Assembly (NCBI RefSeq): GCF_024297065.1
Contig: NZ_CP101114.1
Span: 1,702,501-1,766,500, forward strand
Reading direction: 5' to 3'
DNA: 64,000 bases
DNA from: Bartonella harrusi
GTDB taxonomy: Bacteria; Pseudomonadota; Alphaproteobacteria; Rhizobiales; Rhizobiaceae
The position numbers and the translations under genes are program-made. Position 1 is the stretch's first letter. Each line of letters opens with the position of its first letter. Below, piece by piece: positions 1-64,000 of this stretch. Under the pieces are notes generated by a model. It ran no database searches. It worked only from the letters and a program-made list of their open reading frames with translations, and had not been told where the DNA came from.

Positions 1-1
1 A

Positions 2-613
2 ATTCGTTATATCAGCGCCACCTTTGGCAATGCCATTTATAAATATTACCGTTATCAATCAAAAGACGGAAGCGTTGATTATTATGATTCAGAAGGAAAA
101 AGCTCTAAACCTTTCTTGCTCCGCAAACCCACTCCAAATGGCGTTTTTGGTTCCCCCTTTGGACCACGCAAGCATCCTATTTTAGGATATGTTCGCATGC
201 ACACAGGTGTTGATTGGGTTGCCCCAAAAGGATCGCCCATTATTGCGGTAGGAGATGGTATTGTCACAAAAATGGGCGTAACCGGTGGCTATGGGAACCA
301 TACAGAAATTCAACATAGCAATGGATATATCAGCAGTTATTCTCACCAAAGCCGTTATGCACCAGGTATCAAACCGGGTGTGAGAGTCCGACAAGGACAA
401 GTCATTGGCTATGTTGGAGCAACAGGGATGGCAACCGGTCCCCACTGTCATTTTGAAATCATTGTCAATGGCGTAAAAGTTGACCCCATGCGCATCCGTA
501 TCCCAGACAGTAAAGCTTTAAGCAGTCAAGACCTAGAAGCATTTTTGCACGAAAAAAACAATATTGATTCTCTGTTAAAAAGCCCGATAAAACCATCAGA
601 CAACACGTCTTAA
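2..613 (+). CDS. M23 family metallopeptidase, C-terminal part (5' end outside window)
   Basis: The frame is open from base 2 and ends at TAA 611-613, so only the C-terminal ~203 residues are here. This is the LytM/M23 zinc peptidase domain, which cleaves peptidoglycan cross-bridges in the periplasm or acts as a degenerate amidase activator. The zinc-ligand pattern is present: HTGVD (HxxxD) in the first half and GPHCHFEI (HxH) in the second, so the domain looks catalytically complete. The ATG at 116 is internal and should not be taken as the start, because the preceding codons (YISATFGNAIYKYYRY and on) read as normal M23-protein sequence. The ~35-residue tail after the catalytic domain is low in structure. 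Function as a peptidoglycan hydrolase is inferred from the family. Confidence 0.9.
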   Translation: MRYISATFGNAIYKYYRYQSKDGSVDYYDSEGKSSKPFLLRKPTPNGVFGSPFGPRKHPILGYVRMHTGVDWVAPKGSPIIAVGDGIVTKMGVTGGYGNHTEIQHSNGYISSYSHQSRYAPGIKPGVRVRQGQVIGYVGATGMATGPHCHFEIIVNGVKVDPMRIRIPDSKALSSQDLEAFLHEKNNIDSLLKSPIKPSDNTS

Positions 614-964
614 ACGATACAGAACACCCCTTCTATCGATGGCTAAAACGCTGTATCTTTCATGTTTTTATCAAAAATCATTCCTTTGAGAAAACTTAAC
701 GAAAGCAACAAGAATACAGCGTATCCTTCTGCCGTTCTCTTAAATACTTTCTACAAACTTCAATTATGAATCATGAAGTTGAGCGTTTGTTGCCCGATAT
801 TTTTACATGTATTATCTTGTTTCAAAAAACAGTCACAAAAAAGACAATTTTATCATAAAAAAAAAGCAACTTTAATACCCTTACGAAGTAACGGCTGTCA
901 AATATTTGCTGAAATCAATAATTTTAATTATAAGAGCACTAATTTTAATTATAAGAGCACTTTT
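614..964. other. Intergenic, AT-rich leader of the metallophosphoesterase gene
   Basis: No gene is visible. The metallophosphoesterase reading frame happens to be open back to 773, but that extension has no coding character and precedes a clear signal peptide. The only structured element is the 21-bp direct repeat at 919-960. Confidence 0.5.
919..960. repeat. Perfect 21-bp direct repeat, two copies
   Basis: Copies at 919-939 and 940-960 are identical (TAATTTTAATTATAAGAGC plus AC). They end four bases before the ATG at 965, so the second copy supplies the weak AAGAG ribosome-binding stretch. Copy number would change the untranslated leader without touching the protein. Confidence 0.85.
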
Positions 965-2479
965 ATGAAATACAAATGTAGAATAATCATTGGGATTTTT
1001 CTTACCATTTTTGCATGTGTAAAACCTTCTTTTTTGCATGCGCAAACGCTTTCCGTGACACAGGAAACAAGACGAAGCTTCATTGAAAAATTACCAAAAC
1101 CAAAACAAAGCGCCTTTGATGATCGTTCAACAGATGTCTACATCGTTAATGAACTTACCGATCCACTGACTTCTATGGTATTAATTGATAAAGGTATCGA
1201 ACGTGGAGAATGGAAAACGGGTGAATACTGGGGAAAGACAGGACCTTCGGGTATCATTGCATCTGGCTTTGTAGGAAAAGCAGCAACAACATCGAATGCT
1301 TGGCTTTTTGGATCCGGTGGTTGGGCGAAATATAGAATACAAGATGACGGAGCTGTTTTAACATTCCGCTGGTATAATTCCTATAGTGGGGGCCCTGAAT
1401 ACTCTGCGATTTCCAGCAAAAAAAATTATTATTTTGAACGAAGAGAGGAAGGAGGGAAGAACGCCAGAGTCATTTGGTACGTAAAAAGAACGACTCCCCG
1501 AAATTATTCGATCGTTATAGCAGCAGATCCGCAACCATGGCGTTTAAAATCTGGTGACCCTAACGCAAAGAGCAATAGAGAACCTTGGTTGAAAGTAAAT
1601 AAGAAAGTTGCCAATGCAATAGAATCGCATGCCCCAGCTTTTTCTATCATCAATGGCGACTTAACGGAATTTGGCCGACCACAAACCTATCAAGACTATG
1701 CAGATGTGTACAAAAGCAGTGCTTATCCTGTCTATGAAGGACTAGGGAATCACGACTACTATAATAATGTTGGTGATTGTACAATACCGCTATCAAATCT
1801 CTCAAAGAATGCATGCGCGATAAGTGCTGTTAAAAGAATGCTCAAAGAAATAGACGAATACAACAGTTCTTTACCTGAATTCAATAAACACATAACTTCT
1901 CGTTGGTTCATTCGTTTTGAAACAGCTTATAACATAATGATGGGCAGTTTAAGTTACTCATGGGATTATGGAGATATCCACTATGTGCAACTGCAAAATT
2001 ATCCAACTTATACAGCCGACTTATCTGACGGTTATATGCAAATAAAAATAACAAAAGCTCTCAATTGGTTGAAAAAAGATTTAGCAGCTGCCGATAAAAG
2101 GGGAAAAGTAACAATTCTCAACTTCCACGATGCACGCCCCTATTATAGAGATAAGAATTCGCATTTTCTTCAACCCCAAAATATGAGAGATCTCGCGGCC
2201 TTTAAAGCGATCATTACCTCTCATAATGTCAAAGCGATCTTTGTAGGACACAACCATCATCCAAGATATTGCCGTGCACGAAATGATAAAGTTTTCGGCA
2301 ATATCCCTGTATACACAGCAGGAGCACTGTTTAGAGGAGACTATTATCTTGTTGATGTGCAAGGAAAGAATATTCACGTTAAAGCCTATAATGGAAAAAC
2401 CGGAAAAGCCATTTTGATCAATGATTTAAGTGTTAGTATCGTCAAGAAATGGTTTCAAAGAAGTTGTAGCAATTTATAA
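965..2479 (+). CDS. Secreted calcineurin-like metallophosphoesterase
   Basis: The 504-residue protein starts at ATG 965, chosen because it begins an ideal signal peptide (MKYK, hydrophobic core, cleavage near HAQ at residues 25-27). An in-frame ATG at 773 would bury this. The metallophosphoesterase motifs appear in order: AADPQPW (metal site 1), NGDLTEFG (GD), GLGNHDYY (GNHD), a His after LNFHDARP, and VGHNHHPRY (GHxH). This is the full binuclear metal centre of the calcineurin-like family, which hydrolyses phosphomonoesters or phosphodiesters. The N-terminal ~160 residues before the catalytic domain resemble a small beta domain and are not recognised. Export to the periplasm or outside is inferred from the signal peptide; the substrate is unknown. 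Confidence 0.85.
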   Translation: MKYKCRIIIGIFLTIFACVKPSFLHAQTLSVTQETRRSFIEKLPKPKQSAFDDRSTDVYIVNELTDPLTSMVLIDKGIERGEWKTGEYWGKTGPSGIIASGFVGKAATTSNAWLFGSGGWAKYRIQDDGAVLTFRWYNSYSGGPEYSAISSKKNYYFERREEGGKNARVIWYVKRTTPRNYSIVIAADPQPWRLKSGDPNAKSNREPWLKVNKKVANAIESHAPAFSIINGDLTEFGRPQTYQDYADVYKSSAYPVYEGLGNHDYYNNVGDCTIPLSNLSKNACAISAVKRMLKEIDEYNSSLPEFNKHITSRWFIRFETAYNIMMGSLSYSWDYGDIHYVQLQNYPTYTADLSDGYMQIKITKALNWLKKDLAAADKRGKVTILNFHDARPYYRDKNSHFLQPQNMRDLAAFKAIITSHNVKAIFVGHNHHPRYCRARNDKVFGNIPVYTAGALFRGDYYLVDVQGKNIHVKAYNGKTGKAILINDLSVSIVKKWFQRSCSNL

Positions 2480-2530
2480 AGCAATTTATTGCTCTTAACC
2501 TTGATAAAAAAGGAATATCCGCTGCTCCTT

Positions 2531-3961
2531 TTACGATGGAGCTTGTGCTTCTTTTGCACCATTCGTGCTAAGCTTTGGCAAAGGGATGATAATCTTTGTC
2601 CCCCCCAAATGAGAGGTTTCAAAGAGAGGTTTTTCACCAAATTGCATACACAGCTGTTCAACAACCAAACGTCCAAGCCCTGCTTTTTGCGCTGAAGTTT
2701 GGCTCTTCATCCCCACCCCATCATCTTCGACAATCAGCATCAATTGTCCATCTGGCTGTGGACCAAAGGAGATATAAATATGACCATCTCTTTGGTTGGG
2801 AAAAGCATGTTTGAAAGAATTCGTCAGCAATTCACCAAGGATAATTCCAAGCGTTGTTGCATCTCTAGAAGGCAATCGGCACTCTTTAAAATTCGTATGC
2901 ACGGTAATATTTCCACGCAATTCAAAGGGCACGGCCAATTCAACATCATGGACCACCGAACTGAGAAATTCTGCCAATAAAGTTGTTTCCATATCATCAC
3001 TCAAACGCAAACGACGATGCGCTGTCGAGATAGTCTGAATGCGATCACGTGCGGCACCAAGAACGGAACGCACTTCTTCATTTTTGCTGCGATTTAATTG
3101 TAATCCAAGCAAAGAAGACACTGTCCCAAGAGAATTGCCAATACGATGGCTTGCATCTTGCAACAACATTTCAACCCGTTGGCGTTCCTTTTCGGCATGG
3201 TTGCGTGCTCTTTCCAACTCCTGTGTTCGTTCTTTTACGCGTGCTTCAAGGGCTAAATTTTCACTATGGAGCAGCAATTGATACATTTTCAAGGCGCGAA
3301 CATCTCGATGAAAACGATTAATAACAAAATAAGCGGAAATAAAAGTACTGACGACAGAAAGTATTGCCGCCAATGTTAAAGCGGCACGCATAAGCGCAAT
3401 ACCCTCACGCTGTTTTTGTCGTACCACATCATCGCCATTGATAAAGCTTGTCATGAGTTGCGCTAGACCGGCCATTTGCACCTTTGGGGCTTCTAAAGCA
3501 ACAGCCGGCTGAGAATCTTGATCAGGCGCCGCATCAACAGCACGCATGTGAGCATTCATAAAAGCCTTACGTGTTTCGACCTCCTTTTTAAAAGCATTAA
3601 ACCATGCATACCATTGAGGATGAGCATAAACAAGAAGCGCCGTATAATTGAGAATATCATCGATTTCTCGCGCAGCATTTTCAAAATGTGCTTTATCCTC
3701 AGGCTTTCGGTTTTTTGCGTAACTACGGTCAGCGATAGCCATATCGATCAAACCAATCAGCACCAAATCAGCCTGTTCACGCAATTCAGAACTTGTATTC
3801 AACTGTGCCACTTCCCGATCAACAGCGTTTGAAAGCAACATTATAAAAACGGATGCCAAAAGGGCCATAACAAGAGAAATCACAATTGCCACCCAACGCC
3901 AGCTTGATATACCTGAATCAGAAGCGAGATTTTGAGAAAACAAATTCGTCTTTGTTGTCAT
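2531..3961 (-). CDS. Membrane sensor histidine kinase, HWE/HisKA_2 type
   Basis: 476 residues. Two transmembrane helices (about 22-44 and 190-214) enclose a periplasmic helical sensor region of CHASE3-like size. A coiled coil (about 225-265) leads to the HisKA_2 dimerisation helix with the phosphoacceptor in DASHRIGN (His272). The HATPase domain follows, with GELLTNSFKHAFP as N box and VEDDGVGM as G1 box. Kinases of this type commonly phosphorylate PhyR in alphaproteobacteria. It lies on the same strand as ecfG and nepR but is separated from ecfG by ~225 bp with a possible hairpin, so it may be transcribed alone. Its role as a PhyR kinase is inference from family and position. Confidence 0.85.
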   Translation of the reverse strand: MTTKTNLFSQNLASDSGISSWRWVAIVISLVMALLASVFIMLLSNAVDREVAQLNTSSELREQADLVLIGLIDMAIADRSYAKNRKPEDKAHFENAAREIDDILNYTALLVYAHPQWYAWFNAFKKEVETRKAFMNAHMRAVDAAPDQDSQPAVALEAPKVQMAGLAQLMTSFINGDDVVRQKQREGIALMRAALTLAAILSVVSTFISAYFVINRFHRDVRALKMYQLLLHSENLALEARVKERTQELERARNHAEKERQRVEMLLQDASHRIGNSLGTVSSLLGLQLNRSKNEEVRSVLGAARDRIQTISTAHRRLRLSDDMETTLLAEFLSSVVHDVELAVPFELRGNITVHTNFKECRLPSRDATTLGIILGELLTNSFKHAFPNQRDGHIYISFGPQPDGQLMLIVEDDGVGMKSQTSAQKAGLGRLVVEQLCMQFGEKPLFETSHLGGTKIIIPLPKLSTNGAKEAQAPS

Positions 3962-4035
3962 AGAATTTCCATCGGAGAACCTGAAAATTGTCCTTTTTCA
4001 GCACAGAGGAAAACGCCCTTATCGAATATAAGACA

Positions 4036-4066
4036 AAAGCCCGTGGAATGCTTTCATACAGGCTTT
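4036..4066 (-). terminator. Possible hairpin terminator between ecfG and the kinase gene
   Basis: AAAGCC at 4036-4041 pairs with GGCTTT at 4061-4066, with two more pairs inside and a large loop. The T-rich run is modest. It is suitably placed downstream of ecfG. Confidence 0.35.
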
Positions 4067-4186
4067 CTTCTTTTCCTTAAAAGGACACACCAAACACTCT
4101 GAAACTCCTCAGATGCTGACTTTTACTTTAATAGCTATAACGGGAATAAAAAAAACAAGGCTATTGATCATAATTATTATGCTTTT

Positions 4187-4741
4187 TTAGCCGTTAAATG
4201 AACACAATGTGCTTCCAGCCGAATAAGCATCGGGACCATAATCGGATTCTCCATTAACTTTAAGCAGTTCCTGTAAACGATGACGTGCTCTGCTTACCCG
4301 ACTTTTAATTGTTCCAACAGCACACCCACAAATAGCAGCCGCATCTTCATAAGAAAACCCCGATGCGCCAATGAGAATAATGGCTTCTCTTTGATCAACA
4401 GAGAGCATATTTAAGGCTTTTCTGAAATCTTGCAAATCAAGTGATCCATATTGCGCAGGATGAACCGCTACATTTTGGGTAATCACACCATCGCTGTCTT
4501 GCACTTCTCTTCCTCTTTTTCGCATTTGACTATAAAATTCATTGCGTAAAATCGTAAAAAGCCAAGCTTTAAGATTGGTCCCCATTTCAAAACTCTCTTG
4601 CTTAGCCCACGCTTTCATAATGGTATCTTGGACCAAGTCCTCAGCCTTATCGTACCTGCTGCTTAAAGAAAGTGCAAAAGCCCGCAAGGCCGGTAAAACC
4701 AAAAGGAGTTCCTGTTTAAAGTTTTTTACGCCCTCTACCAT
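4187..4741 (-). CDS. ecfG: ECF sigma factor of the general stress response (EcfG/RpoE type)
   Basis: 184 residues from ATG 4741, preferred over the longer form beginning at 4765. The 4741 start lies 7 bases past the nepR stop codon and is preceded by AAGGTG embedded in the last nepR codons, which suggests translational coupling. Region 2 reads DLVQDTIMKAW and NLKAWLFTILRNEF. Region 4 carries LSVDQREA, then FSYEDAAAICGC and GTIKSRVSRARHRL, a typical ECF helix-turn-helix. Together with the adjacent nepR and divergent phyR this is the alphaproteobacterial general stress sigma factor. It is held by NepR in the cytoplasm and released when phosphorylated PhyR takes NepR away. Bartonella papers usually call it RpoE. 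Confidence 0.9.
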   Translation of the reverse strand: MVEGVKNFKQELLLVLPALRAFALSLSSRYDKAEDLVQDTIMKAWAKQESFEMGTNLKAWLFTILRNEFYSQMRKRGREVQDSDGVITQNVAVHPAQYGSLDLQDFRKALNMLSVDQREAIILIGASGFSYEDAAAICGCAVGTIKSRVSRARHRLQELLKVNGESDYGPDAYSAGSTLCSFNG

Positions 4742-4748
4742 GGTGGAT

Positions 4749-4952
4749 TTACACCTTTTCCACATTATTGAGGCGAAATTGCTCAGTGCGCTCCAACCTG
4801 TCTAACAGTTCGAGCAAACGCACCGGCAGTGCTTCTTCTTGAATTTCCATGTAAAACTGGCGTAACTTTCGTGCTATTTCGCAATTGACCCCAAGAAGAT
4901 CTTCTCCCAATGTATAATGATTGTTGAGATTTTTTTCACCGCGGTCGTTCAT
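4749..4952 (-). CDS. nepR: NepR anti-sigma factor
   Basis: 67 residues, the normal size of NepR. The diagnostic helix region is visible: IARKLRQFYMEIQEEALPVR, then LLELLDRLE. A ribosome-binding site AGGGGGAT precedes ATG 4952. NepR binds the ECF sigma factor directly and is sequestered by the sigma-like domain of phosphorylated PhyR. It is the first gene of the nepR-ecfG operon, divergent from phyR across 166 bp. The function is established for the family, and the identification rests on sequence plus neighbourhood. Confidence 0.93.
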   Translation of the reverse strand: MNDRGEKNLNNHYTLGEDLLGVNCEIARKLRQFYMEIQEEALPVRLLELLDRLERTEQFRLNNVEKV

Positions 4953-5031
4953 TTTTTATCCCCCTAATCCATATAATATCAGTAGCACCGATAAAAATAT
5001 TCGCCTTAAGGTTGTAAATATAGTTATATGC

Positions 5032-5061
5032 AAAAAGTTCCATATGGCAGAGGAACTTTTT
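5032..5061. promoter_or_regulatory. Perfect 10-10-10 inverted repeat with back-to-back GGAAC motifs
   Basis: AAAAAGTTCC (5032-5041) and GGAACTTTTT (5052-5061) are exact reverse complements around a 10-bp spacer, between the divergent nepR and phyR genes. GGAAC is the established -35 element of EcfG promoters, and one copy points toward each gene, which suggests divergent autoregulated promoters. No clear GTT-type -10 element stands 16-17 bases downstream on either side, so the site could instead be an operator. Confidence 0.5.
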
Positions 5062-5118
5062 CATCTCTTAAGAATTTCAACCAACAAAGTACTTCAAAGG
5101 CTAAAGGAGTTATAAATT

Positions 5119-5913
5119 ATGTCATTATCCACGCGCATTGCACCACATCTTCCTTATCTTCGGCGTTTTGCCCGCTCCCTCACCGGCAGCCAATCCTCTG
5201 GTGATGCTTATGTCTCAGCGATGTTGGAAGCGCTTATTGCGGATATTTCAATTTTTCCCAAAGCATCGAGTGATCGCATTGGTACCTATTGGCTTTTTTG
5301 TCATCTTTTTGACCAAACCACCCCGAACATCCCAGAACCTCTGCCGCAATTTGATCTTGAACAAAAAACCAGTGCCAAATTATCCTATTTAACACCGCGT
5401 GCACGGCAAGCCTTTTTGCTCATTGCTGTTGAAGGATTCAATGAACAAGAAGCACGTGAAATTATGGATCTTGATGTGAAAGCGTTCCGTAAGCTTCTCA
5501 ATCAAGCATCGACGGATATATCGCAACAAATTGCCACCGAAGTGATGATTATTGAAGACGAGCCTCTTATAGCGATGGATATTGAACAGATGGTAGAAAA
5601 TCTTGGCCATAAGGTTATCGGGATAGCGCGCACCCGTGATGAGGCTGTCATCATGTATCATAAAGAAAAGCCGCGTTTAATTTTGGCTGATATTCAATTA
5701 GCCGATAACAGTTCTGGTATTGATGCGGTTAACGACATTTTGCAAAATGACCGTATACCGGTGATTTTTATCACCGCTTTTCCTGAGAGACTGTTGACGG
5801 GAGAACGCCCAGAGCCTACTTTTTTAGTGACCAAACCTTTTAATCCTGATATGGTAAAAGCACTTATTTCGCAGGCTTTATTTTTCCAAGAGAATGCTTC
5901 TAAAGCGGCGTAG
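5119..5913 (+). CDS. phyR: PhyR, general stress response anti-anti-sigma regulator
   Basis: 264 residues with the two-part PhyR architecture. The N-terminal ECF-sigma-like domain (about 1-135) has the region-4-like stretch LTPRARQAFLLIAVEGFNEQ. The C-terminal receiver domain (about 142-255) has acidic pocket IIEDEP, phosphoacceptor D191 in LILADIQ, T in FITAFPE and K in VTKPFNP. Phosphorylation exposes the sigma-like domain so that it binds NepR and frees EcfG. A strong AAGGAG site precedes ATG 5119. The gene is divergent from nepR-ecfG and 20 bp upstream of an HWE kinase gene, the classical arrangement for this partner-switch. Confidence 0.95.
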   Translation: MSLSTRIAPHLPYLRRFARSLTGSQSSGDAYVSAMLEALIADISIFPKASSDRIGTYWLFCHLFDQTTPNIPEPLPQFDLEQKTSAKLSYLTPRARQAFLLIAVEGFNEQEAREIMDLDVKAFRKLLNQASTDISQQIATEVMIIEDEPLIAMDIEQMVENLGHKVIGIARTRDEAVIMYHKEKPRLILADIQLADNSSGIDAVNDILQNDRIPVIFITAFPERLLTGERPEPTFLVTKPFNPDMVKALISQALFFQENASKAA

Positions 5914-5933
5914 AACAGATTAACATCCTGATC

Positions 5934-6947
5934 ATGATGGTTATGCCTCTTCAAAAGCCTCCCATAGATACGTCGCATCTGAGCGCTCTTATGCAAGCGA
6001 TCCGTGGAGCGGATATTTGTGTTCTCTATCAAACAACAAATCTCGACTATTTATGGGCCGAAAACTTACCGCAACATTTGCAAAACAAATGGCGAATGGG
6101 ATGTCGTGACAGTGATTTTTTTTCGCTTGAACTTGCAGATAATATGGAAACAATTAAATTGCAGGTTTTAGCTACGGGCCAAATGCACACCATTGAAGCG
6201 CGGTTTGAAGATATTTCCAAACAAGCGACGTGGTATAAATTTTCTATTGATTGCCATCGCAATGATAATGGAGACATTATCGGTATTATCACCACTGGAG
6301 TTGATATTTCGGGATTACGTCGCCGTGAGCAAGTGCTAAAAGTATTGCTTCGAGAAGTGAGTCACCGTTCTAAAAATCTTCTTGCCATCATTCAAAGTAT
6401 TGCCAGCCAGACGGCACGCTATACTGAATCGCTTCAAATTTTTTTACGCAAATTTCAAGGACGCCTTCATTCTCTTTCTCACTCTCAAGATTTAATCACC
6501 GATTCCGATTGGCGTGGAGCCCAATTTCGCGAATTGGTTCAATCCCAGACATTAGGTTATTTGATAAAGGGAACAGAACGTTTTTCCCTTGAAGGCGTCG
6601 ACCCTTATCTTTTTCCCAATGCAGCTTTGCATATTGGTTTGGCTTTTCATGAACTTATTGTCAATTCGCTTTCTTTTGGTGCCTTATCACAAGAAAAGGG
6701 CAGTGTTTGTATACGCTGTGAAATCGACACAAAAGCAAATGGCAGCACGCAACTTCTCATCACTTGGGATGAAAATTTTGAAGTACCAACACCTCTTTCA
6801 AGCAATAACCAAGCCTGTTTTGGCAGTGCTGTTTTAGAAAAGATTGTTCCAGTTTCTGTCAACGGTTATGCTTCTTTAAAATTAACCGAAACAGGAATTG
6901 TTTATCACTTATATGTACCTGATACTTATTTTGATATTTTTGTTTAA
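5934..6947 (+). CDS. Cytosolic HWE-family histidine kinase, probable PhyR kinase
   Basis: 337 residues without transmembrane helices. A PAS-like domain (about 15-128) ends with GIITTGVDISGLRRRE and is followed by the HWE H-box LLREVSHRSKNLLAIIQ with phosphoacceptor His144. The ATPase domain has HELIVNSLSFGALS as the N box and CFGSAVLEKIV near the end, the usual HWE pattern. It lies 20 bp after phyR in the same direction, so co-transcription and phosphotransfer to PhyR are likely; both are inference. Three in-frame ATGs (5934, 5937, 5943) are possible starts, and none has an obvious ribosome-binding site. Confidence 0.85.
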   Translation: MMVMPLQKPPIDTSHLSALMQAIRGADICVLYQTTNLDYLWAENLPQHLQNKWRMGCRDSDFFSLELADNMETIKLQVLATGQMHTIEARFEDISKQATWYKFSIDCHRNDNGDIIGIITTGVDISGLRRREQVLKVLLREVSHRSKNLLAIIQSIASQTARYTESLQIFLRKFQGRLHSLSHSQDLITDSDWRGAQFRELVQSQTLGYLIKGTERFSLEGVDPYLFPNAALHIGLAFHELIVNSLSFGALSQEKGSVCIRCEIDTKANGSTQLLITWDENFEVPTPLSSNNQACFGSAVLEKIVPVSVNGYASLKLTETGIVYHLYVPDTYFDIFV

Positions 6948-7077
6948 AAAAAAGCGGATAAAATACTACAATAAGAAAAAGCACATCACGCGCCCCGTTG
7001 TTATCTAACGTCTATTACTCAATACCATATTGCTCGCTCCAAAGAGCTTTTTTCCCTACAACGAACTTTTGAGACTT

Positions 7078-7710
7078 GCCGGAACCTCTTGCCGGAACCT
7101 CTTGCCGGAACCTCTTGCCGGAACCTCTTGCCGGAACCTCTTGCCGGAACCTCTTGCCGGAACCTCTTGCCGGAACCTCTTGCCGGAACCTCTTGCCGGA
7201 ACCTCTTGCCGGAACCTCTTGCCGGAACCTCTTGCCGGAACATCTTGCCGGAACCTCTTGCCGGAACCTCTTGCCGGAACCTCTTGCCGGAACCTCTTGC
7301 CGGAACCTCTTGCCGGAACCTCTTGCCGGAACCTCTTGCCGGAACCTCTTGCCGGAACCTCTTGCCGGAACCTCTTGCCGGAACCTCTTGCCGGAACCTC
7401 TTGCCGGAACCTCTTGCCGGAACCTCTTGCCGGAACCTCTTGCCGGAACCTCTTGCCGGAACCTCTTGCCGGAACCTCTTGCCGGAACCTCTTGCCGGAA
7501 CCTCTTGCCGGAACCTCTTGCCGGAACCTCTTGCCGGAACCTCTTGCCGGAACCTCTTGCCGGAACCTCTTGCCGGAACCTCTTGCCGGAACCTCTTGCC
7601 GGAACCTCTTGCCGGAACCTCTTGCCGGAACCTCTTGCCGGAACCTCTTGCCGGAACCTCTTGCCGGAACCTCTTGCCGGAACCTCTTGCCGGAACCTCT
7701 TGCCGGAACC
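7078..7710. repeat. 13-bp tandem repeat array, 48.7 copies
   Basis: The unit GCCGGAACCTCTT runs from 7078 in perfect register: 48 full units plus a 9-base remnant ending at 7710. Only one unit, the 13th at 7234, differs (GGAACATCTT). Because 13 is not a multiple of three, all frames are open across the array and give spurious Leu/Pro/Gly/Thr-rich ORFs on both strands. Near-perfect homogeneity indicates recent slippage expansion. Every unit contains GGAAC. Confidence 0.98.
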
Positions 7711-7818
7711 TAAAATCTTTAAAAACGTTTCTTCATAGAAAACGCCATAAGGCTGACAAATCAGAGTTCATGTTGTCAACCTTTTATTTGGCTTTTATTT
7801 TAATTTGGAAAATATTTT

Positions 7819-8181
7819 ATGAATAGCCTTGTCTTTATTCTTTTATTGGTTTCATGCACAGATGATTTTAACAGCTGCTATTCTAACAAAACAATGGTCG
7901 AAACCTACAAAACAGCGCAAGAATGTGAACAAGCCATGATACCCTCCACAAAGAAATTTGCTTCTTATGGACAACAAATCTTTGCCCAATGCACAAGCAT
8001 ACAGGCAAACTTACAGCAACAAGAAGTCAAGTTAATCTGGTCTGTAACAAATCGAGGCAATTTTTTGCTTAAAAGCAAAAATATCGATGATAAAACGCCT
8101 GAAGAGTATGAAACGAATATTTTACCTTCATCCTTTCCTCTTAATCTTTCTTCCACCAACCTCTTGCACAAAACACCTTAA
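7819..8181 (+). CDS. Small secreted or lipid-anchored protein of unknown function
   Basis: 120 residues beginning with a short hydrophobic leader (MNSLVFILLLVSC) that could be a signal peptide; the LVSC ending is lipobox-like, but the leader lacks the usual basic residue. Further cysteines occur in SCYSN, QECEQ and FAQCTS, consistent with an oxidised periplasmic protein. No family is recognised. It is followed 48 bp later by another small envelope gene in the same direction, so the two may be co-transcribed. The upstream boundary is the 13-bp repeat array. Confidence 0.55.
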   Translation: MNSLVFILLLVSCTDDFNSCYSNKTMVETYKTAQECEQAMIPSTKKFASYGQQIFAQCTSIQANLQQQEVKLIWSVTNRGNFLLKSKNIDDKTPEEYETNILPSSFPLNLSSTNLLHKTP

Positions 8182-8229
8182 AAGCATAAACCCATCGGGC
8201 TTTAAGAAAATAACGGAAAAGAGTATAGC

Positions 8230-8679
8230 ATGATGGATAAGAAACAGATTCAGACCTCAAAAAACCATCGCACAGAGCAAGATATCCATCCTCAAGACCA
8301 AGCTTTAGACCCAGCGGTAGAACGGGTGAGAAAAAAGCTTATGCGTTTAATGATTATTTCTATTTCAATAACGCTCATTCTTATTCTTGCGGTACTCTTT
8401 GGCGTTATCTATAAAATTATAGCGACAGATTCAACTTCCCAAAAAACAAAGCCTCTTTTTGCTCAAAGTACCCCTCAAGAAACGGTTCACCACACACTCT
8501 CCTTACCGGAAAAGGCGCAGATTTTATCGCAAAGTCTCTCAGGACACAATATTGTGCTGAAAATCTTAACACCAGAGGGACAAACAAAATTTATGATTTA
8601 TAATTATTATACCGGTGCATTGATCGCTGTTCTTTCTGTTGAAACAACAGAAGGGGCATCCGCTTCTTTCTCTCGTTAA
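8230..8679 (+). CDS. Single-pass membrane protein, unknown function
   Basis: 149 residues: a charged N-terminus, basic residues RVRKKLMR, one transmembrane helix (about 40-62), then a ~85-residue extracytoplasmic part including the stretch GHNIVLKILTPEGQTKFMIY. The layout is like short single-helix alphaproteobacterial proteins of the DUF6476 kind, but this is a resemblance only. ATG ATG at 8230-8235 gives two adjacent starts. Confidence 0.6.
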   Translation: MMDKKQIQTSKNHRTEQDIHPQDQALDPAVERVRKKLMRLMIISISITLILILAVLFGVIYKIIATDSTSQKTKPLFAQSTPQETVHHTLSLPEKAQILSQSLSGHNIVLKILTPEGQTKFMIYNYYTGALIAVLSVETTEGASASFSR

Positions 8680-8689
8680 ACAGGCAACA

Positions 8690-8935
8690 GTTTTCATAAA
8701 CGCTTGAATGTAGCTCTTTGGCTTCAATATTTTCCTCTGCCAAAGCTGTTACCACCTGACACCAACGTGGTTTTTTCTGTATTTCTTCCGTTAAGAGAGA
8801 AAAAGAGGCAACTTTTTCTGTCGACGTATCACCATTTTGAGAACTGTCCAGCACTTCTCAGCAAAATTTCAAAATCGGAAAATGCAAGAGAGATTCCGTC
8901 TTGAACAACAGAACACCTTAAGGCAATAAGACCTT
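8690..8935 (-). pseudogene. Detached copy of the DUF4167 gene 3' end
   Basis: The segment matches the last ~55 codons of the intact DUF4167 gene at 15591-16349 (the stretches encoding EKVASF, LLTEEIQKK and VVTALAEEN are still readable). It lacks the N-terminal domain and a start. Its 3' flank (CACAAACGCTTAAAT and on) is also conserved. It runs into an integrase remnant at the same junction seen at 14950-15080. Confidence 0.75.
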
Positions 8936-9059
8936 TCACAAACGCTTAAATATCGCTCTTCGGCTTAAACATTTTCCTTTGTTGAAGTTATAACCACTCA
9001 ATGTCAAAATATTAATTTATAATGATAATTTATCTTTTTGCATGTCAAATGAGTCCCCC

Positions 9060-9393
9060 GAATATTGTAAGCTTCTCTCATTGCAAACCTGCTTATCTTG
9101 AATCAATCAAAAATATCCCCTTGCACATCACAAGTGAGATGAGCCTATGGGTAAAAAAGAGAGAAGAAAGGTATAAAAATACCTGTTATGAATTGTCTCA
9201 ATACTAAGGTTTCTTGTAATAGGGCTCTTGCAACATTGGGGGCTGGTAACATTGGGGGGCGGTAAAGAATATGATGGGGACAGCTTGTACCGTCATAAGC
9301 GTGAAGATATAGTGGTGGTTAGTGGATTTTACGCTATACTATTCACGGGCGGCATTGTGAAATGGGCTTAGGTGCACTGAGAGATATCTCTTT
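9060..9393 (+). pseudogene. Decayed N-terminal fragment of a tyrosine-recombinase (phage integrase)
   Basis: Matches in several frames to the Arm-DNA-binding (DUF4102-type) start of an integrase, whose best preserved copy is at 49658-50128. Readable pieces are NIG, YHKR-like, FTGGIVKWA-like and LGALRDISL; stops and frameshifts interrupt all frames. The conserved upstream flank starting AATATTGTAAG is present. No catalytic domain exists here. Confidence 0.7.
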
Positions 9394-9425
9394 AAAGGCA
9401 GCGTATGATACTGCCTTTTCTTTTT
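9394..9425 (+). terminator. Hairpin terminator after the integrase remnant
   Basis: AAAGGCAG (9394-9401) pairs with CTGCCTTT (9411-9418) around a 9-base loop, followed by TCTTTTT. A good intrinsic terminator, effective at least on the plus strand. Confidence 0.6.
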
Positions 9426-9689
9426 ATCGATGAGTAAAGATAATTTCCTTAATGTCTCTCTTCAACAGAAGTGCCAAAAAATTAGCTCTTCTGTTTATAG
9501 GAGAGGAGATAAAACAAAGGATAGAAGATGCTTGTTTTTACAGCCCCATATTCAATTTACAGCTCTGTTTTAAGATTTACAGTCGGAGCCTGAATCACCA
9601 GAGCCTGAATCACCGGAACTTGCCCCACCGGAACCTGAGCCACTTTGTTTTAAGGTTTATAGCCTCATCTTAAGACTGATCGCCTTGGT

Positions 9690-12600
9690 TTAAAACTGAT
9701 AGCGGATACCTCCTGAAAAACTTGCTCCGGATAGTCCGGTTTTTTGCAGCTTTTGTTGGTAACTAACATCACCATGAAGGGACAAATTGTGCAAGAGTTG
9801 CGCATTGATGCCAACGCCGCCTTCAATCGCAGCACCCATAGGATCAAGGTCAAATTTATCGCCAATTTTGATGTTTCCATCGTCACCAAAGGTTTTGATA
9901 AAGTTTACTTTTCCATAGAAAGACAGAGGATGGTTGTTTTCAGTGGCAATGTTTTTTGTCAAACGTCCCCCAACACGGATTAACCATTGCGAAGGGGTGT
10001 TCATATCAATGATCAGATTATTGGCATCTTCAATGGGTTTAAACATCAAATGTTGATAGGCAAGCTGTGCCTGCGGTTCGAATGTTAAACCTTCCATTCC
10101 GGTGGCAAATTGTTTGCCAAGGGTGGTGGAGAGACTTAACAGCTTGGCATTTTTTACTTTTGCGGTTTTGCCAATGATGGCATTGCCAATATCGCCTTTG
10201 AGAACGCCATAAGAGAACAGTGTATCAAGATAGAAACCATTGTTATGCTGTAGGCTGCCATAGGCTGTTAGCGACCATTTATCCAATGTACTCTTGCTTA
10301 CATCTGCCATGTCCTTTGGAGTGAAAGACAGTTGTCCGTAAGTTCCAACCACACCGAAATATGTGGTGATATTCTGTCTCTCGATTGCTGCTAATGTTGC
10401 ACCCGCTTGGAGAGCAGCATAACGCATATCAGCACCATAACCATATTTGAGAGGACCGCGCGCAGAGGATAGTGTTCCAGTGCTTCCATAGGTGGAGAGG
10501 AAAAAACCGGTGTTTTTCTCCTCTTCCTTTCCTAGGACGGATGTTCTGATATTGGCTAACAGTGCATTTTGCTTGGCCATATCGGTTAATCCACTATAGA
10601 AGAGAGCATTGGGCATGACCAAGTAGTTTGCCGTTTGTGCTACAGGGGCACCTATACTTCCACCAGAACCTGTACCAGAGTCAAGAGTTTCCTTGTGCAA
10701 ACGGAAATCCCAGAAATTTTCATTTTTTTCATCAAACAGGTTTTGTTCAATATCGGCTTTACCATGACTTGATTCAGGTCCGTAGGCTGTTAGCGTATAT
10801 TTATAGGGCAGCCCTCCTAATGTTATATAGCCATTGGCTAATTTAAAGGAGTCTTCTTGTGCTTTTCCTGAAACTTGGATGAGTGAAAGGCCTCCTCTAC
10901 TTGAAGGATCAGCAGCATTTATGACACTATTTCTGTCTCCTAAATCGCTTTGGATATAAACGGCTGTTGTTCCTGATACATCGCCATGAATGAGCAATCT
11001 GTCGGTTTTTTGATCAGCACTTGCTGCACCATCACTCCAAGCCGTATTGAAGTAAATCTTTGCGTTACCTGTGGCATTATAGACTGCGGTATTTTCTGGT
11101 TTACCAGAACCTATGTGCAAGGTATGATAATGCTCTTCTATTGGTTCTTGAAAAACAATGGAGCTATCATCGAGATTAAGGGTAGAAACATCAGAACGTG
11201 TTCTTTGAGCAATATCAAGCAGATTGCCATCCTTATCTTTTTCTTTTGTACTGGTTTTTACGATCCATGTGGTATCGTTTTTAAGATCAAGAAGTGTTTT
11301 TGCATCCTTTTCAATTCCTGCTCTTCCTTCCAGAAGAGAGTGATCAGCGGTTAATGTCAACATGCTCTGGTCTTTGATTTCTGCATTGTCCATTCGTTCT
11401 GTTAATAAAACATCTGCGTGGATTTCTGAGTTATTGAGGTTGACGTTACTATTTGCTGCAAGACTTGCAAAAATACCGATACCATCTTCAACAGAGAGCT
11501 TTGTCTTGGTTAAATTGAGAGTGTGGTTGCATATCTCTCTTTCGTTAGGGCATGAGAGTGCTATAGCTTGGCTTTCTGTTTTTGTAGTCACATCTGTTGC
11601 ATCAATTTTTCCGTTGCCATTTGCCATGATAAAAGCAACATTACCAGTCACTTTTCCGCCTGTCATCACGATTGAAGAAGATCCTACTAAGAGTCCATTC
11701 TTGGCATCAATTTGCACATCCTTTAAAAAAGCAGTGCTTTGGTAGGCAACCGATACTCCCATTGTGCCGCCTTTAAATGAGCTGCCGGATATTGTTACCT
11801 GAGATTTATAGTCTACAGTCATAGCGGTGGAGGTGCTCTCAACTGTTACATCTTCTAGAGTCAACGTACTTCCGTAGCTTATTATTCCACGATTTTTTGC
11901 ATGAATATGAACGTTTTTCAATTTGTTGTCATGACTGTTGTTTACAGTGACAGCTGTTTGTGTGCTGCTCTTAATGGAACCGCCGGTCATATCGATTGTA
12001 CCATTGTCTTCTATGTGTATAGCACCATTGGGTATGCTTATACCATAGGGTATGTGTCTAGTACCATTGCCTGGTTTTTGTGTAGATGTGTCTGATAATG
12101 AACTTATAGCAACATTGTTCAAGTGAACGATACTGTTTTTGCCTGTTATATACACTGCTCTGTCAGATGCATCAATGGATCCCCCGGTCATGCTGATCGC
12201 GCCACCCTCTTGTGCCTTTAGGCCGATTTTAACCTCTTTAATTGTGGTATTTTGCAAATTAATTATACTATTTGTGCCGAGAGATTGTGCCCCGATTCCG
12301 TTGCCATCCGTTTTCAGAGCAACATCTGTGACATCAATATGACCTTTTTCTGCGAACAAGGCAGCTTGTTTTCCCTGTACAGTTCCAGATGTCATTGTGA
12401 TTTGCGAACCTAAATCGTTTGCATGGAGTGCATTACCATCAGAGGATATTACCGTAGTATTATCATTTAAAGTAACGGTACTAGCACTTTGGGCCTGTAT
12501 ACCGTGTGTTTTTCCACTAAAAGATCCTCCGGATATTATTACTTGGGAAGAATTCCCCAAGGATATACCTCTTGTTGCATTGGTAACAGTGACATCTTTC

Positions 12601-13643
12601 AGAGTAATTTTGCTTTTCTCGTCGACACTTACGCCTTTCTCCATAAGGGTATTATCTAGACCATTTGATATTTTTACATTTTCCAGTTTGTTTTCATTAC
12701 TTTTGGTATTATGCAAAGCTACGCCTATTGAAGCCTCAATGGATCCACCGATCATTTTGATTGTAGCATTATCGTTTTTTGCTTTAATACCGACCGAAGA
12801 ATTTTGAATTATTGTATCGTAGAGTTCAATTGTGCTATTAGAACCCATAGACAAGGCTCCAAACTCACTTTTATTTGTTTTGAGAACCACATCTGTGACA
12901 GTGATATGTCCACCTTTTTCTGCAAACAAGGCTGCTTTTTTCCCAGCGACTTCTCCTCCTGTCATTGTGATTTGAGACTTTTCACCATCTGCATGGAGTC
13001 CATAATCATCAGATGTCACTGTAACGTTATTGCTTAAAGTGACGGTACCTCCGGTACTATCTATCCTTCCACCGAATGATCCCCCAGATACTTTTACCTG
13101 GGCATTAGATTGTGCATGAACGGCGTAGTTTGCTTTAGAAACAGTGACATTGTTCAAATTAACAGTGCCGCTTTGAACACTTACACCTTTTATCGCTGGA
13201 TTGTCCTTATCACCGGATATTTTTACGTTTTCCAGTGTGCTTTCGCCACTACCGTCGGTGTCAATAACAGCACCAACTCTAGCTGTAATAGAGCCTCCGT
13301 TCATTTTGATTATGCTTTCGTGCGATATATTAAGACCAGTATTCATCTCAGTATCGTTGGCACTTTTAATAGTTGTGTCCCATAACTCAATCGAACTCTT
13401 AGTTCTCGCATCTACAGCATCCAGATCTTGAGCGTTTATTGGATGCCCCCCTGTAAGTGTTAGGTTTTTACCAATGATTTTACCACCATTTACTGCTTGA
13501 AGATATTGATAGGTTTCGCCTGTTGTTGCTGTTTTTACTTCCCCTTTATCAGCTTTAAGGATTTCAGCTTGTACATTGAGATGCGTGCCAAACAGCACAA
13601 TTGCTGCAACAGCTGTGCAGGATAAAAGGGTTTTTCTAGACAT
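9690..13643 (-). CDS. Large autotransporter adhesin/effector of the Bartonella Iba/BafA type
   Basis: About 1317 residues; ATG 13643 is preferred over 13646 because AGGAAAG sits at better spacing. A signal peptide (MSRKTLLSCTAVAAIVLFG to VQAE) precedes a passenger of roughly 900 residues. The passenger is made of degenerate beta-helix repeats, with many TMTGG, AALFAEKG and ITVTDV stretches. A C-terminal beta-barrel (about residues 1040-1317) ends in GGIRYQF with the terminal Phe required for BamA insertion. Type V secretion carries the passenger across the outer membrane. Family members include the infection-inducible Iba proteins and the angiogenic BafA; which one this is cannot be decided by eye. 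The gene is flanked on both sides by direct copies of a composite DUF4167/integrase remnant. Confidence 0.9.
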   Translation of the reverse strand: MSRKTLLSCTAVAAIVLFGTHLNVQAEILKADKGEVKTATTGETYQYLQAVNGGKIIGKNLTLTGGHPINAQDLDAVDARTKSSIELWDTTIKSANDTEMNTGLNISHESIIKMNGGSITARVGAVIDTDGSGESTLENVKISGDKDNPAIKGVSVQSGTVNLNNVTVSKANYAVHAQSNAQVKVSGGSFGGRIDSTGGTVTLSNNVTVTSDDYGLHADGEKSQITMTGGEVAGKKAALFAEKGGHITVTDVVLKTNKSEFGALSMGSNSTIELYDTIIQNSSVGIKAKNDNATIKMIGGSIEASIGVALHNTKSNENKLENVKISNGLDNTLMEKGVSVDEKSKITLKDVTVTNATRGISLGNSSQVIISGGSFSGKTHGIQAQSASTVTLNDNTTVISSDGNALHANDLGSQITMTSGTVQGKQAALFAEKGHIDVTDVALKTDGNGIGAQSLGTNSIINLQNTTIKEVKIGLKAQEGGAISMTGGSIDASDRAVYITGKNSIVHLNNVAISSLSDTSTQKPGNGTRHIPYGISIPNGAIHIEDNGTIDMTGGSIKSSTQTAVTVNNSHDNKLKNVHIHAKNRGIISYGSTLTLEDVTVESTSTAMTVDYKSQVTISGSSFKGGTMGVSVAYQSTAFLKDVQIDAKNGLLVGSSSIVMTGGKVTGNVAFIMANGNGKIDATDVTTKTESQAIALSCPNEREICNHTLNLTKTKLSVEDGIGIFASLAANSNVNLNNSEIHADVLLTERMDNAEIKDQSMLTLTADHSLLEGRAGIEKDAKTLLDLKNDTTWIVKTSTKEKDKDGNLLDIAQRTRSDVSTLNLDDSSIVFQEPIEEHYHTLHIGSGKPENTAVYNATGNAKIYFNTAWSDGAASADQKTDRLLIHGDVSGTTAVYIQSDLGDRNSVINAADPSSRGGLSLIQVSGKAQEDSFKLANGYITLGGLPYKYTLTAYGPESSHGKADIEQNLFDEKNENFWDFRLHKETLDSGTGSGGSIGAPVAQTANYLVMPNALFYSGLTDMAKQNALLANIRTSVLGKEEEKNTGFFLSTYGSTGTLSSARGPLKYGYGADMRYAALQAGATLAAIERQNITTYFGVVGTYGQLSFTPKDMADVSKSTLDKWSLTAYGSLQHNNGFYLDTLFSYGVLKGDIGNAIIGKTAKVKNAKLLSLSTTLGKQFATGMEGLTFEPQAQLAYQHLMFKPIEDANNLIIDMNTPSQWLIRVGGRLTKNIATENNHPLSFYGKVNFIKTFGDDGNIKIGDKFDLDPMGAAIEGGVGINAQLLHNLSLHGDVSYQQKLQKTGLSGASFSGGIRYQF

Positions 13644-13646
13644 CAT

Positions 13647-14379
13647 GCTTTCCTAACTTATAGTCCCTCAATGTTTTCCTCGCTTAAATAAATGCGTTAG
13701 AAGAATAACAATGGATATTTGAAATAAAATTAACTACAGTTAATGAATTTACTTTACTTTGTCAAACTGAGTATTAAGATTATATTATAAGAGTGGTATT
13801 TAATACATAAGATACATTAAGTATAAAGTATATTAAATAACTATTATAATTTTATAAATATGTGTTTATAATTTGTTAGCTTTAAAAGGTTTTTGTTGTA
13901 AGAATGAGAATGCATCTTCAGATAACATGGCATGGAATAATACTTAAATTGTATTTAATTTTTTTTGCAATTTGATATTTTATCAAATTGAGGGATAGAG
14001 AGTAGCTTCAGCACTGTTGCCTGTGTTGTTGTGTTATTATCACAAGGTTCTTAAATCTGTCTGGTTTTGCTCTTTTCAGGTGTTGGGGAGCAATAGAGCG
14101 CGTCACGCTTGTTTTCCTATCGGTGATCTTTTCAATAGACCAACATTTCCTCCGTTTCCCATAAGTGCCTGTTTTCTGATAAGTGGTTGAGGTTTTGATG
14201 GCATTTGTTTGTTGCATCTAGAGAGAGGATAGGCTTCATAAAGAGGTAGGAGCGTTCATTTCCCTATGAAGAGGAGAAGAGCTCTTTGGAAGATAAGGGG
14301 CTTCTGAGGATAAATTGTCGCTTTTAGAGGAAGGCGCTGTTGTAAAAAACAATGATCAATAAGATAATCATTCAAATAT
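13647..14379. other. AT-rich intergenic region upstream of the autotransporter
   Basis: Bases 13650-14000 are very AT-rich and probably hold the autotransporter promoter region; no single promoter stands out. A short open frame at 14008-14217 has no recognisable product. Confidence 0.4.
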
Positions 14380-14429
14380 TTGCAGCTGTTTTTCTCAGGA
14401 AGGTGTTTTTGGGAAGAAAGAAAAATAGG

Positions 14430-14545
14430 TTTTATGAATAAAAAGGCAGCGTATGATGGGGTCGGTTTGTACCTTGATAAACGTAAAGATGGTGGTGTTC
14501 GTGGATTTTACGCTATACTATTCACGAGCGGTGTTGTGAAATGTC
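14430..14545 (+). pseudogene. Short integrase remnant
   Basis: Reads YDGVGLYLDKRKDGGV and FYAILFTSGVVK, matching the middle of the integrase N-terminal domain seen at 49.8 kb. It is cut off and joined directly to a DUF4167 3'-end copy within the same open frame, so the resulting ORF is a junction artefact. Confidence 0.65.
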
Positions 14546-14549
14546 AACA

Positions 14550-14990
14550 CGATTTCTCTGTATCTCTTCCGTTAAGAGAGGAAAAGAAGCAACCTTTTCT
14601 GTCGACGCATCACCATTTTGAGACGTTTTTAGCATTTCCCGGCAAAGTTTCAAAATCGGCAAGTGCAAGAGATTGTTCATCTTGAACAACAAATCACCTT
14701 AAGGCAATAAGACCTTCCATAAACGCTTGTGATATCGTTCTTCGGCTTAAACATTTTCCTCTGCCGAAGCTGTTACCACCCGACGTCGACGTGTTTTTTT
14801 CTGTATTTCTTCCGTTAAGAGAGGAAAAGAGGCAACTTTTTCTATCGACGCATCGCCATTTTGAGAACTGTCCAGCACTTCCCAGCAAAGTTTCAAAATC
14901 GGCAAATGCAAGAGATTTTTGATCTTGGACAACAGAACACCTTAAAGCAATAAGACCTTTCACAAACGCTTAAATATTGCTCTATCGCTC
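14550..14990 (-). pseudogene. Two tandem copies of the DUF4167 gene 3' end
   Basis: Two successive copies of the last ~55 codons plus 3' flank of the gene at 15591-16349, each carrying readable KVASFPLLTEEIQKK-type sequence but no N-terminal domain. The unit begins again at about 14700. Together with 15430-15590 they form a decaying series downstream of the intact gene. Confidence 0.75.
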
Positions 14991-15079
14991 TTTGGCTTAA
15001 ACATTTTCCTCTGCTGAAGTTATGACAACTCAATGTCAAGACATTGATTTATAATGATAATGTACTGTTTTGCCTATTG

Positions 15080-15420
15080 AATGAGAAACCCGAATATTGT
15101 AAGCTTCTCTCATTGCAAATCTGCTTATGTTGAATCAAATAAAATTATTTATTTGTATGTTATAAGCAGGGTTGGTGTGTGGGTAAAAAAGAGAGAAGAA
15201 AGGCGTAAAAATAGCTGTTATGAAACGTCTCAATACCAAAGGCTGTTGCAACATTGGGAGTCGGTAAAGAATATGATGGGGCCGGTTTGTAGCTTGATAA
15301 ACGTAAAGATGGTGGTGTTCGTGGATTTTACGCTATACTATTCACGAGCGGTGTTGTGAAATGGGCTTGGGTACTTTAAGAGATGTCTCTTTAAAACAAG
15401 CCCGTGAATGTGCAACACAA
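15080..15420 (+). pseudogene. Integrase N-terminal remnant
   Basis: Same remnant as at 9060-9393, including the AATATTGTAAG upstream flank and a GGTAAAGAATATGATGGGGC stretch. It ends in LGTLRDVSLKQARE-like sequence and then passes into a DUF4167 3'-end copy. Stops and frameshifts are present in all frames. Confidence 0.7.
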
Positions 15421-15429
15421 TGGCGTTTT

Positions 15430-15590
15430 GTTCTTCTGTCGACGCATCGCCATTTTGAGAACTGTCCAGTACTTCCCAGCAAAGTTTCAAAATCGGCAAG
15501 TGCAAGAGATTTTTGATCTTGGACAACAGAACACCTTAAAGCAATAAGACCTTTCACAAACGCTTAAATAGCGTTCTATCGCTCTTCGGC
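15430..15590 (-). pseudogene. DUF4167 gene 3'-end copy adjoining the intact gene
   Basis: A partial copy of the DUF4167 C-terminus (DSSQNGDAST and RDFQS-type codons) with the conserved 3' flank. It is directly continuous with the 3' flank of the intact gene, as expected of tandem duplication. Confidence 0.7.
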
Positions 15591-16349
15591 TTAAACATTT
15601 TCCTCTGCCGAAGCTGTTACCACCCGACGTCGACGTGTTTTTTTCTGTATTTCTTCCGTTAAGAGAGGAAAAGAGGCAACTTTTTCTGTCGACGCATCGC
15701 CATTTTGAGAACTGTCCAGCACTTCCTTGGAAGTTTCAAAATCGGAAAGTGCAAGAGATTTTTGATCTCGGGCACGCACAGTACGCCGACGTGAGGAACG
15801 ACGTGTTTTTTTAACAGGTTCAGCACTTTCTCCTATCGCGCCTTTCTCTTGATCAATTTCCCCATGAGACAAAGCATTTGCCTCTAATGTCTCACCACGC
15901 GCATGCCCATTTTGCATTTTAGCGTGTTGCCCATTCTCATTTTCTTGAGACAGTGTTTGTGAAACCTCTGTATCGCAATTGACCGTCTCTCTTTTTTCAC
16001 CTTCAGTGCTTATTTCACCATATTCTGGTTCATTATTTTCATCACGGCTTTCATCACGTCGTGGCGATTGCGACATTTGCCCAACGGCTGCCAAAATAAT
16101 ACGCAGATAGTGCTCTGCATGTTGGAGATAATTCTCGGACATCACACGATCACCCGCCCCTTGAGCATCCCGCGCGAGGCTTATATACCTATCGGCAATT
16201 TGCTGAGCATTCCCACGAATCTTAACATCTGGACCGCTACTTTCATAATTTCGAGATAATGGGTTAGGTCCGCGACGATTATTGTTATTGTTATTACCAT
16301 TATTGTTATTATTGCGACCGCGTACCCGTCTATTTTGTTGTGGCCTCAT
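15591..16349 (-). CDS. DUF4167 domain protein
   Basis: 252 residues. The N-terminal DUF4167 domain is clear: an Arg/Asn-rich start with N-runs, then GPNPLSRNYESSGPDVKIRG, followed by the YISLARDAQ and NYLQHAEHYLRI helices (about 35-90). The remainder is acidic and disordered, then basic (KKTRRSSRRRTVRAR), ending in EIQKKTRRRRVVTAS. The domain is widespread in Rhizobiales and of unknown role; the RG/N-rich start suggests nucleic-acid or ribosome association (inference). AAGGGA precedes ATG 16349. Its C-terminal ~55 codons exist as extra decayed copies at 8.7, 14.55-14.99 and 15.43 kb. Confidence 0.85.
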   Translation of the reverse strand: MRPQQNRRVRGRNNNNNGNNNNNNRRGPNPLSRNYESSGPDVKIRGNAQQIADRYISLARDAQGAGDRVMSENYLQHAEHYLRIILAAVGQMSQSPRRDESRDENNEPEYGEISTEGEKRETVNCDTEVSQTLSQENENGQHAKMQNGHARGETLEANALSHGEIDQEKGAIGESAEPVKKTRRSSRRRTVRARDQKSLALSDFETSKEVLDSSQNGDASTEKVASFPLLTEEIQKKTRRRRVVTASAEENV

Positions 16350-17220
16350 CTTTGTCCCTTTTGGAGTATGTGTGTCTTAATTGACTCTTCTTCATGGCAT
16401 TATTTTCCGATAATGCTAATCATGTTTAAAATACGGTTATGAAACTATCCGTGTTTTATCTTAATTAAACGATACCTACTGATATTTTATAAAAGCATAT
16501 ATTTTTTGAAAATCATAACAACAGCAGGGAAACATACGTTTAAAATTCCCTCTTTCTCTGTTAACTGGCAAAAACCTAATGATGTTCACATGAAATGCCA
16601 AGCATTTTTTTTAAAACAGACCATATTTCATAAAAAAAATAACCATCTTGTGGAAAAACAAAAAACGAGAACATGCATACAACACCTCTGGCAAACAAAC
16701 AACCCCGTCAGAGAATAGAGAAAAACTCACTTTTTTGTTCTAAAATTTTTTCTAAAATCACGCACTGATCCTAAAAAATTGACATTCCCTACCCCCTTGC
16801 GCACTTAATTCACAAACACTCACTTCCCCACAAGTCACTGCATGAATCTGTTCACTGCTAGAACATAGCCTTTCTTCGGCGCTAAAGCAACCCCTTTGTA
16901 AGCAATAATCCACACTCGCTTCAAAAACCCCTTTAATTTATAGATAATGAACATCATACATTCTTCAAGTCTTATGATGCTTAAAAATCTATTTTATTGT
17001 CAAAATGATCCCTCTATACTATAACTTTGTAATTGCGTTTTTTAAATTGATAATTGTATTGGGTATAGATAACACGGGCAATAATATAAAGCCAACTATA
17101 AAAACAGCAAAACATAAGTTTACGAGAAAAAAACACTCCAGATGCCGTACAAACAATTAAGCTTGTATTAAAAAACAAGCTTGACCGATAAGAATAGGGT
17201 CCACGAATGAGAGGAGTATA
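16350..17220. other. Long intergenic region
   Basis: 870 bp without a supportable gene. The short open frame at 16506-16718 has no recognisable product. The last 200 bp form the leader of fdhE. Confidence 0.4.
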
Positions 17221-18144
17221 ATGCAATCTCCAACTTTTGTCATACCTCCTGATAAGGAATTTTTATTTGCAAAACGGGCACAACGTTTTGCACAATTAGC
17301 AGGCTTTGCACATTTAGCAGACAACACCTCTGACAAAGAAACACTCCTTTTTTGGTCTCATTTTTGTCATGCTCAACAACAAACAACGGAACAATTTAAA
17401 GATTTTGCCATTCCTCTTAACCGTTTTGCTGCCCCTACAGCACCTCCTTTTAATCGACAAATTAATCGACAAAAGTTATTAACTTTAGGTTTATATGACA
17501 GTATCATTGGAGATTTCTTGAAACGTCTCTTGACCTTACCACCCTTAAGTCAAACCTTTTCAGCAACAAAGCAGGAAACTCTTGTTCGCACACAACAACA
17601 AAAAGATCAATGGCGCCTATGGGGACAAAACCTTTTAAACCACACTCTCCCCCCACAGCAATTAACAGAACATCTTTTTATCATGGGGGCATTGCAAATC
17701 ATCTCTTCCCTTACCGCTTCACAGCTTGATCCGCAAAGCTTAATCCCACAACAAAACAACCTTTGCCCTGCTTGCGGTGGCACTCATTCTGCCAATCTCA
17801 TTATGGATGTAAAACCGTGCGAAACTCTCAAATTTTGTTCTTGCCTTTATTGTGGTACCCTTTGGTCTATCCCCCACAACCAATGTACCTCTTGTAAAAC
17901 AACGCAGAATATCTCCCTTCACCCCATGGAAAATATGCTCAACGGCATTTTCCCCAAAGGCATTTTCTTTGAAACATGTAAAGCATGTGGAACTTATTGC
18001 AAACAACTCAATCAGCATGAAAATCCTAGCTTAGACGTTTTTGCTGATGACATTGCCACTCCCACACTTCATGTTTTACACAAAGGCGCTTTTCATTTTA
18101 CGTATAAAAATTTTAATCCCGCTTTAGCAGAAAACGCACAATAA
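17221..18144 (+). CDS. fdhE: Formate dehydrogenase accessory protein FdhE
   Basis: 307 residues, the usual FdhE length. The C-terminal half has the rubredoxin-like metal-binding cysteine pairs of the family: CPACGG (182-187), CSCLYCG (206-212), CTSCK (222-226) and CKACGTYC (253-260). FdhE binds iron through such motifs and helps mature respiratory formate dehydrogenase in the cytoplasm. GAGGAG lies close before ATG 17221. No formate dehydrogenase subunit, fdhD or selenocysteine gene lies in the window, so its client is not visible here. The identification is firm on motif layout; the pathway is inferred. Confidence 0.88.
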   Translation: MQSPTFVIPPDKEFLFAKRAQRFAQLAGFAHLADNTSDKETLLFWSHFCHAQQQTTEQFKDFAIPLNRFAAPTAPPFNRQINRQKLLTLGLYDSIIGDFLKRLLTLPPLSQTFSATKQETLVRTQQQKDQWRLWGQNLLNHTLPPQQLTEHLFIMGALQIISSLTASQLDPQSLIPQQNNLCPACGGTHSANLIMDVKPCETLKFCSCLYCGTLWSIPHNQCTSCKTTQNISLHPMENMLNGIFPKGIFFETCKACGTYCKQLNQHENPSLDVFADDIATPTLHVLHKGAFHFTYKNFNPALAENAQ

Positions 18145-18459
18145 CCATTTTTTTACAATAAAACAGCTAAACGAAAAAACGCTCATTTCCAAACTTCCAA
18201 GGTAAACAACGAGAGAGCTTTAGAAAGAAACGAGCAATTAAAAACCACGACTCTTCACCATAGACGAGATACGGCAAAGGGAAGCAGCAAAAACAAAAAG
18301 CCTTTTCCCATACTCCCCCTCACCATAGCAAGTGCCAAAGCGATCTATCATAGTGATATCATAGGGTATCTTTATTATTTTTCTGCAAGATCTTTCAGGT
18401 GAAGAAGATGTGCAATGCATTGATTTATAACAACAATTCATCATTTTTTCAACTTGTAT
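18145..18459. other. Intergenic, no gene seen
   Basis: Sequence between fdhE and the next integrase remnant. A minus-strand frame at 18238-18462 has no coding character. Nothing else recognised. Confidence 0.4.
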
Positions 18460-18705
18460 CATACCCCCGAATATTATAAGATTCTCTCATCTCAAATCAT
18501 TTCATTTTGAATCAATCAAAACTATCCCCTTGCACACCACAAGGGGGACTATCGTGTGGATAAAAAAGAGAGAAGAAAGGGGTACAAATGCCTGTTATGA
18601 ATCGTCTAAAGACCAAGGGCTGTCGCAACATTGGGGGCTAGTAAAGAGTATGATGGCGCCGGCTTGTACCTCCATAAGCGTAAAGATGGTTGTGCAATGG
18701 ATAAC
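18460..18705 (+). pseudogene. Integrase N-terminal remnant
   Basis: Carries the same upstream flank (GAATATTATAAG, then TTTGAATCAATCAAAA) and the decayed start (CAACATTGGGGGCTAGTAAAG, CATAAGCGTAAAGATGG) as the other integrase remnants. It is truncated before the LGALRDVSL segment. Confidence 0.65.
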
Positions 18706-19040
18706 GTCACCAGAAAACAAAAGGCCTTTATACTTTCCAAGAACCAAAGTCAAAATGATGGCTTTTCCCGCCCTTATCTACCGCTTTCATCGCGTGATGC
18801 ATGAAGCATACAAAGACTCCGCAAAGATTATTTTTTCATTTTTGCAATCATTTTCAAATTACTGGAGAATAAGAAAGCTTTTGTCGTGTTTTCACGGTTA
18901 TTTTTTACAGGGCAATTTTGAGTATACGTTTAAAATGGCACAATTCCTAATAAATATGCTGTTTTTTGCAAGCAAAACATCTCTCTTTTTCAGCAAATTT
19001 TATATTTTTCAATTTATTACTTAAATTTGCTTGTAAAAAC

Positions 19041-19484
19041 TTAAAAATGATTGCGCATTTTTCTTTTTTCACCCTCTTTTTCACTGAGAAAACAATCACG
19101 TAAGAGAAAATAATTTCCATCTCCAGGGCGCACCATTTTTATACATTGTTTTTTTGTAGCATCCGAGAGTTCATCCCACATTTCACGAATAGCAAAATAA
19201 GCCTGACTTTCCGAATTAAGACAACGTTGATAGACTTCTCTTTTCATATCGGGCATCACTGAAGCAGAAATTTCCTTACAATAGACGCGCAGATCAAAGA
19301 CTGGAATCGTTAATTCCACGGGAGCGTGTTGGGCACTTTGTTTTTGAGAAGAAAAATAACCAATAACTTTGAAAGCACCAACACAAAACACCAAAAGACA
19401 AAAAAGCAATACGCTAACCAACATGACCTTGTAATATAATTTTTTGAAATAAGCATTTTGCCGTGCACGGATTCTTTTTTCCAT
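19041..19484 (-). CDS. Membrane-anchored periplasmic protein, unknown function
   Basis: 147 residues from ATG 19484, chosen because AAAGGA lies about ten bases upstream; longer starts at 19505 or 19565 lack this. A basic N-terminus is followed by one transmembrane helix (about 19-42) and a ~100-residue outer domain. The outer domain has a regular cysteine pattern: RVYCKEIS, YQRCLNSES, KQCIKMV, GDGNYFLLRDCF. This C-x-sy-C-E-A-W-C-sy-C pattern occurs in small uncharacterised alphaproteobacterial proteins. Two disulfides in the periplasm are plausible. Function unknown. Confidence 0.7.
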   Translation of the reverse strand: MEKRIRARQNAYFKKLYYKVMLVSVLLFCLLVFCVGAFKVIGYFSSQKQSAQHAPVELTIPVFDLRVYCKEISASVMPDMKREVYQRCLNSESQAYFAIREMWDELSDATKKQCIKMVRPGDGNYFLLRDCFLSEKEGEKRKMRNHF

Positions 19485-19565
19485 AAAGAGCGTATCCTTT
19501 AACATCCCAAGATAAACTTGACAGCAAAAAATGAAAGAAGCATCAATGCACAAAACGCATATCAT

Positions 19566-20669
19566 AGTGAAAAACGATCACTCTTCTTATCAAAGAACAC
19601 CTTTTTCTCTATGCTGTATTTTTCTGGATCATGTTTCTCTGCGCTGTCGATATTTTATTCCCTTTGTTGTTTAAAATTCCTGTTGAAAACTTTTCCCCAC
19701 ACTGTGATAAAAGGAAAGAGAGAGCCTACCATAGGCTTTCTTGAAGAAATTCATAAACTTGCAGAAAGTCCTATCAAAGGAATAGAGTTCATTTTCGATG
19801 AGGATAAAGACGCGCTTTGCCATAAACACACGTATTTTTTGCGACCAAAAGTATGTTCTGTGGTGCAGAAAAAACTTTCGTCATCATTGCCTTCTCATTA
19901 TGAACCGCATCACAACCACATCATAAGTATAACCAACAAGCACCACGAAAACGTCCCTCCTCCTTTTTGCGATAAAGTATCTATATCCCATTTGCCTTAA
20001 CATTTGCTTTAAATGCTGAAGATTCCACGTTTTCCAACTTTTTTATCAAACTTCTCGCTAACGATCCCTTCAACCCTTCACAGGCTCAACCCATAAGCTC
20101 TCCTATGAAGATTTCACTCAAATTGATATTTTTACACTGAAGTGATGCAAAAGAAAACAGCAACGAGATTGAACGTCTTTCTATCGGTATTTTATATGGA
20201 GAATGGTCCAGACAATATCATCCTTAACAAGGTTTTTTTAAAACCGACCGAATAAAAAGAGATACCCATTGACCAATACAAGGGCATAGTCTCCTCCTTA
20301 CGAAAGGATTCTGTCCCCACATTGTGATCAATTCCCATATTTTCTCTCATCCTAGCAAAACGACACAAGCGTTCTTCTTATGGGTTAAAGAGCAATTTCT
20401 CATCTGTAGACTCATTTTTCAAATTGGACCAAACCTCTTGGATGCCTATTTTTCGCTTTTCCCACTTTTCTTTTTGTGCATCCCACGTTTTTTTATCTCA
20501 TTGCAAAATAATAGGCACTCCTTTTCTGACAATGGAACGTTCCCTTAGCACGCACCCTCTCCCTACACACTCACACAATTTTATGACAAGAATCCATTGA
20601 TGAAGAAGCCCCATAAAAACCTTCTGATTGTTTTCACAAATGCAGACTTTCTTATAAAACTTTCCGTAT
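19566..20669. other. Low-information region, probably decayed sequence
   Basis: About 1.1 kb with several short open frames (for example 19518-20000 plus strand) but none with a recognisable domain or good start. It separates the chromosomal genes from the virion cluster. No structured repeat was seen. Confidence 0.4.
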
Positions 20670-20850
20670 TCTTTAACGCTTGATAAAATTCTTTAATAGA
20701 CCATCACCACGCGCGATAAGAGTGTACACAACGAAATCAGGACGAAGAAAGACTTGCCAATCAACAGAGAGATTAAAACCAGAAATTTTACCAGCAGATA
20801 AACGGGTACCATTATTAATATCAAGGTTTTTACCGCTTATTTTGCAAGAT
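20670..20850 (-). pseudogene. Unrecognised gene remnant beside the virion cluster
   Basis: On the minus strand one frame reads GKNLDINNGTRLSAGKISG, then FNLSVDWQVFLRPDFVVYT, protein-like composition with a stop just upstream and no start. It may be the C-terminus of a lost gene; no family is recognised. Confidence 0.35.
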
Positions 20851-20889
20851 CACCCCCCTGTTTCACGCTCTATTACAGCTTTGATTGCT

Positions 20890-21183
20890 TTATGGAGCCT
20901 TTTGTTCCCCCTCCTTAAGATGTTTTATGCTCTCTTTCAATTGCTGTTCTAAAGCACCCAATTGATGTTTCAAAACATCTAATTGCTGTTCCAAAACATC
21001 CACCTGCTGTATCAATTGCGTGATATTTTTGTTGAGTTTTTTGTCAAGAGACTCGATATCTTGGTCGTTTTTTTTCAGCAATGCATTGAGAGGGGCATGT
21101 CCCATTCGTCCACTTGCATAAAGCACCACGCGAATCTGTTCCGGCGCATCAATATCAGCGATAGAAAAGGGAAAAAGTGCCAT
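20890..21183 (-). CDS. Small coiled-coil phage-type protein
   Basis: 97 residues. After a short N-terminal part (IADIDAPEQIRVVLYASGR) residues ~42-90 form a heptad coiled coil with repeating LEQQL units, ending in KHLKEGEQKAP. It is the last gene of the minus-strand virion cluster, ~210 bp after the tail protein gene. Such small coiled-coil proteins are often tail-associated, but nothing identifies its role. Confidence 0.6.
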   Translation of the reverse strand: MALFPFSIADIDAPEQIRVVLYASGRMGHAPLNALLKKNDQDIESLDKKLNKNITQLIQQVDVLEQQLDVLKHQLGALEQQLKESIKHLKEGEQKAP

Positions 21184-21393
21184 ACTACGACCTCATTCAT
21201 AGGAGTTACAGAAGAAAGAGCGCATAATATCAACGATTTGACCTTTTTACACCAGCGCGCTTTTTAGAGGCATACATTGCTTATATGTTGAAAAATATCA
21301 AAAACACCAGCCAACAGCATCCTTTACTTCAACGATACTTGTTCTTCAACGATGTTTGAAGCAATTTTTCAGCGATGCCAAAAGAGTCCGTTT

Positions 21394-22176
21394 TCACGTT
21401 TTAATAGTATAAACAACTTCAAAATCAGGAAACATTTCTAAATAATCGTCCTTTGATATGAGAGGCAAGACAGACGGGTCAGCATATGGATTTGGAACAC
21501 ATAAATTACGAAAACAAGGTACCTTGAATGTTTCTGAATTTTCTGTATTTCCCCAATATGTACCAATTGCTTTGAAGAGATCTGGATATTCCTCTTGTAA
21601 ATATTCTTTACCATCACAGACAAGCCAACCTTCGGGAATATTTTTCATAGCAAAAAGGGTGATAAAACCAGGCTGTAAAATTTGAGGAATGGGTGGAGTT
21701 TCAGGAAGGTTTACGGTGGGATTTGTTAAAAACCAACCATCGGCATTTTTTCCAGCAATGTCACAGGTATAGACCAATTCATAAAGGCCGCCCCTTTGAA
21801 TTTCCCCTCCCCTTAGTGGTGCTATCCCCTCTGTTGTTATTTTATAAACGGGTCTTGTGGGTAATTTGTTTAACGCGATATTTGTTATACCTTTATTCAC
21901 CCCTTGTGCTTTAAAGCGCACAACGATACCATTGACATAAGATTCGAAAGGCGATTTGGTTACTAAACAAATAGCAGTTCTGTTTGTGTGTTCATCGACA
22001 GTAAACTCTGTTTCAATTCCGCCTCCATTATCGAATAAATATTCTTTGATGCGTTGCATCATAACGCGCGCACTATCATTGACGGAACTTGGTAGTTGTC
22101 CTTCTGCCCAGTTTATATTGTCATCGGCATAGGCATTTTCGAATGCTTTAAGCGACCAATCATAAATTGAACTCAT
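21394..22176 (-). CDS. Tail fibre-type protein with collar-like C-terminal domain
   Basis: 260 residues. The N-terminus (SLKAFENAYADDNINWAEGQ, DSARVMMQRIKEYL) is a virion-attachment-like region found in tail proteins. The C-terminal ~80 residues carry the phage tail collar signature: a Gly/Pro-rich start, MKNIPEGWLVCDG, YPDLFKAIGTYWG and FKVPCFRNL. Its ATG overlaps the stop of the upstream S74-type gene by 4 bp, so translation is probably coupled. Expected location is the distal tail of a short-tailed particle; receptor specificity cannot be inferred. Confidence 0.8.
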   Translation of the reverse strand: MSSIYDWSLKAFENAYADDNINWAEGQLPSSVNDSARVMMQRIKEYLFDNGGGIETEFTVDEHTNRTAICLVTKSPFESYVNGIVVRFKAQGVNKGITNIALNKLPTRPVYKITTEGIAPLRGGEIQRGGLYELVYTCDIAGKNADGWFLTNPTVNLPETPPIPQILQPGFITLFAMKNIPEGWLVCDGKEYLQEEYPDLFKAIGTYWGNTENSETFKVPCFRNLCVPNPYADPSVLPLISKDDYLEMFPDFEVVYTIKT

Positions 22177-23297
22177 AGCACATATCCTTTTTGCAAAAAG
22201 CGCAGACGGGCAAAAAGAGCGGAAAAGAAAGCGGCTATTTTCTTTTTAAATGGTGTTATTTTTTCCATTTGAAAGCCAAGTTTATCATAATCGACATGCA
22301 AGAGTTTTGTCTTGGCGTTGATAAAAACAGCAGCGGGGTTTAAACGCAAGACATCTTGGGCAAGAACACCGCGATAGCGTTGTAGATCTCCCTTATAATT
22401 AAAGAGATAAAGTGGATAGCCATTTTTTTCACCAACAGGGATGATATTTTCTTTCGCTCTCACATCACAAAGGCCTAAAATTCCCCCCACAAGTCCTAGT
22501 ACTTGCTGTGCATCACGCAATGGATCTTTTGTAACAGAAGGCATTGTTGTGGATTTTCCTGATTTTGTTCCGTAATTTCCAGCGGCTTGGGTTCCCACGC
22601 GGAGCAATTGTTCTAATCGGTTCCATCCTTGATTATCTTGTTCGATCCATTTTTGACGTTCAGCATCCAAAGCATTTTGACGGTTGAGATCTTGAATCAT
22701 CCCGCCCTTCAATACATTGGCTTGTGCATTGCTTTGCCCTTGATAATAGTTATTAGCGGCATTAACCTGATCGCGCAATGAATGATCAATCATCTGATTA
22801 GCATTCATCATATTATTGATATCTTGATTATATTGTTGCGCAGTAGCGCTTGTCGCCAATGCACCAAGTTCATCGGCGAGCACACCCGTATGCGCACCAG
22901 AGCCGTAGCGTCCGGCGCCCGACATAGACTGATTAATGGCATCAGAAGTTTTACGCAAAGCATTTTGCAATGCAGCATTAAATTTACTATTGCCTCCAAT
23001 CCAGTCTCCCTTTGCCATATTGAGGAGGTTTGTAGCACTTTGTGTTGGTCCATTAAACCACTGTGTTAATGCTGGATTGTTATATTGACGCGCAGCATTT
23101 TCCAAACCGGTCAGGGCATTTTTTGTCATATCGCTAAGACCAGCAACACGTTCTCCCTGATAAACGTTCCCACCCTGTCCTTTATTATAAAGATCTAGGG
23201 CTTGCGCACTGGCTTTTTTAAAGATATCGGCTGCCCACGCGGGTGGTGCATTTGTTTGTGTTGTTGTTTGCACTTGAGGTGTTGTTTTTTTTCTCAT
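22173..23297 (-). CDS. Virion protein with S74-type intramolecular chaperone domain
   Basis: 374 residues. An Ala/Gln/Asn-rich N-terminal part (about 1-270) is followed by CDVRAKENIIPV at ~277-288, the hallmark start of the S74 (endosialidase-type) chaperone domain. That domain trimerises tail spikes and then self-cleaves. YRGVLAQDVLRLNP fits the same domain. The S74 region looks short and runs into a hydrophobic basic tail (AAFFSALFARLRF). The gene overlaps both neighbours by 4 bp, indicating a translationally coupled tail operon. It could also be an injected internal protein, given its composition. Confidence 0.75.
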   Translation of the reverse strand: MRKKTTPQVQTTTQTNAPPAWAADIFKKASAQALDLYNKGQGGNVYQGERVAGLSDMTKNALTGLENAARQYNNPALTQWFNGPTQSATNLLNMAKGDWIGGNSKFNAALQNALRKTSDAINQSMSGAGRYGSGAHTGVLADELGALATSATAQQYNQDINNMMNANQMIDHSLRDQVNAANNYYQGQSNAQANVLKGGMIQDLNRQNALDAERQKWIEQDNQGWNRLEQLLRVGTQAAGNYGTKSGKSTTMPSVTKDPLRDAQQVLGLVGGILGLCDVRAKENIIPVGEKNGYPLYLFNYKGDLQRYRGVLAQDVLRLNPAAVFINAKTKLLHVDYDKLGFQMEKITPFKKKIAAFFSALFARLRFLQKGYVL

Positions 23298-23752
23298 GGG
23301 ACGAGAACCTTTCTATAATGAATAAGATCACGAGAATATCCGTAACGAGCAAGCATTTTAGCCCACCCAGATCTTCCCAAAATATGCATTTCCTTCGCAT
23401 GAATTGACTGTGCCCATTGTTCAACTTTTTCAATCAATGGGACCAATTTTGTTCCTCCCTCTCCAGCAAGATCTGAGAGGACAACGCGTTTTTCCCCCTT
23501 AAGGGTTATTTCAACTTTGGTAATTGCAAAAGCACTAAACTGCGTTTTATTTTTTAAGATCAGCCATAATTGTGCTTGCCCTTTCGCCAGTTCGTGCGCA
23601 ATTGTTTGCAAACAAACATCATCGGGAAAGCGTTTGGCATATTTTTTCAAAGCCGTATTCAGAACCTCTTGGTAGGGTGCTATTTTTTCCCATGACCATT
23701 GATCTGTCAGATGGACAGAATAAAGATTTTGGCTTTCCTGTTGCCGTGTCAT
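23294..23752 (-). CDS. Phage-type GNAT-like protein
   Basis: 152 residues from ATG 23752, with AAGGTGGG upstream; a GTG at 23770 is an in-frame alternative. Features of the GNAT-like fold seen in short-tailed phage structural clusters are visible: AQLWLILKNK, then a central beta stretch, LAGEGGTKLVPL, VEQWAQSIHAKEMHILGR and GWAKMLARYGYSRD. Homologues sit between tail genes in P22/N4-like gene orders, with no demonstrated acyltransferase activity known to me. The 4-bp overlap with the next gene supports co-translation. Confidence 0.65.
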   Translation of the reverse strand: MTRQQESQNLYSVHLTDQWSWEKIAPYQEVLNTALKKYAKRFPDDVCLQTIAHELAKGQAQLWLILKNKTQFSAFAITKVEITLKGEKRVVLSDLAGEGGTKLVPLIEKVEQWAQSIHAKEMHILGRSGWAKMLARYGYSRDLIHYRKVLVP

Positions 23753-23988
23753 GATTTTGAATTTTCCCACCTTTTTTAAAACAGAGCCCCCTGCCCCTTA
23801 ATGAAGCAGGTAAACCTGCTGTTTTTATAAAACCACCTTAACGTGTTCTCAAAAGAAGCACACCACCGCCCCCTTCCATTAAAAAAGCCCGTACCCGCAT
23901 GCTCTTTTCAAGTCCCCGTGCCCTAACCAAACGCTCCTTCTCCAGGAGCCCCTACGCTCTACAACACGGCTCCCTATTCAAATGCCCA
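23753..23988. other. Intergenic segment within the virion cluster
   Basis: About 235 bp between the GNAT-like gene and the 33-bp repeats. No gene or clear hairpin was recognised; it is more C-rich than the genes. Confidence 0.4.
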
Positions 23989-24120
23989 CGCTCTATCGCA
24001 TACTTTTCTGTTTAAGCGCCATACTCTATCGCATGCTCCTTTATTTAAGTGGCATGCTCTATCGCATGCTCTTTATTTAAGCGGCATGCTCTATCGCATG
24101 CCGGCAGCCTTCAATTCCAC
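23989..24120. repeat. 33-bp tandem repeat containing the tail-hub gene stop codon
   Basis: The core CTCTATCGCA recurs at 23991, 24024, 24057 and 24089, with GCATGC and TTTAAG between. The last copy covers the final codons (Gly-Met-Arg-stop) of the tail hub gene, so the repeats are degenerate duplications of that gene's extreme 3' end. Confidence 0.8.
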
Positions 24121-25566
24121 ATCAAATCCCGTGACATGCGTCCAATTCACGCCTTCAGGAATACGCAATTTAAAGCGATAAAAACGCGCCCTTGCCCGAG
24201 AATGAATTTGCCCTGTATTATAAGAAGGCTTTTTTTCCGGCAACCAAACAGTTTCTTCCTCAAGGGATTGCCGCAAACGCATTCCCACCGATAAAGTGAA
24301 CTCTCCACTATTGACTTGAGGCATAATATTTTTCACCCGTGTGATCATACCATTTGTTTGCCCCATCTCCTGTGATGTCACCACACAAGCCATAGGCTTA
24401 CCAGAAAAGGAACCAAGTCTTCCCTGATGATCAAAGGCACCAAGAATAGGTGCTTCATTTCTCCAAGCTTTACTGTCGAGAGAAAAGGAGAGATCATCAA
24501 TATTTTTTGAAATGCGATCAAGAGCCTCGAGCGTTGTCCCAGCCAAGAAAATGGGCAAAACCATTTTGAGATCTACAGTTGCTTTGGTCCATTTTTGCAA
24601 CCCCCAATCATAAATGAGTAAGATATGTTTTTGCACAGTATCATCGGTATTGATCATCCAATAAACGCGATTATACACCCCATCGATAGCGGCAGAAAGC
24701 GTGTAGAGATTATTACTATTCGATTTTGCTGTCATCGTTCTATCTACTTTTTCAAAGCCGATAGGTATAATCTGTCCCTCATTGGTCATCTGATAAAATC
24801 CGCCCTCATCAGCAAAGAAGGCAAGATCCCCTCGACAAACGATAGATTCGGCATTTTTTGCACCCCGTTTATCGTGTATTTTTTGGAAACTGAAGATAAT
24901 CTTAGAGCCTGGGATAAAAGATCCGGCATAGATAGCGGAGCGCATAAAGATGATTGGATTTGTTGTTTCGGTAGCTCCTTGCACAAAACCGCCATCAGGA
25001 AAGTCTTGATAATCGCAGCTTTTTTTTCCGACGGTCCAAAATTCAGCATCATTCAACCCCGACCAATGAACGCGTCTTGGATGCTCTGTTAATTTCATCA
25101 GACAGACGAAATCCCCCCACACCCGCACGATACCTGCTTGCGGAGGATTCCCGCCCAAATTTCTAAATTTTTTGTCACGATTAAGATCGATCACTTGTGG
25201 TTTATCATTGGCATTAACAGCAATAACATAATCACCAAACAAAGCGAACGACCATGGAGCATCAATATTGGCAAAATAGGGCCTTTCCTTTCGGCTAATA
25301 TCTTTCCACCGCATTGTTGTATTATCGAGAAGGTAGATTTTTTGTGGTGTCCCAACAATAATAGACACCCCATTTTTTGTTTTAACAGCAAGAGCGCCTA
25401 AAATACGATCAGGACAAGGTTCTGAAAGAGGTGTAAAGCTTGGCATAGGGATATAGGACCCATCGGCCGGCAACACATTAATAAGTTCATCAGTAAAGAT
25501 GCCATTGATGTCAGCGACATCAGGTCGATAATCCGCGATTGGGAAAAAAGCCATTGAGACCCCCAT
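24091..25566 (-). CDS. P22 gp10-like tail hub / DNA stabilisation protein
   Basis: 491 residues. The beta-rich sequence with regularly spaced blades (ILGALAVKTKNGVSIIVGTP, WSFALFGDYVIAVN, GDLAFFADEGGFYQMT, LLIYDWGLQKWT) and a C-terminal region FYRFKLRIPEGVNWTHVTGF are characteristic of packaged-DNA stabilisation proteins closing the portal of short-tailed phages. Its position after the head-tail adaptor supports this. The start is 25566 or, four codons later, 25554, which has GGGGG just before it. The gene's 3' end is the seed of a 33-bp repeat. Confidence 0.7.
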   Translation of the reverse strand: MGVSMAFFPIADYRPDVADINGIFTDELINVLPADGSYIPMPSFTPLSEPCPDRILGALAVKTKNGVSIIVGTPQKIYLLDNTTMRWKDISRKERPYFANIDAPWSFALFGDYVIAVNANDKPQVIDLNRDKKFRNLGGNPPQAGIVRVWGDFVCLMKLTEHPRRVHWSGLNDAEFWTVGKKSCDYQDFPDGGFVQGATETTNPIIFMRSAIYAGSFIPGSKIIFSFQKIHDKRGAKNAESIVCRGDLAFFADEGGFYQMTNEGQIIPIGFEKVDRTMTAKSNSNNLYTLSAAIDGVYNRVYWMINTDDTVQKHILLIYDWGLQKWTKATVDLKMVLPIFLAGTTLEALDRISKNIDDLSFSLDSKAWRNEAPILGAFDHQGRLGSFSGKPMACVVTSQEMGQTNGMITRVKNIMPQVNSGEFTLSVGMRLRQSLEEETVWLPEKKPSYNTGQIHSRARARFYRFKLRIPEGVNWTHVTGFDVELKAAGMR

Positions 25567-25570
25567 GAAT

Positions 25571-26042
25571 AGAATATTTCCAGCCCCTTTGCGACGTGAT
25601 GTTTCAAATCACAAAGGCTGTTTTTTTTATCACCAAAAGAGCCAATTCACGAGGCTCTATCATAAAAGCATAACTCTTGAGAGAACAGCATAGAACTTTC
25701 CGCAAAGGAAATGCCCTCAACATCCCGCCATCAATACCCACAACCCTTCACCACCTACCGCCTCCTCAACACAAAGCAATGAAAAGCCTTTTAAAATTGC
25801 ATTGGGAGAATATTTCCACCCCCTTTGCGGCGTGATGTTTCAAATCACCAAGGCTGTTTTTTTTATCACCAAAAGAGCCAATTCACGAGGCTCTATCATA
25901 AAAGCATAACTCTTGAGAGAACAGCATAGAACTTTCCGCAAAGGAAATGCCCTCAACATCCCGCCATCAATACCCACAACCCTTCACCACCTACCGCCTC
26001 CTCAACACAAAGCAATGAAAAGCCTTTTAAAATTGCGTTGGC
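25571..26042. repeat. 236-bp direct tandem duplication (two copies plus start of a third)
   Basis: Copies start at 25571 and 25807, with the same 5' sequence at 26043 inside the adaptor gene; both offsets are exactly 236 bp. The shared start (AGAATATTTCCAGCCCC) is the 3' coding end of the adaptor gene. The array is thus a duplication of that 3' end and its flank, lying between two virion genes. Confidence 0.92.
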
Positions 26043-26725
26043 AGAATATTTCCAGCCCCTTTGCGACGTGATGTTTCAAAGCGCAAAGTTTGCAACTGTT
26101 CTTGATAGTCTCTAAAAGAGACAGCCGCATATTCAGGATCTTTAAGGATATTTTTATAGAGTTCATATTTTGCACGCGCTTTAATAAGATCAAAGGCATG
26201 GATAAACCAAGGATTTTCTTCACGCACCCCTTCATCGCCAAAACGGAAAGATGCGTAAACAAGCCGTATGGTTTCAATCTGTTTTGGTGTTGGAAAGAGT
26301 CCTATTTTTTGATTACGGCAGGTGTAAAAAAGAGGATTTCCCTGTGGAGGTTGTTCTCCATATTGTTGTTGCAATGCCTCAACGGATTTAAAAAGCAACG
26401 GCATTTGTGTTGCAGCATCTCTTCCCAAAAAGACAGCTTCTAAATCTGCTGTTTTTTCAATAAAAACGCCCTCTTCTTTCCCATACCACATTTTACTACT
26501 TTGTGTTTTAAAGGTTGCTTCTCTTTTTTCATTAAAAAAAAGCGGTTCACGTTCACACAAACGCAAAGCGTTCACAATAGAATCCTGAATTTGCGTAGAA
26601 TATTCAGCCGTTGTATCATCAATTTCATCTTGAATAAGAGCCACCATGTGAGAAAAAGTTTTAGAATGGCTCAAATATGTGTGATTAAGATCATTGGCAT
26701 CAGTGGATGGAATGGGCATAAGCAA
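26027..26725 (-). CDS. Head-tail adaptor protein (P22 gp4-like)
   Basis: 232 residues. The N-terminal helix MVALIQDEIDDTTAEYSTQI followed by QDSIVNALRLCEREPLFFNE matches the phage adaptor family that forms the first ring under the portal. The middle (VEALQQQYG, PLFYTCRNQKIGLFPTPKQ) and YASFRFGDEGVREENPW fit the same family. AAAGGA is optimally spaced from TTG 26725; ATG 26719 is the alternative. It lies directly after the capsid gene, as in P22-like gene orders. The 3' end is duplicated downstream in 236-bp units. Confidence 0.75.
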   Translation of the reverse strand: MLMPIPSTDANDLNHTYLSHSKTFSHMVALIQDEIDDTTAEYSTQIQDSIVNALRLCEREPLFFNEKREATFKTQSSKMWYGKEEGVFIEKTADLEAVFLGRDAATQMPLLFKSVEALQQQYGEQPPQGNPLFYTCRNQKIGLFPTPKQIETIRLVYASFRFGDEGVREENPWFIHAFDLIKARAKYELYKNILKDPEYAAVSFRDYQEQLQTLRFETSRRKGAGNILPTQF

Positions 26726-26838
26726 TTATAATCCTTTTATCATGTAGCCTTTTTAATATTATGCTTTTAATTTTCCCCCAACAAAAAGATGTTGGGGGAA
26801 AATTTTTACACACACGCAGCAACTTTAAGGCAACGTCT

Positions 26839-27957
26839 TTAAGCAGGTGTTCCATAGGTTGGGATAACGATAGTACCGAAATCCTGAATACCTTGCTTAC
26901 TTCCTGGCAAATTGTAGCAGGTTTTTTTCATCCCTATAATGGTTTTAGCGGCCACCCCGAACTCACGTTCATAGTCAAACAGCTCTTCGACCAATTTATA
27001 GCGTGTCTCCCCCCGGTCTTTCCCGAAAGCGATGACAGCACTTTGCGCTCCCAAGAGGACAGCACGGCGCACATTTGGCACAGCCTTGTTTGTCGTACCA
27101 GATTCCACACCTTCGGTGACATGTTCGGCTTCACGCAAGACGACACCGTTATACATGCCAAGCGATCCATCATAGAGTGGATTTTTAAGACGGCTTCCAC
27201 TATAGATTGCTTTGGTAATATCCAGCCATTGTCCGTCGTCTGTATTGGTCCGCAATTGGGTTACTTGCGTTGGGTGCAGATAAAGCACATAGACATTTTC
27301 CCCCTCAATACGTACGGGTCTAATTTTGGGATTTGCCAACTTAGCGCGTTCAACAGCTTTATCAATCAAACTGAGATCAAAAAAATCATCCTCTTTCAAA
27401 TCTTCATCTTTTGTTTTTCCATTAGGGCGTATAATGCGTTTATCGGTTGGTGCAGTTGGCGCATTAAATCCATAATGCACAGGTTTGAGTGTAATAGAGC
27501 GTCCCTCAAAGTTAAGAGTTTTTGCTGTATAACCACAGACCTGAATAAAGAACATCATACTCAAACGATCAGCATACCAATCGACCAAGCCATTTTTGGC
27601 TTCGGTACGCAAATCATGGAGAATGCGTTGCTGATCGATTGTTCCTTCATTTTTGACACGCACAGCATGAACGAGTTCATTAATCGCCAAACGGTCATTG
27701 AGAAATTGGAGGGCTTCTTCATTGCCTTCAAGAGCCTGTCCTTCACTCACTCCATCTCCAAGTAACTGTACGCGCAAACCAAAGCTAATAGCATCTCCAC
27801 TTGCTTTGGTTGTTTCATCTTTTAATTGAACGATACTATTGGAATCATTGCCAATCAATGGTGCAATAGGAATTGCTTTTGAAACTTCCTGGTTCAATAG
27901 TTTAGACCATGTACGCACTGCCATTGGGTCATTAATTCCGATATAAGTTACGGTCAT
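26839..27957 (-). CDS. Major capsid protein, N4 gp56-like
   Basis: 372 residues from ATG 27957, chosen for its AGAGGAT ribosome-binding site and because a terminator hairpin lies inside the longer reading frame (to 27999). The start MTVTYIGINDPMAVRTWSKL, the E-loop-like region (SGDAISFGLRVQLLGDGVSE) and FEGRSITLKPVHYGF agree with N4-type HK97-fold coat proteins. The stretches YVLYLHPTQVTQLRT and VRRAVLLGAQSAVIAFGKD point the same way. It would form the shell of the particle. A likely separate transcript is suggested by the upstream terminator. Confidence 0.85.
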   Translation of the reverse strand: MTVTYIGINDPMAVRTWSKLLNQEVSKAIPIAPLIGNDSNSIVQLKDETTKASGDAISFGLRVQLLGDGVSEGQALEGNEEALQFLNDRLAINELVHAVRVKNEGTIDQQRILHDLRTEAKNGLVDWYADRLSMMFFIQVCGYTAKTLNFEGRSITLKPVHYGFNAPTAPTDKRIIRPNGKTKDEDLKEDDFFDLSLIDKAVERAKLANPKIRPVRIEGENVYVLYLHPTQVTQLRTNTDDGQWLDITKAIYSGSRLKNPLYDGSLGMYNGVVLREAEHVTEGVESGTTNKAVPNVRRAVLLGAQSAVIAFGKDRGETRYKLVEELFDYEREFGVAAKTIIGMKKTCYNLPGSKQGIQDFGTIVIPTYGTPA

Positions 27958-27981
27958 TTTATCCTCTAAAAGTTTGTTGAC

Positions 27982-28008
27982 ATAAAAAAAGCCGGGCATT
28001 TACCGGCT
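27982..28008 (-). terminator. Intrinsic terminator upstream of the capsid gene
   Basis: On the minus strand AGCCGG, a 7-base loop and CCGGCT are followed by a run of seven T. Stem arms are 28003-28008 and 27990-27995. It would end transcripts from the scaffold gene and partly insulate the capsid gene. Confidence 0.75.
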
Positions 28009-28505
28009 ATTGAAATTCCACATTTCTGATTTTCAGAGGGTGGATTTTTTGTTGCATATTTTGTGTGCTATTTGTTGAAAGTCTACTTCTCCCCCTTTGC
28101 GAGATCTTCTCCACGCGCTGTTGCATTCAGAAAAAATCTCCGCCTCATCCCGTTTGTGTTTTTTCACCGCTATCGGCATCAAGAGTTCCCATTCTTATCC
28201 AGGTTCTCTTCACAACGACCACTTTAGAGCTCCCCCTCCTCCGAGTAAAAAAAAGCAAAAAAGGTTTAAAAAGTAACACTTCTCTTTTTTCGTATAGAAG
28301 GATAGCCCCATTCGTTTTATGATTGATTTTACATGATGCTCTTTTTAAATACCGCGCCCTTACTTCATAACGAACGCTTGTCCCTTTGAGAGATTTTCTC
28401 CATGCCTTTGCGCATTCACGCTTCCCCTCATTGCATTTGACCTTTTTTACAAACATCTGCTTCAAGAGCCCTCATTTCATCTAAGCATCCTCTTCCCATT
28501 CTGTT
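28009..28505. other. Intergenic between scaffold and capsid genes
   Basis: About 500 bp. A minus-strand frame at 28145-28465 exists but has basic, low-quality composition and no ribosome-binding site, so it is not called. No repeat was found; possible site of a lost small gene. Confidence 0.4.
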
Positions 28506-29345
28506 TTAGCGCTCTCCTCCCCCCATTAAGCGGTTAAACGCGGCTTTATTTTTGGGATCACTCACCCAATGACTAAATTCTACCTCCGACATTTTGTCGA
28601 GCATATCCAAAGAAATGGGACCACTTGGGGTCAAACCATTATAAGCAGCAAGTGTGCGTGCAGAATTATGTCTTTCTTGCAAATTTTCACCAAGATTATT
28701 TGCAGCACTTGTATAGCCAATTTTTTGTGCAATAGAGTAGATCACTTCACCAGGATTTTGCTTTTTTTTCGCACAATCTTGTACGATTTGCTTCAATTCA
28801 TTGCCAATCAAAACATCGACAACATTTGGATCGGCCATTTCAGGATAGAGCGAAGCATAAGCAGCCAACTGCTTAGCCCGCGTATCATAAATAAAATCGG
28901 CTGCTTCATCAAAATCATGATATTTCTGTTTAACACCGGCAACAGAGTGCTGATAGAAATTATGCAACTGCTCTGCTTCAGGAACATTGGCAGAAAATTG
29001 TTCAGGAGCAGGGGATTGTTCAGAGAGCAGCGCTCCTTGTTTATAGAGAGCTTTTCCTAACCATTGTATATAGCCCATAAAATCTTCTTTTGGATCTGGT
29101 GGTGTCTCACCGGCAAGTACCTTTTGAACATCTTTTGCCAATGTTTCTTCTTGTGTATCTTCTTGTGTCTTTTCTTGCAATGACCGTTGTTGTTGATATC
29201 CATTTTGATGCATTTGGAAATTTTCTTCCAGAGTTTTTGCCTTTTCTTCTGCTCCAACTTCAGTGTTTTCTTGCTGTCCAACTCCTGAAAACCCGCCCTG
29301 TTGCAATTGCTTTTGTTCTGCTGGTGTTAAATGTTCTTGATCCAT
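28506..29345 (-). CDS. Scaffolding protein-like virion assembly protein
   Basis: 279 residues from ATG 29345, preceded by AAAGG; the longer frame to 29411 is unlikely. The N-terminal ~100 residues are Gln/Glu-rich and disordered. The middle and C-terminus are helical and acidic (HDFDEAADFIYDTRAKQLAAYASLYPEMADP, split by Pro). The position between portal and capsid genes, the composition and the size are those of podovirus scaffolding proteins, which direct procapsid assembly and leave the shell. No sequence motif is decisive. Confidence 0.65.
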   Translation of the reverse strand: MDQEHLTPAEQKQLQQGGFSGVGQQENTEVGAEEKAKTLEENFQMHQNGYQQQRSLQEKTQEDTQEETLAKDVQKVLAGETPPDPKEDFMGYIQWLGKALYKQGALLSEQSPAPEQFSANVPEAEQLHNFYQHSVAGVKQKYHDFDEAADFIYDTRAKQLAAYASLYPEMADPNVVDVLIGNELKQIVQDCAKKKQNPGEVIYSIAQKIGYTSAANNLGENLQERHNSARTLAAYNGLTPSGPISLDMLDKMSEVEFSHWVSDPKNKAAFNRLMGGGER

Positions 29346-29418
29346 ATTTTTAGCCTTTTCTTTTTCAAACAATAAAATGCTCTCTTTTCGAAGAGCGCCA
29401 TTTTTCTTCACACATGTA

Positions 29419-30550
29419 CTCTTTACGAAACAAATCGCACCAACGGTTCCAGTCCCTCATACCCCCAGCAGCTCCAGCATGGGCCCGTCCTCGCACAAGA
29501 GCGCTTTGCTCCTCTAGGTTTTGCATGTGCAATTTGGAGGCTCTCTTTTCAAAGACAGCCCTTTACTCTTGCCCATGTGCTCTTTGCAAAAGAGTCCGCA
29601 CCAACGCCTCCATTCCCTCATGCCCCCAGCAGCTCCAGCATGAACCCCTCGCTTGCACAAGAGCGCTTTGCTTCTCTAGGTTTTGCATGTGCAATTTGGA
29701 GGCTCTCTTTTCAAAGACAGCCCTTTACTCTTGCCCATGTGCTCTTTGCAAAAGAGTCCGCACCAACGGTTCCATTCCCTCATGCCCCCAGCAGCTCCAG
29801 CATGAACCCCTCGCTTGTACAAGAGCGCTTTGCTTCTCTAGGTTTTGTATGTGCAATTTGGAGGCTCTCTTTTCAAAGACAGCCCTTTACTCTTGCCCAT
29901 GTGCTCTTTGCAAAAGAGTCCGCACCAACGGTTCCATTCCCTCATACCCCCAGCAGCTCCAGCATGGGCCCGTCCTCGCACAAGAGCGCTTTGCTCCTCT
30001 AGGTTTTGCATGTGCAATTTGGAGGCTCTCTTTTCAAAGACAGCCCTTTACTCTTGCCCATGTGCTCTTTGCAAAAGAGTCCGCACCAACGCCTCCATTC
30101 CCTCATGCCCCCAGCAGCTCCAGCATGAACCCCTCGCTTGCACAAGAGCGCTTTGCTCCTCTAGGTTTTGCATGTGCAATTTGGAGGCTCTCTTTTCAAA
30201 GACAGCCCTTTACTCTTGCCCATGCGCTCTTTGCAAAAGAGTCCGCACCAACGCCTCCATTCCCTCATGCCCCCAGCAGCTCCAGCATGAACCCCTCGTT
30301 TGCACAAGAGCGCTTTGCTTCTCTAGGTTTTGTATGTGCAATTTGGAGGCTCTCTTTTCAAAGACAGCCCTTTACTCTTGCCCATGCGCTCTTTGCAAAA
30401 GAGTCAGCACCAACGCCTCCATTCCCTCATGCCCCCAGCAGCTCCAGCATGAACCCCTCGTTTGCACAAGAGCGCTTTGCTTCTCTAGGTTTTGTATGTG
30501 CAATTTGGAGGCTCTCTTTTCAAAGACAGCCCTTTACTCTTGCCCATGTG
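29419..30550. repeat. 162-bp tandem repeat, seven copies, derived from the portal gene 3' end
   Basis: The landmark CTCTTTGCAAAAGAG (or its first variant) occurs at 29419, 29580, 29742, 29904, 30065, 30227, 30389 and 30551. Spacings are 162 bp, or 161 where a GGGCCCGTCCTCGC variant loses a base. The copy at 30551 is the coding 3' end of the portal gene, whose stop codon lies at 30534-30536. The long plus-strand ORFs across this array are repeat artefacts. Confidence 0.95.
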
Positions 30551-32381
30551 CTCTTTGCAAAAGAGCCTGTACCATACTTTCGACATCAACATTTGCAGGC
30601 ATTCCAGCTCCAGCATCGGCGCCCTCTAGTGAAGCCGCATTTTGTTCCTCTTGACTTTGCGTTTGCGTCTTGATGGCGATTTTATGGATCAACGATGCTG
30701 GCAAAGGTGAATAGCGTAACAGATCGAGCATAATCTCTGGTGTTGCGAAATTTTGCATCAAAGGAAGCAATTGCATAATAATTGCGAATGTCCGCTCTTT
30801 TTCATTAAGACTTGTCGGTGCATCATCAACGACAATATCATATTCCAAACTTGTGATCATTTCTCGTGTTAGCGGCACATATTGAGCGTTTTCCTCACCA
30901 GCAATACGCACCAACCGCCCATCAGAGAGATAATTTTGAATAAGATAGAGGATAATTTTTCCCTGTCGTTGGCGATAACGCCGTAAACCATCAAAGAAAG
31001 AAGCCAACAAATTGAGTGACGATTGCCTACGTTGTTCTTCAAGAATTCCTGGTTGGTTGACCGCCCTTGTTCCAATAAATTCAGAAGACAATCCAGTCAC
31101 TTGTTCGAGTGCACTCTTTGCTTCATTAAACAGCTGGAAGAATCCTTGTGGGAATTGTGCCACCGGTTTAGGCTGGATTCTTCCCCCCGAGACCGCACCA
31201 CTTTTCAACCACGTAATACTATCGGCACGCGCCCAGCTTTCCACGGCCTGACGATCATCATCGAAAGCATCGCGTTCAGCCATAATTCCGCCTTTTGACT
31301 GACTATTAAGCAAATGCATCACTTGACTAAAATATTTATTTGCCCAGCGTTGTGGATCTTTTGTAGGTTTTACAATCCCATAAAATTGCCGGCTTAACTT
31401 ATCGAACGTTCCGGTAATACATTCCCACCCCAATTGATGAGGTGGCACCAAAGGCTTATCGGGTGCTTCGAGCAATTTTCGCCCCAAAAAGGCACGTTTT
31501 ACAACTTTTCTCGTCAATCGTGTTGCTTGAATGCCAGGAAAATCTTTGCTTAGTTTTTGGAACTCTTGTTCTGTATAATCGGTAAATTTTCCACTTAATG
31601 GATCAAGGACTTTATAAACGACCTCGCGTTCAAACCAGCGGCATTCAGCCAATGTGACCATTTTAGGCTGTTGATAACTGCTCTCCTCCTCGCTCTCTCC
31701 ACAATAGCTTTGCGTATTGCCATTGGCATTTTGATGGAAAAATGTATGATTTTTCACCCAATCGGCATTCAGATCACTCCAATGGACATGAGGGAACATT
31801 TCCCTCGCGACATCCAAAGGCTTTTCATCAATATACCACAAGTGCTGTGCATCAATGAGATTTGGCTTCACCGCACTTGCATCCCAGACCATTTTCATGG
31901 GATCTAATCTTGCAATGACGGGTTTTCCTTGCGGCTCTTCTTCATAATCAAGGCGCGTATCTGTCCAACCCATTCCGCAAATGATAGCATCTTGAAAGGC
32001 ATCAGAATCCTCATACTCTCCCCCAGCCTCATCACGAAACCATTCGGCTGCCCCGGTGAGGATCTGGTTGGCAAAAGCAGCACCTTCTTGCCGTGGAATA
32101 AATTGCACTTGTCGTTTGTTATTGCGCTCTGTACCAATCACCGCATTAATCAAAGGTGCAATCCGGTTAAAGGTCATGACGGGTCTGTTTTGTTCACGCA
32201 ACACGGCAAGATCTTGTTCATTCCATTGGCGACCATTATAAAAATCATAGTCTTCTTGGGCATTTTTTCGCCATTTTTCCACATGGGCAATATCATCATG
32301 ATACCAGCCCACGAGTTTTTTAAAGAGCGCCTGATTTTCAAGGCTCTCCAAGGGATCAAAAGAATTGGTAGAAATATTCAT
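30534..32381 (-). CDS. Portal protein, P22-like
   Basis: 615 residues, normal for short-tailed phage portals. Typical features are WYHDDIAHVEKWRKNAQEDY and DFYNGRQWNEQDLAVL at the N-terminus, RPVMTFNRIAPLINAVIGTE, a central WTDTRLDYEEEPQGKPVI, and the wing/stem region with TGLSSEFIGTRAVNQPGILE and RQSSLNLLASFFDGLRRYR. The dodecameric portal sits at one capsid vertex, docks the terminase and passes DNA. Its ATG follows the terL stop without a gap. The last ~27 codons and the 3' flank are tandemly repeated seven times downstream. Confidence 0.88.
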   Translation of the reverse strand: MNISTNSFDPLESLENQALFKKLVGWYHDDIAHVEKWRKNAQEDYDFYNGRQWNEQDLAVLREQNRPVMTFNRIAPLINAVIGTERNNKRQVQFIPRQEGAAFANQILTGAAEWFRDEAGGEYEDSDAFQDAIICGMGWTDTRLDYEEEPQGKPVIARLDPMKMVWDASAVKPNLIDAQHLWYIDEKPLDVAREMFPHVHWSDLNADWVKNHTFFHQNANGNTQSYCGESEEESSYQQPKMVTLAECRWFEREVVYKVLDPLSGKFTDYTEQEFQKLSKDFPGIQATRLTRKVVKRAFLGRKLLEAPDKPLVPPHQLGWECITGTFDKLSRQFYGIVKPTKDPQRWANKYFSQVMHLLNSQSKGGIMAERDAFDDDRQAVESWARADSITWLKSGAVSGGRIQPKPVAQFPQGFFQLFNEAKSALEQVTGLSSEFIGTRAVNQPGILEEQRRQSSLNLLASFFDGLRRYRQRQGKIILYLIQNYLSDGRLVRIAGEENAQYVPLTREMITSLEYDIVVDDAPTSLNEKERTFAIIMQLLPLMQNFATPEIMLDLLRYSPLPASLIHKIAIKTQTQSQEEQNAASLEGADAGAGMPANVDVESMVQALLQRAHGQE

Positions 32382-33707
32382 TTAAAAAGCCATCCATGAA
32401 GTTTGAGAATGGTGAAACGAGCGATAAACACTTTTTTTTGGTCTGCTCTGTGGTTGTTCATAAGCCACACACATGAGTCCGAAGCTATCGGCCCCATGGC
32501 TTGCCCAATCATGTTCAGCACCCAATCCGATATTGCGTTGTTCATCACGCCTTTCGTGATACCAAGCGAGCGCTTTTCGCCCCGCGTGCGTTGTTTCGCG
32601 ATTAAACCATATGGCGGGAAACAATCGCCTTACGGCTTCGATACGCATTTTGACAGCCCCTACCCCTTGATTAGGAATCACTTTGGTTTGAAACCCAGCC
32701 TGTTGGAGGGCACTTTCAAAACTCACATTATAAACCCGATCTTTGGTAGCGCCATCATGGGGCAAAACCATCAGAGCCTTATCATATCCCCTTTGAAACA
32801 CCCATCCCACATGCTCTGAGAGGGGTTGTCCCTGCGCTTCATAATAATCAAGGACACGGATTTCCCGCCCAACAAATTGCGCCACCCATAGTGCGGTAGC
32901 ATCTGCCTTTGCCCCTGTTCCGCCAATATCCCAAAAGATTTTGACCTGCATGAGTGGATCACGTGGAACAGTAGTAATCCGCCCCTCCTGTTCGGCTTCC
33001 AGCAGTGCTTTTTGATAATAAGCCCCTTGCACAGCTTGCATATATCCGCCTTCCCAAATATGATGATACTGCTCAGGTCGTTGTGCTAAATCGGCTTTTC
33101 GGTCTCGGTTTAATTTTTCAGGAAATTGAGGATTATCCCGCCAATTAATTTCAGCACCTTTGATATTGGGATCATCAACATTTCGGAAACGTTTTTCCAC
33201 GGGGGCGTTTTCTCGGCACGGGTTCCATGTCACCCATAATTCGGCATTCCAATCTTTTCCTTCTTCGCGCAAAGTTGGAATGAGGGTTTGCCAAGCGGTT
33301 TCCGTCACTGGTTCCGCCTCATCCACCCAACAAAGGAACACCCGCCCCATTGATTTAATACTTGCAATATTACGATCAAGACCAGCAAAGACATAAACGA
33401 TACGTCCATCTTTTGACTTAATATATTTATCGCCAATTTCATAATACTCTTGCAAAAAAGGATAGGTTTCTATAGCCCGTTTAATTTCTTCCAATGAGCT
33501 TTCATTGAGTGAATTTTGAAATTGCCGCGCACAAAGAATAATCCCGCGTTCTCCAGCCTTCCCATGCCGATATCCAACCACAGCAGACATGAGAGCAAAG
33601 GAACGTGTTTTTCCAGACCCGCGTCCTCCCCAAGCAGCCCGCACATCAGCTTTTCCAGTAAAAACAGGAAGCAACTTTGGAATAAGAGCAATTTGCGCCG
33701 TTGTCAT
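32382..33707 (-). CDS. Terminase large subunit
   Basis: 441 residues. The ATPase domain has Walker A GGRGSGKT (27-34) and Walker B FLCWVDEAEP (124-133; D129/E130). The RNase H-like nuclease domain begins with VKIFWDIGGTGAKADATALW and has acidic residues at the expected place (WDIGG). GAGGTTTC precedes ATG 33707. It cuts and pumps DNA into procapsids. In a gene transfer agent the same enzyme would package host DNA by headful. The gene lies between terS (with its repeat array) and portal. Confidence 0.92.
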   Translation of the reverse strand: MTTAQIALIPKLLPVFTGKADVRAAWGGRGSGKTRSFALMSAVVGYRHGKAGERGIILCARQFQNSLNESSLEEIKRAIETYPFLQEYYEIGDKYIKSKDGRIVYVFAGLDRNIASIKSMGRVFLCWVDEAEPVTETAWQTLIPTLREEGKDWNAELWVTWNPCRENAPVEKRFRNVDDPNIKGAEINWRDNPQFPEKLNRDRKADLAQRPEQYHHIWEGGYMQAVQGAYYQKALLEAEQEGRITTVPRDPLMQVKIFWDIGGTGAKADATALWVAQFVGREIRVLDYYEAQGQPLSEHVGWVFQRGYDKALMVLPHDGATKDRVYNVSFESALQQAGFQTKVIPNQGVGAVKMRIEAVRRLFPAIWFNRETTHAGRKALAWYHERRDEQRNIGLGAEHDWASHGADSFGLMCVAYEQPQSRPKKSVYRSFHHSQTSWMAF

Positions 33708-33749
33708 GAAACCTCAAACACTACAAATCTCAGATACTAGCAATCTCAA

Positions 33750-34942
33750 ACATACACCTCGCACGGGCATCCTCAAACATCACGCGCCATCACCCCACAG
33801 CGCTCTTCAAACACCCCAATTCCTCACCACGGCACGCCCTCACACCCAAGCAACTGCCTCATGAATCTTCGTCCAGCACCCCATCTTTTGTAATCATATC
33901 TTTTTTTACCGCATCTTTTGTAACCATTGGCACAATCTCAACACGCGAAATGGCTTATTACCCCCAGCCTCTCCAGCAGCGAGCATACAGCAATCATTGC
34001 CAACACCACCACGAAGCCTCTCATCAGCACAAACTTCCACATGGGCATCCTCAAACATCACGCGCCATCACCCTACAGGGCTCTTCAAACACCCCAATTC
34101 CTCATCACGGCACACCCTCACACACAAGCAACCGCCTCATGAATCTTCGTCCAGCACCCCATCTTTTGCACTCACCGGCACAATCTCAACACGCAAAACG
34201 GCTTATTACCCCCATCCTCTCTAGTAGCGAGCATACAGCCATCATTGCCAACACCACCACGAAGCCTCTCATCAGCACAAACTTTCACACGGGCGCTCTC
34301 AAACATCACGCGCCATCACCCCACAGCGCTCTTCAAACACCCCAATTCCTCACCACGGCACGCCCTCACACCCAAGCAACTGCCTCATGAATCTTCGTCC
34401 AGCACCCCATCTTTCGCAATCATATCTTTTGTAACCGCATCTTTTGTAACCATTGGCACAATCTCAACACGCAAAACGGCTTATTACCCCCATCCTCTCC
34501 AGCAGCGAGCAGCATACAGCCATCATTGCCAACACCACCACGAAGCCTCTCATCAGCACAAACTTCCACATGGGCATCCTCAAACATCACGCGCCATCAC
34601 CCCACAGCGCTCTCCAAAAATCTCAATTCCTCACCACGGCCCCCTCACACCCAGGCAATCGCCTCATGAATCTTCGTCCAGCACCCCATCTTTCGCAATC
34701 ATATCTTTTGTAACCGCATCTTTTGTAACCATTGGCACAATCTCAACACGCAAAACGGCTTATTACCCCCATCCTCTCCAGCAGCGAGCAGCATACAGCC
34801 ATCATTGCCAACACCACCACGAAGCCTCTCATCAGCACAAACTTCCACATGAGCATCCTCAAACATCACGCGCCATCACCCCACAGCGCTCTTCAAACAC
34901 CCCAATTCCTCACCACGGCCCCCTCACACCTAGGCAACCACC
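33750..34942. repeat. Tandem repeat (248-279 bp units) of the terS 3' end, four copies
   Basis: The landmark CTCATGAATCTTCGTC, containing the terS stop codon, occurs at 33858, 34136, 34384, 34663 and 34942; the last one is the real gene end. Spacings are 278, 248, 279 and 279. Units contain decayed codons for the IVPxVxKDxVxKDxxLDEDS C-terminus and a common 3' flank. All plus-strand ORFs here are artefacts. Confidence 0.93.
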
Positions 34943-35287
34943 TCATGAATCTTCGTCCAGCACCCCATCTTTCGCAATCATATCTTTTGTAACCGCATCT
35001 TTTGCAACCACCGGCACAATTTCAACACGCGAAATGGCTTTAACCTCACCCCCAGCCTCTCCAGTAACTTGCAAAGGCAAAACCTTTGCAAGAAGCGAAA
35101 AAAAAGGCACAGGGTTATTGAGGGCATGATATTGGAGATAAGAGACCAGACCATCCTCACCATAGTGATATCCGGCTTGTTCAGCAGCTGTAAGAAGGGC
35201 TTCATTAAAGCGCTTTGTTGTTTTATTCAAAGCGGCTTTTTTCCGCCCCCTTCGGCGTAAAGGAAGAGAATGTTCATTTGCCATCAT
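34943..35287 (-). CDS. Terminase small subunit-like protein
   Basis: 114 residues. A basic N-terminus (LPLRRRGRKKAALNKTT) leads to RFNEALLTAAEQAG and GLVSYLQYHALNNPVPFFSL, then LLAKVLPLQV. This pattern (AAE..G...GLV.YL......P..F..LL.KVLP) marks small proteins encoded just before TerL in alphaproteobacterial phages, taken as TerS. AAGGAACATC precedes ATG 35287. The C-terminus VVAKDAVTKDMIAKDGVLDE is itself made of short KD repeats and is the seed of the array downstream. A second, frameshifted copy is at 37618-37949. Confidence 0.75.
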   Translation of the reverse strand: MMANEHSLPLRRRGRKKAALNKTTKRFNEALLTAAEQAGYHYGEDGLVSYLQYHALNNPVPFFSLLAKVLPLQVTGEAGGEVKAISRVEIVPVVAKDAVTKDMIAKDGVLDEDS

Positions 35288-35762
35288 GATGTTCCTTCAA
35301 ATAAAGAAAAGCGCATCCTACGACATAAAAAAGAGTGTAAAAATCAACCCCAGAATTTCAAAAATAATCAAAAACCTTTTGTGAAAAGAGCAAATGATTA
35401 AAAGGTCAAAACCATTGAAAGAGCGTAGGCACTTTGAGGATCCACTTTGCTCATCCTTTGGCCTGGTAATTGAGTGCAAGTCTTTATGCCTTATTTATTA
35501 CAGGCTTCTCGCTCTTCTTACGATCATTCTCTTTATTCTTTAAAGAAAGAGCTCTATTTTCCTTTTCATCCTCAACAAAGGATGCATAAAAAGTAAAAAA
35601 AGCACGAGAAGAACGCTCTTTAAAAAGAAAAGACATCTGCGAGAAAACAAAAAGAGATTTCTCTCATAAAAAACGCAAAAAACTTACCCTCATCCCCCCT
35701 CTTTGCTTAAATATACAGCAAAGTCACCAAACCAAAGGATGAACAAAATAGATCATCAGACA
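35288..35762. other. Intergenic upstream of terS
   Basis: Likely holds the promoter of the virion operon, since terS is its first gene, but no consensus promoter is obvious. No gene seen. Confidence 0.4.
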
Positions 35763-35812
35763 AAGACTTTTTAAGGGGACTTTTTAAGGGACTTTTTAAG
35801 GGACTTTTTAAA
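35763..35812. repeat. Short repeat, four units of about 11-12 bp
   Basis: GACTTTTTAAGG recurs four times with small length differences. It is noncoding. Confidence 0.8.
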
Positions 35813-35845
35813 AGATCTCCCCTTTTGAGAAAAAGACCTCCCTTA

Positions 35846-36010
35846 CAAACCCTCGAGCAGCAAACCCTCAAGCAGCAAACCCTCAAGCAGCAAACCCTCA
35901 AGCAGCAAACCCTCAAGCAGCAAACCCTCAAGCAGCAAACCCTCAAGCAGCAAACCCTCAAGCAGCAAACCCTCAAGCAGCAAACCCTCAAGCAGCAAAC
36001 CCTCAAGCAG
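35846..36010. repeat. 15-bp tandem array, 11 copies
   Basis: Unit CAAACCCTCAAGCAG in exact register; only the first unit differs (CTCGAG for CTCAAG). It gives Leu-Lys-Gln-Gln-Thr or Val-Cys-Cys-Leu-Arg artefact ORFs. No gene context. Confidence 0.97.
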
Positions 36011-36719
36011 CAAATTTTTGAACCTTACAAAAATGCATTGATGCTTCTATCGAGTTTACGCATACAATCGCTGCTCAAGCAATAAAATTCGCTAGATTAT
36101 CAAATGAGGTTTTGAAACGAACCATTCCCTGCCGCTGTCATTTTTCTCTTAGAGAGCACATAATTTACCATTCTGAGCAAGTCATTATTATGGCAGGCAC
36201 AAGATTTGCAAACACGAGATCTGAGAATTTATAGACACTAGAAAAAAGGCTCTCGGTAAAAGACAAAAAACGCTTCTCTTTACGAGGTTTTTTTTACATT
36301 TTACAAGTTTACGTTTTTTATATTTTACAAATTTACACTTCACACATATTTTTTTACAAGAGAGTTTTTAATCCTTACAAGAGCACTTTTAAAAGGTTTT
36401 CTCAAGTAAAAGGTTTTCTCAAGTGCATCCGTAAATTCCGTCCCTTAGGTTCTATCTCTCAGGGATTAGCATATTCTCTTTAAGTGTGGCACTTTCGAAA
36501 GAGCATTTTAAAGGGATTTTTTCTTATGTAATAAGGCGTCTTCTTTGGTTACCCACCGCCCTCTTACTTTTATTCTCCCCTCTTATATCTTTCCCTCTTA
36601 TTTCATCCTCTTTGTTAAAAACGCACAATTCGGATTGTATCATTATGATACCTCTTGAGATTTACCTTGTCAAGTTTTTTATGTTTCCACCATCATTTTT
36701 TGTTTTTTATAGGCACTTT
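36011..36719. other. Intergenic, with a palindromic element
   Basis: No gene recognised. At 36637-36651 GTATCATTATGATAC is a near-perfect palindrome within a ~65-bp stretch (ACGCACAATT and on) that recurs at 39951-40012. Confidence 0.45.
36621..36685 (+). promoter_or_regulatory. Repeated palindromic element, copy 1
   Basis: ACGCACAATT, then the palindrome GTATCATTATGATAC, then AGATTTACCTTGTCAAG. The same order occurs at 39951-40012. It resembles a phage repressor operator beside a promoter; function unknown. Confidence 0.4.
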
Positions 36720-36859
36720 CGAAACACTCCTAATTCACCACGTCCTCAAGCACCACACGTCATCATCACGGTGCTCCCCCCTAATCATCCCAATTCTCTA
36801 CCATGATGGGCTCTTACACAAGGAACCACCTCATCAGCATATCTTCAAACACCACATCT

Positions 36860-37617
36860 TTTGCAATCATATCTTTTACAACCACCAACATAATCCTAAC
36901 ATGCGAAAGAGCGCATTACCTCCAACCTCTCCAGCAGCGAGCAGCATACAGCCATCATTGCCAACACCACCACGAAGCCTCTCATCAGCACAAACTTCCA
37001 CATGAGCATCCTCAAACATCACGCGCCATCACCCCACAGCGCTCTTCAAACACCCCAATTCCTCACCACGGCCCCCTCACACCTAGGCAACCGCCTCATG
37101 AATCTTCGTCCAGCACCCCATCTTTTGCACTCACCGGCACAATCTCAACACGCAAAACGGCTTATTACCCCCATCCTCTCCAGCAGCGAGCAGCATACAG
37201 CCATCATTGCCAACACCATCACGAAGCCTCTCATCAGCACAAACTTCCACACGGGCGCTCTCAAACATCACGCGCCATCACCCTACAGCGCTCTTCAAAC
37301 ACCCCAATTCCTCACCACGGCACACCCTCACACACAAGCAACCGCCTCATGAATCTTCGTCCAGCACCCCATCTTTTGTAATCATATCTTTTTTAACCGC
37401 ATCTTTTGTAACCATTGGCACAATCTCAACACGCAAAACGGCTTATTACCCCCATCCTCTCCAGCAGCGAGCAGCATACAGCCATCATTGCCAACACCAC
37501 CACGAAGCCTCTCATCAGCACGAACCTTCACTACCATATCCTCAAGCACCCACGTCACCATCACAGCGCTCTCCAAATACCTCACCACCACAGCACATCC
37601 TCATACAAACAGCCGTT
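36860..37617. repeat. Second terS-derived tandem array
   Basis: The landmark with the terS stop recurs at 37095, 37346 and 37618 (spacings 251 and 272), with the same 3' flank as the 33.75-34.94 kb array. It sits downstream of the terS pseudogene, so gene and array were duplicated together or arose in parallel. Confidence 0.88.
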
Positions 37618-37949
37618 TCATGAATCTTCGTCAAGCGCCGCATCTTTTGCAACCGCATTTTTTGTAACCATGGGCACAATTTCAACACGCGAAATGGCTT
37701 TAACCTCACCCCCAGCCTCTCCGGTCACTTGCAGAGGTAAAACCTTCGCAAGAAGCGAAAAAAAGGCACAAGATTATTGAGAGCATGATATTGCAGATAA
37801 GAAACCAGCCCATCCTCAGCATAGTGATATCCGGCTTGCTCAGCAGCTGTAAGAAGAGCCTCATTAAACCGCCTTGTTGTTTTATTCAAAGCCCCTTTTT
37901 TCCGCCCTCTTCGACGTAAGGGAAGACAATGTTCATCTACCATCATCAT
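37618..37949 (-). pseudogene. Frameshifted second copy of terS
   Basis: Starts MMMVDEHCLPLRRRGRKKGALN and follows the intact terS through GLVSYLQYHALNN. A run of eight A in the intact gene (near 35099) is seven A here (near 37757), shifting the frame after VPFF. Beyond the shift the old frame still reads the terS C-terminus to the stop at 37618. AAGGAATATG precedes the start, so a truncated product could be made. Confidence 0.85.
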
Positions 37950-38494
37950 ATTCCTTCTAATTAAAGAGAAACCCAAGCCTCAGGCACAAAAAATGCCATG
38001 AAAATCAGTAAGGAAATTTCGAGAGCAACCAGCCATTTAAAAAATGGGGGACATAGCCTAAAAGATAAAAAACACGCACAAAGCACAAATTCTCCGCATT
38101 ATTTTACAGATCAACGTTTTTACGTTTTTACGCTTTTACATCATTACAGAATAAAGCCAAACGAAACCTCCATACCACCACCCCGTGCTGCTCTATCAAC
38201 ACTGGTCTGTCAATCATCTGATTGCTCGTCTATCAGATTTCCCTGCTGATTATTTCATACGGCTATCCCACACTTCAACGAATAGTGTTTCATCAAACAC
38301 GCTAGGTAAGCTCTGATCTACAATTCGACTTCAAAAAGCAAACATTTCTCTGCGGAATAAAGCTTCCACCCCGCACCGATTTTAAACGATAATCCAACCT
38401 GTTAGCCAGTAAATTCCCCTACTAACATCAGATTACCGCCTCTCAAACAACCCTATTTTACGGCATAACAGAGTAAGAAATATTGTAATTTTTC
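37950..38494. other. Intergenic before the first Brt/trp unit
   Basis: No gene recognised; a frame at 37998-38249 has poor coding character. The last bases before the first Brt promoter (ATAACAGAGTAAGAAATATTG) match the 3' ends of trp genes, suggesting that an upstream unit was lost here. Confidence 0.4.
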
Positions 38495-38523
38495 TTGCCA
38501 ATCTCCTGAAACTACTCTATTGA
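38495..38523 (+). promoter_or_regulatory. Sigma-70-like promoter of Brt unit A
   Basis: TTGCCA (38495-38500), 17-bp spacer, TATTGA (38518-38523). The same promoter layout occurs upstream of other units, for example TTGCCA-N17-TACATT at 39124-39152. Confidence 0.6.
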
Positions 38524-38536
38524 TGGGCTTGTGTTT

Positions 38537-38746
38537 TTGATCGTCCACGCAACGGTCAAATAGGGATTTGAAAGCCCGAACGCTCAGTACATAAATTTAT
38601 CCCGCTTTGCGGGTATCCCGGAATTCCGGGAGCTTTTGCTATGTCCAGGTGCCATGAGCACTAAAAGCAAAAGGCTGACTGAGCTCAGTGCTTTCAAACT
38701 CCCGGAATACCAATGCGAGGGCGCTCGCAACCGGAGGGGGCTTTAA
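38537..38746 (+). ncRNA. Brt-family leader RNA, unit A
   Basis: Begins with the inverted repeat TTGATCGT-N7-ACGGTCAA (38537-38559). Then follow hairpin CCCGC-TTT-GCGGG, hairpin CCCGG-AATT-CCGGG, a nested CTTTTGCT/AGCAAAAG stem and a GCGAG-GGC-GCTCGC-type hairpin just before the GGAGGGGG ribosome-binding site. The segment TTCCGGGAG can instead pair with CTCCCGGAA downstream. It precedes a trp (XRE) gene, as described for Brt RNAs of B. henselae. Exact RNA ends are not known from sequence. Confidence 0.75.
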
Positions 38747-39097
38747 GTGCAAACCAAAAATCCACATTTTATCGACATGTTGATAGGTAAAAGAATCCGC
38801 TATAGACGCATTTCAATGGGGCTTTCTCAAAAGGAATGAGGAAACCATTGTGGTGTCAGTTTCCAACAAATCCAAAAATACGAAAAAGGCTTCAATCGTG
38901 TAAGCGCAGGATGTTTACTAGAAATCGCTCAAAAATGAGAAGTTCCCATGAGCTTTTTTTATGCCGATATTGTGACAAAAGAAGATATTGCGACCAAAGA
39001 AAATACCTCGTACCATAATCAAGAAACCTACAGCGAAAAAGAACAGGCTTTTGTAAAAAACTTTAGAGAGCTCAAAGCGAAAAAACAAACGGTATAA
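38747..39097 (+). pseudogene. trp-type XRE regulator, unit A, two in-frame stops
   Basis: GTG start, then QTKNPHFIDMLIGKRIRYRR and ISMGLSQKE followed by TGA where unit B reads TTA (Leu). A second TGA after LLEIAQK is shared with units B, D, G and H. The frame otherwise continues through VPMSFFYADI and ends at TAA 39095-39097. No full-length product is expected. Confidence 0.85.
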
Positions 39098-39123
39098 CAG
39101 AATAAGAAATATTGTAATTTTTC

Positions 39124-39152
39124 TTGCCAATCTCCTGAAACTACTTTACATT
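39124..39152 (+). promoter_or_regulatory. Sigma-70-like promoter of Brt unit B
   Basis: TTGCCA-N17-TACATT, the clearest promoter of the series. Predicted start is near 39158, a few bases before the inverted repeat at 39165. Confidence 0.65.
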
Positions 39153-39164
39153 TTAAAAGTGATT

Positions 39165-39372
39165 TTGATCGTCTACGCAGCGATCAAGAGGGACAACAAG
39201 CCCTAAATCCGAGCGTACAATTGAACCCACTCTTGTGGGCGTCCCGGGATTCCGGGAGTTTTTGCTATGTCCAGGTGCCAAAAGCACTAAAAGCAAAAAG
39301 CTGACTCGGATTCAGTACTTGTTACTCCCGGAATACCAATGCGAGGGCGCTCGCAGCCGGAGGGGGCTTTAA
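39165..39372 (+). ncRNA. Brt-family leader RNA, unit B
   Basis: Inverted repeat TTGATCGT-N7-GCGATCAA at 39165-39187. Hairpins use CCCACTCTTGTGGG instead of unit A's CCCGC stem, a compensated change. ATTCCGGGAG near the centre is complementary to CTCCCGGAAT before the GCGAGGGCGCTCGC hairpin. It ends at the GTG of the trp gene. Confidence 0.75.
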
Positions 39373-39744
39373 GTGCAAACCAAAAATCCACATTTTATCG
39401 ACATATTGATAGGTAAAAGAATCCGCCATAGACGCATTTCAATGGGGCTTTCTCAAAAGGAATTAGGAAGCCATTGTGGTGTCAGTTTCCAACAAATCCA
39501 AAAATACGAAAAAGGCTTCAATCGTGTAAGCGCAGGATGTTTACTAGAAATCGCTCAAAAATGAGAAGTTCCCATGAGCTTTTTTTATGCCGATATTGTG
39601 ACAAAAGAAGATATTGCGACCAAAGAAAATACCCCATACCATAATCAAGAAACCTACAGCGAAACAGAACAGGCTCTTGTGAAAAACTTTAGAGAGCTCA
39701 AAGCGAAAAAACAAAAAGCAGTTCTGTGGTTGATTTCTGATTAG
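39373..39744 (+). pseudogene. trp-type XRE regulator, unit B, one internal stop (63-aa HTH-only product possible)
   Basis: The GTG-started frame gives a complete HTH (IGKRIRHRRISMGLSQKELG, SFQQIQKYEKGFNRVS) and stops at TGA 39562-39564 after LLEIAQK. Beyond it the same frame continues intact to TAG 39742-39744 (SFFYADI, NFRELKAKKQKAVLWLISD). Either a decayed gene or one that makes a truncated 63-residue DNA-binding protein. Confidence 0.8.
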
Positions 39745-40229
39745 GCAAAAGAGCACTCATCAATCTTAACTCATCAATATTATTTGCCAATATCCCCCTC
39801 TGCCGAAAGCCTTGCCCGCCTGATACCACCACATCTCAAAAAACGGTTTACAGCACCAATTTATGACATCATAGGATAATAAATACCAAAACCTTTGGAA
39901 GAACCCCACCACTTTCACAAAATCTTATCAGAAGATCTCATCTGTTCTAAACGCACAATTCCTTGTGTCATTATGATACTCGTTTAGATTGACCTTGTTA
40001 ACTTTTTATATGCCTCCTCCCCTTATCTCTTTATCATTGTCTCCCCCTTTATTTTATTATCCCCCTCTTTACCTTGTTATCCCCCTCTTTATCTTACCAT
40101 CATTGCGCAGCCTTTCGTGACATTTACATTTTTAACGAGCGTCATTTTAAGAGGGCCCTTTTAAAAGGCCATCATTTTCAAACAGTCTTTTTCGAAGCCC
40201 TTCCTTTTCATTCCTTTCAAGACTCTTGT
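39745..40229. other. Intergenic between trp unit B and clpB
   Basis: No gene. Contains the second copy of the palindromic element (39951-40012) and a short CCCCCTCTTTA repeat near 40040-40095. Confidence 0.45.
39951..40012 (+). promoter_or_regulatory. Repeated palindromic element, copy 2
   Basis: ACGCACAATT, then GTGTCATTATGATAC (39965-39979), then AGATTGACCTTGTTAAC, matching 36621-36685. Function unknown. Confidence 0.4.
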
Positions 40230-42851
40230 TCATTCTTTTCCAGATTCTTGGGGTTCTTTTTTCTCTGTGTCTTGTTTGCCAGGCAGGAATACCAACTTCT
40301 CTCCTTCTTTGGCAATTTTCACGGTTGATTCATCGTGAATTTTTCCAAATAAAATCTTTTCCGCAAGCGGATCTTGTATTTCTTTTTGGATAATGCGTTT
40401 GAGGGGACGTGCACCATAAAGGGGATCATAGCCTTTATCAGCAAGGAATTGTCGTACTTCTGGTTCGATTTGCAACGTTATTTTGCGTTCATCAAGCAAA
40501 TTTTGCAAATGTTGTATCTGAATATCAACGATTGCCTCCATATCGTGACGTTGCAATCTTTGAAAGAGAATAATCTCATCAATACGATTGAGAAATTCAG
40601 GACGAAAAGCAGCTTTTACCACATTCATGACATCATTTTTTGCCTGATCTGTTGATTGCCCTTCAGGCAAAGCGGTTAAAAACTCAGCCCCAAGATTTGA
40701 GGTCATAATCAACAAGGTATTGCGAAAATCCACAGTCCGTCCTTGACTATCAGTCAAGCGCCCCTCATCCAAAACCTGGAGCAAGAGATTAAAAATATCA
40801 GGATGGGCTTTTTCAATCTCATCAAAGAGAATGACCTGATAAGGTCTTCTGCGAACCGCTTCGGTAAGCACGCCTCCTTCTTCATATCCGACATATCCAG
40901 GCGGTGCACCAATCAAGCGTGCTCCAGCGTGTTTTTCCATATATTCAGACATATCAATGCGCAACATGGCATTGGGATCTTGAAAAAGAAACGCTGCAAG
41001 CGCTTTGGTTAATTCGGTTTTTCCCACACCGGTAGGTCCCAAAAACATGAAAGAACCGAGAGGACGATTGGGATCTTGCAGCCCCGCGCGTGCACGCCGT
41101 ACAGCACGAGCAATAGCTTGCACAGCTTCTCCCTGCCCAACCACACGGGTACTAATTTCATCTTCCATCCGCAACAGTGCTTCTCGTTCAGCTTCAAGCA
41201 TCCGATCAACGGGAATTCCCGTCCAGCGTGAAACAATGCGCGCAATATGTTCAGCCGTAACGGTTTCTTCTACCAAATGATTTTGTTGATCATCATTTTC
41301 CGCTATACTCAATTGTTTTTCGAGCTGCGGAATGACACTATAGGCTAATTCTCCCGCCCGTTGGAATTGACCATCACGTTGTGCAATCGCCAAAGCATTG
41401 CGTGCTTCTTCCAACTGTTTTTTCAAATCGGCAGCATGCCCTAATTTTTGTTTTTCGGCCTGCCAAGCGGTTGTCATTTCAGCAGACTGCTGTTCCAATA
41501 TTTTCAGTTCATCCTGCACGGATTGCAAACGTGTTTTCGCCGTTGGTTCCACATCTGTTTTCAAAGCTTCACGTTCAATTTTCAACTGTAAGATACGCCG
41601 ATCAAGGGCATCGAGTTCTTCGGGTTTTGAATCGACCTGCATGCGCAAGCGTGCTGCTGCTTCATCAATAAGATCAATGGCTTTATCAGGCAAGAAACGA
41701 TCTGTAATATAACGGTTAGAGAGCCTTGCCGCTGCAACCAAAGCACTATCCGCCAAGCGTACTTTATGATGTTGTTCGTATTTTTCTTTGATACCACGCA
41801 AAATAGAGATTGTATCCTCCAGCGTTGGCTCAGGCACAAAGACAGGCTGGAAGCGCCGTGCCAGAGCGGCATCTTTTTCCACATATTTGCGATATTCATC
41901 AAGTGTCGTTGCACCCACACAATGGAGTTCACCGCGTGCCAAAGCAGGTTTAAGCAAGTTAGAAGCATCCATAGGACCATCGGATTTTCCAGCTCCAACG
42001 AGATTATGCAATTCATCAATAAACAGAATGATCTGCCCATTTTCGGCTTGCACCTCAGCCAGCACCGCTTTGAGGCGTTCTTCAAATTCCCCGCGATATT
42101 TTGCCCCCGCAATAAGCGCCCCCATATCAAGGGCATAGAGCTGCTTATCGCGCAAAGTTTCCGGCACATCACCATTGACAATGCGCAAAGCCAAACCTTC
42201 AACGATAGCAGTTTTCCCCACCCCAGGCTCACCGATCAATACGGGATTATTTTTGGTGCGCCGTGAAAGCACCTGAATGGTACGGCGAATTTCTTCTTCT
42301 CGCCCAATGACGGGGTCTAATTTTCCTTCGCGGGCATCTTTTGTCAAATCGCGGGCATATTTTTTCAAAGCCTCATATTGGCTTTCCGCATGGGGGCTCG
42401 TTGCGGTTTTTCCTTTACGCAAATCATTAATGACTTGATTAAGCGCTTGAGGGGTTAGTCCCCCCTTTGTTAAAATATCAGCAGTTTTGGCAGATTTTTC
42501 CATAAGCAGCGCTTGCAGCATCCGCTCCACGGTTACAAACTGATCACCGGCTTTTTGTGCGATATCTTCGGCCATGGTGAAAACCTTTGCCAATGGCTGC
42601 GATAAATAAAGCTGTCCATTTCCGCCTTGTACTTTTGGCAAAGCCTCCAGAGACTCTTTGAGTGCCTTTTGCATGAGGGAGAGATCACCACCGGCTCTTT
42701 GAATGAGAGACGCTGCCAATCCTTGCGGATCTTCTAACAACACTTTGAGGAAATGTTCTGGCAAAAACTGTTGATGGTCAGAAGAGAGAGCATGATTTTG
42801 TGCTGTTTGCAGAAACCCCTGTAACCGTTCGCTGTATTTTTCCAAGTTCAT
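40230..42851 (-). CDS. clpB: ClpB disaggregase
   Basis: 873 residues, normal for ClpB. N-terminal Clp_N domain ([21 protein letters not shown]), first AAA+ domain with Walker A GEPGVGKT (207-214) and Walker [12 protein letters not shown], the coiled-coil middle domain (about 410-530) that distinguishes ClpB from ClpA/C, and a second AAA+ domain with GPTGVGKT and [13 protein letters not shown]. With DnaK it extracts and refolds aggregated proteins in the cytoplasm. The C-terminus after the AAA+ fold ([11 protein letters not shown]) is unstructured. The gene lies alone between inverted groups of Brt/trp units. Regulation by sigma-32 is usual for the family, but no promoter was confirmed here. 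Confidence 0.96.
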
Positions 42852-43136
42852 TTTTTTTCCTTACCCTTAAAGACCACCACCACACCTTAACGCTCCAAAC
42901 CACCCTCCTCACGGCCAATCAAACCGTACAAACACCACAAACGAAGCAGCCTGAAGAAGAGCGAACGTCTTTTATTCGTCTTTAAATGCATATGGGTTCT
43001 CACACACCCCATAGCAAGAGGGAAAAGGAACACTTTCACATTTTTCAATAAAACCGGTGCTTTTCTACTCTGTACCTCTGTGTCCCTCACTCACCCCACC
43101 GCAAGACACACCTTTTCAAGCATCCCCATGAAATCA
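42852..43136. other. Upstream region of clpB
   Basis: No gene recognised. It should contain the clpB promoter on the minus strand; no convincing heat-shock consensus was picked out by eye. Confidence 0.4.
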
Positions 43137-43540
43137 AGCATACAACCTCACCGCGAGAAGAGAGTATAGAAACACCTCTTTCCCATTGTATCCTTTCCAT
43201 TGCGCACCACCATCTTTACGCTTATGAAGATGCAAGCCCGCACCATCTACGCTTTACCGCCCGCCAATGTTGCAACAGCTCTTGGTCTTTAGAAGCATAC
43301 AACCTCACCGCGAGAAGAGAGTATAGAAACACCTCTTTTCCATTGTATCCTTTCCATTGCGCACCACCATCTTTACACTTATGAAGATGCAAGCCCGCAC
43401 TATCTACGCTTTACCGCCCGCCAATATTGCAACAGCTCTTGGTCTTTAGAAGCATACAACCTCACCGCGAGAAGAGAGTATAGAAACATCTCTTTCCCAT
43501 TGTGTCCTTTCCATTGCGCACCACCATCTTTACGCTTATG
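43137..43540. repeat. 157-bp tandem repeat, 2.6 copies, carrying integrase remnants
   Basis: Copies start at 43137, 43294 and 43451 (AGCATACAACCTCACCGCG); the last is cut at about 43540. On the minus strand each contains the decayed integrase start (CATAAGCGTAAAGATGGTG and CAACATTGGCGGGCGGTAAAG) seen elsewhere, so an integrase remnant was amplified in place. Confidence 0.88.
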
Positions 43541-43544
43541 AGAA

Positions 43545-43859
43545 ATGCTACCTGATAAAGCCTTTAGAAAAGCGGGAGTTCCTATTTTATTTGTGGCTAA
43601 TCAAGAGATTTGTTCTTATCGTAGTCCAGGGCGTATGAGTAGACTTCTTTCAGGTTTATATACTGCTGGGTTAATTGTAATATGGGATTGTGGATATTCC
43701 GGTCGACAACATACAGATGACAATGAACGATATACGGTCTCTACCAGGGGAATTGATTTGCGAATGTTTATCATTCGCTACCGTGAACTTAAGGAAAAAG
43801 TAGATAAAGAACTCAAACGGATTCAGTTTGCATCTTTAAAAGGAAAGAAGTCGAAATAA
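43545..43859 (+). CDS. Short ORF, possible RepC-like replication initiator fragment
   Basis: 104 residues, GC and codon use ordinary. The stretch MSRLLSGLYTAGLIVIWDCG, then GRQHTDDNERYTVSTRGIDL and RYRELKEKVDKEL resembles the winged-helix plus GIDL-R-EL part of alphaproteobacterial replication initiators of the RepC kind; this is a weak by-eye match. The 5' end is abutted by the 157-bp repeats, so the gene is probably truncated. No ribosome-binding site is evident. Confidence 0.4.
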   Translation: MLPDKAFRKAGVPILFVANQEICSYRSPGRMSRLLSGLYTAGLIVIWDCGYSGRQHTDDNERYTVSTRGIDLRMFIIRYRELKEKVDKELKRIQFASLKGKKSK

Positions 43860-43962
43860 GATATTCTCTGCGGGGAGGGGTATTCATACTAACAACTTCT
43901 TCCTTTTAAAAGGTTATAGGATGATTTGTTTTTTAGCAAGAAATTATTTTAAGATTTTTATT

Positions 43963-44325
43963 TTATTCAGAAATCAACCACAAAATTGCTTTTTGTTTTT
44001 TCGTTTTGAGCATCCTGAAACTTTTCAAAAGTAAATATTCCTCTTTGCTCGATATGCCTTCATCAAGAGGGTATGAGATATTCTCTTTTGTCTTTGTCGA
44101 GATTTCAGTATAAAAAAAGGAAATAGGAACATCCAGTATGTTGGCAATTTCTTGCAAGCGTCCTGCCCCTACACGATTGAAGCCTTTTTCGTATTTTTGG
44201 ATTTGTTGAAAGGTTATTGCTAATTGGTTGCCTAATTGTTTTTGAGAAATTCCCATCATTTCTCTTCTTAAGCGAATTTTTTTGCCGATAGAAATATCGT
44301 TAAAATGCGGATTTTTGGTTTGCAC
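43963..44325 (-). CDS. Trp-type XRE-family transcriptional regulator, unit C
   Basis: 120 residues from GTG 44325; the upstream extension of the frame to 44469 runs through the Brt leader and is not used. The HTH_3/XRE fold spans about residues 12-65 (IGKKIRLRREMMGISQKQLG, ITFQQIQKYEKGFNRVGAGR), followed by LQEIANILDVPISFFYTEIS and a C-terminal helix (SFRMLKTKKQKAILWLISE). This is one of three full-length copies here. In B. henselae such Trp proteins follow Brt RNAs and bind upstream of badA; whether this copy does so is unknown. The ribosome-binding site GGGGGAGC lies just behind a strong leader hairpin, suggesting restricted translation. Confidence 0.85.
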   Translation of the reverse strand: MQTKNPHFNDISIGKKIRLRREMMGISQKQLGNQLAITFQQIQKYEKGFNRVGAGRLQEIANILDVPISFFYTEISTKTKENISYPLDEGISSKEEYLLLKSFRMLKTKKQKAILWLISE

Positions 44326-44539
44326 TTTAAAAGCTCCCCCGACCGGGTGCGAGCGCCCTCGCATTGGTATTCCGGGAGTTTGAAAGCACTGAGTTTGGAT
44401 CAGCCTTTTGCTTTTAGTGCTTGTGGCACCTGGACATAGCAAAATCTCCCGGAATCCCGGGACGCCCACAAGAGTGGGTTCAATTGTACGCTCGGATTTA
44501 GGACCTTTAATCCCTCTTGGTCGCTGCGTGGACGATCAA
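44326..44539 (-). ncRNA. Brt-family leader RNA, unit C
   Basis: Minus-strand leader from inverted repeat 44517-44539 (TTGATCGT-N7-GCGACCAA read on the minus strand) to the GTG. Contains CCCACTCTTGTGGG, the CCCGGGATTCCGGGAG region, CTCCCGGAATACC and GCGAGGGCGCTCGC hairpins in the common order. TTGCCA-N17-TACAGC lies upstream. Confidence 0.75.
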
Positions 44540-44607
44540 AATTACCTTTAAGCTGTAAAGTAGTTTCAGGAGATTGGCAAGAAAAATTAAAATATTTCTT
44601 ATTCTGT

Positions 44608-44955
44608 TATACTGTTTGTTTTTTCGCTTTGAGCTCTCTAAAGTTTTTCACAAGAGCCTGTTCTTTTTCGCTGTAGGTTTCTTGATTATGGTGTGAGGTA
44701 TCTTCTTTGTCGCAATATCTTCTTTTGTTACAATATCGGCATAAAAAAGCTCATGGGAACTTCTCATTTTTGAGCAATTTCTAGTAAATATCCTGCTCTT
44801 ACACGATTGAAGCCTGTTTCGTATTTTTGGATTTGTTGGAAACTAACACCTCAATGGCTTCCTCATTCCTTTTGAGAAAACCCCATTGAAATGCGTCTAT
44901 GGCGGATTCTTTTACCTATCAACATGTCGATAAAATGTGGATTTTCGGTTTGCAC
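44608..44955 (-). pseudogene. trp-type XRE regulator, unit D, multiply interrupted
   Basis: GTG 44955 starts QTENPHFIDMLIGKRIRHRR-type sequence but meets TGA in place of the Leu codon after SQKE, another TGA at HC (Cys codon lost), and a third after LLEIAQK. It also has one T fewer in the AGCTTTTTTT run than unit A. Remains to TAA at 44608. Confidence 0.85.
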
Positions 44956-45169
44956 TCTAAAGCCCCCTCCGGTTGCGAGCGCCCTCGCATTGGTATTCCG
45001 GGAGTTTGAAAGCACTGAGTTTGGATCAGCCTTTTGCTTTTAGTGCTCATCGCACCTGGACATAGCAAAAGCTCCCGGAAATCCGGGAATTCCCACATAA
45101 TGGGATTGATATTTATGTACCAAACATTCGGGCTTTCAAACCCCTATTGATCGTTGCGTATACAATCAA
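44956..45169 (-). ncRNA. Brt-family leader RNA, unit D
   Basis: Inverted repeat 45147-45169 (TTGATTGT-N7-ACGATCAA on the minus strand). The leader has the CCGGGAG/CTCCCGG complementarity and the GCGAG hairpin. It precedes a dead trp gene, so if transcribed it acts as RNA only. Confidence 0.7.
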
Positions 45170-45359
45170 AGTTACTCTTTTACTCATAAAGTAATTTCAG
45201 AGAATTGGCAAGAATAATAATTTTTTACTTATAAAACTTGTTTTTTAAAAACTCGTTTTTAATGAGAGGCTATCCGCCTTTTAAATCTTTTTGTTGATAT
45301 ATCAGCTATCAGTATAAAAAAGAGTTTTTAGCGTTTGAGAAGCGATAGCTTTTTTAAAG

Positions 45360-45597
45360 TCAGGTTGAGGTAGGAAATGCACGGCGAGCATGGACTACAG
45401 AGGTGATTTCTCTTTGTTTTTTCCGTGACTCTGTACAATATAAGATAATTTGGATGCGCTAAAATTTCTCGTAATCCCGGACTCTCTCACTTTGGCGGTA
45501 TAAGTATGGATGTTCAGCTCATAGTCGTACAGAATCTTCTAAAAGCTTCTTCATTCGTCGCGCGGCAGATGGATTCTCATAAGCAATGTAAGTAAAA
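45360..45597 (-). pseudogene. Decayed ParE/RelE-family toxin gene after trp unit E
   Basis: Directly downstream of trp unit E, one minus-strand frame reads FTYIAYENPSAARRMKKLLE, then DSVRL-stop-AEHPYLYRQSERVR, DYEKF-stop-RI, and ends EITSVVHARRAFPTST. The order (IA.ENP.AA.R, L..HP.L.R.ERV, Y, I..V.HARR.FP) is that of ParE toxins. Two stops and a central frameshift kill it. The XRE gene plus ParE remnant looks like a former toxin-antitoxin pair in which the regulator survived. Confidence 0.75.
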
Positions 45598-45604
45598 TTT
45601 TATT

Positions 45605-45961
45605 TTATTCAGAAATCAACCACAAAATTGCTTTTTGTTTTTTCGTTTTGAGCATCCTGAAACTTTTCAAAAGCAAATATTCCTCTTTGCTCGATATGCC
45701 TTCATCAAGAGGGTATGAAATATTCTCTTTTGTCGAGATTTCGGTATAAAAAAAGGTAATAGGAACATCCAGTATGTTGGCAATTTCTTGCAAGCGTCCT
45801 GCCCCTACACGATTGAAGCCTGTTTCATATTTTTGGATTTGTTGAAAGGTTATTCCTAATTGGTTGCCTAGTTGTTTTTGAGAAATTCCCATCATTTCTC
45901 TTCTTAAGCGAATTTTCTTGCCTATAGAAATATCGTTAGAATGTGGATTTTTGTCTTGCAC
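45605..45961 (-). CDS. Trp-type XRE-family transcriptional regulator, unit E
   Basis: 118 residues from GTG 45961. HTH as in unit C (IGKKIRLRREMMGISQKQLG, ITFQQIQKYETGFNRVG), then LQEIANILDVPITFFYTEIS. It lacks two residues (TK) after STK compared with units C and F and ends LWLISE. Full-length and apparently functional as a DNA-binding protein. It is followed 8 bp later by a decayed parE toxin gene and preceded by a Brt leader whose stems carry compensated base changes. Confidence 0.85.
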   Translation of the reverse strand: MQDKNPHSNDISIGKKIRLRREMMGISQKQLGNQLGITFQQIQKYETGFNRVGAGRLQEIANILDVPITFFYTEISTKENISYPLDEGISSKEEYLLLKSFRMLKTKKQKAILWLISE

Positions 45962-46173
45962 TCTAAAGCCCCCCGACCGGGTGCGAGCGCCCTCGCATTG
46001 GTATTCTGGGAGCCAAAAAGTACTGAGTTCGAGTCAGTTTTTTGCTTTTAGTGCTTATCGCACCTGGACATAACAAAAACTCCCAGAACACTGGGATTCC
46101 CAAAAGATGGGTTGTTTTATATTCTCGAACTAGGGCTTTTTGGACCCCCTTTGATCGTTGCGTCTACGATCAA
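45962..46173 (-). ncRNA. Brt-family leader RNA, unit E
   Basis: Perfect 8-7-8 inverted repeat TTGATCGT-N7-ACGATCAA at 46151-46173. Here the local hairpin is CCCAG-TGTT-CTGGG instead of CCCGG-CCGGG. The distant partner is also changed (CTCCCAGAA instead of CTCCCGGAA), so both alternative pairings are kept by covariation. Confidence 0.78.
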
Positions 46174-46327
46174 AATATCCATTCACTCATAAAGTAATTT
46201 CAGGAAATTGCAATAAAATTTATTTTATAATGAGAGGCTATCCGCCTTTTAAATCTTTTTGTTGATATATTAACTATCGGTATAAAAAAGAGTTTTTAGC
46301 GTTTGAGAAGCGATAGCTTTTTTAAAG

Positions 46328-46564
46328 TCAGGTTGAGGTAGGAAATGCACGGCGAGCATGGACTACAGAGGTGATTTCTCTTTGTTTTTCAGTTGACTCT
46401 GTACAATATAAGATAATTTGGATGCGCTAAAACTTCTCGCAATCCCGGACTCTCTCACTTTGGCGGTATAAGTATGGATGTTCAGCTCATAGTCGTACAG
46501 AATCTTCTAAAAGCTTCTTCATTCGTCGCGCGGCAGATGGATTCTCATAAGCAATGTAAGTAAA
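46328..46564 (-). pseudogene. Decayed ParE/RelE-family toxin gene after trp unit F
   Basis: Second copy of the parE remnant from the 968-bp duplication, with the same stops and additional changes (for example TCAGTTGACTC near 46388). Directly follows trp unit F. Confidence 0.72.
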
Positions 46565-46572
46565 ATTTTATT

Positions 46573-46935
46573 TTACTCAGAAATCAACCACAAAATTGCT
46601 TTTTGTTTTTTCGTTTTGAGCATCCTGAAACTTTTCAAAAGTAAATATTCCTCTTTGCTCGATATGCCTTCATCAAGAGGGTATGAGATATTCTCTTTTG
46701 TCTTTGTCGAGATTTCGGTATAAAAAAAGGAAATAGGAACATCCAGTATGTTGGCAATTTCTTGCAAGCGTCCTGCTCCTACACGATTGAAGCCTGTTTC
46801 ATATTTTTGGATTTGCTGAAAGGTTATTCCTAATTGGTTGCCTAATTGTTTTTGAGAAATCCCTATCATTTCTCTTCTTAAGCGAATTTTCTTGCCGATA
46901 GAAATATCGTTAAAATGCGGATTTTTGGTTTGCAC
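46573..46935 (-). CDS. Trp-type XRE-family transcriptional regulator, unit F
   Basis: 120 residues from GTG 46935. Nearly identical to unit C (MIGISQKQLGNQLGITFQQI and KYETGFNRVGAGR as differences), with the complete HTH and the C-terminal helix LKSFRMLKTKKQKAILWLIS. One of three intact copies. Its own Brt leader lies upstream and a parE remnant lies downstream. Confidence 0.85.
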   Translation of the reverse strand: MQTKNPHFNDISIGKKIRLRREMIGISQKQLGNQLGITFQQIQKYETGFNRVGAGRLQEIANILDVPISFFYTEISTKTKENISYPLDEGISSKEEYLLLKSFRMLKTKKQKAILWLISE

Positions 46936-47145
46936 TTAAAGCCCCCTCCGGTTGCGAGCGCCCTCGCATTGGTATTCCGGGAGGTTGAAAATACTGAACT
47001 CGAATCAGCTTTTTGCTTTTAGTGCTTTTGGCACCTGGACATAGCAAAAACTCCCGGAATTCCGGGATATCCGCAAAGCGGGATAAATTTATGTACGAGT
47101 TTTCGGGTCTTCAACTCCCTATTTGACCGTTGCGTGGACGATCAA
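46936..47145 (-). ncRNA. Brt-family leader RNA, unit F
   Basis: Inverted repeat 47123-47145 (TTGATCGT-N7-ACGGTCAA on the minus strand). CCCGC-TTT-GCGGG and CCCGG-AATT-CCGGG hairpins as in unit A, then the CTCCCGGAATACC and GCGAG hairpin. Confidence 0.75.
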
Positions 47146-47213
47146 AAACACAAGCCCATCAATAGAGTAGTTTCAGAGAATTGGCAAGAAAAATTAAAAT
47201 ATTTCTTATTCTG

Positions 47214-47560
47214 TTATACCGTTTGTTTTTTCGCTTTGAGCTCTCTAAAGTTTTTTACAAGAGCCTGTTCTTTTTCGCTGTAGGTTTCTTGATTATGGTA
47301 TGGGGTATTTTCTTTTGTTACAATATTTTCTTTTGTTACAATATCGGCATAAAAAAGCTCATGGGAACTTCTCATTTTTGAGCGATTTCTAGTAAATATC
47401 CTGCGCTTACACGATTGAAGCCTGTTTCGTATTTTTGGATTTGTTGAAAGGTTATTCCCAATTGGTTGCCTAATTGTTTTTGAGAAATCCCTATCATTTC
47501 TCTTCTTAAGCGAATTTTCTTGCCGATAGAAATATCGTTAAAATGCGGATTTTTTTGCAC
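47214..47560 (-). pseudogene. trp-type XRE regulator, unit G, chimeric; 62-aa HTH product possible
   Basis: The first 60 codons match units C/E/F (KKIRLRREMIGISQKQLG), while the rest (VSAGYLLEIAQK-stop, VPMSFFYADI) matches units A/B/D/H, so this copy is a recombinant between the two subtypes. It stops at TGA 47372-47374 and also has a one-base loss in the AGC-T-run. A 62-residue HTH-only protein could be made. Confidence 0.8.
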
Positions 47561-47770
47561 TTTAAAAGCCCCCCTCCGGTTGCGAGCGCCCTCGCATTGG
47601 TATTCCGGGAGTTAAAGGTACTGAATCCGAGTCAGTTTTTGCTTTTAGTGCTTGTGGCACCTGGACATAGCAAAAGCTCCCGGAATCCCGAGACGCCCGC
47701 AAAAGTGAGTTCAATTGTACGCTAGGGTTTAGGGCTTATTGTCCCTGTTGATCGTTGCGTCTACGATCAA
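47561..47770 (-). ncRNA. Brt-family leader RNA, unit G
   Basis: Perfect inverted repeat TTGATCGT-N7-ACGATCAA at 47748-47770. The first hairpin is weakened (CTCACTTTTGCGGG); the rest follows the common order with CTCCCGGAATACC and GCGAG hairpin. Confidence 0.72.
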
Positions 47771-47837
47771 AATTACCTTTAAGCTGTAAAGTAGTTTCAG
47801 AGAATTGGCAAGAAAAATTAAAATATTTCTTACTCTG

Positions 47838-48186
47838 TTATACTGTTTGTTTTTTCGCTTTGAGCTCTCTAAAGTTTTTTACAAGAGCCTGTTCTGTTTC
47901 GCTGTAGGTTTCTTGATTATGGTATGAAGTATTTTCTTTTGTCGCAATATCTTCTTTTGTTACAATATCGGCATAAAAAAAACTCATGGAAACTTCTCAT
48001 TTTTGAGCGATTTCTAGTAAACATCCTGCGCTTACACGATTGAAGCCTTTTTCGTATTTTTGGATTTGTTGGAAACTGACACCTAAATGGTTTCCTCATT
48101 CCTTTTGAGAAAGCCCCATTGAAATGCGTCTATGGCGGATTCTTTTACCTATCAACATGTCGATAAAATGCGGATTTTTTTTGCAC
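47838..48186 (-). pseudogene. trp-type XRE regulator, unit H, interrupted
   Basis: GTG 48186, HTH of the A/B subtype, TGA-containing disruption after SQKE and the shared TGA after LLEIAQK; one T more in the AGTTTTTTTT run. Remnant extends to TAA at 47838. Confidence 0.82.
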
Positions 48187-48396
48187 TTTAAAAGCCCCCC
48201 TCCGGTTGCGAGCGCCCTCGCATTGGTATTCCGGGAGCTTGAAAGCACTGAGCTCAGTCAGCCTTTTGCTTTTAGTGCTTGTGGCACCTGGACATAACAA
48301 AAACTCCCAGAACACTGGGATATCCGTGAAGCGGATAAATACATGTCTCAAGTTTTGGGTCTTTCATTCCCTGTTGATCGTTGCGTCTACGATCAA
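48187..48396 (-). ncRNA. Brt-family leader RNA, unit H
   Basis: Perfect inverted repeat at 48374-48396. The local hairpin is CCCAG-TGTT-CTGGG as in unit E, but the distant partner is CTCCCGGAA, still pairable through a G-U pair. The first hairpin is CCGCTTCACGG. Confidence 0.72.
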
Positions 48397-48459
48397 AATA
48401 TCCATTCACTCATAAAGTAATTTCAGAGAATTGACAAGAATAATAATTTTTTACTTATG

Positions 48460-48720
48460 AAGGTGAAAGCCGGCACTATCTACGCTTTACCTGTTCCCAA
48501 TGTTGCAACAGCCCTTAGTCTTTAGACGATTTATTAAGAGGCATTTTTATCCCTTTCTTCTCTCTTTTATCCACACTTCAACCCCGCTTTTTATCCACAC
48601 GCCAACCCCACTTGTGGTGTGCAAGGAATGGTTTTTCTTGATTCAACAGAAGCAGATTTGAAAGGAGAGAATCTGAGAATATTCGTATCTCTCCCTCAAT
48701 AGGCAAAATGATAAATTATT
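48460..48720 (-). pseudogene. Integrase N-terminal remnant
   Basis: On the minus strand: the AATATTCTCAGATTCTC-type upstream flank, TTGATTCAAT-like stretch, then CAACATTGGGAACAGGTAAAG and ATGAAGGTG remains. Same element as at 9, 15, 18, 43 and 49.7 kb. Confidence 0.6.
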
Positions 48721-48873
48721 GTTATAAATCAATGTATTGCTCCATTTAAAAACAACGTTTCACACCATATCCTTTAACATATAAATAAGGTATTTATCAT
48801 TTTGTGTCTTAACAAATACCAAAGATATGTTTATACACTTTCATGACTTTACTAGCCTCCAAAGAGGCTAAAT

Positions 48874-49305
48874 ATGCTGCGTATACAAACCGTGCTTTTA
48901 ATATTTCTATTTGCTCTCATCAGTCAACCAAGCTATGCGCTTTTTTCCAATAGAATAGCTACGATAGAACACATATGGCCTGACAAGATGCTTTTTGATC
49001 GTCTCTCTTTCTTTCAGCAAATAACCTATGCGGGAGATTCTCACTCCATCTATTTTTGGGGCAACCAATTTCAGTTTCAAAACGGAAAGAATGGCTATAT
49101 TGGTTTATTCAACAGAGGCACCCGCACCGTTCACTTTTCTATTTGCAATGCAACGGGCTGGAAGAGTGATAAATGTAAACATTTCACCCATCAGGGCTCA
49201 GGAGTCCGCTGTGAAATTGAGTTTCCATGGAAAAAATGCGCTCTTTCTCATGTTAGGATTGTGCCCGTGGTTGTAAAAAATGCGGCGCTTGACGAAGGTT
49301 CATGA
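48874..49305 (+). CDS. Secreted ORF, truncated and fused to a terS-derived 3' end
   Basis: 143 residues. A signal peptide (MLRIQTVLLIFLFALISQPS to YA) leads into a soluble part with SIYFWGNQFQFQNGKNGYIG, RTVHFSICNATGW and FTHQGSGVRCEIEFPW. This pattern recalls the DUF3472-type carbohydrate-binding-like fold (weak, by eye). After KKC the last ~20 residues (VRIVPVVVKNAALDEGS) are plainly the C-terminus of the small terminase (VEIVPVVAKDAV...LDEDS), and the following 3' flank is the terS repeat flank. The original C-terminal part of this gene appears to have been replaced. Expression is unknown. Confidence 0.6.
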   Translation: MLRIQTVLLIFLFALISQPSYALFSNRIATIEHIWPDKMLFDRLSFFQQITYAGDSHSIYFWGNQFQFQNGKNGYIGLFNRGTRTVHFSICNATGWKSDKCKHFTHQGSGVRCEIEFPWKKCALSHVRIVPVVVKNAALDEGS

Positions 49306-49440
49306 AACGGCTCTGGCTGGGTGTGAGATGGTGTGCCATGGTGGTGAGATATTTGGGGAGCGCCGTGATGGTGACGTGGGTGCTTGAGGACGGTGGCGGT
49401 GTTGGCAATGATGTCTGTCTGTCCGTTACTGAAGAGGTTG
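49254..49440. repeat. Dispersed copy of the terS 3'-end repeat
   Basis: Matches the reverse complement of 37500-37700: the IVPxVxKNAxLDExS codons, the TCATGAAACGGCT region and the GAGCGCCGTGATGGTGACG and TGCTTGAGGACGGTGG flank. It is a displaced copy in the opposite orientation, 12 kb from its source. Confidence 0.82.
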
Positions 49441-49629
49441 GAGGTTTGGACATCGCTATCAATGAGATGTTTCCAAGAAGGGAAATCTGATTACAGGAAT
49501 AATCATTGATCTTATAACCAATAAAGCAACGACAGTTGGTGTTATTGAAGTTCCAGAATCATTTGGCAAACTCCATAAATCTTCAAGTTTTGTTGAAGAC
49601 CATTCTCATTGGAAAAAACATTGATTTAT

Positions 49630-50128
49630 AAAGATAATTTACTGTTTTGCCTGTTGAATGAGACCCCCGAATATTGTAAGATTCTCTCATCTCAAATCCT
49701 CTTATATTCAATCAATTAAAGTCACCTACTTGCACGTCATAAGCGGGGTTGGTATGTGGGGTGAAAACCGTTTAGAAAGGAACAAAAATGCCTCTTATGA
49801 ATCGTCTCAACACCAAGAGCTGTTGCAACATTGGGGGTCGGTAAATAATATGATGGTGCCGGCTTGCTCCTTCATAAGTGTAAAGATGGGGGATGCTCAA
49901 TGGCTTTACCGCTATACCATTCACGGGCGGCGTCGTGAAATGAGCTTGGGTGCTTTAAGAAATGTCTCTTTAAAACAAGCCCGTGAATTGGCAACTGGGT
50001 GGCGTCCTGTTTTGCATGAGGGGCGTGATCCCATTAAAGAACGTGACAAACAAAAACGTGAGGCAATGCGTAATCTGCATTACTTAAAAGATATTGGAAA
50101 AGGCATCTTACTTCTTGTTATGTATTAA
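49630..50128 (+). pseudogene. Best-preserved integrase N-terminal fragment
   Basis: After the conserved flank (AATATTGTAAG, 49669-49680) a start at 49788 gives MPLMNRLNTKSCCNIGGR then a stop. In another frame the sequence continues as WLYRYTIHGRRREMSLGALR, NVSLKQARELATGWRPVLHE and GRDPIKERDKQKREA. This is the Arm-DNA-binding N-terminal domain (DUF4102 type) of P4-like tyrosine recombinases. A frameshift splits it, and the core-binding and catalytic domains are missing. Confidence 0.8.
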
Positions 50129-50984
50129 GACCACAAAGTCCTACCTTTTTCAGTCCTATAGCTGATTATAAATACCAATCGCTCATAGATGCCTCGGCGA
50201 GAAGCACCTGTCAAGATTCTTACGTTGTCCAAATACTCTGTCAGTGCGATATGTGCATGAATAGTATAAGCGACCTTGGTGGATGAGCCTCACTAGGTGC
50301 ACGAAGGCTCACCATACCAACGGAAAAGATCTTTCAGCATAAACTCTTTCGGATAGATTGAAAAAAGAGGAGCTTATCATCATTCGTTTTAAAAATGGTG
50401 CTTGGTCACCCAATATCTTTCCCCCCTGTCCTCTTTATGTGGAAATCAATCTTTGTGGATAATATAGCAAACTTGAGCTCCTCAATTCATACCCACCATA
50501 GCATCCGAAAAATAACCACAAACCAAAAGATCATGTCTATGTCTGATGGGAAAACTTGGAAGATTATGAAAAGAAATTAACCCCTTTCTTTTATCAAGAA
50601 AAAATCCCTCACCTTTATTAAAAAACGAGCATGAGGGATAGTTTAACGAGCGTGAGAGATCGTTTTTTGCCTCTTCACCATTATTTTCTCCGTTTTCTGA
50701 TTATTTTTTAGTTCTGATTTTTATTCTGGAAAAAAGAACGCCTTCATTTTAAAAAAGCCTTTGTTTTTTCCAACGCCTCACTCTTCCCTCCAGCTTCAAA
50801 CCTCTGCTTTTTTTCAAACAAAAAAGAGAATTGTCTTTAAGCATCAAAGAACAGACATGAAAGAGTTTTTCAAAAGTGAAAATCCCTCAATACCCATATT
50901 GGCGAATACTTTAAAATTTTCTCAGCCCGCACATCTCTTTAAGGAGAAGCGTGACGTTCTCCTTTCTGTTTAAGCCTCTGTCTA
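50129..50984. other. Intergenic, no supportable gene
   Basis: About 850 bp with only short frames (50395-50580, 50761-50973) lacking recognisable domains. Near 50622-50676 AAAAACGAGC and CGTTTTTTG can pair and may act as a terminator. At 50941-50965 AAGGAGAAGCGTGACGTTCT starts the outermost yacG repeat. Confidence 0.4.
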
Positions 50985-52007
50985 CAGATAAATCATATTT
51001 TCAATATTTTGAAATACCTTGCTCTTTTTATTCTTCTTCATCGCTCATTTGCGGTGGAGGAGGCAGGATATAAGCCCCCGAAAGCCATCGATTAAGATCA
51101 ATAGCTTGACATCGTGTTGAACAGAATGGATAGGCATTTTGTTGTGCCATTTGCCCACAAATTGGACAGGGATGCGCAGGACGATAAGGAGAACGTCACA
51201 CTTCTCCTTTCTGTTTAAGCCTCTGTCTACAGATAAATCATATTTTCAATATTTTGAAATACCTTGCTCTTTTTATTCTTCTTCATCGCTCATTTGCGGT
51301 GGAGGAGGCAGGATATAAGCCCCCGAAAGCCATCGATTAAGATCAATAGCTTGACATCGTGTTGAACAGAATGGATAGGCATTTTGTTGTGCCATTTGCC
51401 CACAAATTGGACAGGGATGCGCAGGACGATAAGGAGAAGCGTGACGTTCTCCTTTCTGTTTAAGCCTCTACCTACAGATAAATCATATTTTCAATATTTT
51501 GAAATACCTTGCTCTTTTTATTCTTCTTCATCGCTCATTTGCGGTGGAGGAGGCAGGATATAAGCCCCCGAAAGCCATCGATTAAGATCAATAGCTCGAC
51601 ATCGTGTTGAACAGAATGGATAGGCATTTTGTTGTGCCATTTGCCCACAAATTGGACAGGGATGCGCAGGACGATAAGGAGAAGCGTGACGTTCTCCTTT
51701 CTGTTTAAGCCTCTGTCTACAGATAAATCATATTTTCAATATTTTGAAATACCTTGCTCTTTTTATTCTTCTTCATCGCTCATTTGCGGTGGAGGAGGCA
51801 GGATATAAGCCCCCGAAAGCCATCGATTAAGATCAATAGCTTGACATCGTGTTGAACAGAATGGATAGGCATTTTGTTGTGCCATTTGCCCACAAATTGG
51901 ACAGGGATGCGCAGGACGATAAGGAGAAGCGTGACGTTCTCCTTTCTGTTTAAGCCTCTACCTACAGATAAATCATATTTTCAATATTTTGAAATACCTT
52001 GCTCTTT
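50985..52007. repeat. Tandem copies (about 245 bp) of the yacG 3' end, four copies
   Basis: TTCTTCTTCATCGCTCATTT, the last yacG codons, occurs at 51031, 51276, 51522, 51766 and 52011; the last belongs to the intact gene. Each copy holds the final ~50 codons (from CPICGQMAQQNAYPF on), the stop, the 3' flank and the hairpin AAGGAGAACGTCACGCTTCTC. The copies lack the start codon and N-terminus. Divergence between copies is only a few bases. Confidence 0.95.
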
Positions 52008-52244
52008 TTATTCTTCTTCATCGCTCATTTGCGGTGGAGGAGGCAGGATATAAGCCCCCGAAAGCCATCGATTAAGATCAATAGCTTGACATCGTGTTGA
52101 ACAGAATGGATAGGCATTTTGTTGTGCCATTTGCCCACAAATTGGACAAGGATGCGCAGGACGAATTGCAGATGCTGTTTTTTTTAAGTTGTTTCTTTTC
52201 AATTTGTCTGTATCTTTATTGTTTGTTTGGACCTTTTGCTTCAT
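52008..52244 (-). CDS. yacG: DNA gyrase inhibitor YacG
   Basis: 78 residues with the YacG zinc finger: C33-x2-C36 (CPICG) and C48-x3-C52 (CSTRC), then IDLNRWLSGAYILPP typical of the family. YacG binds GyrB and blocks DNA binding. The N-terminal ~25 residues are Lys/Asn-rich. It is the last gene of an infA-maf-yacG group on the minus strand, ~90 bp after maf. The 3' half is tandemly duplicated downstream four times. Confidence 0.9.
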   Translation of the reverse strand: MKQKVQTNNKDTDKLKRNNLKKTASAIRPAHPCPICGQMAQQNAYPFCSTRCQAIDLNRWLSGAYILPPPPQMSDEEE

Positions 52245-52334
52245 TTTTTTACAGTTTTCTTTTTTTCATTTTTCCACTCTGCGTTTTGTTGGTTTTGAGA
52301 GGGTTCTCTTGGCTTTGACCTTGCATGCATGGCT

Positions 52335-53057
52335 CTAGTAATGTTCTCCAAGCCAATTTTCCAGAAGTGGAAAACGATAAGCCAACAACAGATCCATTGT
52401 TTCAGCCAATGGTAATCCGACCACATTCGAATAAGAGCCAATGATATTGACGACAAACGCACCGGCTTTTCCTTGAATAGCGTACCCTCCAGCCTTTCCT
52501 TGCCATTCACCAGAAGCCAGATAAGCTCTCATCACGGGGGCCGTTAACCGTTTAAAACGAACCCGACTTTCGACCAATTTCACAACGATTTTCCCGCTGT
52601 CATTGAGCGCACAAATGCCGCCATAAACCTTGTGGGATCGTCCAGAAAGGAAGCGCAAACATTCATAGGCCTCGTCCTCATTTTCTGGTTTAGGGAAAAT
52701 AACGTTTCCCACAGCAACCACGGTATCAGCGGCTAAAATCACTGTTTTTTCCGCTAACAACTCTGCTTTTTTTTCTGCTGATAAATTGACTTTACTATTT
52801 TTGCTCCCCCAGAGCAGTGTTTTTTGGGCTTTAAGCGCTTTTTCCCTAGCCAAACGTTTGGCCAGATTTGCAGGATGTTCTCTTAATTTTGGTGTTTCAT
52901 CGATATTTGTTGCGTGCACATAATGCGGATCAAGACCAATTTGTGCCAACAGCGCCAAGCGACGTGGTGAAGCAGAAGCGAGCACCAACTGCGTTTCTTG
53001 AGCATGCTTTTTTTTAAGACGGACTTTTCCTAAGAAGGTTTCCTTTAAATTTTGCAT
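52335..53057 (-). CDS. maf: Maf-family nucleoside triphosphate pyrophosphatase
   Basis: 240 residues from ATG 53057 (GAGGGG upstream; TTG 53069 is the longer alternative). Maf signature LVLASASPRRLALLAQIGL, NIDETP, AREKA, ILAADTVVAVGN and the C-terminal YAIQGKAGAFVVNIIGSYSN, NVVGLPL. The enzyme hydrolyses non-canonical or modified NTPs and affects septation. A ~20-residue insert (LLWGSKNSKVNLSAEKKAEL) between the first strand block and VILAADTVV is longer than in many homologues. Part of the infA-maf-yacG group. Confidence 0.92.
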   Translation of the reverse strand: MQNLKETFLGKVRLKKKHAQETQLVLASASPRRLALLAQIGLDPHYVHATNIDETPKLREHPANLAKRLAREKALKAQKTLLWGSKNSKVNLSAEKKAELLAEKTVILAADTVVAVGNVIFPKPENEDEAYECLRFLSGRSHKVYGGICALNDSGKIVVKLVESRVRFKRLTAPVMRAYLASGEWQGKAGGYAIQGKAGAFVVNIIGSYSNVVGLPLAETMDLLLAYRFPLLENWLGEHY

Positions 53058-53251
53058 TTTGCCCCTCAAGGATCATTATCAGCCATCTCCCAATTTTTTG
53101 GCTTCATTCATATGCTTCAATGGTTTCACGCATTCTTTAAGAATACTTTAATTTATTGCCTTTTCTGATTTTCACTTTTTGAAGAAACACAAAGGAGTTT
53201 TAGAAACGAACAAGAACACTGCTTTTACAGCAAACAAGAGCCATCTCCAGC

Positions 53252-53470
53252 TTACTTATAGCGATATATAATACGCCCTTTTGTCAAATCATAAGGGGTC
53301 ATTTCCACCATGATTTTATCACCTGCTAACACACGAATACGATTTTTTCGCATTCTTCCTGCGGTATGAGCAATAATTTCATGATTATTTTCCAGTTTCA
53401 CACGAAACATCGCATTCGGTAAGAGTTCCGTTACGATACCAGAAAATTCTAAAACTTCTTCTTTTGACAT
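53252..53470 (-). CDS. infA: Translation initiation factor IF-1
   Basis: 72 residues from ATG 53470 ([20 protein letters not shown]), the exact IF-1 length; the two-codon-longer TTG form is unlikely. The OB-fold signature is complete: [54 protein letters not shown]-1 occupies the ribosomal A site during initiation. It is first of the infA-maf-yacG set usual in Rhizobiales, ~190 bp before maf. Confidence 0.97.
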
Positions 53471-53476
53471 AAACAA

Positions 53477-55324
53477 TTATTTCCTTTACAATGTACATAT
53501 TCTTTAATTATGCGATATTTTTCAGCGTTCATACCTTATTTTGTTGGGTTTGTGAACAAAAATTCAACACAAAAGGGAAGGTTTTTCCTTTGGGATTAGT
53601 GTATTGTCCGTTATTTTAGCAATTGGCAAAATGAAAGCCAGTTTCTCTCTCGAGTTGTGCAATCCTTTAAAAACAATGATCACAACAAAATAACAATAAC
53701 CACAATAATCTTTTGTATAAGCTTTCCAATCAGCATTTTTATGAAAATTGATGGGGTTGATTTCATTTTCTTATTGAGCAAAAATGAAATTTGGAAGATC
53801 ACGCTCATATTTTAAATTCACTAAAGAGCGTTTTAAACCTTGTGAAAAGCCCCCTTGTTGAGCAAAATTTAAAAAGCAAACAGCAATTTATATTTTTTCT
53901 CGTGTTTTTCAAACGTTTTACACCGCCATGTTGACATAACCTTTTGAGCACGCCCATAAAGGCAACTGAAGATATTCTTTCACATTTCTTTGACCGCATC
54001 TTTTACGCGATATACTCGGTCTCTTCTGCACCCCCGCCTCTCTAGCTTGTTTTCAATTCACCCTCGTTCAACTTTTTACAGTCCCCTTTTATTGATCCAT
54101 TTGCACCTTTCTATCTTCTGACAACTTCTCTCCCATCATATCATCTGCATAATATCTCCATGTATGTTATACGTCCCCGCGTACGTCCTCCTATTCCATG
54201 CCATCGCCCAAAACACACTCTACAAAACCGCTCTCCTTTTCCTCTTGCGCTTTTGCATTTCCACGTTTTCACGTTTCTACACTTTTACATTTTTACTTCT
54301 TTACACCTTTACAGAAGTATTACAGCTTGTAAAAAATCCCTTTAAAAAAGGCACTTGAACATGTGTTATACGCCCCCGCGTACTCCCTCCTATTCCATAC
54401 CATCGCCCAAAACACACTCTACAAAACCGCTCTCCTTTCCCTCTTGCGCTTTTGCATTTCCACGTTTTCACGTTTCTACACTTTTACTTTTTTACGCCTT
54501 TACAGAAGTATTGAATTTTAAAAACGCACCCTCAAATGACGATACTTTAAATAACTCTTTCACATTCTCATGCCTCTTTAAAGAAAAGCATCTCTCAATT
54601 TTTGTTTTTGAATCTTTCAAGTTTTCACTTTTTTGCTCCTTTTCACCAATCAACGCATCACAATGCATAACAAAGTCGACAGAGACAAACAGATAAAAAA
54701 CATTGGTTTAACCCTCTTCTTCAAGGGAAAAAAGCGCTTTTATGAAAGACGATCAAATCCTCTTCTCCTAAATGAGCCATTCCATTTAATAAATATCAAA
54801 CAGCTAAAGAAAGACTTTTCTTCTTCTAAAGAAGCACTTTTAAAATATTTGTCCTACTTGCAAAGACATACTTTCCCATGAAGTCACAACCGGAAAGTGA
54901 AACAACAAAGGGTTATATTACGCATTCTACGTTATATGACTTATCTTATAAGCACGTTTAAGCCATATGATGGCGTATAAACTAAACCACGCGTGAACGT
55001 ATCAACGCCCTCCCTTGAAACAAATGAAAAAAAGCAAGAACAAGAAGAACAAAAAGAGGCCCGCTCATAAAAACGGACCCTTACAAAAAGATTCTGCAAT
55101 TTTTTACAAAACCCTGTGCCTCTAGAACAATACGGCTGTTTTTAAGGTACTAAAACGAAGTTAAACTACAACCTCTAGTGGCACAAAATTAAAAAAAGAG
55201 CAAGAAAAAACCTTCCGTTCCACGCAAAGATTTTACGAAATGCACGCATTGCGCAAAGAAAAGAAAGGGCATCTCGGTAGCAAAACTGAAGAATCGCCAT
55301 CCAATTTCCCCTTGATTGTTTTGC
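53477..55324. other. 1.85-kb intergenic region
   Basis: No supportable gene between infA and dsbB. It contains the 199-bp repeat pair listed separately and T-rich stretches. Short frames (54355-54696, 54633-54881) have low-complexity composition and no domains. Confidence 0.45.
54166..54563. repeat. 199-bp direct repeat, two copies
   Basis: GTTATACG at 54166 and 54365 begins two copies sharing CCATCGCCCAAAACACACTC and CTTGCGCTTTTGCATTTCCA. The copies then share TTTACAGAAGTATT and diverge. Internally there are short ACGTTTTCACGTTTCTACAC-type iterations. Noncoding. Confidence 0.85.
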
Positions 55325-55363
55325 AAAAAAAAGAGACGGCACTCTCAACACGACCGTCTCTTT
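55325..55363 (-). terminator. Intrinsic terminator of dsbB
   Basis: AAAGAGACGG (55330-55339) and CCGTCTCTTT (55354-55363) form a 10-bp perfect stem with a 14-base loop; on the minus strand it is followed by a run of T. It lies ~40 bp after the dsbB stop. Confidence 0.85.
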
Positions 55364-55405
55364 ACTAAACGTTAAACATATATGAAAAAAAATGTACGAC
55401 AAGCT

Positions 55406-55984
55406 TTAAGAGGAAGAGGACCAACTTGACAACAACTCGTATCTTACGGGATCATCAGCACATTGCCCACCACCACATTCAAGTATGGTAGAAATCAAGT
55501 TTGCAGCAATCAAAAATATAAATAAGAAGCTTGCTGTTTGGCTCAAAATTGGCAAAGGAGAGAACATTTTAATTTTGTGTGCCAATTCACCTAAAATCAT
55601 GACGACAGATACAGCCAGAATACAAAGAAGTGAGATAATGAGGGCCCAGGTATAAAAGTGCAATCCAAAGAATGTTGAACCATATCCCAGATCATCTGGT
55701 GTGATATGCAATAGCACTTGCCGGACAGCCACGATACTCGTTACCATACATCCGAGAATCACCATTCCATAATGTGTATGTTTCACCTTATGATGGATGT
55801 TGAGTAGAAATCCACACCCTGCCAGCATCAAACCAACACGTTGAAGAAGACAAAGAGGACAAGGCAACTCGAACTTTACCAGTTGATAATAAAAAGCTAC
55901 CACCAAAACAATGGATAAACCGATAAGGCCTAATGTATTCATAAATATAATGAAATGAGGATTTTTTTCTTCAACATTTTGCAT
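55406..55984 (-). CDS. Disulfide bond formation protein DsbB family
   Basis: 192 residues with four main transmembrane helices plus a C-terminal hydrophobic segment. The quinone-side CxxC is in LPCPLCLLQR (C42, C45), the hallmark of the family. The second redox pair lies near the C-terminus in ECGGGQCADDPVRYELLS rather than in the usual periplasmic loop, which resembles DsbB variants called DsbI or BdbC. It would reoxidise a periplasmic thiol oxidase and pass electrons to quinone. It starts 10 bp after a 50-codon DUF5993-type gene and ends at a strong terminator, so the two form an operon. Confidence 0.85.
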   Translation of the reverse strand: MQNVEEKNPHFIIFMNTLGLIGLSIVLVVAFYYQLVKFELPCPLCLLQRVGLMLAGCGFLLNIHHKVKHTHYGMVILGCMVTSIVAVRQVLLHITPDDLGYGSTFFGLHFYTWALIISLLCILAVSVVMILGELAHKIKMFSPLPILSQTASFLFIFLIAANLISTILECGGGQCADDPVRYELLSSWSSSS

Positions 55985-55994
55985 GATTATTCTC

Positions 55995-56147
55995 TCAAAA
56001 AGACAAGTTTAAAGTAGAGGTTGCGTGGTGATTAAAAGTGAGAAGAATGACAACTAACAAAATAGCCCACAAGGCATAACTGATGTTTTTCTTTCCACAA
56101 ACAGTTGTTACTGCGGCCCCTAAAGCGATTAAAAATGGAAAAAACAT
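55995..56147 (-). CDS. 50-aa membrane protein, DUF5993 type
   Basis: ATG 56147, preceded by AAAGGAGA, encodes MFFPFLIALGAAVTTVCGKK, NISYALWAILLVVILLTFNH, HATSTLNLSF. There are two hydrophobic helices, and the ending FNHHATxxLNLSF is the signature of DUF5993 small membrane proteins, which in other proteobacteria lie next to dsbB-like genes. The role is unknown; a partner or assembly factor for the downstream oxidoreductase is inference. Too short for most automatic calls. Confidence 0.78.
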   Translation of the reverse strand: MFFPFLIALGAAVTTVCGKKNISYALWAILLVVILLTFNHHATSTLNLSF

Positions 56148-56570
56148 GGCTTCAAAATCTCCTTTCTATTGGTTGCTGGATAAGATATTGCCAAATTGGG
56201 CAAAAAAGAGACCATGCGTTTATTATACACAATTGATCATACTCTTTTCTTGTCTTTAATCAGAGTATAGAAAGCAATTGGATTATGTAGAGTACGAAAA
56301 ACGAATATCAACAAGACTATTTGCTAAGAGAGCTCTGTTTAAGGCAGAAGAATAAAGTGCCTCTTTATTGCGCTTAAGTCTCTTAACAACAAAAAATCAT
56401 TGGCAGGTTTTCATAAACATGTTGTTCTTAAAAGTGTTTATTTTAGATTTTTTTTACAGTCTTTTTTACCAGAGAATCCTTTCATTTATAAACACATTTT
56501 TACCATAAAATTTTCTTTTTTGAAGAAGGAATATTTGTCATTACTCTCTTACAAACGTTTTTTTCTTGGT
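56148..56570. other. Intergenic before the 14-bp array
   Basis: Probable promoter region of the DUF5993-dsbB operon on the minus strand. No other gene seen. Confidence 0.4.
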
Positions 56571-57185
56571 CAGACAAGGCATTACAGACAAGGCATTACA
56601 GACAAGGCATTACAGACAAGGCATTACAGACAAGGCATTACAGACAAGGCATTACAGACAAGGCATTACAGACAAGGCATTACAGACAAGGCATTACAGA
56701 CAAGGCATTACAGACAAGGCATTACAGACAAGGCATTACAGACAAGGCATTACAGACAAGGCATTACAGACAAGGCATTACAGACAAGGCATTACAGACA
56801 AGGCATTACAGACAAGGCATTACAGACAAGGCATTACAGACAAGGCATTACAGACAAGGCATTACAGACAAGGCATTACAGACAAGGCATTACAGACAAG
56901 GCATTACAGACAAGGCATTACAGACAAGGCATTACAGACAAGGCATTACAGACAAGGCATTACAGACAAGGCATTACAGACAAGGCATTACAGACAAGGC
57001 ATTACAGACAAGGCATTACAGACAAGGCATTACAGACAAGGCATTACAGACAAGGCATTACAGACAAGGCATTACAGACAAGGCATTACAGACAAGGCAT
57101 TACAGACAAGGCATTACAGACAAGGCATTACAGACAAGGCATTACAGACAAGGCATTACAGACAAGGCATTACAGACAAGGCATT
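56571..57185. repeat. 14-bp tandem repeat array, 43.9 copies
   Basis: Unit CAGACAAGGCATTA from 56571 in perfect register: 43 full units plus 13 bases. No variant unit was seen. Unit length is not a multiple of three, so spurious ORFs of Gln-Gly-Ile-Thr-Asp-type repeats arise. Noncoding by context. Confidence 0.98.
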
Positions 57186-57782
57186 TGAAAACGCCTTTAT
57201 TTCCGTGATCATAAACCGCAAGCTAAAAAAGGAGAGCTTTTCTTTTATCCACATGATTATTGAACCAAAGCAAATGGAACACCGTTTAATTCTAAAACCA
57301 TCTGTTTTTATAAGGAGGTAAGGGATATTTTCACTTTCACTGAAGATTTTTTAACATCGCGTGATACAGGAAATAGCACAAAGAGCGCAGCACAAAAACA
57401 TTTGCCCTCTCAATGACGAGAGCCAATCACTGCCATTTTTGGCAGTAAACAAACGCGATTGATGTTTCCCTTTAGTTTTTTGCTTTGTTTTTTACAGCCA
57501 AGCTCTCTTTTCTTATAGCCAAGCCCTCTTTTTTGCAAAGGGTTGTTTTTGTAAAAATTATTCTGTGAATAACATTGTCCACAACACATAGCAGAGAAGA
57601 TATACCACCATTTTATCAAACACCCTTTATGAAGTCTGTATCCGCTTCTAAGGCACATAAAAAAACTGTTGTTCTGTTATCAATTGGCTTTGCAAAGAGT
57701 GTTTAAAACACTTAAAAAGAGAAGGGAAAAAAGTGCAGTTGAACACTTCAAAGAGAAGATGAAGTTCGATAGAGGATCGCAA
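57186..57782. other. Intergenic upstream of purE
   Basis: No gene. Contains hairpin ACTGCC-ATTTT-GGCAGT near 57427-57444 and short repeated AGCCAAGCTCTCTTTT/AGCCAAGCCCTCTTTT. The purE leader is in the last ~150 bp; no purine riboswitch was recognised. Confidence 0.4.
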
Positions 57783-58280
57783 ATGACAAAAAAAACATAT
57801 GATGTAGCGATTTTAATGGGGAGCCAATCGGATTGGCAAACGATGCGTCATAGCGCAGATATTTTGACCTGTCTTGATATTTCACATATTTCGCAGATTG
57901 TCTCGGCACACCGTACCCCTGAACGGCTTTACCAATTTGCAAAAGAAGCAAAAGCAGCAGGTTTTAAAATTTTGCTCGCAGGCGCAGGAGGTTCAGCGCA
58001 TCTTCCTGGTATGTTAGCAGCGCTTACACCTCTTCCTGTTTTTGGAGTTCCAGTCCATTCACACTCTTTGTCTGGTCAAGATTCGTTGCTTTCAATTGTG
58101 CAAATGCCAGCAGGTGTTCCAGTTGGCACCTTAGCGATTGGCAAAGCAGGCGCTATTAACGCAGCACTTTTAGCCGCAGCGGTTATGGCCGTTTACGATG
58201 ACAAACTCGCACAACGGTTACAAGATTGGCGTCAACAACAAACAGCTAGTGTTGCACACGTTCCAATAACTGAGGTTTAA
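57783..58280 (+). CDS. purE: N5-carboxyaminoimidazole ribonucleotide mutase PurE
   Basis: 165 residues from ATG 57783 with AGAGGATC upstream; upstream in-frame codons have no PurE character. Class I PurE motifs: MGSQSDW (12-18), SAHRTP (41-46), [20 protein letters not shown] and [20 protein letters not shown], the substrate phosphate and active-site regions. It converts N5-CAIR from PurK to CAIR in purine synthesis. The purK start follows its stop after one base. Confidence 0.96.
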
Positions 58281-58281
58281 A

Positions 58282-60342
58282 ATGACACAATCCTCTCACA
58301 CCCCCTCCCCATCCGCCACAACACCCCCATCACCCGCAGCTGCGACACCCATCCCATCCGCCACAACGCCCCCATCCCCCGCAGCTACGACACCCATCCC
58401 ATCCGCCACAACACCCCCATCCCCCGCAGCTACAACACCCATCCCATCCGCCACAACACCCCCATCACCCGCAGCTACAACACCCATCCCATCCGCCACA
58501 ACGCCCCCATCCCCCGCAGCTGCGACACCCATCCCATCCGCCACAACACCCCCATCACCCGCAGCTGCGACACCCATCCCATCCGCCACAACACCCCCAT
58601 CCCCCGCAGCTGCGACACCCATCCCATCCGCCACAACGCCCCCATCCCCCGCAGCTGCGACACCCATCCCATCCGCCACAACGCCCCCATCCCCCGCAGC
58701 TGCGACACCCATCCCATCCGCCACAACACCCCCATCACCCGCAGCTACAACACCCATCCCATCCGCCACAACACCCCCATCACCCGCAGCTACAACACCC
58801 CCATCACCCGCAGCTACAACACCCCCATCACCCGCAGCTACAACACCCATCCCATCCGCCACAACGCCCCCATCCCCCGCAGCTACGACACCCATCCCAT
58901 CCGCCACAACACCCCCATCCCCCGCAGCTACAACACCCATCCTATCCGCCACAACACCCCCATCCCCCGCAGCTGCGACACCCATCCCATCCGCCACAAC
59001 GCCCCCATCCCCCGCAGCTGCGACACCCATCCCATCCGCCACAATACCCCCATCCCCCGCAGCTACAACACCCATCCCATCCGCCACAACACCCCCATCA
59101 CCCGCAGCTACAACACCCATCCCATCCGCCACAACGCCCCCATCACCCACAGCTGCGACACCCATCCTATCCGCCACAACACCCCCATCCCCCGCAGCTA
59201 CAACACCCATCCTATCCGCCACAACACCCCCCTCCCCCGCAACAACCAGTGTATCCCCATCGTTGCCTTCAAACAGGGTCATCGGTTTTATAGGCGGGGG
59301 GCAATTAGCACGCATGTTAGCGATAGCGGCAGCAGAACTAGGTTTTCGAACGGTTGTTTTTTGCCCTGAAGAGGATTGCCCAGCGGCACAAACAGCGAAT
59401 GATCATATTGTTGCGTTCTATGATGACACTTCGGCACTCGATCGTTTTATTTCTCTGTGTGATATTGTGACTTATGAGTTTGAAAATCTTTCTCTTCAAA
59501 CGGTTCAATATGTAGAGAACGCCAAAAGTGTTTTTCCCTCTTCTAAAGCCTTGGAGATTACACAAGATCGACTTTTCGAGAAGCAATTTTTGCAAAAGCA
59601 AGGGATAGGCACGGCATCATGGTATGCAGTTGATGATTCCTCTTCTCTTCTTTCAGGGCTTTCCGCATTAAAGGGGCGTGGTCTTTTAAAGACACGTCGT
59701 TTTGGTTACGATGGAAAAAATCAGATGATGCTGGACCACCCGTCTGAGCAAACTCTTGAAAAGATCTTTACAACATTTCAGGGACATCCTTTAATTTTAG
59801 AAGAAATTATTCCTTTTTTATCGGAAATTTCGGTTATCTCGGCACGTACGAAACAAGGAGACCATATTTTTTATGATTGCCCTGAAAATCAGCACAGAAA
59901 CGGTATTCTTCACAAATCATTTGTTCCATCGCACGTACCGCTTAACGTCCAAAATGCAGCCCAAGAAATAAGCGTAGCCGTGATGGAGGCACTGGATTAT
60001 GTTGGGGTTCTTTGCATTGAATTTTTTGTTCTCATAGATGGCAGTCTTTTAGTCAATGAATTGGCACCTCGTGTTCATAACTCTGGACACTGGACACAAA
60101 AGGCGTGTGTAACATCACAGTTTGAACAGCATATCCGTGCTATTTGCGGACTCCCTCTAAGCAGCACATACCGGCATAGCAATTGTCAAATGACCAATCT
60201 TCTTGGCAACAATCTCCATGAAATCAAATATTTTCTCACGCAAGAACACACATCGGTGCATTTATACGGCAAAAGCTCTATTCAGCCCCTCCGCAAAATG
60301 GGGCATGTGATTCAATTAACGGGGCCAGCCAGCCAATCTTGA
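58282..60342 (+). CDS. purK: PurK with a ~310-residue N-terminal Pro/Thr/Ala/Ser repeat expansion
   Basis: 686 residues. The enzymatic part is ordinary and complete from residue 332: VIGFIGGGQLARMLAIAAAE, then FCPEEDCPA, YEFENL, the ATP-grasp core (TRRFGYDGKNQ, LILEEIIPF, EISVISART) and NELAPRVHNSGHWT, ~355 residues. It converts AIR, ATP and bicarbonate to N5-CAIR. Between the native-looking start MTQSSHTPSP and SVSPSLPSNR are ~21 units of a 15-residue repeat (TPIPSATTPPSPAAT). Since 45 bp is a multiple of three and no stop or shift occurs in 930 bp, the extension is probably translated. ATG 58282 follows the purE stop by one base. No internal start with a ribosome-binding site is obvious near residue 332. 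Confidence 0.93.
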   Translation: MTQSSHTPSPSATTPPSPAAATPIPSATTPPSPAATTPIPSATTPPSPAATTPIPSATTPPSPAATTPIPSATTPPSPAAATPIPSATTPPSPAAATPIPSATTPPSPAAATPIPSATTPPSPAAATPIPSATTPPSPAAATPIPSATTPPSPAATTPIPSATTPPSPAATTPPSPAATTPPSPAATTPIPSATTPPSPAATTPIPSATTPPSPAATTPILSATTPPSPAAATPIPSATTPPSPAAATPIPSATIPPSPAATTPIPSATTPPSPAATTPIPSATTPPSPTAATPILSATTPPSPAATTPILSATTPPSPATTSVSPSLPSNRVIGFIGGGQLARMLAIAAAELGFRTVVFCPEEDCPAAQTANDHIVAFYDDTSALDRFISLCDIVTYEFENLSLQTVQYVENAKSVFPSSKALEITQDRLFEKQFLQKQGIGTASWYAVDDSSSLLSGLSALKGRGLLKTRRFGYDGKNQMMLDHPSEQTLEKIFTTFQGHPLILEEIIPFLSEISVISARTKQGDHIFYDCPENQHRNGILHKSFVPSHVPLNVQNAAQEISVAVMEALDYVGVLCIEFFVLIDGSLLVNELAPRVHNSGHWTQKACVTSQFEQHIRAICGLPLSSTYRHSNCQMTNLLGNNLHEIKYFLTQEHTSVHLYGKSSIQPLRKMGHVIQLTGPASQS
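58311..59240. repeat. 45-bp in-frame tandem repeat inside purK, about 21 units
   Basis: ATCCCATCCGCCACAACACC and CCCATCACCCGCAGCTACAAC alternate as one 45-bp unit. Variants are limited to ACA/ACG, TCA/TCC and GCG/ACA codons. Two units near 58790-58850 are shortened to 24 bp (8 codons), also in frame. Long antisense frames across it are artefacts. Confidence 0.96.
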
Positions 60343-60654
60343 CCACCCAACAAATTTTGATAAACGCTTTTCAGCAAAATTCTACACACGGTAACAGAGA
60401 GAAAACAGGAAAACGAACAAAGAAAGAAACCAACAAGCATTTTTGCAGCATTGTCTCACCCTCTTTTGCAAGCGCACACGCACGCTCTTTTTCTCACGAA
60501 CTTATATCTCTTAAAACCTTTCCTTCATAAGCGGCACAACACTTTTTCTCGCACAGAGCAACGCCTCTCCTCACGCCCCTCCTCACCCTCACTCTCCAAG
60601 CTTATACCCTACGCATATCCATATCCCAACACCCTCACCTCCTCTAAAAATGTC
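60343..60654. other. 3' flank of purK
   Basis: No gene recognised; C-rich on the plus strand toward the repeats. Confidence 0.4.
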
Positions 60655-61806
60655 CCATGCCTTCCACACCGACCTCCTCCCGCAAAACTGCCTTGCCAAC
60701 AACACCTCTTCTCCCCATAAGCCAACAAGCAATTTACCCCCTCTCACACACACCACCCTTCCTCATCCTCCCCTTAACGCTCTTAAAGCTTCCACCCAAC
60801 ACCACCATATTTTGTTTACGCATCTTCTCTCAGACCTTGCCTATCTCCTCTTTGCAAAGAACAGCCCTGTTTTACAACAAACCTCCTCTCCAACACTTCC
60901 GCAACCAACATACGGATACCCCGCACCCATGCTCCCTCACCTCCTCTCAAAACGCCCCACCAAAAACCTCCCCCCAAATGCCTCACCCCGCAAACCCCAA
61001 CTCATGCCTTCCACACCGACCTCCTCCCGCAAAACTGCCTTGCCAACAACACCTCTTCTCCCCATAAGCCAACAAGCAATTTACCCCTCTCACACGCCTC
61101 ACCTTTCTCACACACACCACCCTTCCTCATCCTCCCCTTAACGCTCTTAAAGCTTCCACCCAACACCACCATATTTTGTTTACGCATCTTCTCTCAGACC
61201 TTGCCTATCTCCTCTTTGCAAAGAACGGCCCTGTTTTACAACAAACCTCCTCTCCAACACTTCCGCAACCAACATACGGATACCCCGCACCCATGCTCCC
61301 TCACCTCCTCTCAAAACGCCCCACCAAAAACCTCCCCCCAAATGCCTCACCCCGCAAACCCCAACTCATGCCTTCCACACCGACCTCCTCCCGCAAAACT
61401 GCCTTGCCAACAACACCTCTTCTCCCCATAAGCCAACAAGCAATTTACCCCTCTCACACGCCTCACCTTTCTCACACACACCACCCTTCCTCATCCTCCC
61501 CTTAACGCTCTTAAAGCTTCCACCCAACACCACCATATTTTGTTTACGCATCTTCTCTCAGACCTTGCCTATCTCCTCTTTGCAAAGAACAGCCCTGTTT
61601 TACAACAAACCTCCTCTCCAACACTTCCGCAACCAACATACGGATACCCCGCACCCATGCTCCCTCACCTCCTCTCAAAACGCCCCACCAAAAACCTCCC
61701 CCCAAATGCCTCACCCCGCAAACCCCAACTCATGCCTTCCACACCGACCTCCTCCCGCAAAACTGCCTTGCCAACAACACCTCTTCTCCCCATAAGCCAA
61801 CAAGCA
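60655..61806. repeat. 364-bp tandem repeat, 3.2 copies
   Basis: ATGCCTTCCACACCGACCTC occurs at ~60656, 61004, 61368 and 61732; the first interval is ~16 bp shorter, the others are 364. Units are C-rich on the plus strand and contain several overlapping ORFs on both strands, none with a domain. Unlike the other long arrays, no flanking gene 3' end was recognised as its source. Confidence 0.9.
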
Positions 61807-62178
61807 ATTGATAAGAGATCCGTGCTTGACAAAAAGAAGACTTTTTGCTAAAGGGGAGTGTAGTTTTTTGCAATTTTCGCTTGTTTATTGTGTTTATCAA
61901 GGATGTAAATGCGTACCTGTGAGGGTGCTTTTTCATTTTGTGATCACAATGGAGAAGTGTATAACTTGGTATTATAGTGTAACCACAACAGAGGGCACAA
62001 TATTAATTACGACCTCGTTATTGGGGGACATTTGAGAGAGTTGACCCGTAATCTGAGCTAGTAACTTGAGCAAACCAGTTTTTTGTGGAACTCAATTAAA
62101 GTGTCAAAAGAATGGTAAAGTGTCGAGAGAGTGGTTCATTATGGTATTGCGTTACATGAATGTTAGACGGTGAGTATT
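61807..62178. other. Intergenic before rpmJ
   Basis: No gene recognised. Base composition returns to normal after the C-rich repeats. The rpmJ promoter should be in the last ~150 bp. Confidence 0.4.
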
Positions 62179-62304
62179 ATGAAGATTAAAAATTCGCTTA
62201 AAGCATTGAAGGAGCGCCACCGTAACAATCGTTTGGTGCGTCGCAAAGGTCGTGTTTATATCCTCAATAAAGTTAATCCGCGTTTTAGAGCACGTCAGGG
62301 TTAA
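62179..62304 (+). CDS. rpmJ: Ribosomal protein L36 (zinc-free type)
   Basis: 41 residues: [41 protein letters not shown]. The cysteines of the zinc-ribbon form are absent, as in the longer L36 of alphaproteobacteria. Component of the large ribosomal subunit. A hairpin terminator follows eight bases after the stop. Confidence 0.96.
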
Positions 62305-62312
62305 GCGTTTTT

Positions 62313-62345
62313 GTGCCTGCTTTTCGCGGGCATGGAAGCTTTTTG
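62313..62345 (+). terminator. Terminator of rpmJ
   Basis: TGCCTGC and GCGGGCA pair (one G-U) around TTTTC, followed by a T-rich CTTTTTG a few bases later. Confidence 0.6.
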
Positions 62346-62421
62346 TCTTTCAAAAGTCATTTTTGGATGATTGCGGTTTGTAAATCTGCTGCGTGGTGCT
62401 TTTCTCGTGAGAGAGCTTTTT

Positions 62422-63210
62422 ATGCATTTTTTTCTTTTTTTAAAAGCTTTACGATTACGGGGTTATATTTTCCAACGTGATTTTTTACGTTGTTTTGCAA
62501 ATTTTCTTTTTGCTTTTTTCAGCAGTTTCTTTTTTATTTCCACTGGATATGGACAAAATCCTCCTTCCCTTCCTGAAGATCGTCCCTCTCCGCAATTGCT
62601 TTTGCCGTTAGAAGAATTGATCCCCAATAGTCCTCCCTCAGCAACATCTGACTCTGACACATCTGCGATTCTTTTAGAAGATTTTGATTTAAACACCTCT
62701 TCCCCTGTTGACAGAGCAAAACAGCGCAAAGAGAGGGAAATCTCACGTTTACTGAAAGAATTGAAATTTTGTGCGAATGTTCAAGAAGCGAAGAAGATCA
62801 GCGGGCGGCTTCAACGTTTATGGTCACAATCGGGCAGTGAAACGATTGACCTTTTGATGTCATGGGCTGAAAATGCGGTCAATGAAGACGATTATGGTCT
62901 TGCCCTTGATTACATTGACAATGTCCTTGCCCTTGAGCCCGCTTATGCTGAAGCTTGGGTAAGACGCGCATGGGTTCATATTCAACTGAGTGATTTTAAA
63001 CTTGCCATGCTTGATCTTAACCATGCTCTGGAACATGAGCCACGCAATTACAGTGCGTTTTTTGAGCTTGGCGTTATCATGGAAGCAACGCAACGTCCCA
63101 AACTTGCTCTCAAGGCCTACGAAAAAGCACTTGAAGTGTATCCACAAATGCGAAAGCTTCAAGAGCGCCTTGAGGTTCTGTTAGATGAGCAGACCCCACA
63201 AGCACTTTAG
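62422..63210 (+). CDS. Exported tetratricopeptide repeat protein
   Basis: 262 residues from ATG 62422, with GAGAGAG before it; the upstream in-frame start at 62371 is less likely. A signal peptide with a long hydrophobic core (FLRCFANFLFAFFSSFFFIS) ends near TGYGQ. A Pro-rich linker and a helical region (RAKQRKEREISRLLKELKFC) precede at least three TPR motifs (about residues 140-255), including DYGLALDYIDNVLALEPAYA, FKLAMLDLNHALEHEPRNYS and PKLALKAYEKALEVYPQM. Probably a periplasmic scaffold. The last TPR and the 3' flank are duplicated downstream at least twice. Confidence 0.85.
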   Translation: MHFFLFLKALRLRGYIFQRDFLRCFANFLFAFFSSFFFISTGYGQNPPSLPEDRPSPQLLLPLEELIPNSPPSATSDSDTSAILLEDFDLNTSSPVDRAKQRKEREISRLLKELKFCANVQEAKKISGRLQRLWSQSGSETIDLLMSWAENAVNEDDYGLALDYIDNVLALEPAYAEAWVRRAWVHIQLSDFKLAMLDLNHALEHEPRNYSAFFELGVIMEATQRPKLALKAYEKALEVYPQMRKLQERLEVLLDEQTPQAL

Positions 63211-64000
63211 ACTAAACTACCCTCTTTAAACTTAGCCAAATCCTTTACACTTCCCTTTCAAAACATTGCCAATTGGGCGCTCCCTCACTGATAGGAAAGC
63301 GCAGAAAAACATGGGCTCCTATCCACACACGTGATCAACCCATGATATTTACCCTTGCAAACCACACGTGATCTTAACCATGCTCTGGAACAAGAGCCAC
63401 GCAATGAACCGTGCATTTTTTGCACTTGGCGTTATCATGGAAGCAACGCAACGTCCCAAACTTGCTCTCAAGGTCTATGAAAAAGCACTTGAAGTGTATC
63501 CACAAATGCGAAAGCTTCAAGAACGCCTTGAGGTTCTGTTAGATGAGCAGACCCCACAAGCACTTTAGGCTAAACTACCCTCTTTAAACTTAGCCAAATC
63601 CTTTACACTTCCCTTTCAAAACATTGCCAATTGGGCGCTCCCCCACTGATAGGAAAGCGCAGAAAAACATGGGCTCCTATCCACGTGCAACCCAACTTAC
63701 CACACGTACCCTTGCAAACCACACGTGATCTTAACCATACCCGACCTCCACCCCAGAACAAGAGCCACGCAATGAACCGTGCATTTTTTGCACTTGGCGT
63801 TATCATGGAAGCAACGCAACGTCCCAAACTTGCTCTCAAGGTCTATGAAAAAGCACTTGAAGTGTATCCACAAATGCGAAAGCTTCAAGAACGCCTTGAG
63901 GTTCTGTTAGATGAGCAGACCCCACAAGCACTTTAGACTAAACTACCCTCTTTAAACTTAGCCAAATCCTTTACACTTCCCTTTCAAAACATTGCCAATT
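63211..64000. repeat. Tandem copies (358 and 368 bp) of the TPR gene 3' end, running off the window
   Basis: CACAAGCACTTTAG with the TPR gene stop occurs at 63197, 63555 and 63923. Each copy has codons for the last ~60 residues (FALGVIMEATQRPKLALKVY and on) preceded by a short stretch that no longer fits the gene. The flank CCAAATCCTTTACACTTCCC is repeated, and the third flank is still running at base 64000, so more copies may follow. Confidence 0.93.

What the first reader, a model, noticed from the sequence alone, without database searches (positions are those of the whole stretch)
23989..64000. Recurrent tandem duplication of gene 3' ends at seven or more independent loci
Seen in the sequence: the last codons, stop and 3' flank of an intact gene are repeated downstream for the tail hub (33 bp), adaptor (236 bp x2), portal (162 bp x7), terS (248-279 bp x4, and again beside its pseudogene), yacG (~245 bp x4) and TPR gene (~360 bp, at least 2). 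The DUF4167 gene shows the same in decayed form (8.7-15.6 kb). Units differ completely in sequence, so one repeat family did not spread; a process acts repeatedly at gene ends. The intact copy is always promoter-proximal. Selection alone may explain this, because a 3'-inclusive duplication leaves the gene whole. Alternatively the process may be linked to terminators or transcription-replication encounters, or the copies may act as transcription buffers.
Basis: partly seen in the sequence, partly recalled or inferred. Interest (0 to 1): 0.85.

Follow-up and report, generated by a model that had tools for sequence, protein, structure and literature searches.

The report
Tandem-duplication hotspot around phage-derived origin
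In this Bartonella chromosome, short stretches of DNA between genes have been copied head-to-tail again and again, mostly within about 200 thousand bases of a borrowed phage replication origin that over-copies that part of the genome, which suggests that over-copying leaves lasting duplication scars.

Summary
The arrays are real.

The strong pattern is regional. The window holds the Bartonella gene transfer agent (BaGTA) genes and ends 11 kb from the run-off replication (ROR) module. In this genome 42 non-genic long-unit arrays lie in 440 sampled kb near ROR and 2 in 765 kb elsewhere (p=1.6e-16). Local direct repeats fill 51% of noncoding DNA nearest ROR, falling stepwise to 6%; inverted repeats reach 0-6% without such a decline. 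Four more genomes gave 13 near, 0 far, but two of them only 2 and 1; G009 gave none in one stretch.

Best reading: over-replication from the domesticated phage origin makes tandem duplications, and selection leaves those outside genes. Association shown; cause inferred.

The parts
23990..24101 (.). 33-bp tandem array over the 3' end of the 'tail hub' gene (24091-25566, -)
25571..26088 (.). 236-bp array filling the gap between the 'adaptor' gene 3' end (26027-26725, -) and the next gene start (25566)
29379..30565 (.). 162-bp array; enters the portal 3' end by 32 bases and the called start of gene 28506-29411 by 33 bases
33908..35040 (.). 248/279-bp arrays between terL and the 'terS' gene, entering its 3' end
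36915..37378 (.). 249-bp array on the terS pseudogene side
43136..43541 (.). 157-bp array upstream of the ClpB-type gene (40230-42851, -); no gene 3' end found in it
50940..52164 (.). 245-bp array over the yacG 3' end (stop codon 52008-52010, -)
58308..59241 (+). 45-bp array, in frame at the 5' end of the purK ORF (58282-60342)
60742..61809 (.). 364-bp array in the purK-TPR gene interval, 400 bases after the purK stop
63012..64000 (.). array over the TPR gene 3' end; continues 897 bases past the window
8692..15774 (.). diverged direct repeats around the DUF4167 gene (15591-16349, -)
21394..35287 (-). BaGTA gene block (tail fibre-like, DNA ejection-like, structural, major head, portal, TerL, terS-position genes)
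   Evidence: order and sizes compared with PMC3610622 Table 2

Best explanation
The arrays are scars of over-replication. A domesticated phage replication module 11-19 kb right of the window (YqaJ exonuclease, DUF1376 initiator-like gene, Toprim/DnaB primase-helicase) fires repeatedly and amplifies the surrounding few hundred kb. Nested or colliding forks break or switch template and leave short head-to-tail duplications (157-754 bp here); slippage, unequal exchange and conversion then expand and homogenise them. BaGTA particles, which carry DNA in proportion to this amplification, may pass them to surviving recipients. Selection removes duplications that break genes, so survivors lie between genes or across gene ends; a mild 3' excess would follow because a 5' duplication disturbs promoter and start. 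Shown here: the concentration around the module, its stepwise decline, direct rather than inverted repeats, mostly unrelated units in different species. From papers: amplification and transfer profile. Inferred: that over-replication is the cause, and each molecular step.
For: Non-genic arrays (unit 100-799 bp): 42 in 440 kb v 2 in 765 kb, p=1.6e-16; 37 v 1 after dropping six gene-family or island arrays; same at other thresholds, 46 v 3, 37 v 1, 26 v 1. Direct repeats fill 51.2, 43.3, 27.1, 14.5, 5.9% of noncoding DNA with distance; inverted repeats 0, 1.0, 5.9, 0.9, 1.4%. Spearman rho of direct-repeat share with distance -0.58, -0.82, -0.66, -0.52 in G000, G017, G022, G013 (p 1e-6 to 0.02). 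Four other genomes: non-genic arrays near 6, 4, 2, 1, far 0, 0, 0, 0. Among home-genome stretches over 25% noncoding: medians 0.285 near (16) v 0.005 far (12), p=0.002. Arrays in the same gene interval of different species mostly lack detectable unit similarity. ROR module identified by exonuclease 75-86% identical at the ROR place in 8 genomes, and by Pfam. Particle DNA peaks at this module, about 30-fold over cellular DNA, and declines both ways in B. grahamii (PMC2697382 section 16).
Against: Correlation only. G016 shows 0% noncoding direct repeats within 50 kb of ROR and its one near non-genic array is 83 kb away beside long repeat-bearing ORFs; G009 shows 0% in its one stretch. G013 is weak: 2 v 0 arrays (p=0.25), 10.6 v 5.4%. 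G022 arrays 4 v 0, p=0.09. The 220-kb limit was chosen after seeing the home genome. In G000 the right side is flat (2.0-1.75 per 10 kb) to +120 kb, then 0: a plateau and an edge rather than a smooth decline there. Inverted repeats are borderline higher near ROR (p=0.054). Short-unit arrays (10-30 bp) are also about 3 times denser near ROR, so the effect is not confined to long units. PMC6899734 (passages) says induced cells lyse, so scars need survivors or recipients. PMC3483213 (passages) found only a minor rise in synonymous change inside the region.
Confidence: 0.6

Rival explanations
1. Recombination rather than re-replication: BaGTA delivers fragments whose abundance falls with distance from ROR, and repeated unequal integration in recipients expands arrays there.
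For: Transfer frequency follows distance to ROR (PMC6899734 passages); 14-kb particle DNA over-represents the zone. Would give the same profile.
Against: Needs existing repeats to pair unequally; three of eight near-identical zone pairs have 0-2 bp at the junction. Arrays centre nearer ROR than BaGTA in G000, G017, G022 and G004 but not G013, which does not discriminate transfer from replication.
Confidence: 0.18
2. Tolerance: the zone is gene-poor and plastic, so duplications that arise everywhere survive there.
For: Noncoding fraction rises from 0.215 far to 0.67 nearest ROR in G000.
Against: Excess remains per noncoding base and among stretches over 25% noncoding. The mirror arm at 0-400 kb has noncoding direct repeats almost only in L007 (3202 of 3238 bases). 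Low gene density could itself be a result.
Confidence: 0.12
3. One reading: a process tied to gene 3' ends (terminators, transcription-replication encounters).
For: Six arrays in the window cover a gene 3' end; 17 v 6 overall, p=0.035.
Against: 15 v 6 (p=0.078), 18 of 28 (p=0.18), 22/47 v 13/33 (p=0.65), 7 of 22; 5' cases in the ROR helicase and purK; cannot explain the regional concentration.
Confidence: 0.05
4. Assembly error in a deeply covered zone.
For: Read depth should be high there; no reads were available.
Against: Copies differ by substitutions (median identity 96%); the pattern recurs in separate assemblies such as G017 and G022.
Confidence: 0.02

Closest known systems
Bartonella run-off replication zone / chromosomal high plasticity zone with BaGTA (PMC2697382, PMC3610622, PMC6899734)
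   Same: Same place and gene order: BaGTA, core spacer, ROR module; gene-poor, plastic zone.
   Different: The papers describe amplification, transfer and gene content; in the passages and sections seen intergenic tandem arrays around ROR are not described.
Over-replication ('replification') as a source of instability and tandem duplication (PMC5053440, passages)
   Same: Proposes that local over-replication causes breaks and may be turned into tandem duplications.
   Different: A theoretical essay; it notes that bacteria generally lack end joining and treats escape replication as lethal. Here the units are short and the evidence is genomic.
Bartonella VNTR loci used for typing (PMC3428342, passages)
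   Same: Tandem copy number varies between and within hosts; the one intergenic locus (BHV-A) is called the least stable.
   Different: Its position relative to ROR was not found in what I read.
Brt-trp RNA/regulator units (PMC5387305, passages)
   Same: Four zone arrays in G000 and one in G017 belong to a similar-sequence group with XRE-like ORFs.
   Different: A gene family; not the other arrays. That these are Brt-trp units was not tested; the XRE label is by eye.

Membership tests
BaGTA locus | portal, TerL, major head and a 330-bp-type gene in the published order | tested here: met
   PHROGs portal, TerL, major head; sizes and order against PMC3610622 Table 2
BaGTA locus | particles carrying host DNA | not testable with these tools
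   needs experiment
ROR module | phage exonuclease, initiator-like gene and helicase near BaGTA | tested here: met
   YqaJ at C2:1777433-1777855, DUF1376 and Toprim/DnaB genes; G004 match falls inside published ROR exo coordinates
ROR module | amplification in this strain | not testable with these tools
   no reads available
ROR-linked duplication hotspot | array excess near ROR in the home genome | tested here: met
   42/440 kb v 2/765 kb
ROR-linked duplication hotspot | same excess in every ROR-bearing genome | tested here: not met
   clear in G017 and G022, weak in G013, not near ROR in G016; G009 0% in 20 kb
ROR-linked duplication hotspot | absent from a genome without ROR exonuclease | tested here: inconclusive
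   G021: no array in 6 stretches, 3.5% noncoding direct repeats in the maf region; small sample
Gene 3'-end process | edges in 3' ends more often than in 5' ends | tested here: inconclusive
   15 v 6 (p=0.078), 17 v 6 (p=0.035), 22/47 v 13/33 (p=0.65)
Single spreading repeat family | units share sequence | tested here: not met
   14 similar pairs among 44 units; top 12-mers in 4 of 44

The most novel reading that the evidence does not exclude
A domesticated phage origin turns a zone of several hundred kb into a structural-mutation hotspot: over-replication continually makes short tandem duplications, inflates intergenic DNA around the origin, and the linked gene transfer agent exports the products. 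The array profile would then be a sequence-only record of run-off replication activity that can be read in complete Bartonella genomes.
Probability: 0.5. Interest if true: 0.88.

Novelty: new variant of a known kind. Interest (0 to 1): 0.75.

Why it matters
It would tie a known, experimentally accessible over-replication system to a measurable mutational footprint, and make the question whether local over-replication produces tandem duplications in bacteria directly testable: remove the origin and count duplications. It could help explain why this zone is so gene-poor and plastic, and it warns that array copy numbers may change at rates that depend on chromosomal place.

Tried and rejected
A 3'-end-specific process: tested three ways, at most a mild bias. 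A common motif: top 8-mers are A/T-rich (12 of 44 units), top 12-mers in 4 of 44. RNA elements: 5 sources scanned (132.5 kb), only a tRNA and 6S RNA, neither in an array. G003 as a ROR-without-GTA test: its exonuclease near maf is 27% identical to the ROR one, like the other phage types (27-34%), so dropped. Gap sizes between collinear genes, G000 against others: larger in 45 of 66 v G016 (p=4e-7), 42 of 71 v G022 (p=2e-4), 36 of 65 v G013 (p=0.003), 25 of 59 v G017 (p=0.94), 2 of 5 v G021 (no result). Identity and copy number v distance: rho -0.30 (p=0.05), -0.23 (p=0.15). Named maf loci: 5 of 14 non-bee Bartonella loci have arrays of period 60 or more, 0 of 3 bee-type loci of 20 kb (L056, L058, L059; L057 is 3 kb), but contigs often end there, so not used as a test; non-Bartonella: 2 arrays of period 100 or more in 62 loci, 958 kb. 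Dropped before the non-genic counts: units of 800 bp or more and arrays inside a called gene (listed). Papers were searched and opened as passages or single sections; none seen reports these arrays around ROR; most subscription papers are not held.
Full report
What is there. The window is C2:1702501-1766500 of a 2,235,184-bp contig; its maf gene is closest to named Bartonella loci. One search lists the arrays; one search counts gene-tail copies: 'tail hub' 4 (11-base tail), 'adaptor' 2, portal 7, 'terS' 4 plus 2 on the pseudogene side, yacG 5, TPR gene 5 (running past the window), and diverged repeats at the DUF4167 gene.

Where it is. The phage-like block matches the Bartonella gene transfer agent, BaGTA (against PMC3610622 Table 2, section 9). 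The run-off replication (ROR) module lies 11-19 kb beyond the window: YqaJ exonuclease, DUF1376 initiator-like gene, Toprim/DnaB gene. The exonuclease is 75-86% identical to those at the ROR place in 8 other genomes, and in G004 the match falls inside the published B. australis ROR exonuclease coordinates. PMC2697382 section 16 reports about 30-fold more signal in particle DNA than in cellular DNA at this module in B. grahamii, declining both ways.

Home-genome test. I took 40 evenly spaced stretches and 20 more, ran TRF with periods up to 2000 and called genes with a hexamer model. Non-genic arrays with 100-799-bp units: 42 in 440 kb within 220 kb of the ROR exonuclease, 2 in 765 kb elsewhere (p=1.6e-16); the 220-kb limit was set after seeing the data. 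Without six gene-family or island arrays it is 37 and 1. Of the 7 arrays listed beyond 220 kb, 4 lie inside long ORFs, 1 has a gene-sized unit and 2 are the non-genic ones. Density per 10 kb: 0.67, 0.25, 1.0, 0.75, 1.5, 2.5 coming in from -220 kb; 2.0, 2.0, 1.75, 1.75 out to +120 kb; then 0 to +220 kb. Direct repeats fill 51.2, 43.3, 27.1, 14.5 and 5.9% of noncoding DNA in classes up to 25, 60, 120, 220 and beyond 220 kb; inverted repeats 0, 1.0, 5.9, 0.9 and 1.4%, near v far p=0.054.

Other genomes. For G017, G022, G013 and G016 I chose 10 stretches around ROR and 10 elsewhere before looking at their sequence; the 220-kb rule moves one G022 stretch to 'near'. Non-genic arrays: near 6, 4, 2, 1; far 0, 0, 0, 0; single-genome p 0.016, 0.09, 0.25, 0.5. 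From these figures 13 of 13 near, with 820 of 1,600 kb near, has a chance of about 2e-4 (my arithmetic). One of the G017 arrays is of the XRE-like group, and the G016 one lies 83 kb from ROR beside long repeat-bearing ORFs. Direct-repeat share within 50 / 50-160 / over 160 kb: 25.1/12.8/2.0, 16.3/7.2/0.3, 10.6/5.9/5.4, 0/0.3/6.1%. One 20-kb stretch at ROR in four more genomes: 11.9 (G004), 14.7 (G010), 6.8 (G023), 0% (G009); TRF found an array in G004 alone. G021, without a YqaJ match, had no array in 6 stretches and 3.5% direct repeats near maf. So: clear in three genomes, weak in one, not seen close to ROR in G016 and G009.

Independence. Arrays recur in the same gene interval of different species: purK-TPR (G000, G022, G013), terL-terS (G000, G022, B. 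callosciuri L044), the YmdB/EPSP synthase genes (G000, G022, B. rochalimae L054), beside maf (G000, L048), beside the ROR helicase (G000, G017). Unit similarity across species was found in 6 pairs: 4 in the XRE-like group, 2 over 73-79 bp at terS. Either the arrays arose separately or their units turn over fast.

The 3' question. With the hexamer gene set, 15 edges enter 3' ends and 6 enter 5' ends among 56 arrays (p=0.078); home genome alone 12 v 5 (p=0.14); 18 of 28 co-directional arrays are nearer the 3' side (p=0.18). With yacG and TPR added by hand, 17 v 6, p=0.035. A homology-based set shows no bias. The ROR primase-helicase has two truncated 5' copies in front of the intact gene, in an array that starts 2 bases after the initiator stop codon: a 5' duplication with the intact copy last.

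Confounders. Among stretches over 25% noncoding the median direct-repeat share is 0.285 near (16) and 0.005 far (12), p=0.002. GC skew changes sign between 1.12 and 1.18 Mb and between 2.06 and 2.11 Mb, taken as terminus and origin; the mirror arm (0-400 kb) has 3238 of 37877 noncoding bases in direct repeats, 3202 of them in L007. Short-unit arrays (10-30 bp) are also denser near ROR, 2.95 v 0.97 per 10 kb noncoding in G000, and 1.6 to 3.2 times in the other three genomes counted.

Mechanism. Eight zone arrays are near-identical pairs (97-100%, at most 2.4 copies): three have 0-2 bp at the junction, four a spacer of 12-54 bp, one a 66-bp partial third copy (some shown). This fits template switching or joining at broken forks followed by homogenisation; it does not prove it. 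PMC5053440 (passages) argues that over-replication makes breaks and may make tandem duplications. PMC6899734 (passages) says transfer follows distance to ROR and that induced cells lyse, so lasting scars need survivors of weak firing, or recipients. PMC3483213 (passages) considered a raised mutation rate in the region and saw only a minor rise in synonymous change.

Verdict. A real regional hotspot of tandem duplication around the ROR origin, not found reported in the searches named under Tried and rejected.

Noticed in passing
window 58282-60342: The purK ORF carries an N-terminal extension of about 330 residues made of a 15-residue repeat (PSATTPPSPAAATPI type) before the PurK domains.
   Followed up: partly
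window 7075-7711 and 56571-57185: Two very regular short-unit arrays: 13 bp x 49 (99% matches) and 14 bp x 43.9 (100%).
   Followed up: no
G000 C2 about 1.56-1.91 Mb: Dispersed 12-mers such as AGCACTAAAAGC (18 in zone noncoding DNA outside arrays, 0 far) and CGAGGGCGCTCG (14 and 0) appear zone-specific.
   Followed up: no
L034:1536-2923: An array inside the ROR module itself, between the initiator-like gene and the primase-helicase, with two truncated helicase 5' copies.
   Followed up: yes
window 43545-43859: Fragment matching the RepC N-terminal domain (PF03428) in the spacer between BaGTA and ROR.
   Followed up: no
window 49658-50128: Integrase-type Arm DNA-binding domain fragment (PF13356).
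   Followed up: no
L138 and L034 (C2 1766501-1800000): GC skew is strongest here of all home-genome stretches (-0.28 and -0.23).
   Followed up: no
L140:7916-10822, L141:4083-5194: Arrays of XRE-like ORFs, related in sequence between sites and to one G017 array.
   Followed up: partly
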